Shown: piece after piece, positions 1 to 51,420 of the stretch
How the letters are laid out: each line of letters begins with the position of its first letter
How positions within the stretch are numbered: the first letter of the stretch is position 1
IMG/VR virus record: IMGVR_UViG_3300046723_000326
Location: 1 to 51,420 of that record
Origin: a virus
Direction: 5' to 3' (one strand)
DNA: 51,420 nucleotides
Program-made: the position numbers and the translations under genes
Notes under the pieces: generated by a model
Told to the model about the DNA's origin: nothing
Seen by the model: only the letters and a program-made list of their open reading frames with translations
Databases searched by the model: none

Positions 1-1
1 C

Positions 2-1921
2 AGTCAGACTTTAGATCGTTGGGCTACTCTGACGAATACCTGGATTGGATGGTCTGGCTCTTCACTCAAGTTCATACCATTGGGGGATACTGCGATTACG
101 GCGAACGGGGTGACATATACCCCGAATACGACGGTCCAGTATGCTTTAACTGAGGATGATTTCTTTCCAGGAAATGGCCCTCCGATTATCACCGAGCGTT
201 CTGATCCTGCAGATCGCCCTAATCATGTGAAATTGCAGGTAAAAGATCGTGTGAATGCGTACAACGTCGCATCTGTCGAGTGGCAAGATCAGGGTCTAGT
301 TGATCAGTTTGGGCGCGTAGACAATTCGGTCACAGATGCTTCTGAGATTTGTGATCTCACAGTTGGAAATCTTGTAGCTCAATTCATCGGTCAGCGTGGA
401 GCATACATCCCGAACACATACTCGTTCAAGTTGGGGTATGAATTAGGATCAGGTCTCGAGTTTGGAGATATCTGCACAATCCAGAGTGGAAAGTCTGGCA
501 TCCCTAATCCCATTTCTGTTCGCATTCGGACATTGGATGAGGACAACGCCGGAGCGTGGAGCATTCTAGCTGAGGGGATTGTGCAGGGTACAGGAACTGT
601 CGTTCCTGGGAATCAACCATCGAGTGATGGTGGGTTTATCGACACTCAGGTTGATCCTGGCGATGTCAATTTCCCGATGATTTTTGAACCAACGTCAGAC
701 TTGACAGCTGGAATTCCACAACTCTGGCTCGCTGCATCTGGTGGTCCGGACTGGGGTGGCGCAGTCGTCTACGTCAGTTTCGACGATATCACATACACCC
801 CGATGGGCGCCATCACATCACCAGCACTACAGGGTCATATCACAACGACCTTGGGTCCTCACAGTGATCCTGATCCTTCTGGAGCGTTCACTGCTGATCT
901 CACATTGAGTGATGGTATCATGGATACCACAGCAACTCATGCAGATGCTGACGCATTCCGGACATTAGTGCTGATCACAAACAATATCCCCGGATTTATT
1001 ATTCCTCATAATGGAGAGATGATCTCGTACGGTTCTGTGGCTCCTGGATCGGGATCATTTCTGTTCAATATCAGTTATCTACGTCGTGGACTATATGGAA
1101 CCACGATTGCCAATCATCCGGTGGGTAGCAACTTCTGCAGATTTGATCTAAATGCTGTAGAGGGACTTGGCAATTCTGTCTTCACATATTTGATTCCTTC
1201 TCAGTATATCGGAACAACCATCTACTTCAAACTCGCCAGCTTTAACTCCTTCGGAAATGCAGCACAGGATATCTCTCTTCTTAGTTCATACTCGTATGTC
1301 TCAAGTGGTGTCGGGTATGGACCTGTGAATGGTCTGCCTGCACAACCGACCGGATTTGCCGGATCTCCGAGTGCGAACGGTGCTCTGTTCTCGTGGACCG
1401 CCAATGCGGTCAACGATAATGTCGAGACGTATCAAATCTGGGGAGCCCTCGGGACTGGGACGGCGTTCGGCAGCACGTCTCTCATGTACACGACCAACAG
1501 TCTCAACTGTCTGGTGCCAAATCTCACAGCGAACACGGCCTACACGTTCTATCTCGTAGCTGTGAATTCTGTCGGATCGTCCACTCCTTCGGCATTACAG
1601 AATGTGACGACGGGCGCAGCTCCCATCACTGGTAGCAGCTATCGCGCCGTCACGTACAGCACGAGCCCGGTCACTCTTCTCAATTCGGACGCCTATGTCG
1701 ACATCACCAATACATTCGGTCCGAACCTTGTGGTTAAGATGCCCCCTGCACCGACGAGTGGTCAGCGCATTGTGCTGATGGATGCAGGCGGCAACGCTGG
1801 GACGAATACTATCCTGCTCAAGAACAATGCTGGATCGACGCAGCTCGACCAGATCATCGTTAATAGTGGTTGGACCAATCCAGAGATGTGGAATGGTTCG
1901 ACGTGGAGGCAGACGGCATGA
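2..1921 (+). CDS. Tail-tip/baseplate hub protein, 5'-truncated
   Basis: The reading frame is open from base 2 and no start is visible, so the gene begins upstream of the window; 639 codons remain. The first half resembles the putative phage tail proteins of the gpJ/gene-transfer-agent class (Phage-tail_3 type), for example a stretch on redefining coordinates and columns around VKDRVNAYNVASVEW and the GLEFGDIC segment. Residues about 440-536 form a fibronectin type III-like domain (starts near PAQPTGF, ends near ALQNVTTG). The C-terminal 100 residues look like a small beta domain. It likely forms the distal tail tip that carries the fibres. Its stop overlaps the start of the fibre gene by 4 bp, so the two are translationally coupled. 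Function by family resemblance; confidence is good for tail role, lower for exact position. Confidence 0.75.
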   Translation, partial: SQTLDRWATLTNTWIGWSGSSLKFIPLGDTAITANGVTYTPNTTVQYALTEDDFFPGNGPPIITERSDPADRPNHVKLQVKDRVNAYNVASVEWQDQGLVDQFGRVDNSVTDASEICDLTVGNLVAQFIGQRGAYIPNTYSFKLGYELGSGLEFGDICTIQSGKSGIPNPISVRIRTLDEDNAGAWSILAEGIVQGTGTVVPGNQPSSDGGFIDTQVDPGDVNFPMIFEPTSDLTAGIPQLWLAASGGPDWGGAVVYVSFDDITYTPMGAITSPALQGHITTTLGPHSDPDPSGAFTADLTLSDGIMDTTATHADADAFRTLVLITNNIPGFIIPHNGEMISYGSVAPGSGSFLFNISYLRRGLYGTTIANHPVGSNFCRFDLNAVEGLGNSVFTYLIPSQYIGTTIYFKLASFNSFGNAAQDISLLSSYSYVSSGVGYGPVNGLPAQPTGFAGSPSANGALFSWTANAVNDNVETYQIWGALGTGTAFGSTSLMYTTNSLNCLVPNLTANTAYTFYLVAVNSVGSSTPSALQNVTTGAAPITGSSYRAVTYSTSPVTLLNSDAYVDITNTFGPNLVVKMPPAPTSGQRIVLMDAGGNAGTNTILLKNNAGSTQLDQIIVNSGWTNPEMWNGSTWRQTA

Positions 1922-4900
1922 CAAAGAAAATCTGGCTGGTCGGGGCGTTCATGATATTGGCGACCCCGGTGTTCGGAGGAGGAGTTCCGAACCCCGCAAA
2001 CATCGATACCCTCCCCGGAAGCGGTCTGACGAATAATGACTTCGTCCTTGGAAGTTCGATCCAAGGATTGAAGGATGCCAGCTTCGCCACAGTCCCGGTC
2101 TCAAAGGGTGGAACCGGGCTGACATCTGGAACGTCCGGTGGTATCCTCGGGTTTACAGGTTCAACAACTCTTACCTCGAGCGCTGCACTGACCATCCACG
2201 CCATCACAATAGGCGGCGGGGCCGGGGCAACACCCTACCCTCTGGCGAGCCTTGGGAGTACTCATACGCTCCTCCACGGTGGCACGGGAGACCCTACGTG
2301 GGGTGCGGTGGACCTTGCCACGGAGACCACCGGGACACTTCCTGCTGGATCATGCCCGATCCCGACGGGAGTAACTCTCGGCTGCGTCTACGCACCGGCG
2401 AATCCACCAGCCGCGCACAACTGGCTGACAGGGTATAATGGAACGACGTGGCTCACAGCTCAGCCTGACTATACAGACATCACAGGATTGGGGACAGCCG
2501 CTACTCAGAATACTGGAACTTCAGGTGCCACAATCCCGATGCTCAACGGAGCTAACCAGTGGGGCGCTGATCAAATCTTTGCTCCTGGATCATGTTCTCT
2601 ACCGGGTGTGGCTCTCGGTTCTCCTGGAGATTCAGGATTTTTCAACTATGGTGTATCTGACGATATTGGTTTCTGCGCGGCGGCGCATCTGAGAGCAGTA
2701 TTCTATGGATCAACGAGTAATGCTCCTGTCGTTTTCGGGAATACAACGGCGAATGTAGTACCGACGAGTATCCTCGGTGGTAATAACGGGATTGAGAATA
2801 TCGGGACTGTGACACAGTACGGAGCGTACCGGGCGCTCTCGTTGAAGAATACCGCTGGTGGATCTCCGCTTATCGCTCTCTCACACTCGAGATCTGCAAC
2901 GAATGGATCATTCTCAGCACTCACCAGTGGTGATTTTCTCGGGTTTGTTTCCTTCGGTGGTGATGATGGAGCATCGTACGATACAACCGGAGCTACCATC
3001 GTCGCCATATCGAAAGGAACATGGACAGGTGGTGTCGGACCGTCCGATTTAATTCTCGGAGTGCAGAACAATGCGGGGGCGTTGGTGAAGGTCGCCTGTC
3101 TCGATGCAGATACAGGCTGGTGGAATGGGAGTGGTGGTGTATCAACCATATGCTCTGGATCAAATTTTCTTGATCGATCCAACAATGCGACATTCCTCAG
3201 TGCCGTCTTCGGTTCTCCCACCGGGGGGAACAAGGGTTCTGGAACAATCAATGCAACGACAATCTATCAGAATGGTACCGTACTCGCCACTATTGCGACG
3301 AGTGGTAGTGCGAGTGATCTGACGACTGGCACCGTCGCGGCTGCGCGGATGCCAGCCTACACCGGAGATGTGACATCTCCAGTCGGCACAACCGTCAACA
3401 CAGTTGCGAAGATACAGGGGACCACCGTCTCAGGAACGACTGGCTCCGGCAACGTCGTCTTCTCAGCCAGTCCAACATTCACTGGCACCATCACAGGTGC
3501 AAGCGTCGCATTCTCAGGTGCGGGCGGTACATGCACGAATCAGTTTGTTCGGATCATATCCACAGCTCTAATTCCGACATGCAACACGGTCAATCTTGCA
3601 TCTGACGTTACCGGAACTCTCCCATCAGGATCATTTGGTCCACTGACCGGAGACGTCACAACTTCTGGGTATGCGGCGACAGTTGCGAAGATACAGGGCA
3701 CCGTCGTCTCTGGAACGACCGGATCGACCAACGTCGCATTCTCAGCATCACCAACATTCACCGGCACAGTCCAGATGGCTGCGAGCCATTCCTCCGGCAG
3801 CTCGTTCATCGACGCTGACTTCTACTGGACTAACGACATTACACCCCCGCTCATCACAGCAAATCAGGACGACTATGCTCCAACTGGCAACGCGACGGCA
3901 GTCGTCTTTCGTCTCTCAGGTGATGTGACTCCTCGTACAATCACGGGATTGGCGGGAGGGGCCGACGGGCGTCTCGTCATGTTTATCAACGTGGGAGCAA
4001 ACAATCTGATTATTGCGACGGACAATATAGGATCATCTGCAGCCAACAGATTCCGTCTGGGAACGAGTACCGATATCACACTCACACCAGATGATACGAT
4101 GGTGTTTGAGTATGATGCTACAGTATCCAGATGGCGTTGGGTCAGTTCTCAGCTCCCCACACCTGGTCCTGCTCAATTAGGTGGTATCAACTCAGCACCA
4201 TGCACCGGAAGCAATTGGGTGAAGGGATATAACTCGACAGGATCGGCGACCTGCACTCAGCCAACCTATGGTGATATCTCCGGTCTCGGCACGGCTGCGA
4301 CTCAGAATACTGGAACATCTGGTGCGACGTTACCATTCCTCAATGGTGTGAATACGTGGTCGGCAGCGCAGACATTCAGTAATGGTGCGACGATCAACAG
4401 TGGTCTCACCCTCGGTACTCCTCTGACGGGAGCGAATGGTGGCACAAATAATGGATTCATGCAGTTCAGTGGCCCAGCATCAACACTGAAAACGTACACA
4501 CTTCCGAATTCTACCACTACTCTACTCTCACTTCTTGACATCAACGTAAATGTCGCACCGGCGACCAGTGGCTCCACAGTTCTTCTCGGAAATGGTACTG
4601 GTGGATTTGCGAACTATACTGGAGTGACGTGTACGGGCCAATTCATCAGAGCACTTAACTCTTCTGGTGGTGGATTGTGTGCCGCCGTCAGTCTTGTTGG
4701 GGACGTTTCTGGCATACTCCCGATCGCCAATGGTGGGACGAATGCGTCGACGACTTATGGCGCTCTGACAAGTCTCGGAGTTCCGCTGCACGACATACTG
4801 GAAAATCCATCATTCGACGTCTGGCAGGAGAATACCACCTATTCTCCGAATACAGGTGCAAATACATTCATCGCAGATCGATGGAAGGTTCGTACATTTA

Positions 4901-5772
4901 CAACGGCGACTAATGGATCGAGAACTTTCTCACAAGTTGCTGGTTACTCGGGAGCGCAGTTCGCACTGAAGATACAGAGAGCAGCGGCGAATGCTGAGAC
5001 AGCGCAGGCGACCGTTGGTCAGCAGATATACACCAAGGATTCAATCCCACTGCAGAGCACAACACTGCACCTCGCGTGTGATGTCAAGTGGGGAGCGAAT
5101 TATAGCCCCAATGGATTGAATGGTGTTCTATTCTCTGGTACAGGTATAGACGAGACAGTCAATCTGAATGGTGGGTTCGCCACTGGAGCGGCGTCAGCAA
5201 ATTTCTCGACAGTTCCAACTTCATCTGTTGGGAATACGACACATGCAGATTTTGGAACCGTGGCCGTTCCGTCAACCGAGACAGAACTTGCTGTGCGAAT
5301 TTCGACCAATACGTGGATCGGTACGGCTGGAGCGGATGATAGTGTATCCATCACCAACTGCAATCTCACCGTCGCAACGGGTGATGTCCCATATTCTAAG
5401 CCACAGTACGAGGTCGAGCTGCGTAACGCTCAGTTCACATATCGTAAATCTTTCACATATGCGACTGTTCCAGTTCAGAATGCTGGAGCACTGACAGGTG
5501 AATCTCTGTGGTCTGCCGGTGTCGCTGGAGCAGCCGCCGAGAAGTATTACGTCTTCTTCGGTAACACGATGCGTGCAGCACCAACGATCACATTCTATAA
5601 CCCGGCTGCTGCGAATGCGAATTGCCGGGATGAGACAGCGGCGGCGGATGGAGCGGCGGGAGCATCCAGCAATGTGTCGGAGAAAGGATTCTTCATCACG
5701 TGTAACGGCAACGCGGCGACAGCGGTCAACAATACGATGGGGATCCATTGGGTCGCTGACATTCGCCTTTAA
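1918..5772 (+). CDS. Tail fibre / receptor-binding protein with signal-peptide-like N-terminus
   Basis: A 1284-residue protein rich in Gly, Thr, Ser and Asn. I place the start at the ATG in the ATGA overlap with the upstream gene rather than at earlier in-frame codons. Residues 1-22 (MTKKIWLVGAF...FGGG) look like a classical secretion signal, unusual for a virion protein. The body holds duplicated fibre-like segments: GTAATQNTGTSGAT near residues 192 and 790, and GDVT...VAKIQGT.VSGTTGS...SPTFTGT near 482 and 577. From about residue 962 (ENPSFDVWQ ... FIADRWKV) the sequence matches a recurrent C-terminal carbohydrate-binding module of phage fibres, ending with a VELRNAQFTYRKSF segment typical of that class. 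Probable host receptor-binding protein. What the signal-like start does is unknown. Confidence 0.75.
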   Translation: MTKKIWLVGAFMILATPVFGGGVPNPANIDTLPGSGLTNNDFVLGSSIQGLKDASFATVPVSKGGTGLTSGTSGGILGFTGSTTLTSSAALTIHAITIGGGAGATPYPLASLGSTHTLLHGGTGDPTWGAVDLATETTGTLPAGSCPIPTGVTLGCVYAPANPPAAHNWLTGYNGTTWLTAQPDYTDITGLGTAATQNTGTSGATIPMLNGANQWGADQIFAPGSCSLPGVALGSPGDSGFFNYGVSDDIGFCAAAHLRAVFYGSTSNAPVVFGNTTANVVPTSILGGNNGIENIGTVTQYGAYRALSLKNTAGGSPLIALSHSRSATNGSFSALTSGDFLGFVSFGGDDGASYDTTGATIVAISKGTWTGGVGPSDLILGVQNNAGALVKVACLDADTGWWNGSGGVSTICSGSNFLDRSNNATFLSAVFGSPTGGNKGSGTINATTIYQNGTVLATIATSGSASDLTTGTVAAARMPAYTGDVTSPVGTTVNTVAKIQGTTVSGTTGSGNVVFSASPTFTGTITGASVAFSGAGGTCTNQFVRIISTALIPTCNTVNLASDVTGTLPSGSFGPLTGDVTTSGYAATVAKIQGTVVSGTTGSTNVAFSASPTFTGTVQMAASHSSGSSFIDADFYWTNDITPPLITANQDDYAPTGNATAVVFRLSGDVTPRTITGLAGGADGRLVMFINVGANNLIIATDNIGSSAANRFRLGTSTDITLTPDDTMVFEYDATVSRWRWVSSQLPTPGPAQLGGINSAPCTGSNWVKGYNSTGSATCTQPTYGDISGLGTAATQNTGTSGATLPFLNGVNTWSAAQTFSNGATINSGLTLGTPLTGANGGTNNGFMQFSGPASTLKTYTLPNSTTTLLSLLDINVNVAPATSGSTVLLGNGTGGFANYTGVTCTGQFIRALNSSGGGLCAAVSLVGDVSGILPIANGGTNASTTYGALTSLGVPLHDILENPSFDVWQENTTYSPNTGANTFIADRWKVRTFTTATNGSRTFSQVAGYSGAQFALKIQRAAANAETAQATVGQQIYTKDSIPLQSTTLHLACDVKWGANYSPNGLNGVLFSGTGIDETVNLNGGFATGAASANFSTVPTSSVGNTTHADFGTVAVPSTETELAVRISTNTWIGTAGADDSVSITNCNLTVATGDVPYSKPQYEVELRNAQFTYRKSFTYATVPVQNAGALTGESLWSAGVAGAAAEKYYVFFGNTMRAAPTITFYNPAAANANCRDETAAADGAAGASSNVSEKGFFITCNGNAATAVNNTMGIHWVADIRL

Positions 5773-5775
5773 CCC

Positions 5776-5804
5776 TTGTGCAGAAGGTACTTCTGCTGTA
5801 TGAT
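5776..5804 (+). promoter_or_regulatory. Candidate promoter with palindromic spacer
   Basis: TTGTGC (5776-5781), 17-bp spacer, TATGAT (5799-5804), about 20 bp before the next start. A perfect 7-bp inverted repeat, GCAGAAG-GTA-CTTCTGC (5780-5796), sits across the -35 and spacer and could be an operator or a short hairpin between the two fibre genes. Seen by eye only. Confidence 0.35.
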
Positions 5805-5824
5805 TCACATTAACGGAGATCACA

Positions 5825-6757
5825 ATGATCCTCATGGTAGCGCCGGGTCCAAACATCAACTACGGACCACTTGGTTCAGGGGCGACCTACGTGTCGGACG
5901 CTCTCAGTCTCATCTACATCTACAATAACTCGACGGCTGATCAAGCATCGCTGACAGCACTCGGCGTCTCACTTCTCGCTGCGTTCGGACCTCTCGGTAG
6001 TCTGGGATTTGCTCTTCTCACAGATCTGTATTCTTTTGATACGACGAACCATATGCCGAAGTTTACCATCGCGACAGTTTTCAACGATGGTGGAAACAAC
6101 GGGACATGGTACAAGACCGGAAACGGCAATGGCTCGGGCAACTGGACACAAGGTTCAACGGCGACGCTGGTAGGGCTCAGCACAGCGCTCACCACTGAGA
6201 CAACGAATCGTACAGCGGCCGACACCGTACTCACGAACAATCTCGCGACAGAAGTCACCAATCGCACAAATGCTGATACGGCGATTGCCGCAACTGTGAC
6301 GACTGAGGCATCAACACGCGCGGCTGCCGATACAGCGTTGACGATCGCGCCACATACGGCTGCGAATGGTGATGTTCTAGTTGCGAATATCTCCAATCTT
6401 CCGACCAACACATACAGCAACGGAGCGGCTGGTGTCGGCTCGACGATAACGTCAAATGTGAATGGTGCGTTCCCTACGGTTGACGGTGTGGCTCCTGTGT
6501 TGAATATGAGATTCTTCTATAAGGTCGCCAATGTCGCCGCTCGCATGGGAATCTATATTCTCAACGTACTCGGGGATGCTGGGACACCGTGGCAACTCAC
6601 TCGTGATACTGACTGCGACACTCCATCAAAAATCTCTGGCATCTACTTCAACGTCACCAGCGGCACAATAAATGGAGGGAAGCAATTCTTCTGTCCACTA
6701 CCGACGCCAGCGATCTCGATCGGTTCAACCGCAATCATTCTCACAAGGAGAGACTAG
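5825..6757 (+). CDS. Second tail fibre protein with coiled-coil stalk
   Basis: 310 residues, with ACGGAG ahead of the ATG. The middle (about 115-180) has three copies of a 14-15-residue repeat of the form TTE.xNRTxADTxL, the pattern of trimeric coiled-coil stalks in phage fibres. The C-terminal domain (VDGVAPVLNMRFFYKV, then NVLGDAGTPWQLTRDTDCD) resembles a family of phage tail-appendage C-termini that recur across unrelated phages. It follows the large fibre gene and may be a minor fibre, a fibre partner or an adhesin tip. Residues 1-110 are not recognised. Confidence 0.6.
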   Translation: MILMVAPGPNINYGPLGSGATYVSDALSLIYIYNNSTADQASLTALGVSLLAAFGPLGSLGFALLTDLYSFDTTNHMPKFTIATVFNDGGNNGTWYKTGNGNGSGNWTQGSTATLVGLSTALTTETTNRTAADTVLTNNLATEVTNRTNADTAIAATVTTEASTRAAADTALTIAPHTAANGDVLVANISNLPTNTYSNGAAGVGSTITSNVNGAFPTVDGVAPVLNMRFFYKVANVAARMGIYILNVLGDAGTPWQLTRDTDCDTPSKISGIYFNVTSGTINGGKQFFCPLPTPAISIGSTAIILTRRD

Positions 6758-6760
6758 CCC

Positions 6761-7060
6761 ATGACACCAGTCGTCACCAGTGTTAAATCACCATTCACCT
6801 CTAAGGTCAACTGGATACTGCTCGCAACTGCTCTTTTGGATGTTGCCAATCAGGCACTTCCGATCGTCCCGGCGGCATACCAGAGTCAAACTGGAGTCTA
6901 CATCACACTCGCCGGCGTCGTGCTTGGTATCATCACCAAGACGTTCTACACGACATCTATCTCGTCAGCCTCAGTGCCGTCGAACGCTCCAGTTTCAACC
7001 GTCACACACGATGAACATGAGCAGACGGAAGCGCTCAACATCTTACAACTCAAGCACTAG
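6761..7060 (+). CDS. Small two-helix membrane protein, holin candidate
   Basis: 99 residues preceded by AAGGAGA. Two hydrophobic stretches (about residues 17-35 and 46-63) separated by a short polar turn, then a charged tail ending EHEQTEALNILQLKH. Size, topology and position between the fibres and a lipoprotein gene fit a phage holin, but no holin family is recognised with certainty. It could also be another inner-membrane lysis accessory. Confidence 0.45.
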   Translation: MTPVVTSVKSPFTSKVNWILLATALLDVANQALPIVPAAYQSQTGVYITLAGVVLGIITKTFYTTSISSASVPSNAPVSTVTHDEHEQTEALNILQLKH

Positions 7061-7071
7061 GGGATGAGTAG

Positions 7072-7563
7072 GTGTGGAATTTCATCATAACTCTGGCTCA
7101 GGCGTTGAGACCCCCACTGAATGACGACCCAATATCACAACTTCGCTGGAGATGGACCGTCGTCGTAGTTCTCATCGGAATTATGGGCTCTGGGATTATC
7201 GGGGCTGCGTGGATACGGGGTGATCTCCCGGGTCTGTCCGGGGTGGCGCTGGCGGATAATCTCACAACTCTTGATACGAAGATTACCATTCGTCAGAATA
7301 ATCTGGAGCAGAAACTTCTCACCGTTCAGAAGAAAGAAGATAAGAAGATTGACGCCGTCACGGTGTTGATCATCCAGGCCAATCTTCATCAAGTACTCAA
7401 GAATCGCTGCGTGGCAATCTCCGCTCACAACCAACTTGCTCTCGAGAGTGCGAACCAGAGTATTGAGGAGTACGACGATCAATTCCGAAACATTAAGGGA
7501 TACTCATTTCCAGAGATTGTTTATCCCTGTAGTGTGCTGCTCATCGGTCCCGACGGACACTAG
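7072..7563 (+). CDS. Membrane-anchored protein with periplasmic coiled coil
   Basis: 163 residues from a GTG start 11 bp after the previous gene. One transmembrane helix at about residues 28-50, followed by a helical, charged region (TKITIRQNNLEQKLLTVQ...) likely to form a coiled coil. The layout (N-in, one helix, soluble coiled coil) resembles an inner-membrane spanin, and the next gene is a lipoprotein, as expected of an outer-membrane spanin. Assignment rests on topology and order only. Confidence 0.4.
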   Translation: MWNFIITLAQALRPPLNDDPISQLRWRWTVVVVLIGIMGSGIIGAAWIRGDLPGLSGVALADNLTTLDTKITIRQNNLEQKLLTVQKKEDKKIDAVTVLIIQANLHQVLKNRCVAISAHNQLALESANQSIEEYDDQFRNIKGYSFPEIVYPCSVLLIGPDGH

Positions 7564-7613
7564 TCACACGAAACTGTCGAGCGCATAATGTCAACACCAA
7601 CAGAGGAGTATTC

Positions 7614-7985
7614 ATGATACGATCACTACTGAGAGGCACTGCGGTCATCGCTGCGCTCACTCTCGGAGGCTGCGGGACGACGGCTCAGTGGACTGCCGAC
7701 GCAGCTCAGTCACTATCAAGTTCAACGCCAACGCAGGCGACGAACTTGGCAGACGCCAACATCATCTCCACAGGCGTTCACAAGTCGATCACCCAATTCG
7801 CAAAGAGTGGGTACGCGACGGCTGCTCAGCTTCACACTACGGACGACTTCAACGAGCGGCTCAACACGGCGATGAACAACCTCAACGCCGCCAACTCAGC
7901 GAATGAGAGCATCTACGTTGCAGCACTCAACGAAGTGCTGAAACAGTGGTTCTCCTACGCTACATCGGAAGGGATATCACACTGA
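7614..7985 (+). CDS. Phage lipoprotein, possible outer-membrane spanin
   Basis: 123 residues with a GAGGAG ribosome site. Residues 1-20 form a signal peptide ending in a lipobox (LTLGGC), so Cys20 would be lipidated. The mature part is polar and helical, ending KQWFSYATSEGISH. The position just after a membrane-anchored coiled-coil protein suggests a two-component spanin, although it is longer than most o-spanins. Its stop overlaps the next ATG by 1 bp. Confidence 0.45.
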   Translation: MIRSLLRGTAVIAALTLGGCGTTAQWTADAAQSLSSSTPTQATNLADANIISTGVHKSITQFAKSGYATAAQLHTTDDFNERLNTAMNNLNAANSANESIYVAALNEVLKQWFSYATSEGISH

Positions 7986-8320
7986 TGTTACAGACTGGAC
8001 AGGGAGCCACTCTTTCAACGTGGCAGACGGTTGCCGACGACGTCAACAAAATCTTCGGCGCGGTGCAGCCCTATCTTCCAGCCGTGGAGGCCGTCGCCAG
8101 CGCGACAGTTCCTGGAGCGGCGCTCGCGATCGACATCGCCGACAAGGTTCTCCAAGGCTACTTAGCTCTGGAACCGACGGCGGTGGAACTCGTCACCCAG
8201 ATGCAGAGCGGCACGCCCGTCACGGCGGCGCAGCTTCTTCAGTACCAGAACGAGCGCTCGGCCGCGTACCTCGAGGCCAAGGCGGCGGTCGCTGAAGCAC
8301 TGGCGAAGTTACCGTCATGA
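7985..8320 (+). CDS. Hypothetical protein
   Basis: 111 residues starting at the ATG that overlaps the stop of the lipoprotein gene. Mostly helical, with a moderately hydrophobic Ala/Val-rich stretch (VASATVPGAALAIDIADKV) and an Ala/Glu-rich C-terminus. No family recognised. Tight coupling to the lipoprotein upstream and a membrane protein downstream suggests it belongs to the same lysis or envelope group. Confidence 0.5.
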   Translation: MLQTGQGATLSTWQTVADDVNKIFGAVQPYLPAVEAVASATVPGAALAIDIADKVLQGYLALEPTAVELVTQMQSGTPVTAAQLLQYQNERSAAYLEAKAAVAEALAKLPS

Positions 8321-8508
8321 GTCTGGCAACCTTCATTCTCGTACTGATCGCCGTGGGCGTCGTCCTGTGGTTGATCAACACCTACATCCCGATGGATCAG
8401 AAGATCAAGAACATTCTGAACATCGTGGTCGTGGTAGTCATCATTCTGTGGGTGCTTCAACTCTTCGGATTACTCACAGTCTTTCAGGGTATTCATGTAG
8501 GACGCTAG
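8317..8508 (+). CDS. Thivi_2564-type small membrane protein
   Basis: 63 residues, almost all membrane: two hydrophobic helices flank the turn INTYIPMDQKIKN. The pattern (VVLWLINTYIPM...ILNIVVVVVIILWVL) matches the Thivi_2564 family of small proteins found in proteobacteria and their phages. Function unknown; a holin-like role is possible by size and position. It overlaps the upstream gene by 4 bp and meets the helicase gene tail-to-tail with a 4-bp overlap. Confidence 0.65.
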   Translation: MSLATFILVLIAVGVVLWLINTYIPMDQKIKNILNIVVVVVIILWVLQLFGLLTVFQGIHVGR

Positions 8509-9947
8509 ACGAGCCACGTCCTGTATCCATCACCCATGATAGTTGCCGCGATATCAATCTTCTTACGCAGCGCGGCAACTATCTTCTCCTCAACTGTCCC
8601 ACGACAAACTAAGTCCACATAAGTGACAGACTTCGTCTGTCCACTTCTGTGGGCTCGATCCTCCGACTGCATTCTCTGCTCTAGGTCGTAACTGTTCGAA
8701 TAGTAGACGACCGTGCTTGCAGCCGTAAGAGTGATCCCGTACCCTCCGGTCTGAGGGTTCCCCACGAAGAACCTACAGGTTTCATCGTTCTGAAACCTGT
8801 GGACAGCCGTACCACGATCCTTACTCTCGACATCCCCATAGTACTGAACGACTGATTCCGCCCCATACTCCTTCTCCAGCGCAGCCGTCACATTCTCGAT
8901 ATCACGCCTGAACCGACACCAGATGATCACCTTCCCTCCAGCCTCCTCCACAACTTCCATGAGTGTATCAACTCGATTACTCGGTAAGTCGTGCTCTGCA
9001 CCCAACTCATCCTTCACGTGACCACAGAGAATCTGCTGGAGACGGAGTATCTGGACGATCACCTCTGTCGCCGTTATGTGTCCCTCATCCTCAGCAAGGG
9101 CGACCGTGGCATTCTTGCGGAATTCATCGTATAGGCGACGCTGCTCCCCGGTCAGCTCAACATCCCTCGACGTATAGATTTTTGCTGGAAGATCAAGACA
9201 CTCGTCCTTTCGAACGCGGAAGGAGTGCGGGGAGATGCGCTTCGTGAGGTCTTCAATCTCACGGTACCCGACGACCAGTTGGACCTTGCGTCCACCGAAG
9301 CGTTGTTCCTTCATGATCGCGTAGCGGGCGCGGAAGCTGTAGAAACTGGAGAAGCCGAGCATCTTTTGACCGAGAAAGTCAAACTGACTGTAAAGGTCGA
9401 GCGGGGAACGCGTGACCGGGGAGCCGGTCATAATCCGCCGCCACTTTGCAGAGCGTCCTAACTCGACCACCTTCTTTGTGCGCCGCGCGCTCGGGTTTTT
9501 GATGAACGTGCTCTCGTCCACACAGATGATCGTCGACTGATGTGCGTTCATGAATTCTTCGGCTGCGTCGTAACCTCTAGTCCCAGCGGACAGAGCTTCG
9601 ACGTTCATTATGAAGATCGCGTACTTGTCGGTCTTACACAATGCCCGAAGTCGGTCATTGTAGTCCTTCCCTCCTGAATTCCACGCCAATATTCTCGTAT
9701 TCGCAAGAATACTGTTCGGCATGTGGACCGGCATTTCAATGACGTCCCAGTTGCGATATACTCCCTTGGGAGCTAAGATAAGAGCGCTGTCCGCATCTCC
9801 ATTCTCGAACATCTCGCACATCTCATCCAAGAATACCTTGGTCTTCCCAGTTCCCATTTCCATAAGATAGGCGAAGGCTGCACGGCCACGAGCTGTCTGT
9901 CTCGCTCGCGTTTGGTGCGCGAACGACTTTGTTTTCTCCTGATACAA
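8505..9947 (-). CDS. SNF2-family DNA helicase/translocase
   Basis: 480 residues from a TTG start that has AGGAG seven bases upstream; a TTG further out (10001) would add 18 residues but lacks a ribosome site. Superfamily 2 motifs are present: Walker A MGTGKT, motif II DEST (the usual phage variant of DEAH), TGSP (motif III) and the C-terminal RAHRSGQTKSV motif VI. The family moves on double-stranded DNA and in phages serves recombination-dependent replication or remodelling. It is transcribed opposite to the genes on both sides, from the 9948-10444 control region. Confidence 0.9.
   Translation of the reverse strand: MYQEKTKSFAHQTRARQTARGRAAFAYLMEMGTGKTKVFLDEMCEMFENGDADSALILAPKGVYRNWDVIEMPVHMPNSILANTRILAWNSGGKDYNDRLRALCKTDKYAIFIMNVEALSAGTRGYDAAEEFMNAHQSTIICVDESTFIKNPSARRTKKVVELGRSAKWRRIMTGSPVTRSPLDLYSQFDFLGQKMLGFSSFYSFRARYAIMKEQRFGGRKVQLVVGYREIEDLTKRISPHSFRVRKDECLDLPAKIYTSRDVELTGEQRRLYDEFRKNATVALAEDEGHITATEVIVQILRLQQILCGHVKDELGAEHDLPSNRVDTLMEVVEEAGGKVIIWCRFRRDIENVTAALEKEYGAESVVQYYGDVESKDRGTAVHRFQNDETCRFFVGNPQTGGYGITLTAASTVVYYSNSYDLEQRMQSEDRAHRSGQTKSVTYVDLVCRGTVEEKIVAALRKKIDIAATIMGDGYRTWLV
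8775..8800. repeat. Perfect inverted repeat inside helicase gene
   Basis: Arms ACAGGTTTCA / TGAAACCTGT (10 bp) with a 6-base loop, wholly in coding sequence. One of a set of in-gene hairpins in this genome. Confidence 0.8.
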
Positions 9948-10027
9948 TGGGTGCTCCTGTTTGATCCTGGACAGTGTAATATCCAGCAACCTCAGGCGCA
10001 AGCGGGGTAGCTAGGTGTCAGCCAACC

Positions 10028-10072
10028 TTCAAACGAGACTGTGCGGCCTCCCTACAGGGCGGGTTTTTGTCC
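10028..10072 (+). repeat. Repeated terminator-like block, copy 1
   Basis: Begins TTCAAACGA, then TGTGCGG, a short hairpin around CCC-TACA-GGG, and ends GTTTTTGTC. A very similar block lies at 27632-27675 in the same orientation. On the plus strand it looks like an intrinsic terminator. On the minus strand both copies read TKT.P.G.PH..V followed by a stop, so it may instead be a conserved C-terminal coding remnant. Confidence 0.55.
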
Positions 10073-10142
10073 AAAACATACACGATATAGGTTTTTATCT
10101 TCAAAATTACAAAAACACTCGCGCGCGGGGGTAAACTGAGTT

Positions 10143-10174
10143 TCAATGTAAAATGGGATAGTCAATGTAAAATG
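10143..10174. repeat. Pair of 13-bp direct repeats
   Basis: TCAATGTAAAATG occurs at 10143-10155 and 10162-10174, start to start 19 bp (about two helical turns). The reverse complement of the spacer joins into TATCCCATTTTAC, close to the TATCCCCTTTAC block of the shared element but facing left. Likely operator or iteron-like binding sites. Confidence 0.5.
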
Positions 10175-10196
10175 TATTTCTCCCGTGTTTACAGTG

Positions 10197-10294
10197 ACTT
10201 ACGAGAACCAATATCCCCTTTACTTTTGTTTCAGGTATTCTGAAAAATTTTTTGCCTCGCGGGCGCTCGCGCGTAAAGGGCCATAGGATATTGC
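10197..10294 (+). repeat. Mirror element, left copy
   Basis: 98 bp matching the reverse complement of 41116-41214. Two perfectly conserved blocks, TATCCCCTTTACTT (10212-10225) and a 25-bp GC-rich block at 10249-10273 (T5GCCTCGCGGG...CGCGCG), are separated by exactly 23 bp in both copies. Both copies also share an ACTTA at the outer end and GATATTGC at the inner end. It faces the rightward early block. Probably an early promoter/operator or origin-associated site. Confidence 0.8.
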
Positions 10295-10325
10295 GCCGCT
10301 TCACGATGAAGGTGTTGTCGAACTG

Positions 10326-10355
10326 TTGCATTCCCCCGGCGTCGGAGTGCATAGT
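10326..10355 (+). promoter_or_regulatory. Weak candidate rightward early promoter
   Basis: TTGCAT (10326-10331), 18-bp spacer, CATAGT (10350-10355). The 18-bp spacing matches the leftward promoters in this phage, but the -10 is poor. It lies between the mirror element and the leader hairpin. Confidence 0.25.
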
Positions 10356-10358
10356 GCT

Positions 10359-10427
10359 GGTTGCACCGTCCCCACTACGCTCATTCAGATGGACAGCCCG
10401 TTCGCATGAATGGGGGACGGTGCAGCC
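10359..10427 (+). promoter_or_regulatory. Large hairpin in the 5' leader of the early operon
   Basis: Outer arms 10359-10373 (GGTTGCACCGTCCCC) and 10413-10427 pair over 15 bp with one G-U; an inner stem CATTCA (10382-10387) / TGAATG (10407-10412) extends it. The hairpin ends seven bases before AGGAG (10434-10438), the ribosome site of the first gene. It may control translation, stability or elongation of the operon leader. Confidence 0.6.
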
Positions 10428-10444
10428 GAAAACAGGAGACTACC

Positions 10445-11041
10445 GTGGATGATGAAATTGTAGGCTTCACCGACGCACCGTCGGTGGAGGAGAGTAGGTC
10501 TCTGACCGAGCTAGGTCAAGAACTGCTGGATGTAGATACCGCCATTTCTTCCCTTGAGTCACAACTCAAGGAAAGAAAAGAACGGCGTCAGGCGCTGGTG
10601 ATGCGCGAGCTGCCGGACTACATGACCAAGATTGGTCAGGACCGAATTGGCCTGGAGGCATCTGGGGTCGATCTCGTACGCGAGGCGTATTATCACGCCA
10701 ACATTGCAGCAGACTGGGAGCCAGAGAAGCGCGAGACTGCGTTTCAGTGGCTCACGGATAATGGTCATGAAGACCTCATAAAGACGACCTTTACCATGCA
10801 GTTTCCGCGAAAGATGTATGCGGTCGCCGTGTGGCTCAAGAAGGAGGTCGCAAAGCTGAAGTTTCCCGGCAAGACTAAGAAGGGAGACATCGAAATGCCT
10901 GAGGCAGTCGTGACTCTGGGCGTACCGTGGAATACCCTGACGGCATTCGTCAAGGAACAGATCGAGAAGGGGGAAGCACTCCCGCTCGAAACACTCGGCG
11001 CAACGGTCGGGTGGATCGTCAAAGTCAAACAAAGGAAATGA
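10445..11041 (+). CDS. Conserved phage protein, first gene of early operon
   Basis: 198 residues from GTG at 10445, chosen because AGGAG lies six bases upstream; a longer frame exists but runs into the leader hairpin. The N-terminus (about 20-60) is a coiled coil (LLDVDTAISSLESQLKERKERR). The remainder has an alpha/beta pattern with WLTDNGHEDLIKT and LGVPWNTLTAFVKEQIEKG, resembling a family of phage proteins encoded next to single-strand-binding-like genes. Its role is unknown; proximity suggests replication or recombination. Confidence 0.55.
   Translation: MDDEIVGFTDAPSVEESRSLTELGQELLDVDTAISSLESQLKERKERRQALVMRELPDYMTKIGQDRIGLEASGVDLVREAYYHANIAADWEPEKRETAFQWLTDNGHEDLIKTTFTMQFPRKMYAVAVWLKKEVAKLKFPGKTKKGDIEMPEAVVTLGVPWNTLTAFVKEQIEKGEALPLETLGATVGWIVKVKQRK
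10552..10571. repeat. Short in-gene inverted repeat
   Basis: CCTTGAGT-CACA-ACTCAAGG, 8-bp perfect arms with a 4-base loop inside the coiled-coil coding region of the first early gene. Confidence 0.6.
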
Positions 11042-11049
11042 GGAATACG

Positions 11050-11871
11050 ATGGCACCAAGAAAGCAGGAAGTAGCGACAGTCGCGCCGAAGGCGTCACTG
11101 CCGTCCCGTTTTGAGGATATTACCGACGAGGCAAGACTGGCCGAGTTGGAGGGCGTCGAGGGCGCGGGCCTATCTGACAATGTCGAAGATCGTGGCATAC
11201 CACGAATTGCCATCGCTCAGAAGGGCAGCAAGCAGGTCAACAAGAAGGAGCCGAAGTTCATCGACGGGCTCGAGGTCGGCAACGTGTTCAACACGCTGAC
11301 CGGCGAGATGTGGGATGCCGAGGGCGACGGCCTTCCGATTCTCCCATGTTTCATGCGAGTGATCTGGAATCAGTGGACACCGCAGGATCAGGGTGGTGGA
11401 TTTCATGGATCACATCCGCGCGACTGCAACAAGGCGGCGATGGGTGCAAAGCCGAGGGAGGGGCGCAGAGACATCTTCGACTTACCCAACGGCGATGAAC
11501 TTGTCCTGACGCACGACTACTACTGCGTTCTTCCAGAATCATGGACCCACGTTGTGATCGGCATGAAGTCCACCGACCTGAGCGCATCACAGACACTTCA
11601 GGGTCTCATCGGCGCCCGCAAGGCGATGATCCAGAACCGTATGATCCAACTGCCCGCGTACGAGAAGGTCTTCACGCTCAAGACCGTCTACGACAAGAAT
11701 GACTCTGGCGACTGGTATCGCTACATCGTGTCAATCACGGGCGACAACGGCGATCCCAATCTTCGTGCGTACTGCAAGCAATTCGCGATGGCCTGCGCTC
11801 GTAATGAAGTCAAGGCATCGGCGCCTGATTCTGACGGTCCAGTTGCCGCTGGTGGTGATATTCCGGTCTAG
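11050..11871 (+). CDS. Conserved phage replication-region protein, possible ssDNA-binding
   Basis: 273 residues from ATG 11050 (GAGGA five bases upstream); an ATG at 11038 inside the previous stop is an alternative. Shows FEDITDEARLAELEG near the N-terminus, a mixed alpha/beta core and a Lys/Ala/Asp-rich tail. The segment GMKSTDLSASQTLQGLIGARK resembles proteins found beside phage primases and single-strand-binding proteins. No catalytic motif is visible. A ssDNA-binding or annealing accessory role is an inference from position only. Confidence 0.45.
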   Translation: MAPRKQEVATVAPKASLPSRFEDITDEARLAELEGVEGAGLSDNVEDRGIPRIAIAQKGSKQVNKKEPKFIDGLEVGNVFNTLTGEMWDAEGDGLPILPCFMRVIWNQWTPQDQGGGFHGSHPRDCNKAAMGAKPREGRRDIFDLPNGDELVLTHDYYCVLPESWTHVVIGMKSTDLSASQTLQGLIGARKAMIQNRMIQLPAYEKVFTLKTVYDKNDSGDWYRYIVSITGDNGDPNLRAYCKQFAMACARNEVKASAPDSDGPVAAGGDIPV

Positions 11872-11902
11872 TTGCTCTCCTGTTTCTATACCGGAAGCCA
11901 AC

Positions 11903-11931
11903 GGCCCTCCTCGCCCCACGCGGGGAGGGCC
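11903..11931 (+). terminator. GC-rich hairpin between early genes
   Basis: GGCCCT (11903-11908) pairs with AGGGCC (11926-11931), and CCCC (11914-11917) with GGGG (11922-11925). No T-run follows, so it is a processing or attenuation structure at least as likely as a true terminator. It fills the 89-bp gap before the primase. Confidence 0.35.
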
Positions 11932-11960
11932 CGAGGCAGTCTCATCACTAGGGCTGGAAA

Positions 11961-13493
11961 ATGTCAGACGCTGCGTCAAGAATGATGCGGTTGTTCGCGA
12001 GTTATGCCGAAGCCTACGGAACATACCAGACTCCGCAAGGAAAACAGCGCGCGAACGGCGTAAAGATGGAAATTAAGAGTTCCGCGAGAACTGTTCGCGA
12101 AACACTCACCATTGACATATGGACCGATCATCTATCAGGGCATAAGCCGCTGGGGATCATCCCTATTCAGAACGGTGACGTGTGCGAGTGGGGCTGCATC
12201 GACGTAGATCGCTACGACATCAACTTAGGTGAGATCGCTACTCAACTTGAGAAGGCGAAATTGCCGCTGGTCGTGTGTCGATCTAAGAGTGGTGGGGCTC
12301 ACATCTACATATTCTTCAGCAAACCAATAGATGCCGGAGAACTTCAGGAGAAATTGCGGGAGATCGCAGTTTCACTGGGTTTCGGCGACTGTGAGATATT
12401 CCCGAAGCAGACGACCGTGCTGCGCGAGAAGGGTGACGTTGGGAATTGGATCTGTGCGCCGTACTTCGCAGGTGACGAGACCGCGCGCTACAGTATCAAG
12501 CCGGGAGGCCAAGGAAGAACTCTCGATGAATTCCTCGATTACGCGGAGAAACTCCGTGTGTCACCGAATGAGTTCCTCACCGTAGCCGCCTCCCCGGCCC
12601 ACGACGAAAGTCTGGATGGTGGACCTCCATGTCTTCAGCACCTGACCACCTCGGGGTTCCCAGAGGGAACTCGAAACAACGGTCTATTCGCACTCGGAAC
12701 TTTCTGCAAGAAGAAGTTTGGGGATGACTGGGAGCGAGTTCTAGAGGACTACAATCGGAAATTCATGCAGCCACCTCTGAATACGGAGGAGGTCGCAGCA
12801 GTCGTCAAGTCTCTTCGTAAGAAGGACTACAACTACAAGTGTTCAGACAGTCCGTGCGTGAATCACTGCAATGCGATAGTCTGTAAGACGAGACGCTTCG
12901 GGGTAGGCGGGGGAGAGGAGTGGCCGAACCTGTCCGGTCTGTCTGTTCTGGAGACAGACCCGCCGATATGGTTCCTCACAGTCAACGGTCAGCGCATTGA
13001 GCTGGGTACCGATGAACTCATCATGTATCGTCGATTTCACAAGGTCTGCGTTGAGCGCCTGTATCTGTGCTTCTCGATGCTGACGGAGAAGGTGTGGGCG
13101 CAGCAGATTGGGACACTCATGAAAGAGGTGATAAAGATAGAGGCACCTCCAGAGGCTGGTGTCAAGGGACAATTCTTGGAACTCCTCCAAGAATTCTTGA
13201 CCAATCGTCACAGGGCTGAGACGCGCGAGGAGATAGCTGAGGGGAAGCCGTGGTTCGATGATGAGAAGCGTCTGTACTACTTCAGACTACAAGATCTACA
13301 CAACCATTTGATCCGGAATAAGTTTGACGAATTCGGCCGCAACCAGATCGCAGCTATTCTGCGTGAGATGGGTGGGAATCAGTACATGGTCGTCCGTGGT
13401 AAGGGGATGAATACGTTCTGTGTTGAGGAGCGGCACCTTGATGGTAAGATGTCGCCAGCCTCGCTGCCACCAAGTCTGAGGGAACCAATATGA
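11961..13493 (+). CDS. Archaeo-eukaryotic-type primase (TOTE-like AEP)
   Basis: 510 residues. The AEP catalytic motifs are clear: DVD at 81-83 (metal-binding), SGGAH at 110-114 (nucleotide-binding His) and EIFPKQ at 145-150, the signature of the TOTE/AEP subgroup. A helical primase-C-terminal region follows (about 215-290), then a Cys cluster (KCSDSPCVNHCNAIVC) likely to bind zinc or an Fe-S cluster. The last 170 residues are unassigned and have helical, winged-helix-like segments. It would make primers for the phage polymerase encoded downstream. No DnaB-type helicase domain is fused to it. Confidence 0.85.
   Translation: MSDAASRMMRLFASYAEAYGTYQTPQGKQRANGVKMEIKSSARTVRETLTIDIWTDHLSGHKPLGIIPIQNGDVCEWGCIDVDRYDINLGEIATQLEKAKLPLVVCRSKSGGAHIYIFFSKPIDAGELQEKLREIAVSLGFGDCEIFPKQTTVLREKGDVGNWICAPYFAGDETARYSIKPGGQGRTLDEFLDYAEKLRVSPNEFLTVAASPAHDESLDGGPPCLQHLTTSGFPEGTRNNGLFALGTFCKKKFGDDWERVLEDYNRKFMQPPLNTEEVAAVVKSLRKKDYNYKCSDSPCVNHCNAIVCKTRRFGVGGGEEWPNLSGLSVLETDPPIWFLTVNGQRIELGTDELIMYRRFHKVCVERLYLCFSMLTEKVWAQQIGTLMKEVIKIEAPPEAGVKGQFLELLQEFLTNRHRAETREEIAEGKPWFDDEKRLYYFRLQDLHNHLIRNKFDEFGRNQIAAILREMGGNQYMVVRGKGMNTFCVEERHLDGKMSPASLPPSLREPI
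12936..12960. repeat. Perfect in-gene inverted repeat
   Basis: GGTCTGTCT / AGACAGACC, 9-bp arms, 7-base loop, inside the primase gene. Confidence 0.65.
13171..13195. repeat. Perfect in-gene inverted repeat
   Basis: AATTCTTGGA / TCCAAGAATT, 10-bp arms, 5-base loop, inside the primase gene. Confidence 0.75.
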
Positions 13494-13810
13494 TCCGCCC
13501 AGCTTGGACTCGAAGAGTCAAGGTGGGTGATATCCTCACCAATCAGAAAAATCGTCGTGTCGTTAGGGCTGTATCATATAGACCAGATGGTTCTCTACAC
13601 GCTGTCTGTTTCGCGATCATGCATTGTTCATGGACGACACGCTGCTATACGACCTACATCTACAATGATCTATTGGCAGCGGGGTATGCCCCAACTGGGA
13701 AGAAGATAAGATTGGATCAACTAATTGATCGTAAGATTGCACGTGATCTGGAGTACGTGCATCGTCATAACCAGAAACTCGACTGCTGCGACGTGAGAGG
13801 TGTAATGTGA
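13490..13810 (+). CDS. Hypothetical protein
   Basis: 106 basic residues; the ATG overlaps the primase stop (ATGA). The first 60 residues look like a small beta barrel (VKVGDILTNQKNRRVVRAVSY), the C-terminus is helical and basic (IDRKIARDLEYVHRHNQK). Unrecognised. Translational coupling to the primase suggests an early replication-linked role. Confidence 0.5.
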   Translation: MIRPAWTRRVKVGDILTNQKNRRVVRAVSYRPDGSLHAVCFAIMHCSWTTRCYTTYIYNDLLAAGYAPTGKKIRLDQLIDRKIARDLEYVHRHNQKLDCCDVRGVM

Positions 13811-14124
13811 GAGACCGACGCGACGGCCTAATCATCAAGGTGGAGCACGGCGGGCGAGTGTTCGATGTCGGGTTCTACGAGAACCCGGATACAGGGCGAT
13901 GGGCCGAGTGCTTCTACTCGCGAGCTGGGAATATCAAGCAAGGCTCAGACTTCGACGCTCTGCTGTCGGACGCGTGTATCGCCGTCAGCAAACTCGTCGA
14001 GGCGGGTCACACATTCGCATCGCTCACGTTGACATTTGGGGAGGATCGGGCTCCCGGTCAGGACCGCGGTCCTCCCAGCAGCCTACTCGGTGCGATCTGT
14101 GCAGCAGGAGCGAAACTTGCCTGA
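13807..14124 (+). CDS. Hypothetical protein
   Basis: 105 residues from a GTG overlapping the previous stop (GTGA). Begins with a beta-rich segment (DGLIIKVEHGGRVFDVGFYENP) and ends in an Ala-rich helix. No family recognised. Its end overlaps the start of the helicase gene by 8 bp. A perfect 14-bp palindrome, AGGACCGCGGTCCT, lies at 14059-14072 within it. Confidence 0.5.
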   Translation: MRDRRDGLIIKVEHGGRVFDVGFYENPDTGRWAECFYSRAGNIKQGSDFDALLSDACIAVSKLVEAGHTFASLTLTFGEDRAPGQDRGPPSSLLGAICAAGAKLA

Positions 14125-15613
14125 GGTTATCTACGGTCCTCCTGGAACTGGAAAGACAGAAAATCTTCTCAAGATTGTTGAGGAGGAGATGGCGCGCGGG
14201 ACGCCAGCGGAGAAGATTGGGTTTATCACATTCACCAAGAAGGGGGCGCGAGAGGCGTCTGACAGAGCACGAGCGAAGTTTGGACTCTCCGAGTCCCAAC
14301 TCCGCTACTTCTCCACAATCCACGCCATCTGCTTTCGGTCCTTGGGCATGTCCAACGGCGACGTGCTCGAGGGTAAGAAGATGCGTGAGTTCGGCGACTG
14401 GATCGGATACGACGTCTCCGAGTTCAGAGCGTCGGACGAGGGTTCTACCTTCGGTTTCTCGCCTGCCGACCGTGCGCTGTTCATGGAGAATCTAGCACGA
14501 GTGCGCTGTATCTCGCTCAGAGCGCAGTATGACGAGGATGATGATGGGCTCCCGTGGGATATGGTGGATAAGATCAGTCGGGGTCTGGCGCAGTTCAAGA
14601 AGGATCGGCATCTACGTGACTATACCGACATGCTGGAGGAATTCGTCGAGGCTGGCTGGCATCCTCATCTGGAAGTGCTGCTTGTGGACGAGACGCAGGA
14701 CTTGAGTCTTCGGCAGCATGAGGTCGTGCAACTGCTGGCGACAGGATGTCGTCGCGTGGTCTACGCCGGTGATGATGATCAGGCGATATATCGGTGGGCT
14801 GGCGCCGATGTCGACAGCTTCATCGACATGGAGGGATCGTCGCGCGTGCTCGGTCAGTCTTGGCGCGTCCCCCGCCTCGCCCAGCAGGTTGCAGACTTTA
14901 TCATCGGTCGTGTTCATAATCGTCATGAGAAGGAGTGGAAACCTCGCCCTGAAGAAGGTGAGGTCGTTCGAGTCATGAAGCCTTGGGACGTTGATTATGG
15001 AGGCGAAGACGTCCTGATTTTAGGACGTAATGCCTCCATATTAAAACCCGTGATGCGCGGTCTAGAGCGAGACGGTGTAGTCTACGAATTCCGCGGCCAT
15101 CCATCAGTCCGCTCATCGCTGATAGAAGCGATCAGCTCGTGGGAGTCCTTACGATCAGGAGCTGAAGTGAGCGTCGACGAGGCGATAAAGGTCTACGAAT
15201 TCATGTCCAGCGGTCGCGGCGTTGCCAGAGGTCACAAGAAGCTTCCAAACTTCACCGCAGATGAGCGAGTTAATCTCGCTCAGTTGCGAGGTCAGGGCGG
15301 TCTGCAGACCGATACAATCTGGCATGATGCGATGGACCGCATTCCAGATGATGAGAAGAACTATATCATCAGAGCGCGGCGAGCGGGAGAGAAACTTCGT
15401 CGGAAACCACGAGTCAGAGTCTCAACAATTCATGGGATTAAGGGCGGTCAGGCCGAGCACGTGATAATCCTGAGGGACATGGCTCCTCGCACGCACGCAG
15501 AGATGCGGCTGCATCCGGAGGATGAGGCGCGCGTCTGGTATGTCGCCGCTACGCGCGTAAGGCAGAAGATGACCATCGTAGCACCGGGGACCAGTCTCTC
15601 GTACGATATGTAA
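14117..15613 (+). CDS. UvrD/PcrA-like superfamily 1 helicase
   Basis: 498 residues. I start at TTG 14117 because AGGAG stands six bases upstream and the frame upstream of it only shadows the previous gene; the protein then opens MPEVIYGPPGTGKT with the Walker A. Other SF1 motifs: VDETQDLS (motif II), AGDDDQAIYRWAGAD (motif III), VSTIHGIKGGQAEHV (motif V) and VAATRVRQKM (motif VI). It is compact, as in phage Dda-like helicases, and may be the main unwinding enzyme for replication here since no DnaB-type helicase is seen. Confidence 0.88.
   Translation: MPEVIYGPPGTGKTENLLKIVEEEMARGTPAEKIGFITFTKKGAREASDRARAKFGLSESQLRYFSTIHAICFRSLGMSNGDVLEGKKMREFGDWIGYDVSEFRASDEGSTFGFSPADRALFMENLARVRCISLRAQYDEDDDGLPWDMVDKISRGLAQFKKDRHLRDYTDMLEEFVEAGWHPHLEVLLVDETQDLSLRQHEVVQLLATGCRRVVYAGDDDQAIYRWAGADVDSFIDMEGSSRVLGQSWRVPRLAQQVADFIIGRVHNRHEKEWKPRPEEGEVVRVMKPWDVDYGGEDVLILGRNASILKPVMRGLERDGVVYEFRGHPSVRSSLIEAISSWESLRSGAEVSVDEAIKVYEFMSSGRGVARGHKKLPNFTADERVNLAQLRGQGGLQTDTIWHDAMDRIPDDEKNYIIRARRAGEKLRRKPRVRVSTIHGIKGGQAEHVIILRDMAPRTHAEMRLHPEDEARVWYVAATRVRQKMTIVAPGTSLSYDM
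14996..15040. repeat. Nested inverted repeat inside helicase gene
   Basis: Outer arms TATGGAGGC / GCCTCCATA (9 bp) enclose inner arms ACGTCCT / AGGACGT (7 bp). All lies in coding sequence. Confidence 0.7.
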
Positions 15614-15632
15614 AATAATTTGGACCGAGGAC

Positions 15633-15661
15633 TTGCATTGGGCCTTTTCTTGGAGTAAGTT
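15633..15661 (+). promoter_or_regulatory. Candidate promoter for the 109-aa paralogue
   Basis: TTGCAT (15633-15638), 17-bp spacer, TAAGTT (15656-15661), in the 97-bp gap after the helicase. Paired repeats TTGGACCG (15620-15627) and CGGTCCAA (15681-15688) flank it. Together with the strong terminator downstream it would make the next gene an independent transcription unit. Confidence 0.35.
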
Positions 15662-15710
15662 ATGTCTATCAGACCAGTGACGGTCCAACCCAAGAGAATG
15701 GAGAAGTATC

Positions 15711-16040
15711 ATGGCGAAAGCCGCAAAAGCCGCAGAACCCACAAATCCCGAAGTGAAGCCGCCCGCAGCGGCGAAAGAGCCGAAGCCCGCGAAGGAGAAG
15801 GTCGAGCGCAAGGTCGGCGGTCACGCCCTCACGGCGGTGATCACGATGGGCAGCAACAAGGAGGGAATTCCCTACGGTCCCAAGAACAACCCGAAGCGCG
15901 CGAACTCGGCGTCGGCCGACCGCTTCAATCTCTACAAGGGCGGCATGACGATCGAGAAGACGTTGGCCGCTGGCGTGACGTCGGGCGACATCCTGTTCGA
16001 CAGCGACCCGAAGCGCAAGTTCATCGAGATTACGGACTAA
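15711..16040 (+). CDS. Small basic protein of a four-member phage paralogue family (copy 1)
   Basis: 109 residues. The N-terminal 45 residues are Ala/Pro/Lys-rich and probably disordered. The C-terminal 60 residues hold a module (RFNLYKGGMTIEKTLAAG...GDILFDSDPKRKFIEI) that recurs in three leftward genes at 35758-36273, 42408-42815 and 43921-44244. Consensus: RF.LY..GMT...Y......  D..WD.....I.I. Function unknown; the lysine-rich tail plus compact module suggests nucleic-acid binding. It has its own candidate promoter and a strong terminator, so it may be highly expressed. Confidence 0.7.
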   Translation: MAKAAKAAEPTNPEVKPPAAAKEPKPAKEKVERKVGGHALTAVITMGSNKEGIPYGPKNNPKRANSASADRFNLYKGGMTIEKTLAAGVTSGDILFDSDPKRKFIEITD

Positions 16041-16063
16041 TCGCCGGCGATATCACGTTACAG

Positions 16064-16099
16064 AGCCCTCGTGCGTCGAAAGATGCACGAGGGCTTTTT
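16064..16099 (+). terminator. Strong Rho-independent terminator
   Basis: AGCCCTCGTGC (16064-16074) pairs perfectly with GCACGAGGGCT (16085-16095) over 11 bp, with a 10-base loop and a T-run (16095-16099). The most convincing intrinsic terminator in the window. It separates the small paralogue from the modification cluster. Confidence 0.9.
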
Positions 16100-16154
16100 C
16101 GTACCTATCGTCTGAGTTTATACTTTAGGCTGCACCCACAGAGGAGATATGAAA

Positions 16155-17093
16155 ATGGACGTGAGAGTTATCCAGAGTGCTGAGACAACTGTGAAGAAGT
16201 ATGTCTTCACAAAGGAGGACGCAGTTCTCGAGGCTGTCCTCTACAAGTATCCAGACTACGAGTCCAGAACAGTCATCTGCTGTTCGACGATGAGTGGTTG
16301 CCCCGTCGGCTGTCGCTTCTGCGGCGCTGGTGACTATTTCGTTGGCTCATGTACCGGCGATGAGATCATGGAGCAGGTCGAGCGCTGCATTCATGATACC
16401 GGGGTTGAAGTCTCGAACATTCAGCGGCTCCAGATCATGTTTATGTCGATGGGAGAGCCGCTGCTCAATCGGAGCGGTATGCTCGACGCTCTCCCCCGGC
16501 TGTATCGTGCATACCCGAACGCGCGGCTGCTCATCTCTACAATCGGACCAAGGATCGACTACGGTTGGGTCAACTCTATCTCAGCAGCGATACCAACAAT
16601 CGGTCTTCAATTCTCCATTCATGAGTCAACCGATGAGGCGCGCTCCAAACTCATCCCATTCCAGAAGAAATTGACCATTCAGGAAATTGCCGTCGTCGGT
16701 GATCGATGGGCACACGTGACCGGACGTCGTCCATTCTTCAACTACTGCGCGGCCGATCACAACTCTGGTGATATTGACGCAGACCGGATTGCGGCGGCAC
16801 TGACACCTTCGACGTGGGAGGCAACAATCTCTGTCATCTGCGAACGCAACGAGGGCCTACCAGCGCGGAATCAGCATCAGCGTGATCTTGCTGAGGATTT
16901 CGCCGGGAAGCTTCTCGCGCGTGGGTTCAACGTGCGCGTCTTCGACCCAGCCGGTCAGGATGATATCGGCGGCGGCTGTGGTCAACTCTGGTTTGTGCAG
17001 GACTGGATGGAGAAGCATCCCGGTCTGGCTCATCCCAGCATTGGACACGGTCGTCCTAAAGTTCACGTGCCGGCGATGGTGCAGCATGGCTGA
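16155..17093 (+). CDS. RlmN/Cfr-like dual-cysteine radical SAM enzyme
   Basis: 312 residues from ATG 16155, eight bases after GAGGAG; an in-frame ATG at 16149 is too close to that site. The CxxxCxxC cluster (Cys49, Cys53, Cys56) would bind the 4Fe-4S cluster and SAM. Two more cysteines match the methyl-transfer pair of RlmN/Cfr: Cys42, seven residues before the cluster, and Cys275 in CGQLW. A GEPLL segment (SMGEPLL) also fits. RlmN and Cfr methylate C2 or C8 of adenosine in RNA. Here the gene opens a cluster of nucleotide-modification genes, so the substrate could be RNA or a DNA base. It follows a terminator and a weak TATACT -10 (16119-16124). Confidence 0.85.
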   Translation: MDVRVIQSAETTVKKYVFTKEDAVLEAVLYKYPDYESRTVICCSTMSGCPVGCRFCGAGDYFVGSCTGDEIMEQVERCIHDTGVEVSNIQRLQIMFMSMGEPLLNRSGMLDALPRLYRAYPNARLLISTIGPRIDYGWVNSISAAIPTIGLQFSIHESTDEARSKLIPFQKKLTIQEIAVVGDRWAHVTGRRPFFNYCAADHNSGDIDADRIAAALTPSTWEATISVICERNEGLPARNQHQRDLAEDFAGKLLARGFNVRVFDPAGQDDIGGGCGQLWFVQDWMEKHPGLAHPSIGHGRPKVHVPAMVQHG

Positions 17094-17298
17094 GCCAGTC
17101 ACTCTAGTCCCCACACGCCCAGATGCTGAGATAGCGGCGGGGCATCGTGAGAAAATCATACAGGCTGCTCAGGTCCTGTGTGCTGCGCTGACGGACTGCA
17201 AGCGCGACGGCTTCGACGTCGGAGTCAACTTTGGCCTCGTCACAGTCTACCCTCCGACCGTTGGGCTCTCCAACGTCACAATCTCAAAGGTGTTCTGA
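17086..17298 (+). CDS. Hypothetical small protein
   Basis: 70 residues, overlapping the radical SAM gene by 8 bp and the next gene by 1 bp. Pattern: a helix (AAGHREKIIQAAQVLCAALTDCKRD) then a short beta hairpin (VGVNFGLVTVYPP...LSNVTISKVF). Unrecognised; coupling makes it part of the modification cluster operon. Confidence 0.55.
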   Translation: MAEPVTLVPTRPDAEIAAGHREKIIQAAQVLCAALTDCKRDGFDVGVNFGLVTVYPPTVGLSNVTISKVF

Positions 17299-18191
17299 TG
17301 GCCGACATATCCCAGTTCTACACATACCTCCGCGAGCGTGAGTCCATCCGCCGACGACGCATGGCAGCCGGAGCGCACCCTCCTTTCACGGACGACCCAA
17401 TCCTCCGACAGTACAAGTTCACGAACGTGCGGCGTGAGTATGATCGTACGTCGTACATGCTGAGAAGAATATACGACAAGCATCAGGATGCCCCGCGCAA
17501 ACTCATCCTCTTAAACTGCGCCATCGCTCGATACTTCGGGACCAGCGAGTTCTACGAGGCGCTCGGGTGGCAGGATGACTTCAATCCTGACAAGATCAAG
17601 TCACTCGCGAGCGAGCGCCTTCGCTCTCGTCAGCGCGTCTTCACAGGCGCATACGTCATCACCAATCAGGGTATCAGCGCTCCGAAGGAGGAGGTGGTCA
17701 CAGACATCTTCCTGAAGGGACTGTGGAGCATGGCGACGACTGGCGGACTGTGCAATCTCATTCGTGATGGTTTGAGTTGGGAGCGCACGGTGCGTCAGAT
17801 GGCTGAGATTCAGGGCTTTGGCGGCACCGGCTTCATGGCGAAGGAGGTAACTCTGGATACCATGTACTTCACATCATTCTGGCCCGATAAGTCAGAAGAC
17901 GGGAAAAGTCTCCCGTCTGACTATTGGTCCTGGACTCCCATCGGACCGGGTGCGCGGCGCGGACTCCAACGTCTCGACATGTCTCCCACTCTTTCATGTC
18001 TGTTACAAGTCAGTGACTCACAGGATACAGTCTATACTGATCATGAACGACTCGTCGTATTCTGGCCTATGGACTGGGGGAAACTATCACCGACGGACAT
18101 ACAGTTCGGACTGTGCGAGTTTGACAAGTACGAGCGGACGCGGCTGGGCGAGGGTCGGCCTCGCTCACTGTTCAAACCGAGGAAGGACTGA
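17298..18191 (+). CDS. aGPT-pyrophosphorylase / 5-hmdU kinase helical-domain family protein
   Basis: 297 residues, ATG overlapping the previous stop by 1 bp. The N-terminus FYTYLRERESIRRRRMAAG, then FTDDPILRQYKFTNVRREYDRT, and the C-terminal WTPIGPGARRGLQRL are hallmarks of the helix-hairpin-helix glycosylase-related family that includes alpha-glutamyl/putrescinyl thymine pyrophosphorylases and the helical domain of 5-hydroxymethyldeoxyuridine DNA kinases. In known phages these act on 5-hydroxymethyluracil already in DNA to build hypermodified thymines. A P-loop kinase domain is absent here. I am confident of the family, less of which of the two reactions. Confidence 0.8.
   Translation: MADISQFYTYLRERESIRRRRMAAGAHPPFTDDPILRQYKFTNVRREYDRTSYMLRRIYDKHQDAPRKLILLNCAIARYFGTSEFYEALGWQDDFNPDKIKSLASERLRSRQRVFTGAYVITNQGISAPKEEVVTDIFLKGLWSMATTGGLCNLIRDGLSWERTVRQMAEIQGFGGTGFMAKEVTLDTMYFTSFWPDKSEDGKSLPSDYWSWTPIGPGARRGLQRLDMSPTLSCLLQVSDSQDTVYTDHERLVVFWPMDWGKLSPTDIQFGLCEFDKYERTRLGEGRPRSLFKPRKD
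17897..17918. repeat. In-gene inverted repeat
   Basis: AGACGGGA / TCCCGTCT, 8-bp arms with a 6-base loop, extended by GTCAGA / TCTGAC after a bulge, in coding sequence of the pyrophosphorylase-family gene. Confidence 0.55.
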
Positions 18192-18193
18192 CA

Positions 18194-18415
18194 ATGCGCA
18201 AGTTTCTGGTATTCTGGTACGACGGTGACTGGCAGCGCGTCAGTATCGTTCACACTGACAAAGAACCGACGGAAGACACGCTCAAGAAAATCCTCGAGAA
18301 TGAGACTGATGGGATAATCAACGGCGTCGTGCAACTCAACGGTCCGGACGACCAGCTCTATGTCAGAGTTAATGATGAGGAAGTCATTGATCCTGAAAAT
18401 GTGTACGAGAAATGA
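18194..18415 (+). CDS. Hypothetical small acidic protein
   Basis: 73 residues with a GAGGAAGG ribosome site. Likely an alpha/beta fold: KFLVFWYDGDWQRVSIVHTD, a helix (TEDTLKKILENET), then two strands. Acidic C-terminus. Not recognised; sits inside the modification cluster and overlaps the next gene by 4 bp. Confidence 0.55.
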   Translation: MRKFLVFWYDGDWQRVSIVHTDKEPTEDTLKKILENETDGIINGVVQLNGPDDQLYVRVNDEEVIDPENVYEK

Positions 18416-18879
18416 AGACCGTATTTCTCGGCATGTCTAACCCTCAGGGCAACCCCCCGCTCAGCCTTGAGCCCAAGGGAGGAGCTGGATGGAGACTGCA
18501 TCAGTTGGCTGAGGAGGGATTGGGTCGTCCGATACCTGTAATATCATGGCGAGGGACCTTCCACTTCACCAATATGCTGCCGGGGCGGGAGTGGTCCTAC
18601 GCCAAGGCTAAAGAGGCCGCACCGATGCTTCTTGAAGGGCTGCGCGGTCGGCGATTGGTGTGCCTTGGCGGCGGCGTGCTGGCAGCACTGAGACTTCCAG
18701 GAGTGCTCCCCTGCGCATGGGGGCACTCGGTTGCTGAAGACCGTCGGGTCATCACCTACGCGCTTGTGCCACACCCCTCAGGACGGAATCGTTTTTATAA
18801 CGATCCCGTACAGCGAGGGCTGGTGGCGAAGTTTCTGTCTGGGCTATACTTACAGGCATTGGAGGAGCTGGGTACATGA
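18412..18879 (+). CDS. Uracil-DNA glycosylase superfamily-like protein
   Basis: 155 residues. Features of the UDG fold: N-terminal strand and loop VFLGMSNPQGNPP (motif A position), then FTNMLPG, a central RLVCLGGGVLAAL strand-helix, and a C-terminal VPHPSGRNRFYND that matches the HPS motif B. Residues in motif A differ from classical UDGs, so glycosylase activity is not assured. In a base-modification cluster it might remove unmodified or intermediate bases, or act as a base reader. It could also be a divergent, non-catalytic member. Confidence 0.55.
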   Translation: MKTVFLGMSNPQGNPPLSLEPKGGAGWRLHQLAEEGLGRPIPVISWRGTFHFTNMLPGREWSYAKAKEAAPMLLEGLRGRRLVCLGGGVLAALRLPGVLPCAWGHSVAEDRRVITYALVPHPSGRNRFYNDPVQRGLVAKFLSGLYLQALEELGT

Positions 18880-19688
18880 AGATATATATTCCGTCGCTCG
18901 GACGTGCTGCGCGCGTCGGTGAAGGGCCGGTGCGGCAGATGCCGGAGCATCTGCGGCGCGACGTCTCTTACGTCGTGCTGCCTGAGGAAAGTATCCGCTA
19001 CGCTCAGGCGCTCTGTGATCTACGCATGAGCGGAGTGGATGTACTGGAGTGTCCACACCAGAGTCGTGATGAACTCAACATTGCGAAGGTGAGGGAGTGG
19101 ATCGGGCATCTTGCCCGAAAGTGCGGGCACGCCACTTTCATGGTCCTGGATGACGATATACGGTTCATCGTCCGGCGCTACGCCGACAGCACGCAGCTCG
19201 AGCCAATAGACGATAAGGGGTTCGCTGTGATGATGGAGTGGGTCGAGGAGTTGCTGAAGACCTACGCTCATGTCGGCATCGGAGTACGGGGAGGGAACAA
19301 CAACGTCGGGACTGGCGACGCGCCGCTGCTGACAGAGAATACCAGAACGATGCGCGCCTTGGCGTACAGAACGGACGACTTCCTGTCCGTGGAGCACGGA
19401 CGCGTGCAGGTCATGGAGGACTTTGATGTCAACCTTCAGCTCCTCCGTAAGGGGCTGAAGAATTGTAACATCAACTACTGGTGTCAAGACCAGAAGATGA
19501 CGAACGCAGCGGGCGGCTGCTCAGGTCTGCGGACACACGCGCTGCACGAGGCAGCAGCCGTCCGATTGGCCGAATTGCATCCCGGCTTGGTGGCACTACG
19601 TCAGAAGAAGAATAAGACAGGCGGCGAATTCGGCGAGCGCACCGAGGTGACTATCCAGTGGAAGCGAGCGTTCAATGCGGGACCATGA
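18876..19688 (+). CDS. GT-A glycosyltransferase of the TET-associated (TAGT) type
   Basis: 270 residues, ATG overlapping the previous stop. The opening KIYIPSLGRAARVG...VSYVVLPEESIRYA is the nucleotide-sugar-binding start of this family. LDDDIRF supplies the DxD metal/sugar site and VMEDFDVNLQLLRKG the acidic catalytic region. TAGT enzymes glycosylate hydroxymethylated bases in phage DNA. With a thymidylate-synthase-like hydroxymethylase nearby the likely acceptor is 5-hydroxymethyluracil, though no TET-like dioxygenase is seen in the window. The donor sugar cannot be told. Confidence 0.7.
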   Translation: MKIYIPSLGRAARVGEGPVRQMPEHLRRDVSYVVLPEESIRYAQALCDLRMSGVDVLECPHQSRDELNIAKVREWIGHLARKCGHATFMVLDDDIRFIVRRYADSTQLEPIDDKGFAVMMEWVEELLKTYAHVGIGVRGGNNNVGTGDAPLLTENTRTMRALAYRTDDFLSVEHGRVQVMEDFDVNLQLLRKGLKNCNINYWCQDQKMTNAAGGCSGLRTHALHEAAAVRLAELHPGLVALRQKKNKTGGEFGERTEVTIQWKRAFNAGP

Positions 19689-19932
19689 TGTCTATCAAGT
19701 CCACTACACTCAGAAGCGCACGATGGGGCGTTGGGAGGCAGAGGACCACTTTGAGGTGACTGGATATTCTGAGGAGGAACAATTCACAGAGTACTACGTT
19801 GCTTCAAATAAGGAGATCGTACGAGCGCACTTTCTGTATTGGGCGCAACACAGAGGTGGAAAGGAAAATCCAGTGAAACTAGTCAGCATCGAGAATCTCG
19901 GTCGTGCTAACATAATTCTGGAGATGAAATGA
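19675..19932 (+). CDS. Hypothetical protein
   Basis: 85 residues, overlapping the glycosyltransferase gene by 14 bp. Beta-rich (DVYQVHYTQKRTMGRWEAEDHFEVTGY type strands, described from 4 to 30) with a helix at 45-60. No family recognised. Confidence 0.5.
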   Translation: MRDHDVYQVHYTQKRTMGRWEAEDHFEVTGYSEEEQFTEYYVASNKEIVRAHFLYWAQHRGGKENPVKLVSIENLGRANIILEMK

Positions 19933-20255
19933 CCAACTTTGACAAGATCTGGCCGTCGCCGGAGACATGCTCTTGCATGGCTTCCGATGAGAGGCAGGCT
20001 GAGATACTCGGACTGGCGGAGACGGCGGCGCTGATGCTCGTGGAGGGCGCGTCGGCGGATGCAATCTGCGGTCCGATGCTTCCGCACTTTCTCGGAATGG
20101 TGACAGCCTTCGCGATGGGTTACTACGGGAAGATGACGGACCAGCGGCAGATGGAGCTACCGCTGCTCCAATATCCGTGTGTAGCCGCCGGATGCGCCGT
20201 GGCACATACGACGACCACAGCCATGATCACTGAAACCAGAGTGGGGAGTTGTTGA
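19929..20255 (+). CDS. Hypothetical protein
   Basis: 108 residues, start overlapping the previous stop by 4 bp. Helical, with a mildly hydrophobic central stretch (MLPHFLGMVTAFAMGYY) and several cysteines. Not recognised. The gene ends in the TGATG junction with the hydroxymethylase candidate. Confidence 0.5.
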   Translation: MTNFDKIWPSPETCSCMASDERQAEILGLAETAALMLVEGASADAICGPMLPHFLGMVTAFAMGYYGKMTDQRQMELPLLQYPCVAAGCAVAHTTTTAMITETRVGSC

Positions 20256-21298
20256 TGCGTGTACTGACTGGTAGGAATGTGAACGATCTGTACGCTCTGG
20301 GTCGAGCCTTACTCGACTCAGAAGGTATAAAGTCGAAGAGCCGTGCCGGAGACGTACTCGTCTGTCCGTGGCCGGTGGTTTCCGTGTACGCAAAGCCCAC
20401 GGAGCGAGTTCTCTTTGACTCGCTCCGCGACGCCAATCCATTCTTTCATTTGATGGAGGGCATCTGGATGCTGTCGGGGTCAGACAATGGAAACTGGCTC
20501 AACCAATTCGTCGGAGACTTCACCACACGATTTGCCGAGCCGGGCGGCATCATCCACGGCGCATATGGGAAGCGATGGCGCGCGTGGTTCCCGGTCTGGG
20601 GAAAAGATGAGACGGCGGGTAGCTACGTGGATCAACTCACCAAGATCGTCAAAATTCTGAGGAAGAATCCTGAGGATCGTCGCGCGGTCATCCAAATGTG
20701 GGACACGTCGGTAGATCTTGGGACTAACTTTAAGGATGTCCCGTGCAACACGCAGATCTACCCGCGTGTTCGTGAGGGCTCCTTAGACCTCACGATCATG
20801 TGTCGTAGCAACGACATTATCTGGGGTGCCTACGGCGCGAACGCGGTCCACTTCAGCATGTTGCACGAGTATCTGGCAGCAGGAGTTGGATGCCGAGTTG
20901 GAACGATGTTCCAACTCAGCAATAACTTTCACGGATATGTGGACGTGCTGGAGAAGCATCCAGCGCCGAGAATTCATGTACCTCATAACGTCGCCGAATT
21001 TGCTGCGACGATAGTCGGCCCGCTGCGCGGTAATCCATACGAGGTCGTGTATCCGATGCCGATGGTCGGTGACTTTGACGCGTTTGATGATGACGTCGGG
21101 AAATTTCTCTCCGACGTATGGGGAACTTCATCATATGTGAACCAATGGTTCATGTCTGTCGCATGGCCCATGCGTCAGGCGCACAGGCTCTGGAAAATCA
21201 AACAATTTTCAGGAGCGAGAAGTATGCTGATGAACGTCGACGCTCCCGACTGGCGGCGAGCGGCGCAGGAGTGGATGGATAGGAGGACAAAGGTATGA
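20255..21298 (+). CDS. Thymidylate-synthase-like enzyme, dUMP hydroxymethylase candidate
   Basis: 347 residues from ATG 20255 (GGGGAG six bases upstream, TGATG overlap). Thymidylate synthase hallmarks: catalytic Cys164 in DVPCNTQIYP, then CRSNDIIWGAYGANAVHF (183-200), the substrate-binding RS.D...G...N. Asn196 in the position that reads uracil argues for dUMP, not dCMP. In base-modifying phages this family makes 5-hydroxymethyl-dUMP with methylenetetrahydrofolate instead of dTMP. The length and the WGAY variant fit a divergent phage branch. Ordinary thymidylate synthase activity remains possible; the cluster favours hydroxymethylation. Confidence 0.8.
   Translation: MRVLTGRNVNDLYALGRALLDSEGIKSKSRAGDVLVCPWPVVSVYAKPTERVLFDSLRDANPFFHLMEGIWMLSGSDNGNWLNQFVGDFTTRFAEPGGIIHGAYGKRWRAWFPVWGKDETAGSYVDQLTKIVKILRKNPEDRRAVIQMWDTSVDLGTNFKDVPCNTQIYPRVREGSLDLTIMCRSNDIIWGAYGANAVHFSMLHEYLAAGVGCRVGTMFQLSNNFHGYVDVLEKHPAPRIHVPHNVAEFAATIVGPLRGNPYEVVYPMPMVGDFDAFDDDVGKFLSDVWGTSSYVNQWFMSVAWPMRQAHRLWKIKQFSGARSMLMNVDAPDWRRAAQEWMDRRTKV
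20401..20426. repeat. Perfect in-gene inverted repeat
   Basis: GGAGCGAGT / ACTCGCTCC, 9-bp arms, 8-base loop, in the hydroxymethylase candidate gene. Confidence 0.65.
20895..20917. repeat. Perfect in-gene inverted repeat
   Basis: GAGTTGGAAC / GTTCCAACTC, 10-bp arms, 3-base loop, in the hydroxymethylase candidate gene. Confidence 0.75.
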
Positions 21299-21819
21299 AC
21301 CACGACGATGTTCGCAGCAATCCTCGCCACGGTGGATCAGTGCGTCGATATCATGAGTGGCCGACGGTGCAGATGCAGACGTGCGCCGAGCACTCGTGGA
21401 ACGTAGCTCGTCTGTTCTGGAAATTTTATCCAGATAAGTGGACGGCTGAGGTAGCGATCTACATCATGTTCCACGACAGTGGAGAGATCGGTGTCGGAGA
21501 CATACCGTTCCCCGTAAAGCGTGATAATCCCACGTTGAAGGGTTACATGGATGAGTTAGAGCGTACTTCTCTGAAGAAGCAGGGCATCGTACTGCCAGAG
21601 CTCACCATGTTCGAGAAAGCACTCATCAAGATATGCGATCTACTCGAGATGTTCGAGTTTGGATGTGAGGAGATGCGGCGTGGGAACGCCTACGGCGAGC
21701 CGATAGTACGAGCGACGATCGATGGGATCGGAAAGTACGCGACAGCATCTCCATTCGATCTTCGAATGGACAATATCAAGATGCACCTAAACATCTACAA
21801 AGAGGGACTAGGACTATGA
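21295..21819 (+). CDS. HD-domain 5'-deoxynucleotidase (YfbR-like)
   Basis: 174 residues, ATG overlapping the upstream stop. HD motifs in order: R.HEWPTVQMQTCAEHS (His), FHDSGE (HD), KICDLLEM (final Asp), as in the YfbR family that dephosphorylates deoxynucleoside monophosphates. Beside a dUMP-modifying enzyme it may shape the nucleotide pool, for example by removing dTMP or another competing dNMP. Specificity cannot be read from the sequence. Confidence 0.8.
   Translation: MNHDDVRSNPRHGGSVRRYHEWPTVQMQTCAEHSWNVARLFWKFYPDKWTAEVAIYIMFHDSGEIGVGDIPFPVKRDNPTLKGYMDELERTSLKKQGIVLPELTMFEKALIKICDLLEMFEFGCEEMRRGNAYGEPIVRATIDGIGKYATASPFDLRMDNIKMHLNIYKEGLGL
21750..21770. repeat. Perfect in-gene inverted repeat
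   Basis: TCCATTCGA / TCGAATGGA, 9-bp arms, 3-base loop, in the HD nucleotidase gene. Confidence 0.65.
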
Positions 21820-22742
21820 GATACTGGAAGCACTTGCAGGACATCGCAAATCGTGATGTTCAGCAGACGCTGGCGAAGGATCAGACGTACCAAGGCTCAT
21901 GGCAGAAGCGCGGCGGCGTCGGAGCATTCATGATGTTGGCCCGAAAGTGGGATCGTATCGAGTCGATATTGGACAGACAGTTCAAGTACGATGTCATCCG
22001 TGGGGTCGATGCTGATATCAGCGGTGCCGACGGCACGGTACTCGCCGAGATACGTGATCTTCGCAGCTATCTGATGCTGGTCGAGGCCGAGGTTATGGCG
22101 ATGCGCGCCGAGCGCGGCGACGTGCAGATCAAGATCGATCCGAGTGCGACCGTAGTCCGACCAATCTACGGTGAGTATTCTCCGAGCGACAAGATCACCA
22201 TAGACGAGCGCCTCGTCCCGCGCTTCGACACGTGGATCGGGAAGACTGTGGTGTACGAAAGTCTACTCACACCAAATCTCAATGTGAGCAAGTACCGTCA
22301 TGTTGGAACTGTGACAAAACAGGGCATGATTGCCGACGATCTGTGCGTGTGGTTCATAGATGGGGATGGCAGGGAGCTATCTGTCAAAGCCTCCGAGGTC
22401 CAACTCGCCCCGGTGCCGGCGACGGACTCCAACAAGTACGCCGACCGTGATGTGTCGCGCGATGACGGACGGATGGTTGCCTTCATCAGTCACAAACAGT
22501 ATGACGTCTTGAGTGAAAGACTCAAGAAACGTTACATCGTCACAGCTCAGTACGCCCATCTTGATCGTGGACAGTACTCACCGGAGGAGCGCGACGCCAA
22601 GTTCATACCACTGCATCTGACGTTGTCGAAATCGGACCACGCGGCGCTCCGCCATGCCATGCAGGAACTATATGAACCGCGACAGGGCGTACCTGACGAG
22701 TATCAGCTACGTCAGAAATTCAGGGAGCATTGGGGACAATGA
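21816..22742 (+). CDS. Nmad1-like (DUF1599-type) protein with C-terminal extension
   Basis: 308 residues. The first 95 (LAKDQTYQGSWQKRG...RKWDRIESIL...EIRDLRSYLMLVEAEV) match the helical nucleotide modification-associated domain 1, often found in phages with modified bases. The remainder is a beta-rich region (WIGKTVVYESLL...KYRHVGTVTKQG) and a basic helical C-terminus of unknown function. Coupled by ATGA to the nucleotidase, it supports the reading of 16155-22742 as a base-modification cluster. Family call is moderate because the domain is short. Confidence 0.55.
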   Translation: MRYWKHLQDIANRDVQQTLAKDQTYQGSWQKRGGVGAFMMLARKWDRIESILDRQFKYDVIRGVDADISGADGTVLAEIRDLRSYLMLVEAEVMAMRAERGDVQIKIDPSATVVRPIYGEYSPSDKITIDERLVPRFDTWIGKTVVYESLLTPNLNVSKYRHVGTVTKQGMIADDLCVWFIDGDGRELSVKASEVQLAPVPATDSNKYADRDVSRDDGRMVAFISHKQYDVLSERLKKRYIVTAQYAHLDRGQYSPEERDAKFIPLHLTLSKSDHAALRHAMQELYEPRQGVPDEYQLRQKFREHWGQ

Positions 22743-22945
22743 AGACAGTACTGTTCACCATCATATATCTCGTGCTCTGGTACATCGTGTCGGTCACACT
22801 CCCGCTCGGCTGCTACCTCATCCTTGGGTTTCATGGGAATGAGTGGTCCGTCGTGCGGGGAGGGGCGCTAGTGGGAACGGCGCTTCTCGCTGGTTCGATT
22901 CTCTGGTTTGTGATCGACAAGTGGGACAACATCTTTGGCGAGTAA
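22739..22945 (+). CDS. Small membrane protein
   Basis: 68 residues, ATG overlapping the upstream stop. Two transmembrane helices (about 3-27 and 37-58) and a short acidic tail (DKWDNIFGE). Located between the Nmad1-like gene and the polymerase and overlapping the latter by 11 bp. Function unknown. Confidence 0.6.
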   Translation: MKTVLFTIIYLVLWYIVSVTLPLGCYLILGFHGNEWSVVRGGALVGTALLAGSILWFVIDKWDNIFGE

Positions 22946-24977
22946 GCGCTACCAGAAGAACGCGGCGGCGGGGCAGCTTCCGCTGATCACACCCACCAGC
23001 ACGTGGATTCAACCAACAACGCTCCCTGACTTAAGAAGTCAGGGAACGTTGGCGCTCGACCTCGAGACGAAAGACGACGGCCTTGCATCCAATCGCGGGG
23101 CCGGTTGGGTCTACGATTCTGGGTACATCTGCGGTCTGGCTGTTGCGTGGTCAGAGGGGGAAAGTTATTTCCCCATCAGACACCCGGACACAGAGTGCTT
23201 TGATGAGGACGCGGTGCGTCGGTGGTATCTCGATCATACACGCTCCTGTCGGGTGGTCTATCATCGGGCCGTGTATGATCTAGGCTGGGCGAAGGCACAG
23301 TGGGATGCGCCGTACCCAGAGCGCATGGAAGACACGATCGTTGCCGACTTCATCAGGAATGAAAATGAGTTTGAATATAACCTCGACGCCGTAGCCAAGA
23401 GGCTAGGCGTCAAGGGTAAGGACGAAGCGGCGCTGCGGGACGCGGCCTCCGTGTACGGTGTGGACGCCAAGGCGGGTCTCTGGAGACTCCCGGCGCGGTA
23501 CGTGGGCGGCTATGCCAGCCAGGACGCAAGAGCCACGTATGACTGTCTGACACCGCTCACCAAGGTGATGGAGGAAGAGAATACGCTCGAGGCCTATCGC
23601 CTTGAGTGTGATCTTATTCCATTAATCGTGGAGATGCGACGTCGTGGCATTCGCATCAATATCCCATACTTCGAGCAACTCTCCGTCTCTCTTAAAAAGA
23701 AGAGAGACGAAGCGTTGGTAGAACTCGGTCGTCGGCTAGCTCTGGGTCGGCCAGCGGAGGTGAAGGAGCTAAACTCCAACCGCTACCTGACGACATGGTT
23801 TGATCGGGAGCAGATACCATACCCGAGAACCCTCGGGACAAAGAAGAATTCCGAGGGTTCTCCCTCGTTCGAGTCTGATTGGATGAAGAAGCGTGATCAT
23901 TGGCTCCCACAACTAGTTGTGAGAGCCAAGAAATACGAGCAGTTCGCCAGCAAGTTCTTAGATAACTACGTTCTAGGCTTCGCCCATCGTGGACGGCTGC
24001 ACTCAGAGATACACCAGACCAAGACGGATGATGGTGGGACGAAGACGACCCGGTTGGCGTACAGCGATCCTCCGCTCCAGCAGGCACCGTCGAGAGATGA
24101 GGAGTTGGGACCAGCCTTCAGGAAGGGATTCCAGCCTGAGGATGGTGAGGTGTGGGCCGCGCCCGACTATAATCAGCAAGAGTACCGGCTGATCGTTCAT
24201 TATGCAAATGTGTGTAGAGTTGCAGGGGCCGAACGGCCTCTGCAAATTTACACAGAGAACCCAAAGGCTGATTTCCATAACATCGTTGTGCAACTCACCG
24301 GACTAGTCCGGCGAGATGCAAAAGACGCGAACTTCGCAAAGGCGTATCGGGCAGGGGTGCCGAAGTTTGCGCTCATGATCGACAAGACCGAGGCCGAGGC
24401 GCGCGAGATATATGAGCGCTACGATGACGAGATGCCATTCGTCTCAAGGCTGGCAGAATTCTGCGACACGCGGGCTCAGCAGCGCGGCTATCTCATCATG
24501 CTCGACGGAGCGCGGGCGCACTTCCCCAAGTGGGAGCCGAGATGGATGGAGCGTGCGGCCCGAGATAAAGCATTTATCGAGGGACGTATGGTTCCGTGTG
24601 ATTATGAGACCGCTCAAAAGCGGACTCATGATAAGACTGATCCATGGTTCGGCTGCAAGCTACGGAGGGCGGATACCTACAAGGCGGGGAACAAGCTGAT
24701 CCAAGGTAGTGCGGCGCGACAGACCAAGCTGGCGATGCGCGGCCTGTGGCGCGAGGGGATTATACCACTCATCCAGATGCATGATGAGTTGAGCCTGAGC
24801 ACGTCTGACGAGCGCGTCGCGCTCCGTGCTCAGGCTATAATGGTAGATGCCGTGAAACTGGTAGTCCCGACCATCGTCGACCTAGAGTATGGAAAGACGT
24901 GGGGCGACGCGAAGGTAGTCAAGGACAAGAGTGGAAAGGTACTATATGATGCAAGCTGGAGCGCCGCTCATGGTTGA
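22935..24977 (+). CDS. polA: Family A DNA polymerase with 3'-5' exonuclease
   Basis: 680 residues from a TTG start with only a weak upstream GGGA. Exonuclease motifs: LDLETKD (Asp42, Glu44), YHRAVYDLGW and YASQDARATYD. Polymerase motifs: A = PDYNQQEYRL, B = RRDAKDANFAKAYRAG, C = MHDELSL. The exonuclease and polymerase cores are complete and there is no 5' nuclease domain, as in phage replicases. Motif B departs from the usual YG after the catalytic Lys and Phe: Tyr is kept but Gly is replaced by Arg (YRAG). This may matter if the enzyme handles modified thymidines. Confidence 0.93.
   Translation: MASKRYQKNAAAGQLPLITPTSTWIQPTTLPDLRSQGTLALDLETKDDGLASNRGAGWVYDSGYICGLAVAWSEGESYFPIRHPDTECFDEDAVRRWYLDHTRSCRVVYHRAVYDLGWAKAQWDAPYPERMEDTIVADFIRNENEFEYNLDAVAKRLGVKGKDEAALRDAASVYGVDAKAGLWRLPARYVGGYASQDARATYDCLTPLTKVMEEENTLEAYRLECDLIPLIVEMRRRGIRINIPYFEQLSVSLKKKRDEALVELGRRLALGRPAEVKELNSNRYLTTWFDREQIPYPRTLGTKKNSEGSPSFESDWMKKRDHWLPQLVVRAKKYEQFASKFLDNYVLGFAHRGRLHSEIHQTKTDDGGTKTTRLAYSDPPLQQAPSRDEELGPAFRKGFQPEDGEVWAAPDYNQQEYRLIVHYANVCRVAGAERPLQIYTENPKADFHNIVVQLTGLVRRDAKDANFAKAYRAGVPKFALMIDKTEAEAREIYERYDDEMPFVSRLAEFCDTRAQQRGYLIMLDGARAHFPKWEPRWMERAARDKAFIEGRMVPCDYETAQKRTHDKTDPWFGCKLRRADTYKAGNKLIQGSAARQTKLAMRGLWREGIIPLIQMHDELSLSTSDERVALRAQAIMVDAVKLVVPTIVDLEYGKTWGDAKVVKDKSGKVLYDASWSAAHG
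23023..23045. repeat. Perfect in-gene inverted repeat
   Basis: TCCCTGACTT / AAGTCAGGGA, 10-bp arms, 3-base loop, near the 5' end of the polymerase gene. Confidence 0.75.
23825..23862. repeat. Perfect 12-bp in-gene inverted repeat
   Basis: GAGAACCCTCGG / CCGAGGGTTCTC, 14-base loop, inside the polymerase gene. Confidence 0.8.
24220..24245. repeat. In-gene inverted repeat with one mismatch
   Basis: TTGCAGGGGCC pairs with GGCCTCTGCAA (11 bp, one mismatch), loop GAAC, in the polymerase gene. Confidence 0.65.
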
Positions 24978-25143
24978 TTTTCCACTTAGATGTTGCCCGC
25001 TGTGCGGAGTGAGGACGTCAGCCTTTGATCTTGTATTGACAGGTACCATCAAACAGGATGGAAGAGTATTCAAGGAAATCATAGGTACTCAGTGCTGCAA
25101 GTGCGACGGAAAATATGACATGGAAGGGAAAGTCATCGAATGA
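24970..25143 (+). CDS. Small zinc-ribbon protein
   Basis: 57 residues if started at ATG 24970, which overlaps the polymerase end by 8 bp; ATGs at 24946 and 24949 are alternatives. Two Cys pairs (CCPLCG and CCKC) about 36 residues apart indicate a zinc ribbon. Its stop overlaps the next ATG. Possibly a DNA- or RNA-binding accessory of the replication genes. Confidence 0.6.
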   Translation: MVDFPLRCCPLCGVRTSAFDLVLTGTIKQDGRVFKEIIGTQCCKCDGKYDMEGKVIE

Positions 25144-25862
25144 ATATCGTAGTTCTTGACACGGAGACCACCGGCTTCGAGCCGGGTGACGTCGTGGAGT
25201 TGGCGTATGTCCGGAAAGACTGGTCGTACTACACGTCGCTCGTGAAGCCGACGTGCCCGATTGAGATTCAGGCGATGGCCTCTCATCATATCACGGAGGA
25301 GATGGTCGTACCTTACCCGACGTTGGAACAGCAGCTCAGCGCGATTGACCTACGCGACGCTGAGTATATCGTCGCGCATAACGCCGCTTTCGACCGCAAG
25401 TTTCTTCCTCAACTTGTGGTCAAAAGATGGATCTGCACATGGCGCTGCGCGCTTCATCTGTGGAAGGATGCTCCCAGTCACTCCAATCAGGCGCTCCGCT
25501 ACTGGCTCAAGCTCGACGTAGGGGACTTACCGGCGGAAGCCGGAAGTACCTCACACCGCGCACTCTACGATGCGTGGGTGACGGCGAAACTGTTTGAGCG
25601 AGAGGTCGCTGAGGTTATCGCGACGTGCATGGCTCACGATGGGCCAGATACTACGAGAGAGCAGGCTGTCGAACTCATGTATAAGATGACGGGCGAGCCG
25701 GTCATTCTAAACAAGGTTCGTTTCGGGAAACACGAGGGGAAGCTGTGGTCGGAGGTCGAGCGAGGGTATCTTTCTTGGATCCTGAAGCAGAGCAACTTCG
25801 ACGAGGACACGATGCATACAGCAAGATTCTGGCTGAACAATGACCGTCCGGCACTACTATGA
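25140..25862 (+). CDS. DnaQ-superfamily exonuclease, ExoX-like
   Basis: 240 residues. DEDDh nuclease motifs: DTETTG (Asp7, Glu9), AHNAAFDRKFL and HRALYDAW. Residues about 195-235 (VRFGKHEGKLWSEVERGYLSWIL) match the small C-terminal domain of ExoX-type exonucleases. It degrades or trims 3' ends of single-stranded DNA and follows the polymerase directly, so it likely acts in replication, repair or host DNA turnover. Confidence 0.85.
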   Translation: MNIVVLDTETTGFEPGDVVELAYVRKDWSYYTSLVKPTCPIEIQAMASHHITEEMVVPYPTLEQQLSAIDLRDAEYIVAHNAAFDRKFLPQLVVKRWICTWRCALHLWKDAPSHSNQALRYWLKLDVGDLPAEAGSTSHRALYDAWVTAKLFEREVAEVIATCMAHDGPDTTREQAVELMYKMTGEPVILNKVRFGKHEGKLWSEVERGYLSWILKQSNFDEDTMHTARFWLNNDRPALL

Positions 25863-26067
25863 TAACATCAATCCACAACCGAACCAGAGAGGGCCGCTGC
25901 GGAGGCTGTGCGACGGCAACGTCTACGGGCAGAAGTGCATGTTCCGTCCGTATGTGACGCGCGACGGTCTGGACTACTGTCGTATTCATGATCCAGACCC
26001 AGAGGTAGCGGCGCGGCGCGCTGAGATGTACAGGAGGAGACGTGGCAAAGTCATTCATAGTAACTGA
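25840..26067 (+). CDS. Small Cys/His protein
   Basis: 75 residues, overlapping the exonuclease gene by 23 bp. Two Cys early (LCDGNVYGQKC) and Cys-X2-His (CRIHDPDPE) suggest one zinc site. The C-terminus is very basic (RRAEMYRRRRGK). Unrecognised; could bind nucleic acid. Confidence 0.5.
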   Translation: MTVRHYYDNINPQPNQRGPLRRLCDGNVYGQKCMFRPYVTRDGLDYCRIHDPDPEVAARRAEMYRRRRGKVIHSN

Positions 26068-26305
26068 TCACGCGAGACAGTGCATCAGCGTAATCTGTCC
26101 TGACTGGAAGCCGTCTGGGTACAACGTCTGGACTAACGACGTAGGTGAGCAGATTCGTCTCGCTTCCAACATGGAGTGGCTCCGTGGTCACGCGCCCGGT
26201 ACAGTGATTTATCTCGGTTGGGGATGGCGATCAAAGGTGAGGCCACACGATCTCCTCGAGTTCCGAGCGCGGGGCTACGTGGTCGAGGAATTGAAGAATG
26301 ATTGA
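26042..26305 (+). CDS. Hypothetical protein
   Basis: 87 residues from GTG with AGGAGG upstream, overlapping the previous gene by 26 bp. A compact alpha/beta pattern, with WLRGHAPGTVIYLGWGW in the middle and a C-terminal LLEFRARGYVVEEL. No family recognised. Confidence 0.5.
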   Translation: MAKSFIVTDHARQCISVICPDWKPSGYNVWTNDVGEQIRLASNMEWLRGHAPGTVIYLGWGWRSKVRPHDLLEFRARGYVVEELKND

Positions 26306-26786
26306 CGGTGGTCTCCGAGCGCTGTTTCGGCAGCACCTCCCCGCCTATCACTGGGTCTCGATTGAGACAGGGGGAACGGGGAGGGGCATACCTGACTCGG
26401 AGTACTGCGTCGGAGGGATGACGGCGTGGGTGGAGTATAAGGTGACGGACGGATGGGCCGTGACCTTGCGGCCCGAGCAGGTGGCTTGGATGCTACGTAG
26501 GAGCCGCGCTGGAGGTCGGGTATGGGTCGTCGTGCGGCGCAAGGCAGCGGCGGGGCCAAGGCGCGGCGGAGCTGTGGATGAGCTCTGGATTTTGCGGGGC
26601 ATGTTCGCGGATGAGATCCGTGAACAAGGTCTACCAAAAATTCAGTTACTGGAGATTGGTACAGACATAGACGCAGAATTCCCGCAGCATCACTATGTCG
26701 TGCGCGCGTGGGCTGGTGGACCAGCTCGTTGGAGTTGGGATCATATCGATGTAATACTGAGGAGTGAACATGCCCAGAACACCTGA
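26298..26786 (+). CDS. PD-(D/E)XK (VRR-NUC-like) nuclease
   Basis: 162 residues. The core GRGIPDSEY then AWVEYKVTDGW and LRPEQVAWM is the nuclease pattern IPD...WVEYK...LRPEQ of VRR-NUC-type phage endonucleases. The active site would use the Asp of IPD and Glu-Tyr-Lys. Probably a structure-selective DNA nuclease (junction resolution or host DNA cleavage). Its end overlaps the next gene by 17 bp. Confidence 0.7.
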   Translation: MIDGGLRALFRQHLPAYHWVSIETGGTGRGIPDSEYCVGGMTAWVEYKVTDGWAVTLRPEQVAWMLRRSRAGGRVWVVVRRKAAAGPRRGGAVDELWILRGMFADEIREQGLPKIQLLEIGTDIDAEFPQHHYVVRAWAGGPARWSWDHIDVILRSEHAQNT

Positions 26787-27138
26787 AGGATTCGTGGGTG
26801 TGGCCGTATCAGGATACGACCACAGCGCGGCGGTCGCCCAGCACGCAGTCGCGATGGCTGAGGAGCGACGAATCAAGTTGTCGCCGTGGGTTGCACCACG
26901 GAAGAAGGTAGTGACGGGATACGTCCCCGTCACTAAAAAGAAGAAGTGCGTTCCGACTGGGAAGCACGCGCGCGATGCGGCTGAGTTCGAGAAGATACGT
27001 GAGCGGGTGTGCGAGTTATACTTCAAGGATGAGATGCGCATCACAGATATAGCGTCGCTGCTGGAGCTGAGACGGACCTACGTCAGCACGGTGGTCGAGC
27101 GTCAGCGACAGAAGATGAAGGGGAAACGTCGTGGCTGA
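26770..27138 (+). CDS. Helix-turn-helix DNA-binding protein
   Basis: 122 residues from ATG 26770 (GAGGA six bases upstream; a GTG two codons earlier is too close). A basic middle (VTKKKKCVPTGKHARD) precedes a helix-turn-helix: VCELYFKDEMRITDIASLLELRRTYV by position 77-102, sigma-region-4/LuxR-like. It lies near the end of the rightward block and could switch on late genes. Function is inferred. Confidence 0.55.
   Translation: MPRTPEGFVGVAVSGYDHSAAVAQHAVAMAEERRIKLSPWVAPRKKVVTGYVPVTKKKKCVPTGKHARDAAEFEKIRERVCELYFKDEMRITDIASLLELRRTYVSTVVERQRQKMKGKRRG
26910..26934. repeat. Perfect in-gene inverted repeat
   Basis: AGTGACGGG / CCCGTCACT, 9-bp arms, 7-base loop, in the helix-turn-helix gene. Confidence 0.65.
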
Positions 27139-27532
27139 GAACTATCCTCTATGCACACGACGAAAGGTCGTCGTGCGCAAAGTTCCTGACGGTACGCGCG
27201 AGTTTGAAGGGGTGTGTTTCGGTGACTTGGCAGTCGGGAGACGAACAGGATCTGCCGACTATACCATCTTCCACGTGCCGAGTGGCTTCGCGCTGGCAGG
27301 GGCGGGAGCGGTGTTTCGGTATGAGCACATGGCGGTGAAGGCTATGATGGATTTATCCAAGATAAAGAACCGCTGGATATTCGACGACATTGAGGAATTT
27401 CGTACGCTGAAACTTGCGATTCAGACCGTGTGCGCCGTGAATGGTGGAGTAGAGGCCGCGCCGCACACTCTGCGAGCTGTCGATGAGTTCCGACAGAATC
27501 TAAACGGCTATGGCGCTCCAGACGACCTGTAA
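27131..27532 (+). CDS. Hypothetical protein, last gene of rightward early block
   Basis: 133 residues from a GTG overlapping the previous gene by 8 bp. Beta-rich first half (KVVVRKVPDGTREFEGVCFGD) and a helical second half. Not recognised. Downstream, a weak hairpin CCCA-TGGG before CTTTTT (27533-27557) and CTGCCAGT/ACTGGCAG (27559-27594) lie in the 100-bp convergent gap. Confidence 0.5.
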   Translation: MAENYPLCTRRKVVVRKVPDGTREFEGVCFGDLAVGRRTGSADYTIFHVPSGFALAGAGAVFRYEHMAVKAMMDLSKIKNRWIFDDIEEFRTLKLAIQTVCAVNGGVEAAPHTLRAVDEFRQNLNGYGAPDDL

Positions 27533-27631
27533 CCCATTGGTTTTATTGGGCTTTTTACTCTGCCAGTTGTGCTGGCCTACGCGCCTCACTGGCAGGCGGG
27601 TTTGTGGCCCATAGCCACATACCCGGCACAT

Positions 27632-27675
27632 TTCAAACGACCGTGTGCGGGGTCCCTGTGGGGCCTGTTTTTGTC
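27632..27675 (+). repeat. Repeated terminator-like block, copy 2
   Basis: Same arrangement as 10028-10072: TTCAAACGA, TGTGCGG, hairpin GGTCCC-TGT-GGGGCC (27651-27665) with one wobble pair, then GTTTTTGTC. It follows the rightward early block, so it would serve as its terminator, and at the same time it encodes the last 13 residues of the leftward gene that ends here. Confidence 0.6.
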
Positions 27676-27884
27676 GCAGCGGCGGCAAATTGCCGTCTAG
27701 CGGCGCGCAGTATCCTCATAACACATTGATGGACTCGTAGGCGTCCTGTTGGAGTGTTGGAGCCGAATACATCGCGTGAGTAACCTGAGAGATTGCTCAG
27801 CACTTCGTCCGGGCCGAACCCATCAGTCATCATAAGTTTGATGACTGAGGCTTCGATCCGGTCACGGTGTGCGTTCGTGTTCAC
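27633..27884 (-). CDS. Hypothetical small protein, last gene of leftward block
   Basis: 83 residues from GTG with AGGAGG five bases upstream and a GTGA overlap with the regulator gene, good evidence for a real gene. Helical, with IEASVIKLMMTDGF and VHQCVMRILRAARRQF. Its last residues (TKTGPTGTPHTVV) resemble the minus-strand reading at 10028-10072. Function unknown; may assist the regulator it is coupled to. Confidence 0.6.
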   Translation of the reverse strand: MNTNAHRDRIEASVIKLMMTDGFGPDEVLSNLSGYSRDVFGSNTPTGRLRVHQCVMRILRAARRQFAAAATKTGPTGTPHTVV

Positions 27885-28189
27885 GCTGCCTCCTGAAGCA
27901 TGTAGCCGAAGGTCTTCTTCATATCGATCAGAATGCTGATGGTTGCCAGCTTCGGGCGCAGCCGGGAGATATGAACGGCGATCGCATTGTGGTCGATGTC
28001 TTCCCGACCATACATCTCCATGCAGAGTTGCTGGTACGTCACCCGCTTGTTGAACTTGATATGACTCAGTACCTTGGCCTCGGTGCGGCTGATCTCGACC
28101 GAGTGACCTCTCCAGTGGGCGGAGTAGTCGGTGATCAGCAACTCCTCACTTGGAGGGATTTCCTGATTGCATGTGGGGCAGTTCATCAT
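27881..28189 (-). CDS. Winged-helix transcription regulator with zinc knuckle
   Basis: 102 residues with GGAG five bases upstream. CPTCNQEI at the N-terminus is half of a zinc site. Residues 33-98 follow the OmpR/PhoB-type winged helix: VEISRTEAKVLSHI, then QLCMEMYGREDIDHNAIAVHISRLRPKL, and the wing FGYML. No receiver domain, so it acts as a stand-alone DNA binder, probably of phage promoters. Confidence 0.75.
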   Translation of the reverse strand: MMNCPTCNQEIPPSEELLITDYSAHWRGHSVEISRTEAKVLSHIKFNKRVTYQQLCMEMYGREDIDHNAIAVHISRLRPKLATISILIDMKKTFGYMLQEAA

Positions 28190-28392
28190 TTTATCTCCAT
28201 AAGAAGGGTGACGTTCTTGATCATGATTTTCTGGGCGCTGTGATAGTTTTTGGTGATTGTTGATGCTTGAGTCTTTGTTTGAGCATAGACGAGCATCGCA
28301 TCATGCTTATCGTAGTATCCTCCTTCCGTTACCTGATCCGCATGTTGATAACCTCCGTTCTTGATTTTGAATGCAACTCGGTAAGCATTCAT
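28186..28392 (-). CDS. Hypothetical small protein
   Basis: 68 residues, ATGA-coupled on both sides. Begins with two strands (YRVAFKIKNGGYQHADQVTEGG) and ends in a helix and strand. Basic. Not recognised. Confidence 0.5.
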   Translation of the reverse strand: MNAYRVAFKIKNGGYQHADQVTEGGYYDKHDAMLVYAQTKTQASTITKNYHSAQKIMIKNVTLLMEIK

Positions 28393-29123
28393 CGTAATTG
28401 ATTCCTTCCTGTCTGTGTACCGACCTGCGGTCTTAGGCTGACGCTGTTGGCGGCGTGAGCGCCGGCGATGGAGTGGTGGTTGAACGACGATCCTGCGCGC
28501 TTGGTGAACTTGAGACTGAACTTCTCCTTGGCGTGGTCTTCACAGAGTTGCAGTTCAGTTCTATACAGTGCTGGCAAATTCGACGAGTTCACGGAGGGTG
28601 AACTCATGGGCTTGGTCTGTTCCTGGAACATCTCGCGTATGCGGACTGCGAGGCGCTCGCCACACCCCCGCTCGAAACCCAGACGCAGAGCGCGCGGTGA
28701 GTCGTCGGACATGTGAGCCTCGCGCTCTGCGTATTGCCGAGCCAGACGCAGCGTGGTCTTCTCGAGGTAGTCGTACATATCACGGCAGGAGGCGACGTTG
28801 TGTGGCCGACCGACGACCATTCGTCCCGTTCTGAATTTTCCCTTCACGGAAAACTCGGACCTGAAAGAATAGCAGAAGTACAGCTTCTCGATCGCGCGGA
28901 ACAGATTCATGCGCCACGGATCGGAGTACATCATCGGGAATTCTTGATGCTCGACCGGGTCGTCGCGCTCGGCCTCAGGTACGTCGGCCATGGACAGACC
29001 ATGCTCGGCCAACAGTGCTTGGACCTTCGATGCGAAGGCGAGTGCCTCCGCCTCCGTGACGCCGCTGTCCTCCGCCATAGCGTGCAGCTTCCGGATCTTT
29101 TCAAGCAGCGCATCATTCTTCAT
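28389..29123 (-). CDS. DUF2786-type protein
   Basis: 244 residues from ATG 29123 with GAGGAG upstream. The N-terminal 40 residues (LLEKIRKLHAMAEDSGVTEAEALAFASKVQALLAEHGL) carry the DUF2786 pattern KI.KL...A....EAE.A..K...L; stated here by pattern rather than residue run. The central part has a conserved WRMNLFRAIEKLYF...VVGRPHNV. Common in phages and plasmids; function unknown. Confidence 0.7.
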   Translation of the reverse strand: MKNDALLEKIRKLHAMAEDSGVTEAEALAFASKVQALLAEHGLSMADVPEAERDDPVEHQEFPMMYSDPWRMNLFRAIEKLYFCYSFRSEFSVKGKFRTGRMVVGRPHNVASCRDMYDYLEKTTLRLARQYAEREAHMSDDSPRALRLGFERGCGERLAVRIREMFQEQTKPMSSPSVNSSNLPALYRTELQLCEDHAKEKFSLKFTKRAGSSFNHHSIAGAHAANSVSLRPQVGTQTGRNQLR

Positions 29124-29538
29124 GATACGCTCCTCGCATAGCGACGGACCAGTCGACCTCGCCGGTCTCAATGAGTTTGGCGACGACGTCTGCGGCTCGC
29201 TCCGGAGTAATCTTCCTCCACTTATTTAATGGAATTTCATAGTCGCTGTTGGTCGAATGCATCCAGAATAGTGCATGTGATCGGAGACCAAGCAAATCGG
29301 CAGCATTTTCACGATCACCCATGTTACAACCATCACCGAACAGGAGATTGGTCAGTCCGACAATGCAGCCCGCCGATCCACAGTGTTGAACGGTGAACCC
29401 GGATTTGTTATATCCGGTGACATATGGAGTAATCGAGTCTGACTCATTCCAGAATTGGTTCATGTCGAGAACAAACTTCTCTGGAAAGTTACGCGTCCGG
29501 AGCGTCTGCTCTAGTATCTTCAGTCTTGGGATATTCAT
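29113..29538 (-). CDS. Conserved phage protein of the FDM..W....CGT..C..G type
   Basis: 141 residues from ATG 29538 with AGGAGA upstream. FVLDMNQFWN followed by QHCGSAGCIVGLTNLLFG resembles a widespread small phage family whose core is FdM..W.....CGT.aCi.G. The C-terminal part is helical with TPERAADVVAKLIETGE. Function unknown. First gene after the 29.57-kb promoter. Confidence 0.55.
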   Translation of the reverse strand: MNIPRLKILEQTLRTRNFPEKFVLDMNQFWNESDSITPYVTGYNKSGFTVQHCGSAGCIVGLTNLLFGDGCNMGDRENAADLLGLRSHALFWMHSTNSDYEIPLNKWRKITPERAADVVAKLIETGEVDWSVAMRGAYHEE

Positions 29539-29562
29539 GGTTTCTCCTGTCATTGTAACAAC

Positions 29563-29592
29563 AGTGTAACATAGGTGGACAGGGTCAGGCAA
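29563..29592 (-). promoter_or_regulatory. Leftward promoter, TTGCCT-18-TACACT
   Basis: Read leftward: TTGCCT (29592-29587), 18-bp spacer, TACACT (29568-29563), 25 bp before the start of the 141-aa gene. Identical hexamers and spacing occur at 43099-43128. Confidence 0.6.
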
Positions 29593-29595
29593 GCC

Positions 29596-29619
29596 ATCAC
29601 GTCCTACTTAGGACGTGAT
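29596..29619. repeat. Perfect 10-bp hairpin at a gene end
   Basis: ATCACGTCCT / AGGACGTGAT with loop ACTT, at the 3' end of the 63-aa gene, just upstream of the leftward promoter. No T-run on either side, so not a standard terminator. Confidence 0.75.
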
Positions 29620-29795
29620 AGTTTGTGTGTTTTCCTGCGTTCTGCTCTGGACCTATTGTCGATGAACACCTCGACGAAGTCTGCGTCACACCACTTGATG
29701 AGACCGCGCCTCGGAAGATTCTTATCTTCCGAGACTACGGGAACGATATCATCTACCCGAAAGGTATGACCTGGACGATATAGACGGAGTATCAT
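29604..29795 (-). CDS. Hypothetical protein coupled to sulfatase
   Basis: 63 residues starting in the ATGA overlap with the sulfatase stop; there is no separate ribosome site. Begins MILRLYRPGHTFRVDD and is beta-rich with a very basic end (RSRAERRKTHKLSRPK). Real status is likely because of the coupling but not certain. Confidence 0.45.
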   Translation of the reverse strand: MILRLYRPGHTFRVDDIVPVVSEDKNLPRRGLIKWCDADFVEVFIDNRSRAERRKTHKLSRPK

Positions 29796-31177
29796 CTGTG
29801 CGGAGGAGGTGGGAAGTTGCCGGAGATGGAGCAGGTACTCTCCGAGCATCCCTGCAACGTGGTGAGCGTGGCGTCGAGCTGAGCCTGCGCTGCCGCGTAT
29901 CTTGGATCACCGGCGAAGTTGGTGGTCTGGTATGGATCATTCTTTATGTCGAAGAGTTCGATGTATCCGTGGTTGAACCACTTCACGTATGAGTAGTACA
30001 GCGTTCGGACACCGGCGCTGAACCGACACTGACCGAGCGTCGCAGTGTTCCACGAGCCACCAGTCTGGAATAGAAGAGGAGTGAGCGACCGACCGTCACG
30101 CATCCATCCAGTGACGCCGAGCAACTCTGCAATGGCGGCAGTCGTGTCAATGTTGCTGATGACATTGGCATTCCCCATGATGGAAACGCCGGGGCCGCGC
30201 CAGAACATCGGTAGACGCCAGCTCTCCTCGTACAGCACACCCTTACCATCATTCAGACAGTGCTCGCCCTGCTGGAACCCGTTGTCGCTGGTAAAGATGA
30301 CGTGGGTATTCTCGAGGATTCCTAACGTCGCGAGATCTGCAAAGATGCGGGCGATGCTACGATCGACCGCCTGCAACGTCTCGATTCGCAGCGCCCACGT
30401 ATTCTTGAGAATTGTGATGTCGTCTGCCGTCAGCGTGGGATTGACCTTGAACCCGTTGATAATGTTGACGTTGAAGCTCGGAAAGTTCTGATCCGGGAAC
30501 AACTCCGGGTCGATCGTGCCTGCGTCCTGCGTTGCGGGGACACACGGACCGTGACAGGCGTTCGGCCAGTACTCGATGTAGAACGGCTTCCCCGACGCCG
30601 CGCCCATCGCGATCTGTGCGCGGACCTTTGTGTCGAGCACGTCCGTGATATAGTTGGAATCACCCTCTCCGTATGAGATGATGTCACCATTCTCCATCAG
30701 GGTGTAGTCGTAGTACCGCTCGAAACTACCGATGATGCCGCGAAAGTCGTCGTATCCATCAGGCTGCGGATCTCCTGACATGAAACCGTTGATGTACTTT
30801 CCGGTATGTCCTACCCACACCCCGGAGGACTGTGCCATCGCCGGCAGAGCGCTGGGTATCTGAGGTGCGAATGTGTCGTACGCACCGTCGTTGGTGAGTA
30901 CACCATGATTGTGGGCCTGCAACCCGGATAGAATACTGACACGAGACGGAGCGCAGATCGTGAATGGCGTGACGTGATTGGTGAACTTCATCCCAGCGTT
31001 ACGCAGCAGAATCTTCGTTTGCATCATATAGTTGACGTCGAGCGGCACAGCGTCGTCGACAACAATACGGATGATGTTTGGTCGCGGATCGACACTGCGC
31101 CGAGCTGACGCAGGAAAGATACTCAGGCCGGTCATAGTTCCAGCTCCGATAAGTAGGCTACGACGATTGATCTTCAT
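29792..31177 (-). CDS. Secreted sulfatase with Tat-like signal
   Basis: 461 residues with AAGGAGAAG upstream. Residues 1-25 form a twin-arginine signal (NRRSLLIG, hydrophobic core, ASA cleavage site). The sulfatase fold follows: metal ligands Asp41-Asp42, the formylglycine motif C-x-P-S-R at 75-79 (CAPSRVSILSG), GHTGKY at 123-128, His209 in HGP, SDNG at 297-300 and GEH at 304-306. All catalytic landmarks are present, so it should hydrolyse a sulfate ester after Cys75 maturation by a host enzyme. A complete Tat-exported sulfatase in an early phage operon is unusual. It may strip sulfated polysaccharide or serve the host. Neighbours give no hint of substrate. Confidence 0.9.
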   Translation of the reverse strand: MKINRRSLLIGAGTMTGLSIFPASARRSVDPRPNIIRIVVDDAVPLDVNYMMQTKILLRNAGMKFTNHVTPFTICAPSRVSILSGLQAHNHGVLTNDGAYDTFAPQIPSALPAMAQSSGVWVGHTGKYINGFMSGDPQPDGYDDFRGIIGSFERYYDYTLMENGDIISYGEGDSNYITDVLDTKVRAQIAMGAASGKPFYIEYWPNACHGPCVPATQDAGTIDPELFPDQNFPSFNVNIINGFKVNPTLTADDITILKNTWALRIETLQAVDRSIARIFADLATLGILENTHVIFTSDNGFQQGEHCLNDGKGVLYEESWRLPMFWRGPGVSIMGNANVISNIDTTAAIAELLGVTGWMRDGRSLTPLLFQTGGSWNTATLGQCRFSAGVRTLYYSYVKWFNHGYIELFDIKNDPYQTTNFAGDPRYAAAQAQLDATLTTLQGCSESTCSISGNFPPPPHR

Positions 31178-31178
31178 C

Positions 31179-32195
31179 TTACTTCTCCTTCTGTTGCACT
31201 GTGGTGAGAGCGGCGCGGTCTATGCGCTCGATTTCTGCGACGATTAACGCAGCCGCTTTGATGAGGTTGCGGCGCTTGTTCGTAGGTCTCCACCACTCTT
31301 TAGACCACGGCCAATACCGTCGCACATAGTCATCAGTCCAAGTCGAGTAATATCGGCCAGCCATTGCGTAACAAGCCGCAGCAAGCGCCATTTCGCCGTC
31401 GCTATGCCCGTCGTCATGCTCGACTGTCCACCGCTCCACTTCGATCTGGCGTTTGCGCTCGTCGGCAACATCCCGCAGCGCGTCCTCTGGCTTGGGGGGT
31501 GGGGTGGTGGCTTCAATTTCCTCAAATCGGCCGTCCTCAAATTCTGCTTTGCGGCGAACCCATAAGCCGCTTTCGTCATTGAGTGGCCCGACCTCAGCGC
31601 GATAGACTGTGACTACCTCATATTCAGTTAGTGGTGACGCACATTGAATCTGCGCCTCTCCGATTAACCGATAAGTGGTTCCGCGTTTCTTGTGCCGGAA
31701 CCGACGCACGCCGCCCCCTTCCTCCGACCGTGGCTGCGCTATGTCTGGCGGGGCTTCGTATGGGCGAGGCGAATCACATTCCGGGCAAGGCTGCGGATGA
31801 AGCGACGACCAGCCATGCTCGCAAATGGTCTGCGCTGTGGCGGGTGGTGGTGCGGAGGAAAGGGCGCCGATAGCTTCTACAATTTGCTCCGCCGTGGCGC
31901 GAGCGGCCCACCCAGCGGTCGCGCCATAATGCTTTGTGTCAAGCGTCGTGCTTTCAGCAATTGCTTTCGCTTCCGCAAACGCCTCCCGCTTGCCTTCCTC
32001 GCGGATGGCATCGAGTTTGTTCATCAGCCTGTAGATTTCGCGTCCTGCCGCTACCTGCTGTTCGACGCGCAGCGCCTCAGTCTCCTCAAATGCAATATCC
32101 ATCGCCGCGCCGATGCGGTCCTCGACCGATGCGTCGTTGGGCAGGGCGTTGTAGGCCGCGATGCCGTGCTGTATTCGGATTGCTCGTGTGCTCAT
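31179..32195 (-). CDS. Conserved phage protein, two-domain
   Basis: 338 residues with AAGGAGA upstream. N-terminal helical region (1-115), a CEHGWSS...CPECDSP zinc-like segment near 125, a beta domain (RHKKRGTTYRLIGEAQIQ...LWVRRKAEF) and a C-terminal module (ADERKRQIEVERWTVEHDDGH...GEMALAAACYA...WPW...RRNLIKAAALIVAEIERIDR, read by pattern) common in phages and prophages of proteobacteria. Function unknown. The stop lies 1 bp from the sulfatase start, so they share an operon. Confidence 0.65.
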   Translation of the reverse strand: MSTRAIRIQHGIAAYNALPNDASVEDRIGAAMDIAFEETEALRVEQQVAAGREIYRLMNKLDAIREEGKREAFAEAKAIAESTTLDTKHYGATAGWAARATAEQIVEAIGALSSAPPPATAQTICEHGWSSLHPQPCPECDSPRPYEAPPDIAQPRSEEGGGVRRFRHKKRGTTYRLIGEAQIQCASPLTEYEVVTVYRAEVGPLNDESGLWVRRKAEFEDGRFEEIEATTPPPKPEDALRDVADERKRQIEVERWTVEHDDGHSDGEMALAAACYAMAGRYYSTWTDDYVRRYWPWSKEWWRPTNKRRNLIKAAALIVAEIERIDRAALTTVQQKEK

Positions 32196-32530
32196 TTCTT
32201 TCTCTCCTTCTCTCTCTTCAGTTCATCGATCTGGTTCTGTAGCTCTATATTGGTCTTACCGGCATTGCCTAGACGTGACATGAGGTCGTTGATCTGTTTG
32301 CCGAGCACATCACTCCCTTCCCCTTCGCTGATCTTCTCTTGGACCTTCTTACCGACAACATATCCCATCAACCCAGTGCATATGCTCATGATCAAATCGT
32401 GCAGCGTATCTCCTGCGCCGGTCCCGAGGTGACCGTTTAGAGATGCGATGAACGCACCGACCACAATGATCACTGCGATGAGCATGAGACCACCGACTAT
32501 GATGATCTCCACAATGTCATCCTTGCTCAT
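32192..32530 (-). CDS. Membrane protein with coiled-coil tail
   Basis: 112 residues. Two hydrophobic helices (about 9-30 and 42-60), then a heptad-rich region ending ELQNQIDELKREKERKK. ATGA overlap downstream, 14-bp overlap upstream. May form an envelope-associated complex; not recognised. Confidence 0.55.
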   Translation of the reverse strand: MSKDDIVEIIIVGGLMLIAVIIVVGAFIASLNGHLGTGAGDTLHDLIMSICTGLMGYVVGKKVQEKISEGEGSDVLGKQINDLMSRLGNAGKTNIELQNQIDELKREKERKK

Positions 32531-32897
32531 GCGATAGCTCCTTCGGTGATAGTGCCTCGAAGATGTTGTGATTGATCTTTCTGACCAGACCGTCCTCGAC
32601 CAGTCGGTTCAGTGCTGCGACAACCTCAATACGAGATGGGGATGAACGACCGCGCTCGTGCAGAGACTGCAACGCCGACAAGCGCTCATTCTCCCGCATC
32701 ACGGCACGATCTATCGCGTGTAGGTCGCAGCGGGCACCTATCAATTCGCCAATCTCAGACCTGACGGTCTGGGATCGACGGGCTGCGCGAAGAGCGGGGA
32801 GGAGCGCGGCACGTTGTCCGAAGGATAACGTATCGATGTAGGACAGGAGCTGGTCGGTCAAGCCACGCACTCCGCCGCTGTATTCTTCTCGATCCAC
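32517..32897 (-). CDS. Hypothetical helical protein
   Basis: 126 residues from a GTG start (AAGG four bases upstream); a GTG nine codons in is an alternative. Helical throughout, C-terminus IEVVAALNRLVEDGLVRKINHNIFEAL looks like a winged-helix. May bind DNA. Function unknown. Confidence 0.45.
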   Translation of the reverse strand: MDREEYSGGVRGLTDQLLSYIDTLSFGQRAALLPALRAARRSQTVRSEIGELIGARCDLHAIDRAVMRENERLSALQSLHERGRSSPSRIEVVAALNRLVEDGLVRKINHNIFEALSPKELSHEQG

Positions 32898-33094
32898 GCG
32901 CCTTCAATCTTCTTCATCCACTTTCCCTCCATGGGGAACCACGTCCAGCCAGCGGCTCTCGCATCACTAGCTGGGACGATTGATGGTAGACCTCTCAGTT
33001 TCTGAACCTCATTCAACCATCGAAGTTCGTCTACCTTGTCGCCATCTTGTCTGGCAAGACCAGCCATCTCGTACGCGCGGTCGATCTTGTTCAT
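32858..33094 (-). CDS. Hypothetical small protein
   Basis: 78 residues, overlapping the next gene by 40 bp and coupled by ATGA to the previous one. N-terminal helix (DRAYEMAGLARQDGD...RWLNEVQKLRG) and a Trp-rich end (GWTWFPMEGKWMKK). Not recognised. Confidence 0.45.
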   Translation of the reverse strand: MNKIDRAYEMAGLARQDGDKVDELRWLNEVQKLRGLPSIVPASDARAAGWTWFPMEGKWMKKIEGAWIEKNTAAECVA

Positions 33095-33357
33095 GTCTTG
33101 ACCTTCCGCATGGCGACGACCTTGTCGTCGTGGGCTTGGAGCAGGGCGCGGTCCCGCCGCTGTCTCATGGTTTGTTTGTGACGCTTCATGAACTCAGCCA
33201 GTCTCACCAGACGGCGGGGTGCAAGCACGGCCACGGTCAGACCGCCGCCGCTCAGTGAAGTTCTGAGCAGGCTCGTGTCCTCCTCGTTGAGAGCAGACAG
33301 GACGACGGTGCGCGGGCCGAAGCTGGTGGGGAAGCGGACGAGTAGGCGGATGGTCAT
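33091..33357 (-). CDS. Hypothetical protein
   Basis: 88 residues from ATG 33357 with GGAGGG upstream. Beta-rich start (MTIRLLVRFPTSFGPRTVVLSAL) and a strongly basic helical end. Not recognised. Confidence 0.5.
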   Translation of the reverse strand: MTIRLLVRFPTSFGPRTVVLSALNEEDTSLLRTSLSGGGLTVAVLAPRRLVRLAEFMKRHKQTMRQRRDRALLQAHDDKVVAMRKVKT

Positions 33358-33581
33358 GATTCTGTACCCTCCATGTAGGCGACCTGCGTCTTGGTCGCGA
33401 TGCGCAGGTGATCGCGGTGAATGCGCTGGAACGGGCCATCTGCACCGAACTGTACCTCGTAGTGTCGGCCCTGCCGCAAGCGGACGAGACCCACCCTGGA
33501 GGTTGATGGATGAAAGACCCACCAGTCGCGCTCGTACGCCGGAAGCTCGTCGTTACACTCGGTGTAGGGCCAAGTGATCAT
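33354..33581 (-). CDS. Hypothetical protein
   Basis: 75 residues, coupled at both ends. Aromatic and charged (ERDWWVFHPSTSRVGLVRLRQGRHYEVQF by position 17-45), probably a small beta fold. Not recognised. Confidence 0.45.
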   Translation of the reverse strand: MITWPYTECNDELPAYERDWWVFHPSTSRVGLVRLRQGRHYEVQFGADGPFQRIHRDHLRIATKTQVAYMEGTES

Positions 33582-33766
33582 GATCGCGCCTTAGCGATCG
33601 TGACGTACTCGGCCATTATTTTCCGGGCCTTGGTGAGTTTCGAGGCCAGCACGAGTTCTCGCATTGCTCGAGCTCGTGCTGGGTCGATCTTATTCAGCAC
33701 CGCGCCGGCGATGGCGAGTTGCTCGATCAGGTTGTCTGAGTGAGAGACCGTAGGTTTGATCGTCAC
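33578..33766 (-). CDS. Hypothetical helical protein
   Basis: 62 residues from GTG with a GTGA overlap. Almost entirely helical and basic (ARARAMRELVLASKLTKARK). Coupled to the helix-turn-helix regulator gene. Not recognised. Confidence 0.45.
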   Translation of the reverse strand: MTIKPTVSHSDNLIEQLAIAGAVLNKIDPARARAMRELVLASKLTKARKIMAEYVTIAKARS

Positions 33767-33996
33767 AACCAGATCCCCCTCATCAGATGCTTCGGCGTAG
33801 TGCCGAAGGCGCGAGCCAACATCTCGACATGATGGAGCAGAAAGCGATGTCTTCCTGTCTCCATATTCGCGATTGTTCCTCGCGTCCAGATGGTGCGCTG
33901 TCTCAGTTCCTCCTGTGAGAGACCGAGTAGCTCACGCATCTGCTGCACCTTCGCACCTAGCTGACGATGGCACGGCTCGAGTTCGGGGCGGCTCAC
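33763..33996 (-). CDS. XRE/Cro-like helix-turn-helix regulator
   Basis: 77 residues from GTG with AAGGAG six bases upstream. LGAKVQQMRELLGLSQEELRQRT gives the first helices (positions 13-35), GTIANMETGRH the recognition helix, and VEMLARAFG the last helices, the standard XRE fold. Small enough to be a Cro/cI-type switch protein of the early block. Confidence 0.8.
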   Translation of the reverse strand: MSRPELEPCHRQLGAKVQQMRELLGLSQEELRQRTIWTRGTIANMETGRHRFLLHHVEMLARAFGTTPKHLMRGIWL

Positions 33997-34460
33997 TTCT
34001 TTCTCCTTCCGAGGATGTAGTCCGGGCGACGCTGCGCGTTGGGAGGGCAGACGGCGAGGATTCGCCAGCCATCATCCAGCTTGTCCTGCAAGGTGTCAGT
34101 GCAGGCGTCGTCCATGTGGGTCACCTCGTCGATGTATAGAAGGCCGAGGTCTGGTATGGTGATCTGCACACGGTCGCTGAATTGATGGACGTTGCCTCGG
34201 GATTGCTGCTCGACCTGATCGATCCGGTTCTGCAATTTGACCAGCATCGTATTCTGGTCGCTAGTCTCGTGGATCTCGAGCACGAGCTTGAATTTGGCGG
34301 CGGCGCGCAGACCATCATCGTCTACGAGGAACGTGCCGTACTCGGCATCTCGCTTTTTCTCGGGAAGTACGGGGATGGCGACGCGAAGTTCAGCGTACTG
34401 CTCGTCGGTCAGCTCCTTCCACGCGGAGCCATAGCTCTGGAATTGGACAGATAGGATCAT
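33993..34460 (-). CDS. Hypothetical protein
   Basis: 155 residues from ATG 34460 inside the ATGA overlap with the 32-aa membrane protein; the frame upstream of this is only a shadow. Beta-rich first half and a C-terminal helical region (LDDGWRILAVCPPNAQRRPDYILGRRKK by position 127-155). Not recognised. Confidence 0.5.
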   Translation of the reverse strand: MILSVQFQSYGSAWKELTDEQYAELRVAIPVLPEKKRDAEYGTFLVDDDGLRAAAKFKLVLEIHETSDQNTMLVKLQNRIDQVEQQSRGNVHQFSDRVQITIPDLGLLYIDEVTHMDDACTDTLQDKLDDGWRILAVCPPNAQRRPDYILGRRKK

Positions 34461-34555
34461 CTCCACCACCCGCGCCTGTAGCCGTGGAAGCCGAAGATGG
34501 CTCCAACGATGCCGATGGCAGCCATGATGAGATGGTAGATCACGAACGAGCTCAT
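34457..34555 (-). CDS. 32-residue membrane micro-protein
   Basis: ATG 34555 has GGGAGGA upstream and the stop overlaps the next gene's ATG, so it is very likely translated. One hydrophobic helix (VIYHLIMAAIGIVGAIFGF) followed by HGYRRGWWR. Possibly a lysis, immunity or membrane-stress peptide. Confidence 0.6.
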   Translation of the reverse strand: MSSFVIYHLIMAAIGIVGAIFGFHGYRRGWWR

Positions 34556-34824
34556 CTGCGTCCTCCCTCGACGAATACGTGCCAGACCAATTGGTGGTCG
34601 TTGGTGAGCACGGTGCCGACGTGCTGGTAGGAGTGGGACGGTGCCTCGTGTCCCGTGCCGCTGATGATGACCGGGTAGCGCCAAGGGTCCTCGGCTGTAT
34701 CACATCGATACCAGATGCACAGATCACCGTGCTGAAACGCCGCGTGGAGAAACTCCGTGTGGCGAGGAGCGCTGATGAATTGTGAGTCGACCAGCGCGAG
34801 CTGCCGCTTGTGGACAGTGATCAT
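34552..34824 (-). CDS. DUF7352-type phage protein
   Basis: 90 residues. VHKRQLALVDSQFISAP, FLHAAFQHGDLCIWY and VIISGTGHEA follow the pattern of a small phage family (VDsQ....P.....L.v..Q.g.l.lW......v.GTGh). A beta-sandwich-like small protein of unknown role. Overlaps the 32-aa gene by 4 bp. Confidence 0.6.
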   Translation of the reverse strand: MITVHKRQLALVDSQFISAPRHTEFLHAAFQHGDLCIWYRCDTAEDPWRYPVIISGTGHEAPSHSYQHVGTVLTNDHQLVWHVFVEGGRR

Positions 34825-35000
34825 GCCGGGTCCTCCGGCAGCCAGTCCTCCACGAACTTCTCCTCGTCGTTGTAGTCCTCGGAGCCGGAGAAGGCGTTGA
34901 ATGTCGTAGCGATGTGATAGTCGCTGTAGCGCGCGACGCGTGCGCCGAACTTGTGACGGATATTGCTGACGATTTGCTGATCACCTGTGCTGAGGGGCAT
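34821..35000 (-). CDS. Hypothetical small protein
   Basis: 59 residues from ATG 35000 with CAGGAGAG upstream; a longer frame upstream covers the promoter and is not favoured. Begins MPLSTGDQQIVSNIRHKFG and ends acidic (DYNDEEKFVEDWLPEDPA). First gene after a leftward promoter. Confidence 0.5.
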   Translation of the reverse strand: MPLSTGDQQIVSNIRHKFGARVARYSDYHIATTFNAFSGSEDYNDEEKFVEDWLPEDPA

Positions 35001-35026
35001 GAGTACTCTCCTGCAATGTTGGGTTA

Positions 35027-35056
35027 AGGTTACACTAGGTAGATGGGGGATGTAAA
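35027..35056 (-). promoter_or_regulatory. Leftward promoter, TTTACA-18-TAACCT
   Basis: Read leftward: TTTACA (35056-35051), 18-bp spacer, TAACCT (35032-35027). TTTACATCC is shared with the promoters at 38030-38059 and 41022-41051. Weak -10. Confidence 0.45.
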
Positions 35057-35376
35057 GGCACTGTCGTTCTTCGGTACTCCCGAAGGACGTCGTTGCAGAT
35101 TGCGACAGCCTCGACGATGTGAGTCCACTTGGCACGAAAGAAGACGGACTGAGTGTGACCGTCGAGATAGGTTCCTCTGAGCTCACACACGTAGCGCGAG
35201 CGGGGGTTGTTCCCGCCGTGCTGATTCTTCTGGAACAGGTGAAGTGAGGCTCGACCCGTAGGGGCGATAAGCCTCACTTCACGATGATAGATCCCGACGT
35301 TGTTCGTGTACCACGGCTCGCCGGATAGGGCGCGCACGATCGCGCAGGCGACTTCCGCCTGCGTTGTTCGCGGCAT
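35035..35376 (-). CDS. Hypothetical protein
   Basis: 113 residues from ATG 35376. A TTG at 35448 with AGGTGA upstream would add 24 residues. Composition is protein-like (GIYHREVRLIAP, SVFFRAKWTHIVEAVAICNDVLREY by position) with an alpha/beta pattern. Two hairpins lie inside it (35241-35280 and 35343-35363) and one just before the ATG. No family recognised. Confidence 0.5.
   Translation of the reverse strand: MPRTTQAEVACAIVRALSGEPWYTNNVGIYHREVRLIAPTGRASLHLFQKNQHGGNNPRSRYVCELRGTYLDGHTQSVFFRAKWTHIVEAVAICNDVLREYRRTTVPLHPPST
35241..35280. repeat. Perfect 11-bp inverted repeat
   Basis: GAAGTGAGGCT / AGCCTCACTTC with an 18-base loop, inside the 113-aa gene. Confidence 0.7.
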
Positions 35377-35379
35377 TGC

Positions 35380-35415
35380 GATCGCTTCCCGAATTGAGAA
35401 ATTCAGGAAGCGATC
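35380..35415. repeat. Large hairpin at gene start
   Basis: Arms of 16 bp with one mismatch (GATCGCTTCCCGAATT / AATTCAGGAAGCGATC), loop GAGA, ending four bases from ATG 35376. In the mRNA it would hide the ribosome-binding stretch, so it may control translation. Confidence 0.75.
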
Positions 35416-35446
35416 CCACGTCTTCGGGCTCTTTTTCCAGGGCGGC

Positions 35447-35472
35447 AACGATCACCTACTTGGGTGATCGTT
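35447..35472. repeat. Perfect 10-bp hairpin between genes
   Basis: AACGATCACC / GGTGATCGTT, 6-base loop, at the junction of the 113-aa gene and the DUF3846-type gene. No T-run, so not a classical terminator. Confidence 0.7.
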
Positions 35473-35758
35473 GGACTATAGTGACACAGCCGACGAGGAA
35501 CGGCGTGCCGCGCAGGGGACGACCCTCGAGGCACTTCATCCAGTGGGTGGTTGCGAGATTATTGCGAGGAAGGCCGCGAGCGATCCCATCCTCGTTGACC
35601 CATACGGTCGCGGCGCGGCCCTCGTAACGATCGAAAGTCGGGACGTGCTCTATTGACCCCCCAACAAACTCTTGGAGTTTGTTGAGAGGTGGCTTGCGCT
35701 CACTGTCGTGCGTGGTGAGGGTACCATCTCCGTGGATGAGTGTGGTGCGGTAGGACAT
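35456..35758 (-). CDS. DUF3846-type protein
   Basis: 100 residues from ATG 35758 with GGAGAC upstream. LQEFVGGSIEHVPTF, then VWVNEDGIARGLPRNNLA, is the DUF3846 pattern (VGG.ie......vyvNEeG...glp.N). Common in phages and plasmids; function unknown. A hairpin, CAACAAACTC/GAGTTTGTTG (35662-35684), lies in the coding part. Confidence 0.7.
   Translation of the reverse strand: MSYRTTLIHGDGTLTTHDSERKPPLNKLQEFVGGSIEHVPTFDRYEGRAATVWVNEDGIARGLPRNNLATTHWMKCLEGRPLRGTPFLVGCVTIVQRSPK
35662..35684. repeat. Perfect 10-bp in-gene hairpin
   Basis: CAACAAACTC / GAGTTTGTTG, 3-base loop, in the DUF3846-type gene. Confidence 0.7.
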
Positions 35759-36273
35759 CACTCTGTCTCCAGTGTCACGAAGCCGTGGCTGGTGTCCCAG
35801 TTGACGTCTCCTTTGGTGAGGCCACGAGCGATGCACTCGGCGACGGTGGCTCCGACTGTCCAGTGAGAGTAGCGAGTGAAAGACTCGCTACTCGGTCTCT
35901 TCGGATTGGGGGCGACCGCCGCAACGCGGCGCGTGTCTACAACGCGCGCAGGTGATGGGTTAGAAGGGCTGCGGACCACTCTGGGCGCTCGCGGAACGTG
36001 CCGCGTTATGGGTTTACCCACCAACAGCTCAAGGGCTTGTACGACCCCCGCTGTACTCTCGCGGCACATGGGGAAAACGAGAGCCAAGTGGTCGATCGGA
36101 TGGTTGTCGAGAGCCTGCAGAAAGTCGGGACCCGAAGGTGGATCGTCGCGCTCGGGGTCTGGGTGTGGAAATGTCGGGTCACGCTTGACCAGACAGTCCC
36201 ACGCGATCTTGCGGAGCGGCGGCGGCATCGACATGATCGTCTGTCTGTGCTCTGGCTTCAGGAAGTGGTTCAT
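35758..36273 (-). CDS. Protein with the shared C-terminal module (paralogue copy 2)
   Basis: 171 residues from ATG 36273 with CAGGAG upstream. A helical N-terminal part (HFLKPEHRQTIMSMP) with a Pro-rich middle and a basic linker (RAPRVVRSP) is followed by a C-terminal module RYSHWTVGATVAECIARG, then GDVNWDTSHGFVTL, that aligns with the end of the proteins at 15711-16040, 42408-42815 and 43921-44244. This copy has a divergent start (SHWTVGAT for ALYKTGMT), so it may have a distinct role. Confidence 0.65.
   Translation of the reverse strand: MNHFLKPEHRQTIMSMPPPLRKIAWDCLVKRDPTFPHPDPERDDPPSGPDFLQALDNHPIDHLALVFPMCRESTAGVVQALELLVGKPITRHVPRAPRVVRSPSNPSPARVVDTRRVAAVAPNPKRPSSESFTRYSHWTVGATVAECIARGLTKGDVNWDTSHGFVTLETE
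35867..35893. repeat. Perfect 11-bp in-gene hairpin
   Basis: GAGTAGCGAGT / ACTCGCTACTC, loop GAAAG, within the coding region of paralogue copy 2. Confidence 0.75.
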
Positions 36274-36589
36274 GGTGATTCTCCTGTTTGAGTATGAATT
36301 CGTGGTACCAGATGTCGCACCTATCGGATACATCGTCGAGTGCGATGATGGTACCGGGGAAGTCAGTCCATCGGTACCACGGTCGGCCGGGCATCTTCGG
36401 ATGCTCCTCGTACTGGAGTCGACCAAAGCGAAGCTGTAGTTGTCGAGCCTGATCCTCATGATTGACAGAGAAGACTGGGAGAGCCACCCCGTTGAAGGAT
36501 GACTCTCCAAGTCGACGATAGCTGATGGTCCCGTCCTTGCAGATATCCACAAGGACGGGACGAATCAGACGACTGGCGCTGAGAGGCAT
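36179..36589 (-). CDS. Hypothetical protein
   Basis: 136 residues from ATG 36589; no strong ribosome site, but it overlaps the end of the upstream gene by 25 bp. It also overlaps paralogue copy 2 by 95 bp, which is long for this genome. A beta-rich core (VLVDICKDGTISYRRLGESS, WYRWTDFPGTIIALD by position) supports a real protein; the last 30 residues read through the next gene's start. Confidence 0.45.
   Translation of the reverse strand: MPLSASRLIRPVLVDICKDGTISYRRLGESSFNGVALPVFSVNHEDQARQLQLRFGRLQYEEHPKMPGRPWYRWTDFPGTIIALDDVSDRCDIWYHEFILKQENHHEPLPEARAQTDDHVDAAAAPQDRVGLSGQA
36528..36561. repeat. Perfect 12-bp in-gene hairpin
   Basis: GTCCCGTCCTTG / CAAGGACGGGAC, 10-base loop, inside the 136-aa gene near its start. 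Confidence 0.75.
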
Positions 36590-36789
36590 TGCAGTCCGTT
36601 CTCCACTCGCAGGCGGCCGAGGTCGATCTGACCCTGTCGGCGCGCGGTCTCCTGCGTCGACTGGTGCGGGGTGTAGCGCGAGGGCTTCACGCGCCATCGA
36701 TCCGGAGCCGTCGATCTGGCAGAGATAGCTGGAGAGACGAAGCCGGCGAGACCGACGCTGGATAGTGCGAAAAGATGGCGGTTGAACAT
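36565..36789 (-). CDS. Small secreted protein candidate
   Basis: 74 residues. Residues 1-23 (MFNRHLFALSSVGLAGFVSPAISA) read by position as a signal peptide ending in AISA; the mature part is basic and short. The leader resembles that of the phage sulfatase (NR..., hydrophobic core, P, A.A), but has RH in place of RR. Coupled to the upstream stop (TGAGCCATG). Unknown function; might be a remnant of another exported protein. Confidence 0.45.
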   Translation of the reverse strand: MFNRHLFALSSVGLAGFVSPAISARSTAPDRWRVKPSRYTPHQSTQETARRQGQIDLGRLRVENGLQCLSAPVV

Positions 36790-36792
36790 GGC

Positions 36793-36981
36793 TCAGCCTG
36801 CGAACATGATGGTGGAGTGATCGGGGCCGGTCATCACATATCGCTGGGTGTCCGGGGAGGGGTTCTTGCCGGCGAGCTGGAGGAAGGTGGCGTAGACGTC
36901 GGACTGGACATCACCGTGAGAGACAACGCGAGTGATGACTGGGCTGTCGGCGTCGCGAGGTACTTCGAGAACTCGGTACAT
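36793..36981 (-). CDS. Hypothetical small protein
   Basis: 62 residues with AAGGAT nine bases upstream. Beta-rich (VPRDADSPVITRVVSHGDVQSD and RYVMTGPDHSTIMF by position). Not recognised. The 79-bp gap upstream contains the hairpin CCCCCGGT/ACCGGGGG (37013-37037). Confidence 0.5.
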   Translation of the reverse strand: MYRVLEVPRDADSPVITRVVSHGDVQSDVYATFLQLAGKNPSPDTQRYVMTGPDHSTIMFAG

Positions 36982-37060
36982 GGTAGGGATCCTTCTGTTG
37001 GGGGTGAGAGCACCCCCGGTCCATGGGGAACCGGGGGCTCTGAAAAGACTGGGGTGAACG

Positions 37061-37426
37061 CTAGGGTTTGACCACCTCCTCTCCAGTGATTAGGTCGTGG
37101 GTCTCGATCCACGTGGCGATTTGTTGGAAGGACTTGCCGTCGTCGTTCTGGACGGCGAGGGTGTTCTGGACACTGTCGGACATCCCCACCTCGGTGAGTG
37201 TGTGGTCTGCGAGGTAATCGTCGCCGTCGTACTCATCGTTCTTCTTGGCGCGATTGTGGACGAAGGTGCTGTGGTCGTCGGTCAGGGTCCAGCCTTTGGG
37301 GTCGATGATGTCAGCGAGAACGCCGAGGCAGCAGTAACCGTCGCAGGTGCGGAGAGATGACTGGGTGCGCTGGTATCGGCCCGAGCGCAGAGCGTCGGTC
37401 CAGCGTTGGCGAAGTTCTGGTATCAC
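37061..37426 (-). CDS. Phage protein, tandem paralogue A
   Basis: 121 residues from GTG 37426 with AGGAG seven bases upstream and a GTGA overlap with its paralogue. Core: WTDALRSGRYQRTQSSLRT, CCLGVLADIIDPKGW and IATWIETHDLITG. This is a known recurrent phage family (ALRSG.Y.Q....LR....CCLGVL). Function unknown. The adjacent gene shares the same blocks, so they arose by tandem duplication and have diverged in the middle. Confidence 0.7.
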   Translation of the reverse strand: MIPELRQRWTDALRSGRYQRTQSSLRTCDGYCCLGVLADIIDPKGWTLTDDHSTFVHNRAKKNDEYDGDDYLADHTLTEVGMSDSVQNTLAVQNDDGKSFQQIATWIETHDLITGEEVVKP

Positions 37427-37779
37427 AGCAAGTCTCCTGTTAAGAGATCGTGGGTCTCGATCCATGTGGCGATCTCGGTGAATGGTTTGTCCTCGTCATT
37501 CATCATGGCAAGATCGTCACAGACCACACCGGAAATCCCCAAATCGTTGGTAGCTTGGAGATTGAGATTTGTTGATGGGATGCCATCTTTGGCGTGCGGT
37601 GGTTTCGGCCTGTTGCCGAGTTCGTGATTTTGCCCACACCAGCCGGAGGGGTTGACCACGTCGACCAGAACGCCGAGGCAGCAGTGAGAGTTGTCATCGT
37701 TGCGAAGACGACTCCTCCCCTGTGTGTACTTGCCGGAGCGCAGAGCGGCGACCCAGCGTTCGACGAGCGACTTGTCCAT
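37423..37779 (-). CDS. Phage protein, tandem paralogue B
   Basis: 118 residues with GGAGGA upstream. WVAALRSGKYTQGRSRLRN, CCLGVLVDVVNPSGW and IATWIETHDLLTG match paralogue A. Middle region differs. Function unknown; the duplication suggests two related targets or a regulatory pair. Confidence 0.7.
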   Translation of the reverse strand: MDKSLVERWVAALRSGKYTQGRSRLRNDDNSHCCLGVLVDVVNPSGWCGQNHELGNRPKPPHAKDGIPSTNLNLQATNDLGISGVVCDDLAMMNDEDKPFTEIATWIETHDLLTGDLL

Positions 37780-38006
37780 CAGCGGCAGTCCTCCGGCGAC
37801 CAGATCACATTGTCACCATCCTTATGGTGACTCTTGGCGCCGCGCTCGACGACCTTGACTAGGAGCACGGTGCGCTCGGCGAGGTTGCCTCGGGCGTCGA
37901 AGTATGTGTGGATCTTGGCGTCGTAGCACTGGGCCAGAGACCCGAATGTGCGATGGGTCACGTACTGACCGACGCTGGGATGATCGGTGTGTGGTGTTGA
38001 CATCAT
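37779..38006 (-). CDS. Hypothetical protein
   Basis: 75 residues (ATG 38006 or the adjacent ATG 38003), with GCAGGAGAG upstream. Beta-rich centre (YDAKIHTYFDARGNLAERTVLLVKVVERG by position 28-55). Not recognised. First gene after the 38.03-kb promoter. Confidence 0.55.
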   Translation of the reverse strand: MMSTPHTDHPSVGQYVTHRTFGSLAQCYDAKIHTYFDARGNLAERTVLLVKVVERGAKSHHKDGDNVIWSPEDCR

Positions 38007-38029
38007 AGCTCTCCTGCTAGTGTGACAAC

Positions 38030-38059
38030 AGTATATTACAGTTTGATAACGGATGTAAA
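38030..38059 (-). promoter_or_regulatory. Leftward promoter, TTTACA-18-TATACT
   Basis: Read leftward: TTTACA (38059-38054), 18-bp spacer, TATACT (38035-38030), about 24 bp before the ATG. The best -10 of the leftward set and preceded by the same TTTACATCC. Confidence 0.65.
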
Positions 38060-38095
38060 GCCCTCGGGCCGCTACTCGCGGTCCGATGGTTTAGA

Positions 38096-38293
38096 TCATG
38101 TCCGCTCGAAGTTTCGTATGGCGACGTTGTCCTCCGTCAGCCTCGCCGAGCGAGTGTCGTCGTAGCGGATCACTCGGTGATATGCGGCGAGCGCCTCGGT
38201 CTGGTCGGTGTACTCGCGCTCGTCGGTCGAGGTGTCAGTGTCGCTGAACTCGTCGAAAATGTTATTCGTCCAGGTGAGGTGGTAGGTGGTCAT
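38096..38293 (-). CDS. Hypothetical small acidic protein
   Basis: 65 residues from ATG 38293 with AAGGAG upstream. MTTYHLTWTNNIFDEFSD start, acidic middle, helix near the end. Not recognised. The gap downstream has GGCCGC-TACTC-GCGGTCC. Confidence 0.55.
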   Translation of the reverse strand: MTTYHLTWTNNIFDEFSDTDTSTDEREYTDQTEALAAYHRVIRYDDTRSARLTEDNVAIRNFERT

Positions 38294-38721
38294 ACGTTCT
38301 CCTTTCGGACTCGGCCATTGGGGGACACGATGTAAATCGGTCGATGAAGCTTTCTGGCGTAGCGCACGGTCGCCCACGTTCCCGATCGCATCTGCTCGAG
38401 CGCGCCGCGAGGAGCGGCGATCAGCACGGAGGTGCAGTCAACGATTCTGTGGTTGCGCTCGAGGAAGGGACGCGGCGTATCAGCGACGTCATATCGAGAG
38501 AACGCTCGGCGTGTGTCGTCCTGCGGCGGGTGTAGGTGGATATGGAAGCCGAGAGCGTCGGCGACGCACCCGGCTCGGTAGTCGGCGTTCACGCAGTCTC
38601 CATGATGAAACCAGCGTTCATATGGAGTGCGACAGTTACGAAGAATCTCGCGCACTTGGTCGAGCTGCTCGTCGCGCATTGTGTCGCTCGTGCCGGTGAA
38701 GCCTATGTGGATCTGGGTCAT
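38290..38721 (-). CDS. SLOG/DprA-like Rossmann-fold protein
   Basis: 143 residues from ATG 38721. HIGFTGTSDTM, HHGDCVNADY, HPP, FLERNHRIVDCTSVLIAAP, RSGTWATVRYAR and IVSP line up with small SLOG-fold proteins, which bind a nucleotide or nucleotide-derived signal. In other contexts such proteins sense or process nucleotide signals; here it could counter or report on such signalling. Catalysis is not proven. Confidence 0.7.
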   Translation of the reverse strand: MTQIHIGFTGTSDTMRDEQLDQVREILRNCRTPYERWFHHGDCVNADYRAGCVADALGFHIHLHPPQDDTRRAFSRYDVADTPRPFLERNHRIVDCTSVLIAAPRGALEQMRSGTWATVRYARKLHRPIYIVSPNGRVRKENV

Positions 38722-38725
38722 GGTG

Positions 38726-39106
38726 TCAGTCCGAACTGTCCACGGTGTAGGCGTAGTCGCAGTCGGGCTTCGTGCATCGGTATTCGTGCAGGCAGCGGCC
38801 GACGGTGCGCTCGGTGAAGGTGTGGTTGCAGCGAGCGGCTCGGACGAAGGTGGTGGGAGGGGCGGGGAGGGCTTCGTGTACGCGACGGACGAAGCCGACA
38901 GCGGTGTCATCGCTGTAGCAGAATAGGACGAGGTTGGTGGCGTAGAATGGGTGATCTTTGGGAGTGTGGACGAGCCACGCTCGCTCCTTGGAGGTTGGGT
39001 CGGCAGCTCCGCTATCGAACTTCTGCCAGAAGTCGGCTTCGGTGATGGTGGTGAGGTTCGGGGGCGGCTCGTTGAAGTGGCCGAGCCACGAGGGTCGGGT
39101 AGTCAT
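38726..39106 (-). CDS. Hypothetical protein with Cys/His cluster
   Basis: 126 residues with AGGAGA upstream. First half helical; C-terminus has CNHTFTERTVGRC and CTKPDC, consistent with a zinc ribbon. Weak coupling to the SLOG-like gene. Not recognised. Confidence 0.55.
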   Translation of the reverse strand: MTTRPSWLGHFNEPPPNLTTITEADFWQKFDSGAADPTSKERAWLVHTPKDHPFYATNLVLFCYSDDTAVGFVRRVHEALPAPPTTFVRAARCNHTFTERTVGRCLHEYRCTKPDCDYAYTVDSSD

Positions 39107-39140
39107 CTTAGTCTCCTATCTTAGTGTGGGCAAGCCGTCG

Positions 39141-39293
39141 TCAGTCAGTCGTGATACCTCGAACTAGACCAATCACCGCTGCGACGATACTGGAGGTGTA
39201 GCCGATGATGCCATTGTAGCGGAGGTAGGTGTCGAGATGTTCGTAGACTGTCAGGGTTGGGATACCTCCGTCGTCCTCGTACGCCTCGTTCAA
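39141..39293 (-). CDS. Small membrane protein (50 aa)
   Basis: A 50-codon frame from TTG 39293 in a TTGA overlap with the previous stop. Acidic start (LNEAYEDDGG) and one hydrophobic helix (GIIGYTSSIVAAVIGLV). No ribosome site other than coupling. Fills an otherwise empty gap, so probably real. Confidence 0.4.
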   Translation of the reverse strand: MNEAYEDDGGIPTLTVYEHLDTYLRYNGIIGYTSSIVAAVIGLVRGITTD

Positions 39294-39598
39294 GTCACGT
39301 TGGATGGGCGGGGGAGTTTAAGGAATGGGATGTTGGGGCTGGTGTCGGGGGTGAAGTACTCGGTGAGGTCGGCAAGGACACTCTGTCGACCCTGCTGGTA
39401 CTCCTCGAAGCGGGCGATGCCCTCCCGCTCGGTCATGAGGTCGGCGATGCGGGTGATCAGGGCTTCGTCGCGCTCGGTGATGGTGTCGTCGAACTGTTCT
39501 GTAATGATCTCGAGCAGTTGCTCGCGGTCTGCGTCGGCTTGGGTACAGCCGGGGAGCATCTGGGTGGTGACTCCGGGTGGGAGGTTGGAGTTGGTCAT
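39290..39598 (-). CDS. Hypothetical helical protein
   Basis: 102 residues, ATGA overlap with the upstream gene. Long helix (REQLLEIITEQFDDTITERDEALITRIADL by position 25-54), possibly coiled coil. Not recognised. Confidence 0.5.
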   Translation of the reverse strand: MTNSNLPPGVTTQMLPGCTQADADREQLLEIITEQFDDTITERDEALITRIADLMTEREGIARFEEYQQGRQSVLADLTEYFTPDTSPNIPFLKLPRPSNVT

Positions 39599-39915
39599 GG
39601 GGTTGCCTCGTTGAGTTGGATGCGTTGCCAGATTGCCTGAGCGGCTGTCCTACATTCACTCTGGGTGGAGATGGGGTGGTTCGTGGCGGAGTTGGGCGGG
39701 CAGTCGGGCGGGTATATCAGGCAGGCCATCTTCGTGTTGTAGCCTCCTCGGCCGATGAAGCTGATGTAGGAGGTGGTGTCGCCGCTCGTGGGGTAGCGCA
39801 GAGGTTGGTCGGCTACGTAGAGCTGTCGGTTCTTTACGAGGACTCGGCGGTTGCTGAGGAGGCGGAGTTGGGTGGCGACCTCAGCTATGGCTTCGTCGAG
39901 GGTTTGAGGTGTCAT
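39595..39915 (-). CDS. Hypothetical protein
   Basis: 106 residues from ATG 39915 with GAGGA upstream. N-terminal helix, then beta strands (RRVLVKNRQLYVADQPLRYP), and a C-terminal SECRTAAQAIWQRIQ helix. Not recognised. Confidence 0.5.
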   Translation of the reverse strand: MTPQTLDEAIAEVATQLRLLSNRRVLVKNRQLYVADQPLRYPTSGDTTSYISFIGRGGYNTKMACLIYPPDCPPNSATNHPISTQSECRTAAQAIWQRIQLNEATP

Positions 39916-40079
39916 GCGGTCCTCGTGTCGGTGGGTGGGTTGGGGTTGGGGACGTAGGTCATAGTGGAGCTGACCAGCAGCTCGCGCTGCCAAACGCTCG
40001 TGCGGTAGAGCCATCCTCCTGGGACTGGCAGGCGGAACGTTCCGTCGGTCACGCGCTCCCACTTCGGTTCTGTTGGCAT
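39912..40079 (-). CDS. Small phage protein (55 aa)
   Basis: ATG 40079 has GAGGAG upstream and the stop overlaps the next gene's ATG. WERVTDGTFRLPVPGGWLYRT is a pattern seen in several short phage proteins; the end is Pro-rich. Function unknown. Confidence 0.55.
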   Translation of the reverse strand: MPTEPKWERVTDGTFRLPVPGGWLYRTSVWQRELLVSSTMTYVPNPNPPTDTRTA

Positions 40080-40083
40080 GTGG

Positions 40084-40317
40084 TCAGCTCCTCGCGTCGT
40101 ACTTTATGGGGAATACGTCGTCGCTCATCGCCGTGAGCATCAACGGCGAGTTATAGACGCTCACCTGGAGATATGTCTCGCCGTCAGACTGGATCACGAC
40201 GGTGCCTGTGTCTGTCAGGTACAGGCCGTCTCCCTCATATCTGAATGGGAAGTCGTAGTCGACTGGAAGTTTGGCTCGGGTCGTGTGTGCAGTCCAGTCT
40301 GGGATTATCTGTATCAT
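40084..40317 (-). CDS. Hypothetical protein
   Basis: 77 residues with GAGGACC upstream, coupled by ATGA upstream. Beta-rich: FPFRYEGDGLYLTDTGTVVIQSDGETYLQVSV read by position 24-55. Not recognised. Confidence 0.5.
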   Translation of the reverse strand: MIQIIPDWTAHTTRAKLPVDYDFPFRYEGDGLYLTDTGTVVIQSDGETYLQVSVYNSPLMLTAMSDDVFPIKYDARS

Positions 40318-40535
40318 AGCAGGTCCTCTCGGGTGGCACGGTCGTACAGGTAGGTCTCCAGTAGGAGTAGGTCCGGGCTGTACTGAGTTTCACCATTCCA
40401 GTCGAGCTGGTAGAGCTGGTGGGTGTTGGAGTGGTAGATCAGGATGACGTTTCGGCCGGGACCGTACTCGTAGGCGGCGTGACCTTCGTCGGTCGTGCAG
40501 GCGGCGCGGGTCGCGCGCCATTCGTCGAGGGTCAT
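40314..40535 (-). CDS. Hypothetical protein
   Basis: 73 residues in an ATGA overlap with the upstream gene. Begins MTLDEWRATRAACTTDEGH and continues with two strands (NVILIYHSNTHQLYQLDWNGE by position). Not recognised. Confidence 0.5.
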   Translation of the reverse strand: MTLDEWRATRAACTTDEGHAAYEYGPGRNVILIYHSNTHQLYQLDWNGETQYSPDLLLLETYLYDRATREDLL

Positions 40536-40780
40536 GGTTGGTTGATTCCTGATTTGCAGCCCCAGAGGAAGCTGGACCAGCGAGCGGGGGTCGGGGAGTT
40601 GGGACTGGTGGTGACGAGGACCACGGTGCGGATTTGGGATGGGTCGTCGTGTCGGCTGTTGTATCCGATTGCGGCGGCATCCTCGCTTCGGTAGGGGTGG
40701 CACTGGTCGTAGCGGAGCATGTCGAGTGGGAACTCTCCGCGTCCCATCACGGTGAAGTAGCGTAGTGTGTCGGCTGGCAT
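40532..40780 (-). CDS. Hypothetical protein
   Basis: 82 residues with GAGGACC upstream, overlapping the previous gene by 34 bp. Sequence pattern RTVVLVTTSPNSPTPARWSSFLWG near the end. Not recognised; the ribosome site matches that of the 77-aa gene. Confidence 0.5.
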   Translation of the reverse strand: MPADTLRYFTVMGRGEFPLDMLRYDQCHPYRSEDAAAIGYNSRHDDPSQIRTVVLVTTSPNSPTPARWSSFLWGCKSGINQP

Positions 40781-40983
40781 GGCAGGTCCTCTCTGTTGAA
40801 ATTGTCCCAGTCGTCCTGAGCGTCCTGCAAGATAGTGCTGTGCAGGAGGGCGGACATTCGGGCCGCTGTGGCCTCACGGTCCAGGCGCTTCTGTTCTAGA
40901 CGAGCGGCGCACAGTCTGTCCCACTTTGCGCGGGCACGGCTCACGTCGAACGGGTGCATCGGCGCGGTCGGGGTTATGGGCAT
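40747..40983 (-). CDS. First gene of the leftward early block
   Basis: 78 residues from ATG 40983 with AGGAGA upstream. A helical, basic central part (RARAKWDRLCAARLEQKRLDREATAARM by position) and an acidic turn. Not recognised; as the first product of the leftward promoter it may act early in infection. Confidence 0.55.
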   Translation of the reverse strand: MPITPTAPMHPFDVSRARAKWDRLCAARLEQKRLDREATAARMSALLHSTILQDAQDDWDNFNREDLPCQPTHYATSP

Positions 40984-41021
40984 GATGATTGGGTCTCCTA
41001 TACGGAGTGTCAGTGTGGGTA

Positions 41022-41051
41022 ATTGTACTGTGGGCGGATGGTGGATGTAAA
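41022..41051 (-). promoter_or_regulatory. Main leftward early promoter, TTTACA-18-TACAAT
   Basis: Read leftward: TTTACA (41051-41046), 18-bp spacer, TACAAT (41027-41022), close to the sigma70 consensus. It would start transcription near 41015, about 30 bases before the first leftward gene. Confidence 0.7.
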
Positions 41052-41115
41052 GGGGTCGTCTACGGTCTGGGTGGGGTGTGAGGTAAAGATTACGAACATT
41101 AAGGATTACGTGGCG

Positions 41116-41214
41116 GCAATATCTGTTTGGTCGACAGCGCGCGAGCGCCCGCGAGGCAAAAATTTTTTTCAAAACATTGGAATGGAAGTAAAGGGGATAG
41201 TCTTTCGGTTAAGT
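41116..41214 (-). repeat. Mirror element, right copy
   Basis: Reverse complement of the 10197-10294 element. The 25-bp block lies at 41138-41162 and the 14-bp block at 41186-41199, again 23 bp apart. It faces the leftward early block and lies about 65 bp from its promoter. Confidence 0.8.
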
Positions 41215-41518
41215 GGTTGTTTCCAAAGGGGAAAGAGGTTATCTGTTTCCAAATGGGTATGCGTAGCGGGGATAGGGTAAGGATTGATGTGATGTGGATG
41301 TGTGTTAACGATTCCGTTACTTTCATTACGGGCGAGCAATGTATCGAAAGGTCTTTTTACTATACGCGAGGGGCGGGGGCGAGGCTCTCTCAGCATTTTC
41401 TTCCGCGCGCTCGCATAGAGCATCCATCTTTCAGCAGACGTTTGATTCTATGCACGACAACTTGCTCCTCCCGCTCGCCTCATATAAGCTCCCAATCGCC
41501 TGATCGAAGGTCCCTCGC

Positions 41519-42064
41519 GTGCAGACTCCAGACCAAGAGCGAATCTCCAACGTCGAGCGTGCGATACAGATCGCCGCTCTCGTCATAGCTCGCGAGTCCG
41601 CTCGCCGACCGAGCGCCAAACTAGGATTCGCACACGTCAACTACGGTCGCCTCTTCATACGAGATCGCTGGACCTTATTCGCCATCGCACGCGAACTGAA
41701 CTGCGACGTCGCCGACTTGCTCTCCCCGCCCTCGCCCGCCGCAGACAGCGGCACCCGCTGGTCCACCATCAGTGAAGCCGCAGAGAGGCTTTTTGAGCGC
41801 GTACAGGCTCTTTCAAGCCCTGTACGGGCCGCCATGCGCCTGCGCGCCGGAGGCATCGCATGGAGCGCCGTAGCGCGTGCGACGCCGGGTCGTGTGATGT
41901 TCAGCCTTATGGAAGATACCGATCAGGGCTATCTGATCCTCGCTCGTGAGTGCGAAGATGAGGTGGACCTGCTCGCCCGGTATCATGATCCACGCCTGAT
42001 GAAAAAGAGCATCCGGCGTGGATCACGTAAAATTATGTTGTCAACAGCACATCATCCGTGCTAA
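41519..42064 (+). CDS. Helix-turn-helix-like phage protein
   Basis: 181 residues from a GTG. Contains RDRWTLFAIARELNCDVADLL and, later, LRAGGIAWSAVARATPGRVMFSLMED by position 108-133, both with helix-turn-helix character; the second pattern (lRa.GL.WraVA..lPGRV.fSL) recurs in other phage proteins. Probably DNA-binding. A small terminase role is possible but the spacing to the large subunit gene argues against it. Confidence 0.5.
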   Translation: MQTPDQERISNVERAIQIAALVIARESARRPSAKLGFAHVNYGRLFIRDRWTLFAIARELNCDVADLLSPPSPAADSGTRWSTISEAAERLFERVQALSSPVRAAMRLRAGGIAWSAVARATPGRVMFSLMEDTDQGYLILARECEDEVDLLARYHDPRLMKKSIRRGSRKIMLSTAHHPC

Positions 42065-42072
42065 ATCTCAGG

Positions 42073-42096
42073 CACGCTGAGCTTCGTCTCAGCGTG
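42073..42096. repeat. Hairpin at a convergent gene junction
   Basis: CACGCTGAG / CTCAGCGTG, 9-bp arms, 6-base loop, between convergent genes ending at 42064 and 42098. Could end transcription in both directions, though T-runs are absent. Confidence 0.6.
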
Positions 42097-42097
42097 G

Positions 42098-42343
42098 TTA
42101 TCCCCTCAGCGCCGTACAGAGATTGAGCGATTCGTTGTAGTCGCTCATCGCATCCGTCACCTTGCAAATCCAAGCGAGCTGGTAGACCATCAGTCGCACG
42201 GCTGGATCGTCACAAATCGCCTGTGTCCCGCCGCCCTCGGATCGTACTTCGGCGCAAGCCTCGATGATTGAATGAGCGATGCCGGAGGGATTGCAGGCTC
42301 CGGGGTCGACGATCATGCACGCGTCGGCGTGTCTCTTTGACAT
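42098..42343 (-). CDS. Conserved phage protein (CNPSGIA type)
   Basis: 81 residues from ATG 42343 with GGGAGA upstream. DACMIVDPGACNPSGIAHSI and DPAVRLMVYQLAWI match a small, frequent phage family (VDpGaCNPsGIA...dpA.rLmv.Qla). Function unknown. Upstream gap has the hairpin GGGAA-CGCGC-GCGCG-TTCCC (42376-42401). Confidence 0.65.
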   Translation of the reverse strand: MSKRHADACMIVDPGACNPSGIAHSIIEACAEVRSEGGGTQAICDDPAVRLMVYQLAWICKVTDAMSDYNESLNLCTALRG

Positions 42344-42407
42344 TCGTTTCTCCCATGTGCGTGAGTGCAAGAAGGGGAACCGCGCGAAGGGCGCGATTCC
42401 CTAACTT

Positions 42408-42815
42408 TCACTCACTCACCGTGATGTGCTTGTGCTTGAGGTCCCAGGCGATGTCGGCGCGGGCGTCGCGCTTCACTCCCGGCTGCTGCTTCGCCAGCTT
42501 CTCGGTGCAGGTCGCGATGTAGGCGTCGACCGTCATGCCCGTCTTGTAGAGGGCGAAGCGGGCGTGCGCCGCGCTCGTCTCACGCTTGGGGTTCTTCTCG
42601 ACCACCAACGTGATGACCCGGGAGTCGGCCGCGTGGACCTTCGGGATCTTCGGCTCTTTGGTCTTCGCCTTTTCGGTCGCCGCCGCTGCCGCCTTCGCCT
42701 TGAGACCCGCGAAGGTCTGGGCCTTCAGCGTGTCGTTCGGCAGGGCGTCGTACGCCTTCTTCTGCTCGGGCGTCATCGCCGCGTACATCTTCTTCTGTTC
42801 GTCGTTCATCTTCAT
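42408..42815 (-). CDS. Small basic protein of the paralogue family (copy 3)
   Basis: 135 residues from ATG 42815 with AGGAGAG upstream. A helical N-terminus (EQKKMYAAMTPEQKKAYDAL), a Lys/Ala/Glu-rich linker and the shared C-terminal module RFALYKTGMTVDAYIATC, then ADIAWDLKHKHITV. Same layout as copies 1 and 4. Function unknown; nucleic-acid binding is plausible. Confidence 0.7.
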   Translation of the reverse strand: MKMNDEQKKMYAAMTPEQKKAYDALPNDTLKAQTFAGLKAKAAAAATEKAKTKEPKIPKVHAADSRVITLVVEKNPKRETSAAHARFALYKTGMTVDAYIATCTEKLAKQQPGVKRDARADIAWDLKHKHITVSE

Positions 42816-42885
42816 GGTAGGCTCTCCTGTTTGAAGCACAATCGCTTCGGGCAGTCGTGGGCTCGCGCCACACGACTCACCGCTG

Positions 42886-43056
42886 CTATTGCGCGATGTT
42901 GAACCCGGCTTCCTTCAGGCCGGCGATGAAAAACGCCTTCTCGGCGTCGTTGAGGGTCTTGAGCTCGGCGGCAAACTCGGTCAGGCTCTGGCCGTCCTTG
43001 CGCCCGAAGAACTCGCGCATCGCCATGACGAAGGACATGGGTTTCGTGGTATCCAT
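42886..43056 (-). CDS. Conserved small phage protein (FFG.KdGQ type)
   Basis: 56 residues from ATG 43056 with GAGGA upstream. MREFFGRKDGQSLTEFAAELKTL followed by EKAFFIAGL (by position) matches a small family frequent in phages (FFG.K.GQ.L.eFa.Elk.L). Function unknown. A hairpin, AGTCGTG/CACGACT, lies just downstream (42853-42877). Confidence 0.6.
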   Translation of the reverse strand: MDTTKPMSFVMAMREFFGRKDGQSLTEFAAELKTLNDAEKAFFIAGLKEAGFNIAQ

Positions 43057-43098
43057 CTGGTAATCCTCGTGTTTGTGGTTGATATGCACTGTAATTGA

Positions 43099-43128
43099 AG
43101 TGTAACCCGGCACGATGACCGAAGGCAA
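43099..43128 (-). promoter_or_regulatory. Leftward promoter, TTGCCT-18-TACACT
   Basis: Read leftward: TTGCCT (43128-43123), 18-bp spacer, TACACT (43104-43099). Same hexamers and spacer as at 29563-29592. The hairpin CTCGCAG/CTGCGAG (43135-43158) sits just upstream. Confidence 0.6.
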
Positions 43129-43164
43129 GTCCTCGCAGTAAATTTAATCTGCGAGTAATGAAGA

Positions 43165-43419
43165 TCAGCCGAGCTGCGCGTCCATCACGAACACGAGCTC
43201 CTTCCATCCTGTACGAAGGCAGCGGATCTTCGCTCCTCCGGGGTCGATCGTCATGATATAGGTCCATCGTCCATCAGACGCGATGTATCCATCATACTCT
43301 GCGTGATGATGGAGACGCTGCTCCGGCGTCATCGCTCGCCACTTCGGCGTGCCTAGCAGGAACGTCATCGGCGTCGGGTGGTAGTCGTCGCTCATGCTGA
43401 GCGGGGTTGGTCGGGTCAT
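43165..43419 (-). CDS. Hypothetical protein
   Basis: 84 residues with GGAGGTGAG upstream, ATGA overlap with the previous gene. MTPEQRLHHHAEYDGYIASDGRWTYIMTIDPGG by position: a short helix and strands. Not recognised. Confidence 0.55.
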   Translation of the reverse strand: MTRPTPLSMSDDYHPTPMTFLLGTPKWRAMTPEQRLHHHAEYDGYIASDGRWTYIMTIDPGGAKIRCLRTGWKELVFVMDAQLG

Positions 43420-43619
43420 CTCACCTCCTCCTGTAGGGTGTGGATCGCGCGCGCCGCTTGGTGATAGTAGTCGGCGATGCGAGGATCGGGGTTCTTCGTT
43501 GCCTCTGTCTCGCAGAGGTAGCGTAGCGACGATAGGCCGCCCTTCGTCAGTGACTGGAAGTCGATGACCATCGATCCTTCGGCGATGGTACCCTGTAGGG
43601 TGATCGTGCTCGTGTTCAT
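43416..43619 (-). CDS. Hypothetical protein
   Basis: 67 residues from ATG 43619 with CAGGAG upstream. Starts with strands (STITLQGTIAEGSMVIDFQSL by position), then helices. Upstream gap has the hairpin ATGACCCA/TGGGTCAT (43655-43680). Confidence 0.5.
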   Translation of the reverse strand: MNTSTITLQGTIAEGSMVIDFQSLTKGGLSSLRYLCETEATKNPDPRIADYYHQAARAIHTLQEEVR

Positions 43620-43689
43620 GCTCGTCTCCTGTTGTACCGCCACGATAGGCAGCCGATGACCCACCGTCGCCGATGGGTCATGAGGCCGC

Positions 43690-43842
43690 CTACCAGCGAC
43701 CTACGATGCCAAGCGAGAGTGGCAGGTTGTGAGTGGGATGCGAGACCATGTGCCACCGAAGGCGCGAGGCGGCGGTCCGTTCGGGGCAGCGAGTGACGTT
43801 GTGCGTCGCGAGGTAGGCAGCGACCATCTGCTGTACTGACAT
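43690..43842 (-). CDS. Small phage protein (50 aa)
   Basis: ATG 43842 has AGGAGA six bases upstream. MSVQQMVAAYLATHNVTRCPERTA start, then RWHMVSHPTHNLP. Similar short proteins occur in other phages. Function unknown. The hairpin GGGCAGGGT/ACCCTGCCC (within 43877-43915) lies upstream. Confidence 0.55.
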   Translation of the reverse strand: MSVQQMVAAYLATHNVTRCPERTAASRLRWHMVSHPTHNLPLSLGIVGRW

Positions 43843-43920
43843 CGTAGTTCTCCTGTTGTGCGAAGCCCCATGCTCCGCCCGAGGGGCAGGGTGCGAGACC
43901 CTGCCCTACGGGCGAGGCAC

Positions 43921-44244
43921 CTAGTCGATGGTGATGTACCCGCGCTTGGTATCCCACGGGAGATCGCCCGTTGCGTTGCGGCGCGATTGACCCGCTGCGA
44001 TGCACGCCTCCACGTATGCATCGGTGGACATGCCCGTCGTGTAGAGGGCGTAGCGGGCGCGTGCCTTGGAGTTGATCTCCTTGGGGTTGATGGGTTGGAC
44101 GAGGGTAATCGTGCCCGCGAGTTTCGGTGCCTTGCCCTTGGTGACGATCGGGGCGGGGGGTGCGCCGAAGGCGGATGCCGCTGCGACGATTGCATCGGCC
44201 ACGTTCGGGGTCTCGGTCGCGAGGACCGGGGTCTTTTTTGCCAT
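43921..44244 (-). CDS. Small basic protein of the paralogue family (copy 4)
   Basis: 107 residues from ATG 44244 (AGGAG 12 bases upstream; an ATG at 44256 abuts the ribosome site). Ala/Pro/Lys-rich N-terminus, then the shared module ARYALYTTGMSTDAYVEAC, DLPWDTKRGYITI. The same linker-plus-module design as copies 1 and 3. Its 5' region carries an inverted repeat, GCACG-TCCGT-CGTGC (44300-44314). Confidence 0.7.
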   Translation of the reverse strand: MAKKTPVLATETPNVADAIVAAASAFGAPPAPIVTKGKAPKLAGTITLVQPINPKEINSKARARYALYTTGMSTDAYVEACIAAGQSRRNATGDLPWDTKRGYITID

Positions 44245-44459
44245 ATTCAGTACCATCTCCTATTATCACAGTGCCTAATCGCACCGTACACACATACTAG
44301 CACGACGGACGTGCCCCGTACTGTACGTTTGGTTACAGGCTAATTAAACCTTTGTAATGTTTTCGCAATGATTCCCAGCGGCGGATTTTGGGGATCAGCA
44401 TCTGCCGCTCAACTGAACTTCGACCATCTTGACCCATTCTACACCAGGACCACCGTACA
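44245..44459. promoter_or_regulatory. Divergent intergenic region before late genes
   Basis: 215 bp between the leftward paralogue and the endolysin. Holds GCACG-TCCGT-CGTGC, the A/T-rich stretch TTGGTTACAGGCTAATTAAAC, and TTGACC (44424-44429) followed by TACAAT just before the endolysin ATG. A late promoter is likely here but its elements are not clear. Confidence 0.4.
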
Positions 44460-44984
44460 ATGCCCCCTCTCTCACCCACCTCCGTCCTTCGTCTCAAGCA
44501 GGTCCACCCCGATCTAGCGAGCGTCATCGCCAAAGCCTCCATGACCTGCACCCAACAGTTCGCCGTCTTCGAAGGTGTGCGCTCCCAAGCCGATCAACTC
44601 GCTGCCTTCCAGCGTCACACCTCCAAGCTCAACGGCTACCCAATCGGCTCCCGGTGCCCGGACGGTAGTCCGGGGACAGGGATGGGTAAGCACCAAATCA
44701 ACCCGATCGACGGCTACGGGCACGCCGTAGACCTCGTGCCCCTCGTCGACCTCAAATTCCGCTGGGAGTGGCCTCTCATATATCCGATCGCCGCAGCAAT
44801 GCGCGACGCCTCCATCGCCCTCGGCATCACCCTACGGTGGGGCGGGGTGTGGGACCGCCATCTCAATGATCTGCCCGACCCTCTCACTACTCAAGTCTCC
44901 AACTACTGCACGAGACACGACGGCCCAGACTTCCTCGACGGCCCGCACTACGAGCTCGTCAACACCAATCCGATCACTAAGTAG
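44460..44984 (+). CDS. Endolysin, M15/VanY-type peptidase
   Basis: 174 residues. N-terminus LRLKQVHPDLASVIAKASM and QQFAVFEGVRSQADQLAAFQ; then GYGHAVDLVPL (Zn-binding His and Asp of the M15 motif H......D) and a distal PHYEL supplying the third ligand. Such enzymes cut peptidoglycan cross-bridges (T5 endolysin type). No signal peptide, so a holin is needed; candidates lie at 6761-8508. No good ribosome site is seen before the ATG. Confidence 0.8.
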   Translation: MPPLSPTSVLRLKQVHPDLASVIAKASMTCTQQFAVFEGVRSQADQLAAFQRHTSKLNGYPIGSRCPDGSPGTGMGKHQINPIDGYGHAVDLVPLVDLKFRWEWPLIYPIAAAMRDASIALGITLRWGGVWDRHLNDLPDPLTTQVSNYCTRHDGPDFLDGPHYELVNTNPITK

Positions 44985-44994
44985 TGATCTGATC

Positions 44995-45267
44995 ATGCCT
45001 AAGAAAACCCTCCCCGCCCTCCCGACCGACGCGCAGCAAGCTGCCACCGTCAAGAAGACGGCCTTCCAGCGGAGCGCACAGCGTCACGCGACTGAGGCCC
45101 TTCGCGTCCTCCGTGCCATCATGCACGACACGAAGGCCGACCCAGCCGCGCGCATCAGCGCTGCCGCGAAGGTCATCGAGTTCGGACACGGTCGTGCCTC
45201 AAGTGGTGAGCCCGTAATCGTGACGCAGGTGAACGTCCGCCTCGACGCGCAGGACCAGTCGTTGTGA
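44995..45267 (+). CDS. Candidate small terminase subunit
   Basis: 90 residues from ATG 44995. Basic N-terminus, then RHATEALRVLRAIMHDTKADPAARISAAAKVIEFGHGRA (by position 26-64), a helix pair common in short proteins just upstream of large terminases. No clear DNA-recognition domain is seen. The position argues for a terminase role; not proven. Confidence 0.45.
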   Translation: MPKKTLPALPTDAQQAATVKKTAFQRSAQRHATEALRVLRAIMHDTKADPAARISAAAKVIEFGHGRASSGEPVIVTQVNVRLDAQDQSL

Positions 45268-45419
45268 CCCGCTGCGAGGTGGAGCAAATCATCGTCGCCA
45301 ACCCCGCAGCGCACTTTCACTGCGACCATGCCGCGTTTCAAGATCACTCAGACGGTCACCTTCACTGTGTCGCGTGCGGGGGAGACATGGTGTTCTGCAC
45401 TCCGGACATTTGTCGATGA
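45264..45419 (+). CDS. Small zinc-binding protein (51 aa)
   Basis: 51 residues from GTG in a GTGA overlap, with its stop in the ATGA overlap of the terminase start, strong evidence of a real gene. Many His/Cys: HFHCDHAAFQ, HLHCVACGGD, FCTPDIC, suggesting one or two zinc sites. Unknown function. Confidence 0.65.
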   Translation: MTRCEVEQIIVANPAAHFHCDHAAFQDHSDGHLHCVACGGDMVFCTPDICR

Positions 45420-46687
45420 CCTTCGCCTGGACAGAGAAACAGATCGAGGCTCGACACCTCCTCGGGTCCTCGGCCCGCCACATCCTTCTGCGCGGCGGCA
45501 GCCGCTCCGGGAAGACCTTCGTCATATGCGACGCCCTCGTAGTCCGGATGCTCAAGGCCCCCGGCTCAACTCACGCGATTCTGCGCTACCGCTTCAACCA
45601 TCTCAAGGAGTCCATCATCTCCGGCACCATCCCCAGTGTCATGCAACTCCGCTGGCCGAATATCAAGTACGAGATCAATCGGACTGACTGGTACATGCAG
45701 TTTGAGAATTCCTCCAAGATGCTCTTCGGCGGCTTGGACGACAAGGAGCGCACAGAGAAGATTCTCGGTCAGGAGCACTCCTCCTTGTTCCTGAACGAAA
45801 TATCTCAGATCCCGTATGCCAGCCGAAACAAGGCAGTGACGCGTCTCGCCCAGAAGAAGGGTCTGATCAACCGAGCGTACTACGACGAGAATCCTCCGAC
45901 CGCCGCACATTGGTCGTATCCAATGTGGATGTTAAAGCAGGAACCGCTATCGCGGGTCCCGCTTTCATATCCAGATTTGTATGCTACCCTGCAGATGAAC
46001 CCCGGCGACAATGCCCAGAATCTCGACCAGCACTACATCCAGGAGCTCGAGTCTCTCCCGGAACGAGACAAGCGTCGATTCCTGTACGGAGAGTTCCTCA
46101 GTGAGCTCCCCGGTAGTCTATGGACGTACTCGTCCATAGACTCTGAGCGGCGCGGTCTTACGCAGATTCCTCCGCTGATTCGAATCGTCGTAGCCATCGA
46201 CCCCTCCGGCTGTGCTGGAGACGAGGACTTTCGCTCAGACGAGATCGGAATCGTCTGTGCTGGAATCGACGCTGAGGGCGAAGTCTACATACTCGAGGAT
46301 GCCACCCTTCGCGGTAGCCCGCAAGAGTGGGCGAAGAAGGCCGTCGAGCTCTATCAAGTCTGGAGCGCCGACACCATTATCGCGGAGCGCAACTACGGTG
46401 GAGCGATGGTGGAGAATACGATTCGTACAGTGTGGCGCGACGCACCATTCAGAGAGGTCGTCGCCAGTCGCGGCAAAATTCGCAGAGCTGAGCCAGTCTC
46501 AGCCCTTTACGAGAAGGGACGAGTGCATCATGTCGGGGTATTTACAGAGCTGGAGGAGCAGCTCCTCAGTTTCACGACCGACGGCTACGAGGGCAGCCGC
46601 TCTCCCGACCGCGCCGACGCATGTATCTGGGCCGTCTCTGATCTCGCAGTCAGGAAGCAGTCCAGTCTCTTCCTCACGTCGGTATAG
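45416..46687 (+). CDS. terL: Terminase large subunit
   Basis: 423 residues from ATG 45416 (ATGA overlap). N-terminal ATPase: GGSRSGKT (Walker A), ILRYRFNHLKESI, SSLFLNE (Walker B). C-terminal nuclease: VVAIDPSG, IIAERNYGG and SPDRADACIWA with the acidic metal ligands. Packages DNA into the prohead, interacting with the portal encoded next. A perfect hairpin lies at 46116-46141 in the coding region. Confidence 0.92.
   Translation: MTFAWTEKQIEARHLLGSSARHILLRGGSRSGKTFVICDALVVRMLKAPGSTHAILRYRFNHLKESIISGTIPSVMQLRWPNIKYEINRTDWYMQFENSSKMLFGGLDDKERTEKILGQEHSSLFLNEISQIPYASRNKAVTRLAQKKGLINRAYYDENPPTAAHWSYPMWMLKQEPLSRVPLSYPDLYATLQMNPGDNAQNLDQHYIQELESLPERDKRRFLYGEFLSELPGSLWTYSSIDSERRGLTQIPPLIRIVVAIDPSGCAGDEDFRSDEIGIVCAGIDAEGEVYILEDATLRGSPQEWAKKAVELYQVWSADTIIAERNYGGAMVENTIRTVWRDAPFREVVASRGKIRRAEPVSALYEKGRVHHVGVFTELEEQLLSFTTDGYEGSRSPDRADACIWAVSDLAVRKQSSLFLTSV
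46116..46141. repeat. Perfect 11-bp in-gene hairpin
   Basis: GTCTATGGACG / CGTCCATAGAC, loop TACT, inside the terminase gene. Confidence 0.75.
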
Positions 46688-46690
46688 CTG

Positions 46691-48109
46691 ATGCCTATCC
46701 TGACCGACTTCATACACGCGCTGCGCGGACGTCCGGCGCACGAGCCCACGCGCGAGACCAGCGTATATCCTCGGATGATGCAGCTCGGACAGCCGAGAAA
46801 TGCTCCTCAGCGTCCGGCATACAAGCCCACGCCTCGGAATCTGCGCTACTTCGCGAATACTCCGTATGCCCGCAGAGCGATCAACGCCATCAAGAACCCG
46901 ATCGCTCATCTCGAGTACGAAATTGTCCCCATTCCGGGTGCCGTCGCATCCGATGAACTCTCTCGACAAATCGAGATAGTCCATCGCTGTTTCGAGCACC
47001 CAAATGACGATGATGGGTTCACGCAGTTCACCGAGCAGGTGATCGAAGACATGATGCTCGGCGCAGGAGCCATCGAGCAGCAACTCGGTGGTGACAAGAG
47101 CCGCCCCCTGTGGATGTGGCCCGTCGATGGTCTGTCCATCCAGATATATCCCATGTGGGACGGCACTCCGTCCGATCCCCGATATATCCAGATGCTCGGA
47201 TACGGCTCCGCGAGCGGCAGCTACGAAATCTGCAAACTTCGGAACGATGAACTCATCTACATCCGTCCCAACCCGAACACGTCCACACCCTTCGGCTTCG
47301 GTCCACTAGAGATAGCGTTCCAAACCGTAAGCCGACTCCTCGGCGTCAGCCAATACGCCGGAAACTTGAGTTCCAACACGAACCCCGGTGGAGTTCTCTG
47401 GCTGGGAGACGTGACGGATGAGCACATTCGTGCCTTTCGCTCATACTGGAAGAATGATATTGAGGGTCAGGGGCGGATGCCTGTCACTGGTGGAGGACAG
47501 ATCGACCCGAAGTATCTGAACCTGCACCCTCAGGGCGATACCGCCCTGTATCTGCAATATCAGGACTTCCTGAAGCGCGAGATTGCCATCGCCTTTGACC
47601 TATCCCCTCAGAACCTCGGCATCGAGCACGACATCAACCGGAATACCGCCGAGGTTGCTGAGGATCGTGACATCGCACAGGCGATATCACCAATCGGTCG
47701 CAAGTACGCGAAGTCGCTGACCAAGGAGGCGATCCACAACAAGCTCGGCTTCTCACAGGTCATGTTCCGCTTCAAGGGACTGGACCGGGAGGACGAGCTA
47801 GAGAATGCTCAGGTCTTCGAGCATGAGTATCGCAACAACGCCGTCACGCCAAACGAGTATCGCTCACGCAGGGGCCTCCCCCCGCTCAACTCACAGTGGG
47901 CCGATGTCACCAAGGCGGACGTCGACATTGCGGTCGCGGCGGCTCGCGGCACGAAACTTATCGCAGACGAGAGTGCTACCTCGTTCGATGAGAACAAGAC
48001 GCCAAAGAGCCCAGATGCAACAACTTCCGATGGTCGTGTTGATACCACGATCACGGCTCGTCCGGCACGGACCTCTCCGCCATCCCGGCGCGGCGACCAG
48101 ACGAAGTAG
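46691..48109 (+). CDS. Portal protein
   Basis: 472 residues. Phage portal pattern: NLRYFANTPYARRAINAIKNPI, WMWPVDGLSIQIYP, LGYG, GFGPLEIAFQ, FLKREIAIAFDLSPQNLGIE and ENAQVFEHEYRNNAVTPNEYRSRRGLPPL by position; the NEYR..RGLP segment is typical. C-terminal 60 residues are disordered and basic. Forms the DNA entry dodecamer; located between terminase and protease as usual. Confidence 0.9.
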   Translation: MPILTDFIHALRGRPAHEPTRETSVYPRMMQLGQPRNAPQRPAYKPTPRNLRYFANTPYARRAINAIKNPIAHLEYEIVPIPGAVASDELSRQIEIVHRCFEHPNDDDGFTQFTEQVIEDMMLGAGAIEQQLGGDKSRPLWMWPVDGLSIQIYPMWDGTPSDPRYIQMLGYGSASGSYEICKLRNDELIYIRPNPNTSTPFGFGPLEIAFQTVSRLLGVSQYAGNLSSNTNPGGVLWLGDVTDEHIRAFRSYWKNDIEGQGRMPVTGGGQIDPKYLNLHPQGDTALYLQYQDFLKREIAIAFDLSPQNLGIEHDINRNTAEVAEDRDIAQAISPIGRKYAKSLTKEAIHNKLGFSQVMFRFKGLDREDELENAQVFEHEYRNNAVTPNEYRSRRGLPPLNSQWADVTKADVDIAVAAARGTKLIADESATSFDENKTPKSPDATTSDGRVDTTITARPARTSPPSRRGDQTK

Positions 48110-48133
48110 AGAGAGGACAGAAAGGGAACTGAC

Positions 48134-49597
48134 ATGCGCTATCGTCACACAATCGCAATGCTCGACGGTTCGAAGAACAAGAATTCGGCGAGTCTTATCT
48201 GTGGTCTCAAGACATCGGTCGCCATCCCAGCAGCCTCCGGCGCTGCGACGGGTGCCGTCGTCCTCAGTCCCGGTTCTTTCGCTGCCATCCCGACCCTCGT
48301 CGCGGCCGACGGTTCTGGCGCGACATTCGCGGCGAGCATGGGTGGACTCACCAGTGACGTCGCGGCTGCGGGAACCGGCTACGCTCCGGGTGATACCAGC
48401 ACGCTGACGGGTGGTACAGGAACGAAGGCCGTCATGGCTGTCGATACGACTCAGCTCGTTTCCGTCGCAATCAACGCGAAGGGAACCGGGTACGTTCCCA
48501 ACGACACGGTGCGTCTGGCGGGTGGGTCATTCAATACACGAGCCATCCTCACGGTCAGCACGACCGAGCTGGCATCACTCGCTCTCAACGCGCCGGGCAC
48601 GGCCTACGTCGTGAATGATACTGTCACACTCGCGGGTGGGACTCACACAACTGCGGCGATCGCCACAGTCAGCAAGATCCAACTCGTCACCGTCGCCATG
48701 AACGCCGCCGGAACGCTCTACACACCGGGCGATGTCATCACTCTCGTCGGTGGAACCCACACCACCTCTGCGACGGTAATGGTCGACACAGTCGATGGAG
48801 TCACCGGCGCGATCACGTCATCTCACATCATTCAGGGCGGCGTCTACACGGTCGGTGCGACGACGTTCACCTCGAGCGGTGGTTCGGGGAGTGGCGCGAC
48901 GTGGCAGACCGGCGTCTTCGGCATTCAGGCGTTCACCATCTCGAACGCTGGTGTCTACTCCGTCAACGCCGCGACCTTCACCCAGACCAGCACATCCGGC
49001 AGCGGCGTCGGCGCGACATTCCAGACCGCCGTCTATGCGATCCACGCCGTTACGATCACGACGGCTGGCTCCTACACGCTGAATACGGCCACCTTCACTC
49101 AAGCCTCCAGTTCTGGAGCTGGGACTGGAGCAACGTTCCAGACGGCGCTCTTCGGTGTCAACACGGCGCACATCTATCAGCCGGGTCTCTACTCTGTGCT
49201 GGCGAGCAACCCGATCAGTCAGGGTTCCAGTTCTGGAGCTGGAACTGGAGCAACATTCGACATCCTCACCTACGGCGTCGCGTCGATCGCCGAGAGCGGT
49301 GGTGGATCGGGGTATAACAACGGTAGTGCGATCACCGTCTCAGGTGATCTCACTGGCTTCCTCGGTGCCGTCACGACAATCGCTCAGGGTGCGTCGATCG
49401 AGATGGCAATCTCAGGTCTCAACAATACGGGCCTGTCGCCACTTCCGTCGGACTACGGCGTGTTCGTGACACCGAATGGACCGTGCAATGTCTCGGTGAA
49501 CAGCAAGACGGCGAATGGGTTCAACGTCGTGTTCACACCATTCTCCGCCACGGCCTACGTGACGGCGTCTGCATTCGATCTCGCAATCTTCGCATAG
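48134..49597 (+). CDS. Beta-repeat structural protein between portal and protease
   Basis: 487 residues with AAAGGGA upstream. Two tandem repeat sets: about four copies of a 42-residue unit (TGYVPNDTVRLAGG...LTVSTTEL type) at roughly 75-240, and about four or five copies of a 37-residue unit (GVYSVNAATFTQ...SGSGVGATFQT type) at 245-390. The C-terminal 60 residues resemble an Ig-like beta sandwich. No enzyme motif. Likely a head decoration or fibre; this is an odd place for such a gene. DNA of the second set is also repetitive (49104-49140 and 49219-49258). Confidence 0.55.
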   Translation: MRYRHTIAMLDGSKNKNSASLICGLKTSVAIPAASGAATGAVVLSPGSFAAIPTLVAADGSGATFAASMGGLTSDVAAAGTGYAPGDTSTLTGGTGTKAVMAVDTTQLVSVAINAKGTGYVPNDTVRLAGGSFNTRAILTVSTTELASLALNAPGTAYVVNDTVTLAGGTHTTAAIATVSKIQLVTVAMNAAGTLYTPGDVITLVGGTHTTSATVMVDTVDGVTGAITSSHIIQGGVYTVGATTFTSSGGSGSGATWQTGVFGIQAFTISNAGVYSVNAATFTQTSTSGSGVGATFQTAVYAIHAVTITTAGSYTLNTATFTQASSSGAGTGATFQTALFGVNTAHIYQPGLYSVLASNPISQGSSSGAGTGATFDILTYGVASIAESGGGSGYNNGSAITVSGDLTGFLGAVTTIAQGASIEMAISGLNNTGLSPLPSDYGVFVTPNGPCNVSVNSKTANGFNVVFTPFSATAYVTASAFDLAIFA

Positions 49598-49607
49598 GGA
49601 GAATTCC

Positions 49608-50969
49608 ATGGCACTGACGAAGGAAGCGCGCGACGCGCTCCCAGAAGAGCACTTCGCTGTTCCGGGGAAACGCCAGCTACCAATCCAGGATGAGACGCAC
49701 ACGCGTCTCGCATGGGATATGGTTGATCGCACGAAGGGACTCACGCCCGGAGAGCGGAAGGCTGCGCGCTCGCACATCCTTCGTCGGGCCAAGGAACTCG
49801 GCATGGATACCAAGGGCTGGACGATCAAGGCGCTGGACATCAGCGCAATGGCTCTTTCAGTCCCGAATACGCCCGACCATCCGAACAAGATGCCCTTCTC
49901 TGGCATCTTGGTTCGGTTGGACGAACCGTCCGACGGCGCTCCCCACGGAGCGATGGGCTGCAAGATTCTACTTCCGGAGGCCGCCGCCGCTGCTGCCCTC
50001 CCATCACGACTCGGTATGGCCGTCAACTATCAGGGCGCTCAGCTCGTGGGTCACGACCCACAGGCAAAGATCGGCCTGATAACGGAAGCCACCATCGAGG
50101 AAGGTGCAATTCATATCAGTGGCTTCTTCTACGCGTCCGACTTTCCCGCAGTCACTACTCAGATCAAAGCCGAGAAACAGTTGCTCGGCTTCAGCTTCGA
50201 GGCTGAGAATATCCACCTCGAGAGTGCTGAGACAGACCCGCTGGTCATCAAGTCGCTCACGTTCACGGGTGCCGCCGTTCTTCAGAAAGCGAAGGCGGCG
50301 TATCAGACGACACGGATCGCGGCACATGCCGATGATCCCAACCAATCAACCAACGGAGATTTCACAGTGACTGAGTCTGAAAAAATCCTCGCGGCTATCG
50401 GTGATATCAGCGATCGCCTCGCAAAAGTCGAGTCGGGCGAGACAGCCCGTCTCGCAGCGGCCTCGGTGGCCGATAAGGTCCAGAAGCACGCCGACGCACT
50501 CCATCAGTGTGCCGACAAGATGGCAGCGGCGGGGATCGGAATGCATCCCACTCGCGGCCACGTCCAGGTTCTCCACCACATGGCCGACAGCCTGATGGCC
50601 GAAGCTCACAACGGGAACATGGCGGCTGCATACTCCGGTCCGAGCATGTACTCCTCGGCTGTCGTCGAGCCGACGAAACCCGTCGTGGTCGACCCGGAAG
50701 TGGCAGCTCTGAAGGCCAGCGTCGCTGACCTGACGACCAAGCTGGCCGACGTCAGCGCACGCCGCGCTGCCGAGACTCCGGCGCCCGAGCGTCGCACCGT
50801 CCCCGCTCAGATCATGAAGCTCTTGGCGAAGGAGGGTCTGGAAGTCCCCGAGGCGGGGAAGACCCTGGAGATCTCTGCGGTCGACAATGCCCTCAAGGGT
50901 ATCCCCGATCCGCAGAAGCGTATGGAGATCAAGGCTGGTCTTCGCAACGCTGGCGTCCTCGCAGCCTAG
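49608..50969 (+). CDS. Prohead protease with fused scaffold-like domain
   Basis: 453 residues with GGAGA upstream. N-terminal 60 residues (ALPEEHFAVPGKRQLPIQDETHTRLAWDMVDR by position) resemble the DUF6582 lead domain of phage head proteins. Residues about 90-235 look like a capsid maturation protease (GHDPQAKIGLITEATIEEG, ISGFFYASDFPAVTTQIK, LLGFSFE). From about 255 to the end, an Ala/Glu/Lys-rich coiled-coil region suggests a fused scaffold. Catalytic residues cannot be fixed by eye. Confidence 0.65.
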   Translation: MALTKEARDALPEEHFAVPGKRQLPIQDETHTRLAWDMVDRTKGLTPGERKAARSHILRRAKELGMDTKGWTIKALDISAMALSVPNTPDHPNKMPFSGILVRLDEPSDGAPHGAMGCKILLPEAAAAAALPSRLGMAVNYQGAQLVGHDPQAKIGLITEATIEEGAIHISGFFYASDFPAVTTQIKAEKQLLGFSFEAENIHLESAETDPLVIKSLTFTGAAVLQKAKAAYQTTRIAAHADDPNQSTNGDFTVTESEKILAAIGDISDRLAKVESGETARLAAASVADKVQKHADALHQCADKMAAAGIGMHPTRGHVQVLHHMADSLMAEAHNGNMAAAYSGPSMYSSAVVEPTKPVVVDPEVAALKASVADLTTKLADVSARRAAETPAPERRTVPAQIMKLLAKEGLEVPEAGKTLEISAVDNALKGIPDPQKRMEIKAGLRNAGVLAA

Positions 50970-51000
50970 CCCCAACACAGAACAAGGAAAGAAATCACAA

Positions 51001-51420
51001 TGACGCGCAATATCGGGGCCAAATTCGTCACCCGCATGGAGGCCGACGCCGACTTTCTCGGCAACGGTGCCATCGAGACAAATATGTACGAGACCGAAAT
51101 TTTCGACCTCGTGCGTCGCAGTTCGCCCACTGCTCAGCGATTTGAAGCTCCTCCGGCGACCGGTCATCCGCATCGCTACTTCGAGGAAACTTCAATCCAG
51201 ACTGCAACATTCACCGATCCTCGCAACATCAGCCCGACTCCTTCCAGCCCGACACGTATCGAGCAGTCGGTTCTGGTGCGCGCCCTCGTCGATCAGACCA
51301 ACTTCTCTCTGTTCGACGTCGACGTGACCCGTCAGCAGGGTCAGTTCGCCTATCTTGAAGCCAAGGACATCAACGATCTCATCAACTCCATCATCGTCCT
51401 TCGCGGCAAGGCACTCTGGA
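51001..51420 (+). CDS. Major capsid protein, 3'-truncated
   Basis: The first 140 codons from ATG 51001 (AAGGAAAG upstream). MTRNIGAKFVTRMEADADF start, then IFDLVRRSSPTAQRF and QGQFAYLEAKDINDLINSIIVLRGKALW by position: the N-arm and E-loop region of an HK97-f fold capsid protein encoded directly after protease/scaffold. The rest lies outside the window. Confidence 0.7.

Follow-up and report, generated by a model that had tools for sequence, protein, structure and literature searches.

The sites at which phages start DNA replication and switch to concatemer synthesis, and the manner in which they do so, are to our knowledge unknown for most phages outside a few models. The window analysed here (the whole stretch of 51,420 nucleotides of IMG/VR record IMGVR_UViG_3300046723_000326) raises this question through an element of about 98 bp that occurs twice in inverted orientation. 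A preliminary description had offered three ideas for the pair: binding sites of one regulator serving two early operons, paired replication origins, or recombination sites through which the intervening region may invert.

The inverted pair and its surroundings

The alignment of copy 1 (+ strand) with copy 2 (- strand) spans about 10177-10294 and about 41116-41234, respectively, with the following features:

10197..10294, +, copy 1 of the paired element (similarity reaches to about 10177)
41116..41214, -, copy 2 of the paired element (similarity reaches to about 41234)
10212..10225, +, exact 14-bp block TATCCCCTTTACTT, copy 1
41186..41199, -, exact 14-bp block TATCCCCTTTACTT, copy 2
10249..10273, +, exact 25-bp block with a GC-rich near-palindrome, copy 1
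41138..41162, -, exact 25-bp block, copy 2
10243..10252, +, A/T tract AAAAATTTTT, copy 1, a 10-mer confined to the two copies in a search of the window
41158..41167, -, A/T tract, copy 2
10273..10280, -, CCCTTTAC box, inverted relative to the box at 10216-10223, both flanking the A/T tract
10060..10250, no strand, AT-rich flank on the helicase side of copy 1 (the orthologous 150-bp segment is the AT-richest of the complete relative's genome)
10143..10174, +, two 13-bp direct repeats TCAATGTAAAATG with a spacing of 19 bp, adjoining copy 1
41218..41257, -, two 14-bp direct repeats (CCCCTTTGGAAACA-like) with a spacing of 26 bp, adjoining copy 2

The two copies form an ungapped inverted repeat of 97 nt with 72% identity. 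The pair is genuine, as judged from a gapped local alignment score of 46 against a mean of 11.9 and a maximum of 16 for 200 dinucleotide-shuffled pairs, and the identity of the 14-bp and 25-bp blocks, separated by 23 bp in both copies, was confirmed on the sequence. When up to 3 mismatches were allowed, the GC-rich 20-mer had the two copies as its only sites, and two matches were obtained in 0 of 100 shuffles. The GC-rich block was not taken for a hairpin or terminator, as it folds no better than shuffled sequences on either strand. The window has no perfect DnaA box (TTWTNCACA). Searches for tRNAs and Rfam families gave nothing, and a distant blastn search of named phages with the region of copy 1 as query returned no match.

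The genes and the promoter candidate around the two copies are:

8505..10001, -, SNF2/HepA-type helicase, whose homologue adjoins copy 1 in 15/15 pair-bearing contigs of the clade described below
10442..27532, +, rightward early block: Pam3 gp33-like and gp34-like proteins, AEP primase, UvrD helicase, base-modification genes and DNA polymerase A
27633..40983, -, leftward early block, reversed relative to the clade
41022..41051, -, sigma-70-like promoter candidate TTTACA-18-TACAAT (consensus match only) of the leftward early block, about 90 bp beyond copy 2
41519..42064, +, gene at a position like that of the small terminase (TerS), adjoining copy 2, with no family match
45374..46687, +, terminase large subunit, first of the structural genes

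Early genes run on the + strand up to 27532 and on the - strand from 27633, so that the convergence near 27.6 kb given in the preliminary description is correct. Among the scanned proteins of the window (some small ORFs lay outside the scan), AEP primase, UvrD, SNF2 and PolA were found but no DnaB. The single-sequence structural model of the product of the gene at 41519 was too poor for use (mean pLDDT 46.5), and no TerS homologue was confirmed in bacterial genomes.

Close relatives and circular map

Two contigs near-identical to the window carry the element, both copies being present in IMGVR_UViG_3300046516_000835 and copy 2 in IMGVR_UViG_3300049448_000159, which rules out an assembly error as the source of one copy. 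The former contig (63,964 bp) has identical 127-bp ends and therefore represents a circle of 63,837 bp; it is collinear with the window, which thus covers part of a circular map about 64 kb long, with 32.7 and 31.1 kb between the copies in the two directions. Among further relatives, many of them fragments, 11 of 13 in one set gave no detectable pair, and the 13 of another set gave no convincing one. Weak self-matches in G016 and G017 were left out of the count.

The pair in related phages

A distinct clade of relatives includes 15 contigs that hold both the helicase and TerS. All 15 carry an element made of iterons and an A/T tract, in exactly two copies, and 10 of them had been retrieved through TerS and not through the element motif. 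A motif scan with the A/T-tract pattern gave at least 120 stretches, mostly unrelated. One copy adjoins the helicase and the other lies inverted 155-194 bp upstream of TerS, in a single arrangement throughout (15/15); copy 2 was present in the same orientation at 76/76 scorable TerS loci (of 80). Each element consists of octamer-like repeats (CTATTACT/CTATTAGA) followed by the A/T tract and then by inversely oriented repeats, and at both copies the repeat-side gene is transcribed away from the element. Direct repeats are clear at these elements, the window having just the short repeat pairs that adjoin each copy. The arc between the copies measures 16.6-22.8 kb, placement at opposite poles being confined to the window lineage. 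Nearly all genes of the clade's early arc run in one direction; copy 2 points against it, towards the end of the arc, and faces no early operon.

The clade iteron profile gave no significant match to the window copies (best E 1.7), which share place and layout only, and distant blastn of a clade element returned no match. Concerted evolution of the two copies of a genome was rejected as a general rule, clade copies often matching the same site elsewhere better (copy 1 of G030 scores 105 against copy 1 of G032 and 47 against its own copy 2).

A comparable pair lies upstream of the helicase and of TerS in the Mesyanzhinovviridae phages LKO4, CN2 and Sonora (scores 59, 87 and 41; shuffles at most 18). 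These pairs resemble those above in place and in having repeats and an AT-rich stretch, but differ in repeat sequence and in being directly oriented. The two upstream regions contain the AT-richest DNA of their genome, or nearly so, and in YuA an annotated promoter underlies the matching stretch.

Nucleotide composition and strand skew

The AT-richest 150-bp segment of the genome is located at copy 1 in 16/16 genomes (the 15 clade contigs and the complete relative of the window), and copy 2 also ranks high. When two change points were fitted without constraint to the GC skew of the complete relative, the breaks fell at 4,800 and 35,600, the copies being at 4,491 and 35,623; none of 1,000 block permutations fitted as well (1-kb-block permutations peaked at 15,432 vs 15,738 observed), and the break points were loosely bounded on resampling, the start falling within 1 kb of copy 1 in 261/500 resamplings. 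GC skew follows the arc in this genome (t 7.0) and not the coding strand (t 0.5), the latter being followed by AT skew (t 10.9). No arc-to-arc difference in GC skew was found in 14 clade contigs (mean -0.002, p 0.27), where skew follows the coding strand, and the breaks in LKO4, CN2 and Sonora were not significant (p 0.27, 0.07 and 0.37). An origin/terminus reading was rejected as a general rule, the clade having no GC-skew switch.

Alternative explanations

Recombination at the copies that would invert the 31-kb arc is hardly credible: the copies are indeed inverted, but their exact matches extend over just 14 and 25 bp, a single arrangement is found in the window and its collinear complete relative and again in 15/15 clade contigs, and the direct Mesyanzhinovviridae pair is one where recombination would delete. 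Both orientations were not seen among close relatives (assembled contigs, not reads), and the invertible region proposed earlier finds no support. Nearly as improbable is a pac-like packaging or partition site duplicated beside the helicase, a reading suggested by the position of clade copy 2 close upstream of TerS; against it stands copy 1, which adjoins replication genes and is the AT-richer of the two.

Promoters heading two converging early operons would agree with the converging geometry of the window and with the promoter candidate just beyond copy 2; this candidate lies outside the element, however, and copy 2 of the clade is turned towards where the early arc ends, not where it begins, which makes such a pair improbable. 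A broader regulatory reading, in which a single regulator, from the phage or the host, binds to the two copies and sets the timing of the genes pointing away from the repeat side (helicase at copy 1, TerS and late genes at copy 2), is unlikely to a lesser degree. It accords with transcription of the repeat-side gene away from the element at both copies, with the element's position upstream of the same two genes in Mesyanzhinovviridae and with the annotated YuA promoter, and for other phages, clusters of host-regulator sites have been described in their large intergenic gaps (PMC9437464). On the other hand, a search of both copies gave no sigma-70-like -35/-10 hexamers, and the binding site of a repressor or activator requires neither the AT-richest stretch of a genome nor a GC-skew switch. 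This lack of an internal promoter and the orientation of clade copy 2 against the early genes weaken the idea that one regulator serves both early operons; the part of it that stands is that both copies are likely bound by one common protein.

A putative two-site replication system

Of the three ideas first proposed, paired replication origins fit best, with the clade pair (15/15) and the AT content in favour and the lack of a skew switch in the clade against. On comparative grounds we consider it reasonably probable that both copies are origin-like and are bound by a single putative phage-encoded initiator, and the matching pairs of related phages probably form a two-site system that starts and steers DNA replication. 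What the genomes display is two copies, their placement and fixed relative orientation, repeats, an A/T tract, an extreme AT content and, in the window lineage, the GC-skew switch; protein binding, initiation, fork direction, fork stalling and coupling to packaging are what we infer. Theta replication would start mainly at copy 1, which has the helicase on one side and the replication operon on the other, and copy 2, at the border of the late and packaging genes, may be a second origin and/or a site where forks meet or stall.

In herpes simplex virus, oriL and oriS have an A/T tract between inverted initiator boxes, lie in divergent intergenic regions and occur more than once per genome. This likeness is an analogy only, virus and proteins being unrelated.

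According to two papers (PMC6316719, PMC3485210), one protein binds both origins of Bacillus phage SPP1, oriL and oriR. These are distant sites of similar make-up, with direct repeats and an AT-rich unwinding region, one by the replication genes and the other in the late region. The window and the clade genomes likewise have two distant sites that share one organisation, as in a dual origin of the SPP1 type, the match to the unwinding region being in AT content. In the same sources, the SPP1 origins differ in being about 12-13 kb apart, with oriL inside gene 38, and SPP1 replicates with gp38, gp39 and a DnaB-type helicase, where the scanned proteins of the window gave an AEP primase, helicases of the UvrD and SNF2 types, polymerase A and no identifiable initiator. 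Copy 2 could launch concatemers for headful packaging beside the terminase, a role that has been proposed for oriR of SPP1. We found no description of a pair like the present one in open-licence PubMed Central papers, which does not imply its absence from print.

A wider reading is advanced as a tentative possibility: a hitherto undescribed kind of two-site replication may be widespread, one initiator reading a helicase-side origin and a terminase-side site, the latter serving as a programmed barrier to forks and so setting off concatemer synthesis by the packaging genes. The pair would then outlast inversions of entire gene blocks, since the element moves along with the helicase and the terminase.

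Significance

The conserved pair can be found by sequence, including in cultured Pseudomonas, Bordetella and Stenotrophomonas phages. With it, the two-origin and fork-barrier model of SPP1 can be put to the test in unrelated phages that replicate with other proteins; it also provides a landmark for locating the initiators of these phages.

The inverted pair and its surroundings

The inverted pair of about 98-bp elements noted in the preliminary description was confirmed: blocks of 14 and 25 bp are identical in the two copies, with a spacing of 23 bp in each, and gapped alignment of copy 1 against copy 2 scores 46 (maximum of 16 among 200 dinucleotide-shuffled pairs).

8505-10001, - strand: SNF2/HepA-type helicase, adjoining copy 1
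10197-10294, + strand: copy 1
41116-41214, - strand: copy 2

A near-match search with the GC-rich 20-mer of the pair found no third site beyond the two copies. Assembly error as the source of one copy was ruled out because two near-identical IMG/VR contigs carry them: IMGVR_UViG_3300046516_000835 (G001, a complete circle of 63,837 bp) has both copies and IMGVR_UViG_3300049448_000159 (G002, a fragment) has copy 2. The window is a fragment of the circular map of G001, on which the copies are spaced by 32.7 kb one way and 31.1 kb the other. Differences from G001 (99.9% identical) cluster in the leftward early block (window 31209-40502), within which G001 has about 1.4 kb extra.

Copy 1 lies between the helicase and the rightward early block, which encodes Pam3 gp33-like and gp34-like proteins, AEP-type primase, UvrD helicase and DNA polymerase A, and also a hypermodified-thymine set at 16149-21298 (radical SAM protein, 5-hmdU kinase, TET-associated glycosyltransferase, thymidylate-synthase-like protein); bases in the phage DNA are therefore probably modified. 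The 146-nt leader of the gp33-like gene contains an inverted repeat of 15 nt around a loop of 39 nt (10359-10427), and its predicted fold is far stronger than those of shuffles (z -3.9; 0/200); it is possibly an attenuator or leader control. Copy 2 has the leftward early block on one side and, on the other, a gene of unknown function, beyond which are the lysis, TerL (terminase large subunit), portal and structural genes. A sigma-70-like promoter candidate for the leftward block was detected about 90 bp past copy 2, outside the element; no such candidate was detected within copy 1 or close to it. The leftward block also encodes a small Cro/C1-type helix-turn-helix protein (33763-33996), a candidate regulator, and a sulfatase-family protein with a signal-like N-terminus (29792-31177), rare cargo for a phage. 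Two neighbouring ORFs at 37061-37779 share repeated segments (37080/37433, 37289/37639) and represent a tandem gene duplication.

The pair in related phages

Relatives were collected with a primase alignment scan (the best 80 of a far greater number of loci). Self-comparison of the helicase-side intergenic region detected the pair in 2 of 13 genomes, G001 and IMGVR_UViG_3300006929_000064 (G015), and 13 further contigs showed no convincing pair. The G015 element was converted into a motif and, with 36 distinct seeds among the matches listed, into a profile, giving access to an AT-rich clade. TerS (small terminase) relatives were gathered independently of the motif (80 loci), and the element was found upstream of TerS in all 76 loci scored (those with at least 320 bp upstream), in constant inverse orientation and 166-194 bp from TerS. 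Of 30 contigs inspected over their full length, 15 contain both helicase and TerS; each of these has exactly two elements, mutually inverted and separated by 16.6-22.8 kb. The distance to the helicase start is 90-163 bp for copy 1, and that to TerS is 155-194 bp for copy 2. Copy 1 occurs alone in 10 contigs without TerS and copy 2 alone in 5 without helicase.

A similar resemblance between the intergenic DNA upstream of the helicase and that upstream of TerS was found in three Mesyanzhinovviridae genomes: LKO4 (score 59; shuffle maximum 18), CN2 (87; 15) and Sonora (41; 17). The two regions are in direct orientation, helicase and TerS being co-oriented there. What stays constant is where the element sits with respect to helicase and TerS; absolute orientation varies. 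Blastn with the CN2 element gave 71 places in 62 named records, with two places each, among the matches listed, in 8 Bordetella records and one more. In phage DSL-LC04, the AT content of the genome is highest in the long intergenic stretch (about 20474-21118) that precedes the TerS operon, and the intergenic DNA at the helicase is short and unremarkable; this phage is perhaps a one-copy version.

Element anatomy, base composition and GC skew

The clade element consists of CTATTACT/CTATTAGA-type repeats, an ATTCTG motif, an A/T tract and then inversely oriented repeats; that of the window consists of CCCCTTTACTT, TTCTG or TTTTG, an A/T tract and a GC-rich near-palindrome, copy 1 having an additional inverted CCCTTTAC box. 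As the clade profile gave no significant match to the window's copies (best E 1.7), the claim is limited to the same place and layout and does not extend to homology. The top AT-rich 150-bp segment is at copy 1 in all 16 pair-bearing genomes (G001 and the 15 clade contigs), and copy 2 ranks close behind, with 2-18 overlapping segments above it. Where no pair was detected, the top segment is on the helicase side in none of 10 relatives (G003-G005, G007-G013), and is on that side in three partial contigs (G017, G018, G025).

When two change points were fitted to the GC skew of G001 without constraint, the breaks fell within about 300 bp of copy 1 and about 30 bp of copy 2, with a skew of +0.090 in the early arc and -0.035 in the late arc (the genome parts between the copies); the gain was reached by none of 1,000 block permutations, although the largest permutation value comes close, and the breakpoints scatter on resampling. 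In the window's early arc, the rightward gene block has a skew of +0.098 and the leftward one a skew of +0.084. By regression, GC skew is explained by arc (t 7.0) and not by coding strand (t 0.5); AT skew tracks coding strand (t 10.9). This points to forks that start at copy 1 and end near copy 2. The clade has no early-late difference (mean early minus late -0.002; 14 contigs; p 0.27), and LKO4, CN2 and Sonora have no comparable signal, so that skew backs a replication role for the window lineage only.

Possible roles of the pair

The three readings first proposed (shared control of two early operons, paired origins, an invertible segment) are partly supported when taken together. Nearly all genes of the clade early arc run in one direction; copy 2 therefore heads no early operon there, which weakens a shared early promoter, and convergent early blocks are peculiar to the window's own lineage. 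Inversion of the arc by recombination found no support, the 15 clade contigs with both genes sharing the inverted-pair layout. Paired replication origins fit best with the pairing, placement and composition observed, and with the skew switch of one lineage. The strongest rival is a paired regulatory region for the helicase and late genes, which is compatible with an origin role.

For an origin role, we infer binding, initiation and stalling at the copies. Passages of PMC6316719 and PMC3485210 describe theta replication of SPP1 as beginning at oriL, and oriR-bound gp38 as thought to stop the fork, prompting the change to concatemers. By analogy, copy 1 would be the main origin, and copy 2 may be a second origin or a fork barrier adjoining the packaging genes.

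Follow-up and report, generated by a model that had tools for sequence, protein, structure and literature searches.

Which modified base does this phage make, and which of its genes make it? The question is raised by a run of genes in the window, by which we mean the whole 51,420-nucleotide stretch of IMG/VR record IMGVR_UViG_3300046723_000326, and which an earlier note had described as a cluster for hypermodified-base synthesis with an unusual set of enzymes. The coordinates were checked and the description of closely spaced genes holds, as all cluster genes lie on the plus strand and overlap or nearly overlap (Table 1). The cluster is found again, at 99.96% identity over ~21 kb, in a second IMG/VR contig of 63,964 bp and is therefore not an assembly artefact; both contigs are linear and possibly incomplete.

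Table 1. Genes of the cluster and those adjoining it, with positions in the window
Feature	Coordinates	Strand	Basis
RlmN/Cfr-like radical SAM enzyme without N-terminal domain, neighbour gene	16149..17093	+	Radical_SAM
HMUDK_hel-family protein (hel), 297 aa	17298..18191	+	PF18723, phrog_2396
73-aa protein, without match	18194..18415	+	profile searches
Small M6 gp48-family protein, possibly UDG-superfamily-like	18412..18879	+	phrog_12275, M6 gp48
TAGT / beta-glucosyl-HMC-alpha-glucosyltransferase-like glycosyltransferase, 270 aa	18876..19688	+	PF20691, phrog_842
85-aa protein, without match	19675..19932	+	profile searches
108-aa protein, without match	19929..20255	+	profile searches
Thymidylate-synthase (TS) homologue, predicted dUMP 5-hydroxymethylase, 347 aa	20255..21298	+	phrog_5131, M6 gp58
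HD-domain YfbR-like 5'-deoxynucleotidase	21295..21819	+	PF12917, M6 gp59
308-aa protein, unnamed-family N-terminus	21816..22742	+	C6 profile
Family A DNA polymerase (PolA), adjoins cluster	22935..24977	+	phrog_17 8e-81; 30% to M6 gp62

Profile searches place both hel and the glycosyltransferase within modification families, as had been anticipated. The hel protein matches HMUDK_hel (PF18723, 9e-34) and phrog_2396 (9e-43), and is 30% identical to gp55 of Pseudomonas phage M6. The label "pyrophosphorylase" goes back to the older name of this family, alpha-glutamyl/putrescinyl thymine pyrophosphorylase clade 1. The TET-associated type (TAGT) suggested for the glycosyltransferase is confirmed by a match to PF20691 above its gathering score (3.5e-22; 79.8 bits against 27.5), alongside a match to phrog_842 (2e-36). 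Its acidic DxD metal motif (DDD, residues 92–94, D92–D94) is invariant in the family alignment, and a structure search with its AF2 model (pLDDT 89) returned weak matches of the GT-A/nucleotidyltransferase type (TM ~0.4–0.54). The hydroxymethylase candidate, in an open reading frame at 20249–21298 with an ATG at 20255, also stands: it matches the Pfam Thymidylat_synt profile (4e-21) and phrog_5131 (3.5e-95), is 41–44% identical to M6 gp58 and keeps the catalytic Cys, as M6 and ViI do, and is thus predicted to be an M6-type dUMP hydroxymethylase. The proposed HD nucleotidase is likewise supported, scoring 41.1 against a gathering score of 25.9 for YfbR-like PF12917 (1.9e-10) and being homologous to M6 gp59.

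Two further assignments fared less well. The protein described as UDG-like had no Pfam match at E values up to 1, the UDG superfamily PF03167 included. It belongs instead with phrog_12275 (1.3e-17) and M6 gp48 (E 5e-8, 32% identity), and gp48 is itself sub-threshold for UDG (E 0.002); the likeness to UDG is weak. The Nmad1-like label given to the last gene before the polymerase is ruled out, as this protein matches neither PF07659 nor any other Pfam family; its N-terminus matches a profile (C6, 5e-35) of an unnamed family common beside polA in hel loci.

Much of the cluster has its counterpart in Pseudomonas phage M6/YuA, whose DNA carries 5-NedU. Published data for M6 suggest that its modified sites favour TG/TC (PMC6449724). 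The order hel – TS – HD – PolA is common to both, and hel, the dUMP hydroxymethylase, the HD protein, the polymerase and the gp48-like protein are homologous between them. The M6 locus, in which gp51 is the ADDT, gp54 the 5-hmdU kinase, gp55 hel, gp58 TS, gp59 HD and gp62 PolA, differs however in having that kinase and ADDT as well as a PLP enzyme (gp52) and a different radical SAM protein (gp53). The window lacks all four, and has a TAGT in place of the 5-hmdU kinase and amino-acid:DNA transferase. With M6 detected as positive control, the kinase (PF18748) was absent from the window and the 63,964-bp sister contig, and ADDT (PF18724) from the sister and, by locus profile, the window; a kinase in the unsequenced remainder was also considered, and the near-identical longer record holds none. 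Brevibacterium phage LuckyBarnes (gp38–gp41) similarly has hel (PF18723, 230 bits), TAGTs and a TS homologue without kinase or ADDT, differing in its two glycosyltransferases and in a longer (517 aa), more distant TS homologue. Manatee Spring phage MW202897 (circular, 40 kb) shares the TAGT (39% identical), a pyrimidine hydroxymethylase (41%) and HD but lacks hel, which is therefore not always needed.

The exchange of glycosyltransferase for kinase recurs across some two hundred uncultured phage contigs. Among 131 distinct IMG/VR contigs carrying both hel and TS, 95 had the glycosyltransferase only, 31 the kinase only, none both and 5 neither (Fisher test 3e-25, relatedness ignored), and ADDT, PLP and the M6-type radical SAM were found only alongside the kinase. 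Partners were counted on six-frame translations, since ORF calling had missed genes in GC-rich contigs, and whole-record checks agree with the locus counts; hel and glycosyltransferase were detected with alignments, single-protein scans of viral contigs having given almost nothing. The reverse search, starting from the glycosyltransferase, yielded 52 further contigs with hel in 48, TS in 51 and the kinase in none, and each of the four without hel ends at the glycosyltransferase. Hel, partner and TS lie on one strand in 132/132 cases, with a median gap of 68 bp between hel and glycosyltransferase. The partner state switches at least seven times across the hel tree, although this tree is a quick one and its well-supported branches force only 4 of 7 changes. 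The predicted glycosyltransferase occupies the slot in which related phages keep the kinase.

These counts bear directly on whether an M6-like kinase and aminoacyl route might also run here, through a diverged or host kinase, with hel as a pyrophosphorylase or transferase and the glycosyltransferase decorating the product. The family's annotation as an alpha-glutamyl/putrescinyl thymine pyrophosphorylase and its position next to the kinase in M6 would suit such a scheme, which is nevertheless very unlikely: kinase and glycosyltransferase never occur together, whether the search started from hel with TS or from the glycosyltransferase, and ADDT is found in 0/22 glycosyltransferase-type records checked whole, with M6 and Sonora detected. 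Since the kinase is absent from glycosyltransferase-type loci, hel cannot there be a pyrophosphorylase acting on the kinase product. The base itself might alternatively be 5-hydroxymethylcytosine, with the TS homologue acting on dCMP and the TAGT glycosylating hmC as in T-even phages. Phrog_842 is named for a beta-glucosyl-HMC-alpha-glucosyltransferase, related glycosyltransferases occur in Acinetobacter phages (one of 168 kb), and the LuckyBarnes enzyme was published by its authors as a predicted dCMP hydroxymethylase (PMC6588365). We consider this unlikely, however, as the TS homologue is 44% identical to M6 gp58 against 22% to T4 gp42, retains at residue 196 the Asn equivalent to N177 of E. 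coli ThyA that is kept in M6 and ViI and missing from T4 gp42, and is part of a locus strictly linked to hel; 5-hmdU is the setting in which hel has been characterised.

The radical SAM gene lies directly upstream of the cluster and was counted as a member of it in the earlier note, so it might be thought to attach a carbon substituent either to the base or to the sugar. It matches Pfam Radical_SAM (5e-7), and its likeness to RlmN/Cfr holds in so far as these are its nearest NCBIfam and PDB families and it conserves the CxxxCxxC motif (C51, C55, C58) and both methyl-relay cysteine positions (C44, C277); but it lacks the N-terminal domain and falls far below family cut-offs (RlmN 93 bits against 290). 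An unrelated SPASM radical SAM protein occurs in 16 of 95 other glycosyltransferase-type loci, which might also speak for such a role. RlmN and Cfr, however, act on adenine in RNA, and the loci of 80 relatives place the gene beside unrelated genes with no conserved neighbour, hel, glycosyltransferase or kinase being nearby only in the near-identical phage. Relatives often lie near tRNAs (23/82 loci, comprising the 80 relatives and 2 isolates, against 3/151 hel loci), and among the 151 hel and reference loci the family is present solely in the window's own phage. A role for it in the modification is thus exceedingly improbable, and the gene almost certainly stands outside the pathway.

With the radical SAM enzyme set aside, glycosylated 5-hydroxymethyluracil, as the earlier note had suggested, remains the best reading, the cluster having an M6-type dUMP hydroxymethylase and a TAGT without kinase or ADDT, and we have fair confidence that such DNA is its product. 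The phage would probably replace part of its thymine by 5-hydroxymethyluracil and then add a sugar. The TS homologue, given its close homology to M6 gp58, would turn dUMP into 5-hydroxymethyl-dUMP; the nucleotide competing with it is probably cut back by the HD nucleotidase. Kinases may then raise 5-hydroxymethyl-dUMP to the triphosphate, which the phage polymerase would incorporate instead of some of the thymidine. After replication the TAGT, to judge from its family membership and strict linkage, would move a sugar, most likely from the host UDP-sugar pool, onto the 5-hydroxymethyl group. A TET/JBP dioxygenase was considered as the source of that group, and none was found in the window, the sister record, LuckyBarnes or MW202897; the hydroxyl is predicted to come from the TS hydroxymethylase instead.

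We propose that hel is the partner that recognises or targets 5-hmdU in DNA, and infer that it interacts with the glycosyltransferase; it may bind 5-hmdU, perhaps flip the base and present it to that enzyme; its relative in M6-type phages probably serves the 5-hmdU kinase in this way. Fused hel–kinase or hel–glycosyltransferase proteins, which would have demonstrated the partnership directly, were not found. The three best Foldseek matches of the hel model (AF2, pLDDT 88) are HhH DNA glycosylases, at non-significant E values of 0.5–1.1, and no conserved acid corresponding to the HhH glycosylase Asp lies ~15–25 residues past its GPGxxRG motif (216–222). More tentatively, with confidence falling a little short of even, the family as a whole may be a general platform for targeting 5-hmdU in DNA, rather than a kinase subunit or pyrophosphorylase. 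Its catalytic partner would then be exchangeable: a P-loop kinase, a TAGT (GT-A) or a GT-B-like enzyme that is unrelated and has no cultured relatives, joined in some cases by an accessory SPASM radical SAM protein or cytidylyltransferase.

The earlier note did not recognise its combination of radical SAM, glycosyltransferase and pyrophosphorylase family from any described pathway. The radical SAM enzyme almost certainly plays no part in it, and HTVC023P-type pelagiphages, a different phage lineage, have already been reported to carry TS, aGPT-PPlase1 (hel), a nucleotidase and a putative glucosyltransferase close to polA; there the accessible part of the report interprets the set by analogy with M6 and describes no exclusion between kinase and glycosyltransferase (PMC9599517). 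That mutual exclusion, the repeated swapping and the GT-B class do not appear in the literature that could be searched.

The orphaned hel protein thereby gains a testable job, and a thymine-linked sugar modification is predicted across a wide range of uncultured phages, for which LuckyBarnes offers a cultured test case. If the platform reading is true, hel would set the sequence preference and uncultured phages would contain a family of thymine analogues that differ in their glycosylation. A swappable targeting module of this kind would offer a way of placing different groups on 5-hydroxymethyluracil in DNA. It would also help to explain how phages change their DNA chemistry against host nucleases.

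The linear 51,420-bp window, an IMG/VR virus record, contains a replication block (helicases, primase, family A polymerase) flanked by tail, endolysin, terminase and portal genes. Its sole nucleotide match, to Stenotrophomonas phage Sonora (Mesyanzhinovviridae), spans 49 bp inside the thymidylate-synthase homologue (TS), and the gene cluster singled out in the earlier note recurs at 99.96% identity in another contig, 63,964 bp long. Pfam, PHROGs and NCBIfam searches bore out the earlier note's HMUDK_hel protein (hel), TAGT glycosyltransferase (GT), thymidylate synthase, HD nucleotidase and RlmN/Cfr-kind radical SAM enzyme. The proposed UDG-like protein matched no UDG profile, but is homologous to gp48 of Pseudomonas phage M6, itself a sub-threshold UDG match; the Nmad1-like label found no profile match.

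Features in the window and in surveyed IMG/VR contigs (L numbers)
Sequence	Positions	Feature
Window	11961-13493	primase containing AEP-TOTE archaeo-eukaryotic primase domain
Window	16149-17093	RlmN-like radical SAM; C200 and C231 98-100% conserved across 81 RlmN-like phage proteins, besides cluster and methyl-relay cysteines
Window	17298-18191	hel
Window	18412-18879	M6 gp48 homologue
Window	18876-19688	TAGT
Window	20255-21298	TS
Window	21295-21819	HD nucleotidase
L137	11861-12859	SPASM-type radical SAM adjoining GT; other type than the window's
L093	10945-11949	as L137
L253, L254		as L137
L150	7380-7790	cytidylyltransferase-like gene
L100	8903-10189	GT-B-like gene in hel-TS slot (L095-L120, 26 contigs)
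L094	11660-13585	APH-like phosphotransferase (weak) and NTP-transferase-like gene adjoining hel, TAGT and Nmad5-like gene
L202	10889-15146	two TAGT genes, two radical SAM genes
L085	13989-15600	two TAGT genes

In M6 the order is amino acid:DNA transferase (ADDT), PLP enzyme, radical SAM, 5-hmdU kinase, hel, Nmad5, TS, HD, PolA. The window shares homologous hel, TS, HD and PolA in the same order, whereas the kinase and ADDT are absent and TAGT sits between hel and TS; profiles of the two missing proteins, which detect the M6 genes, had no match in the 63,964-bp record.

This substitution recurs. Two alignment-based IMG/VR scans for hel yielded 145 distinct contigs, counted by six-frame search with profiles derived from clusters inside these loci. 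Among the 131 with hel and TS, 95 carry a GT, 31 a kinase, none both and five neither (Fisher value 3e-25, uncorrected for relatedness of the contigs), consistent with whole-record searches. The GTs comprise 61 TAGT/GT-A, 26 of an unrelated GT-B class and others, GT-A and GT-B never together; the GT-B-like class matches no PHROGs and has no relatives among 50,697 isolate phage records. ADDT, PLP and M6-type radical SAM genes are confined to kinase-bearing loci, and SPASM radical SAM genes were counted in 17 loci, 16 of them GT-type. Each of the 132 loci counted has hel, its partner and TS on a single strand, and the median hel-GT spacing is 68 bp. A TAGT-alignment scan added 52 contigs, with TS in 51, hel in 48 and a kinase in none; the four lacking hel stop at the GT. 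A genuine exception is Manatee Spring phage MW202897, which lacks hel although it encodes TAGT, hydroxymethylase and HD. In L202 and L085 the paired TAGT genes suggest disaccharide or two-step decoration. Near polA, 24 contigs, all GT-type, encode a cytidylyltransferase-like protein (phrog_7878, heptose-1-phosphate adenylyltransferase-like), a candidate activator of an uncommon sugar or polyol donor.

The hel phylogeny, a quick maximum-likelihood tree of 148 sequences, needs at least seven changes between kinase and GT and 17 among the four partner classes; well-supported branches compel four kinase-label changes, some placements being unsure owing to long branches. Kinase-bearing L123 is nested in a GT clade.

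The radical SAM enzyme, proposed earlier as a pathway member, almost certainly does not belong there: hel, GT or kinase lies near only one of 80 relatives, that of a near-identical phage, no conserved neighbour was found, and 23 of 82 loci have tRNAs. Its position looks incidental. The 81 aligned sequences of its family retain the SAM cluster and the positions of the two methyl-relay cysteines, so the enzyme is probably a nucleic-acid adenine methylase, RNA being the likelier substrate.

The window TS is 41-44% identical to M6 TS (gp58) over full length and 22% to T4 gp42. A wider alignment retains the Cys and the Asn equivalent to E. coli ThyA N177 in the window, M6, ViI, LuckyBarnes and all loci shown, whereas T4 gp42 departs here; this likeness and retention favour, without proving, dUMP as substrate. 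Brevibacterium phage LuckyBarnes is annotated with dCMP hydroxymethylase and two glycosyltransferases (PMC6588365).

A 2022 paper on pelagiphage genomes, drawing on the parallel with M6, describes TS, aGPT-PPlase1, a deoxynucleotidase and a putative glucosyltransferase in the neighbourhood of PolA (PMC9599517), and YerA41 thymidine bears a modification of roughly 1 kDa, apparently oligosaccharide (PMC9023294). None of the papers searched states the kinase/GT exclusion.

The likeliest product of the window cluster is DNA containing glycosylated 5-hydroxymethyluracil, a variant of the known thymidine hypermodification. As a lead only, hel is possibly a base-binding, non-cleaving relative of DNA glycosylases, because the top three PDB matches of its AlphaFold model (pLDDT 88) are OGG1/AlkA-type enzymes, though at a non-significant E of 0.5-1.1, a helix-hairpin-helix-like GPGxxRG motif is invariant, and no conserved acid occupies the catalytic-Asp position. 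In the most interesting reading, hel may serve as an exchangeable targeting platform.

Follow-up and report, generated by a model that had tools for sequence, protein, structure and literature searches.

A putative host-exported carbohydrate sulfatase encoded within a bacteriophage genome

The window (the whole stretch of DNA analysed here, a virus record of 51,420 bp) encodes a terminase, portal, tail protein, helicases, primase, DNA polymerase, exonuclease and endolysin, and also a sulfatase that, judging from its sequence and modelled structure, is most likely a carbohydrate sulfatase matured and exported by the host. We favour the reading, with a probability of about 0.55, that this is an S1 (formylglycine) carbohydrate sulfatase that would be matured by the host, exported through the Tat system and freed at lysis to strip sulfate from polysaccharide. 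The enzyme family is well known; its phage home is unusually well supported, and there are several independent relatives. No paper on a phage sulfatase was found in the open literature, the scope of a search that took in few subscription journals.

The sulfatase gene and its active site

The gene is transcribed leftwards, and its active-site residues can be placed as follows.

29792..31177, minus strand: type I (formylglycine) sulfatase, 461 aa, a single ORF with its ATG at 31177 and its stop at 29792
31052..31057, minus strand: metal-site residues D41-D42, invariant in a five-sequence alignment
30941..30955, minus strand: formylglycine motif C75-A-P-S-R79, from the five-sequence alignment, with C75 and R79 also invariant in eleven viral sequences
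30797..30799, minus strand: K127 of GHTGKY, from cellular and viral alignments
30551..30553, minus strand: H209 of HGP, from cellular and viral alignments
30281..30286, minus strand: D298-N299 of SDNG, from cellular and viral alignments
30242..30244, minus strand: K312, the usual last active-site lysine, from cellular and viral alignments

The plus strand has stops throughout 29792-31177. The ORF matches PF00884 (Sulfatase) with E 1.2e-30 and 107.3 bits, the cut-off being 25 bits, a Pfam search matches its C-terminal part to SGSH_C, and phrog_19870, a PHROG with no assigned function, matches at 3.6e-28. The preliminary description had listed the DD, C-x-P-S-R, GHTGKY, HGP and SDNG landmarks of a complete sulfatase; every one is present on the minus strand, and K312 can be added to them. 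Comparison with four cellular relatives (28-35% identity) shows that D41, D42, C75, P77, R79, K127, H209, D298, N299 and K312 are invariant, and all of these except P77 are also invariant across the eleven viral sequences; conservation of catalytic residues at about 30% identity is a mark of selection for activity. With a PF00884 score above cut-off, the C-x-P-x-R motif with the DD, K, H, D-N and K set, and the sulfatase fold of the alkaline phosphatase superfamily, the protein has the defining features of an S1 (formylglycine) sulfatase. There are two departures from the classic sulfatase signatures, with S replacing T after CxPSRxxIL and GKYIN replacing GKWH, and these count against the favoured reading.

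Predicted structure and enzyme class

The AlphaFold model of the sulfatase (mean pLDDT 92.5, pTM 0.91, from a 46-row alignment) has as its closest solved structure by VIA-align the S1_25 sulfatase module of Formosa agariphila FA22250 (6hr5; Z 46.4, rmsd 1.9, 357 residues), followed by the BT4656 GlcNAc-6-sulfatase (5g2v; Z 41.1), with many other carbohydrate sulfatases close behind; the single best structure is thus an S1_25 member, with several S1_11 and other structures near it. These two enzymes have the fold in common with the phage protein over residues 31-449, with the same active-site layout, and both are exported carbohydrate enzymes, as the phage sulfatase is predicted to be. However, they are encoded by bacterial genomes and are only 26-27% identical to it over the structural alignment, and 5g2v has SGPSR where the phage protein has CAPSR. 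The top fold matches in BFVD are sulfatase-domain proteins of giant viruses (Satyrvirus, Yasminevirus and Tetraselmis virus 1), although these viruses infect eukaryotes and the proteins are 15-17% identical to the phage sulfatase; at E <= 0.001 this search returned giant viruses only and no phage protein.

The same superfamily includes phosphate and phosphonate ester hydrolases, and the protein could be one of these and not a sulfatase: its best NCBIfam model is PehA, a phosphoric/sulfuric ester hydrolase, PF01663 matches the ORF too, and the formylglycine phosphonate hydrolases have the same fold (2vqr, Z 36.2). The PehA score of 84.7 bits nevertheless falls far below the cut-off of 900 for membership, and the carbohydrate sulfatases match the structure better (Z 46.4 and 41.1 against 36.2). 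Phosphonate hydrolases have a D-H pair whereas sulfatases have a D-N pair and the GK lysine, and the phage protein fits the sulfatase pattern at both. We consider a hydrolase of this kind improbable, and sequence and model together point to sulfatase activity as very probable.

A predicted twin-arginine leader

31103..31177, minus strand: Tat-like leader, residues 1-25, with NRRSLL, a hydrophobic core and an ASA cleavage site, from sequence and a rule-based scan

Residues 1-25 are MKINRRSLLIGAGTMTGLSIFPASA, followed by RR. A twin-arginine leader had been described previously and is borne out both by the sequence and by a scripted rule (RR, a hydrophobic residue at +3, and 13 uncharged residues) that picks out the sulfatase alone among 85 greedy ORFs in the window, and two of 42 cellular relatives. 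The twin-arginine motif, uncharged core and AxA site are those of a Tat substrate, and the leader is disordered in the AlphaFold model (pLDDT about 48-75). Export of the sulfatase is highly probable on these features, with Tat the probable route.

Gene neighbourhood

The sulfatase is one of a series of small minus-strand genes lying opposite the replication genes, with the following immediate neighbours.

31185..31190, minus strand: AAGGAG ribosome-binding site of the sulfatase, from sequence
31179..32195, minus strand: upstream coupled gene, a 338 aa phage protein (PHROG match to phrog_9434 and others)
29604..29849, minus strand: small downstream ORF, 81 aa, overlapping the 3' end of the sulfatase

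The TAA stop of the upstream gene (31181-31179) is one base from the sulfatase ATG. The 81 aa downstream ORF has no PHROG match, and just beyond it there is a perfect hairpin with a 10-bp stem (window 29596-29619). The interval 26500-45400 has 8 consensus promoters where chance gives 7.6 and 8 consensus terminators where chance gives 13.2, numbers at the chance level or under it, so that no transcription unit is proved there; the earlier placement of the gene in an early operon is plausible and stays putative.

A second phage record

A second IMG/VR record (IMGVR_UViG_3300046516_000835; 63,964 bp) carries a 100% identical sulfatase in the same place. It matches window positions 1-36835 at 99.2-99.98% identity (the lowest value being for a 243-bp piece) and positions 41811-51420 at 99.97%, and has about 10.4 kb of additional tail genes joining the two ends of the window. 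The record has the same 127 bp at both of its own ends, an exact overlap of the kind expected from a closed circular assembly, and is therefore probably complete, although IMG/VR does not class it so. Just upstream of the sulfatase it contains about 1.44 kb more than the window (L001 5816-7258; window 31208), with two further genes between the 338 aa gene and the sulfatase, and this segment finishes on the codons that also precede the sulfatase in the window; the two records thus represent different strains or assemblies. The shared gene ends around the segment suggest a recombination deletion in the window. Between about 36709 and 41810 the window appears to have a variable accessory region, most of which aligns to the second record at 89-99% with part unalignable.

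Neither record has a match to PF00589 (tyrosine) or PF00239 (serine) integrases, one of the marks by which a temperate phage with a lysogenic-conversion gene would be recognised. A DNA polymerase scan for close phage relatives returned only the second record and one 21% match, and no named phage has a near DNA match to window 25000-45000.

The preliminary description had named chimeric host DNA as the finding that would undo it, and the gene could in principle be misassembled or passing host sequence, as it has no near phage relative besides the second record and its nearest kin are cellular (among the best 80 of 510 matches). We reject this, at a probability that is close to negligible. The second record has the identical sulfatase in the same phage context and yet differs by the 1.44-kb indel and a stretch at 89% elsewhere; the gene is spaced from and coupled to the upstream phage gene; and its codon use is phage-like, both GC3 (0.695) and codon distance (0.085) falling within the values of the phage core genes (codon distance 0.060-0.125 for 13 genes). 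Moreover, none of the best 80 of 510 cellular matches is near enough to be a source. The sulfatase lies within a verified phage genome, as is required of an accessory (AMG or moron) gene.

Maturation and host

The formylglycine motif cysteine must be converted for activity, and we searched for a phage-supplied maturase. The second record has no formylglycine-generating enzyme (FGE, PF03781) in a search that detected one in 4 of 14 control genomes and among the 17 viral records in 2, and neither it nor the window has an anaerobic maturase (anSME, TIGR03942 rSAM). The window does have a radical-SAM gene (16149-17093, plus strand), which is a homologue of RlmN/Cfr-like rRNA methyltransferases lying far below the family cut-offs, and we discount it as a maturase. 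As neither known maturase was found in the phage, conversion of the cysteine would fall to the host, and dependence on host maturation is quite probable. FGE has been reported in Pseudoalteromonas phages (PMC10232697).

Tail genes in the additional stretch of the second record match phiJL001 Gp84, BR0599, DUF2460 and NlpC/P60, a set that is known from gene transfer agents and from alphaproteobacterial phages. The host is likely to be a diderm, and probably proteobacterial, on the strength of this module.

Relatives and phylogeny

The nearest cellular sequences are about 30-35% identical and come from Thermoactinospora, Nonomuraea, Rubrobacter, a Fischerella plasmid and others; these are the best 80 of 510 matches, and a closer relative may exist. 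The sulfatases of Actinomycetota (Nonomuraea, Thermoactinospora and Rubrobacter) and of the cyanobacterial Fischerella plasmid are 31-35% identical to the phage copy and share GKY-[LI]-NG and a C-terminal cysteine pair with it. They are host genes, and several contain additional segments midway along the protein.

Degenerate-pattern scans of 2.9 million IMG/VR contigs, which give lower bounds, identified sulfatases in at least 16 others (L096-L111), with none added by a second scan, and all 17 viral records, counting the second record, pass the Pfam cut-off. Head, tail or packaging genes accompany the sulfatase in half of the 16 contigs (G003, G004, G006, G008, G009, G011, G012 and G016), three have replication-type or DNA-modification genes only (G002, G007 and G014), and no phage gene was detected in the remaining five (G005, G010, G013, G015 and G017). 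In G017 an FGE adjoins the sulfatase, and this contig could be host DNA. The viral sulfatases are 23-32% identical to that of the window and their contexts vary, including a tail gene run, head genes and DNA metabolism. At least one copy is inside a tail gene run: the L100 sulfatase is flanked on one side by a tail-fibre region and on the other by a minor head/tail gene, with which it shares a strand and a 14-bp overlap.

Leader-bearing phage sulfatases had been thought rare, and this does not hold among the viral copies. Inspection by eye shows a hydrophobic or lipoprotein-like leader on at least 7 of 12 viral N-termini (L096, L097, L098, L100, L102, L107 and L108) and none on L101, L103 and L105; none of the leaders seen has the RR motif.

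The tree contains 55 rows, of which 13 are viral and 42 cellular. Twelve of the 16 other contigs are represented, L104 being omitted because of a stop and L109, L110 and L111 for short or partial matches; the cellular rows are 38 of the listed 80 and four from a plasmid collection, with L029 and L030 omitted for stops in the matched stretch and others for size. A single branch with 100/100 support unites 26 rows, of which 11 are viral (11 of the 13, including the window) and 15 cellular, and the viral clustering there is partly built in, because the window sulfatase led the queries used to collect the viral sequences. Viral and cellular labels change eight times on the best tree and at least four times by the starred branches. 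A single clade of the 11 viral rows is rejected (p-AU 0.00025, for a group chosen after the tree was seen and with long branches in play), and more than one acquisition is therefore likely. A phylogeny had been proposed for finding the bacterial source, and it does not yield one: the window sulfatase has no resolved sister and the longest end branch in the tree (1.64 changes per site).

In a tblastn search of 50,697 phage records with four sulfatase queries, the window sulfatase matched five records at E <= 1e-5, each a fecal scaffold lacking annotation; at E <= 5 the number rose to 33. Neighbouring genes were inspected for four matches, all of which look cellular or prophage-flanking, and a named phage among the other matches may still be a carrier. 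MT835799 has five sulfatase ORFs and other glycan-type genes among cellular-looking neighbours; Campylobacter phage A11a (MG065691), marked UNVERIFIED, has bacterial-chromosome-like neighbours, presumably resembling the E. coli yidJ region; Acinetobacter phage MD-2021a has chromosomal gene names around its sulfatase; and Klebsiella ST512-KPC3phi13.3 has a sulfatase-like 'phosphatase' and an anaerobic maturase at a prophage edge. The first three of these are filed as phages and look like pieces of bacterial chromosome around the sulfatase genes. A 447,763-bp IMG/VR contig (L012) has a sulfatase at its extreme end and a partial FGE domain at 364501-364959, and long table-11 ORFs are sparse in the part that was inspected.

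Possible roles

In the favoured reading, the host FGE would convert C75 to formylglycine in the cytoplasm, the folded sulfatase would be exported to the periplasm by the host Tat system, and sulfate esters on sugars would be hydrolysed there. Less certainly than these steps, the enzyme might be set free at lysis along with a tail depolymerase-like protein, and sulfate might be stripped from host or biofilm polysaccharide such that progeny could spread. The candidate partner is a large protein of the tail region.

1921..5772, plus strand: large tail-region protein, possible partner of the sulfatase, matching PF25692 (Phage_depo_C) at 24.3 bits against a cut-off of 25 (E 4.3e-5)

This protein has no PDB sequence match, and with its depolymerase domain below threshold a joint attack on sulfated polysaccharide is a guess, if a fair one. 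About 24 kb separate the sulfatase from the tail genes in the window, so the gene order does not itself point to a joint role. Phage contigs of the L100 type, with the sulfatase beside tail genes, count in favour of release and dispersal. As a role for the enzyme we place lysis and dispersal first among three, as a possibility well short of even odds.

The second, the supply of sulfate and carbon suggested in the preliminary description, we regard as doubtful too, but nearly as likely as the first. As an auxiliary metabolic gene product, the exported enzyme would free sulfate and make sugars digestible, feeding the infected cell. Such scavenging fits export to the periplasm, and the L096, L101 and L108 sulfatases are positioned among DNA-metabolism genes, not tail genes. 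An open-access review lists sulfatase, in passing, among viral auxiliary metabolic genes of deep groundwater (PMC10029852). However, a scan of the window ORFs, some small ones excepted, revealed none recognisable as serving sulfate transport or assimilation, and the location of some phage relatives in or beside structural genes suggests roles outside metabolism.

Minus-strand runs of small genes such as that containing the sulfatase are a usual place for host-takeover genes, and this location would suit a block to superinfection, also raised previously, in which sulfate is removed from the phage's own surface receptor and later phages fail to adsorb. In a diderm host, though, Tat export stops at the periplasm and does not reach the outer surface, making a surface block before lysis the least direct of the three roles, and the sulfated receptor that it calls for is purely hypothetical. 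We consider it unlikely.

Release at lysis would give the sulfatase a target like that of phage tail depolymerases, which also act on surface polysaccharide. The depolymerases, in contrast, are virion parts that cut the chain, whereas the sulfatase is a separate, leader-bearing hydrolase of sulfate esters. Similar genes in several unrelated viruses raise the prospect that some viruses may strip sulfate from the coats or surroundings of their hosts. Sulfate shields polysaccharides from most enzymes. By removing it, a phage could gain access to hosts that are concealed in sulfated slime, or get away from them, or could make otherwise inaccessible sulfur and carbon available as food while it infects. 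As the sulfatase would need a host formylglycine-generating enzyme, the fitness of the phage would hinge on a trait of its host. A bolder and rather doubtful reading is that sulfatases are recurrent and hardly described weapons of tailed phages, acquired several times from bacteria, some exported through host pathways and others leaderless in tail or head operons, which would act with depolymerases in opening sulfated capsules, slimes, and algal or marine polysaccharides. A further interest of phage sulfatases would lie in providing new enzymes for sulfated glycans, and with intact copies in several unrelated phages the question of their role is directly testable.

Other features of the genome

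The window has three closely placed plus-strand genes of note.

17178-18191, plus strand: 5-hmdU DNA kinase domain (PF18723, 1.5e-33)
18876-19688, plus strand: TET-associated glycosyltransferase (PF20691, 3.5e-22)
20249-21298, plus strand: thymidylate-synthase homologue

The cluster from 17178 to 21298 is likely to be a thymidine hypermodification cassette. Finally, a 62-bp sequence is present twice in inverted orientation (window 10212-10273 and 41138-41199), the copies being 84% identical and about 31 kb apart.
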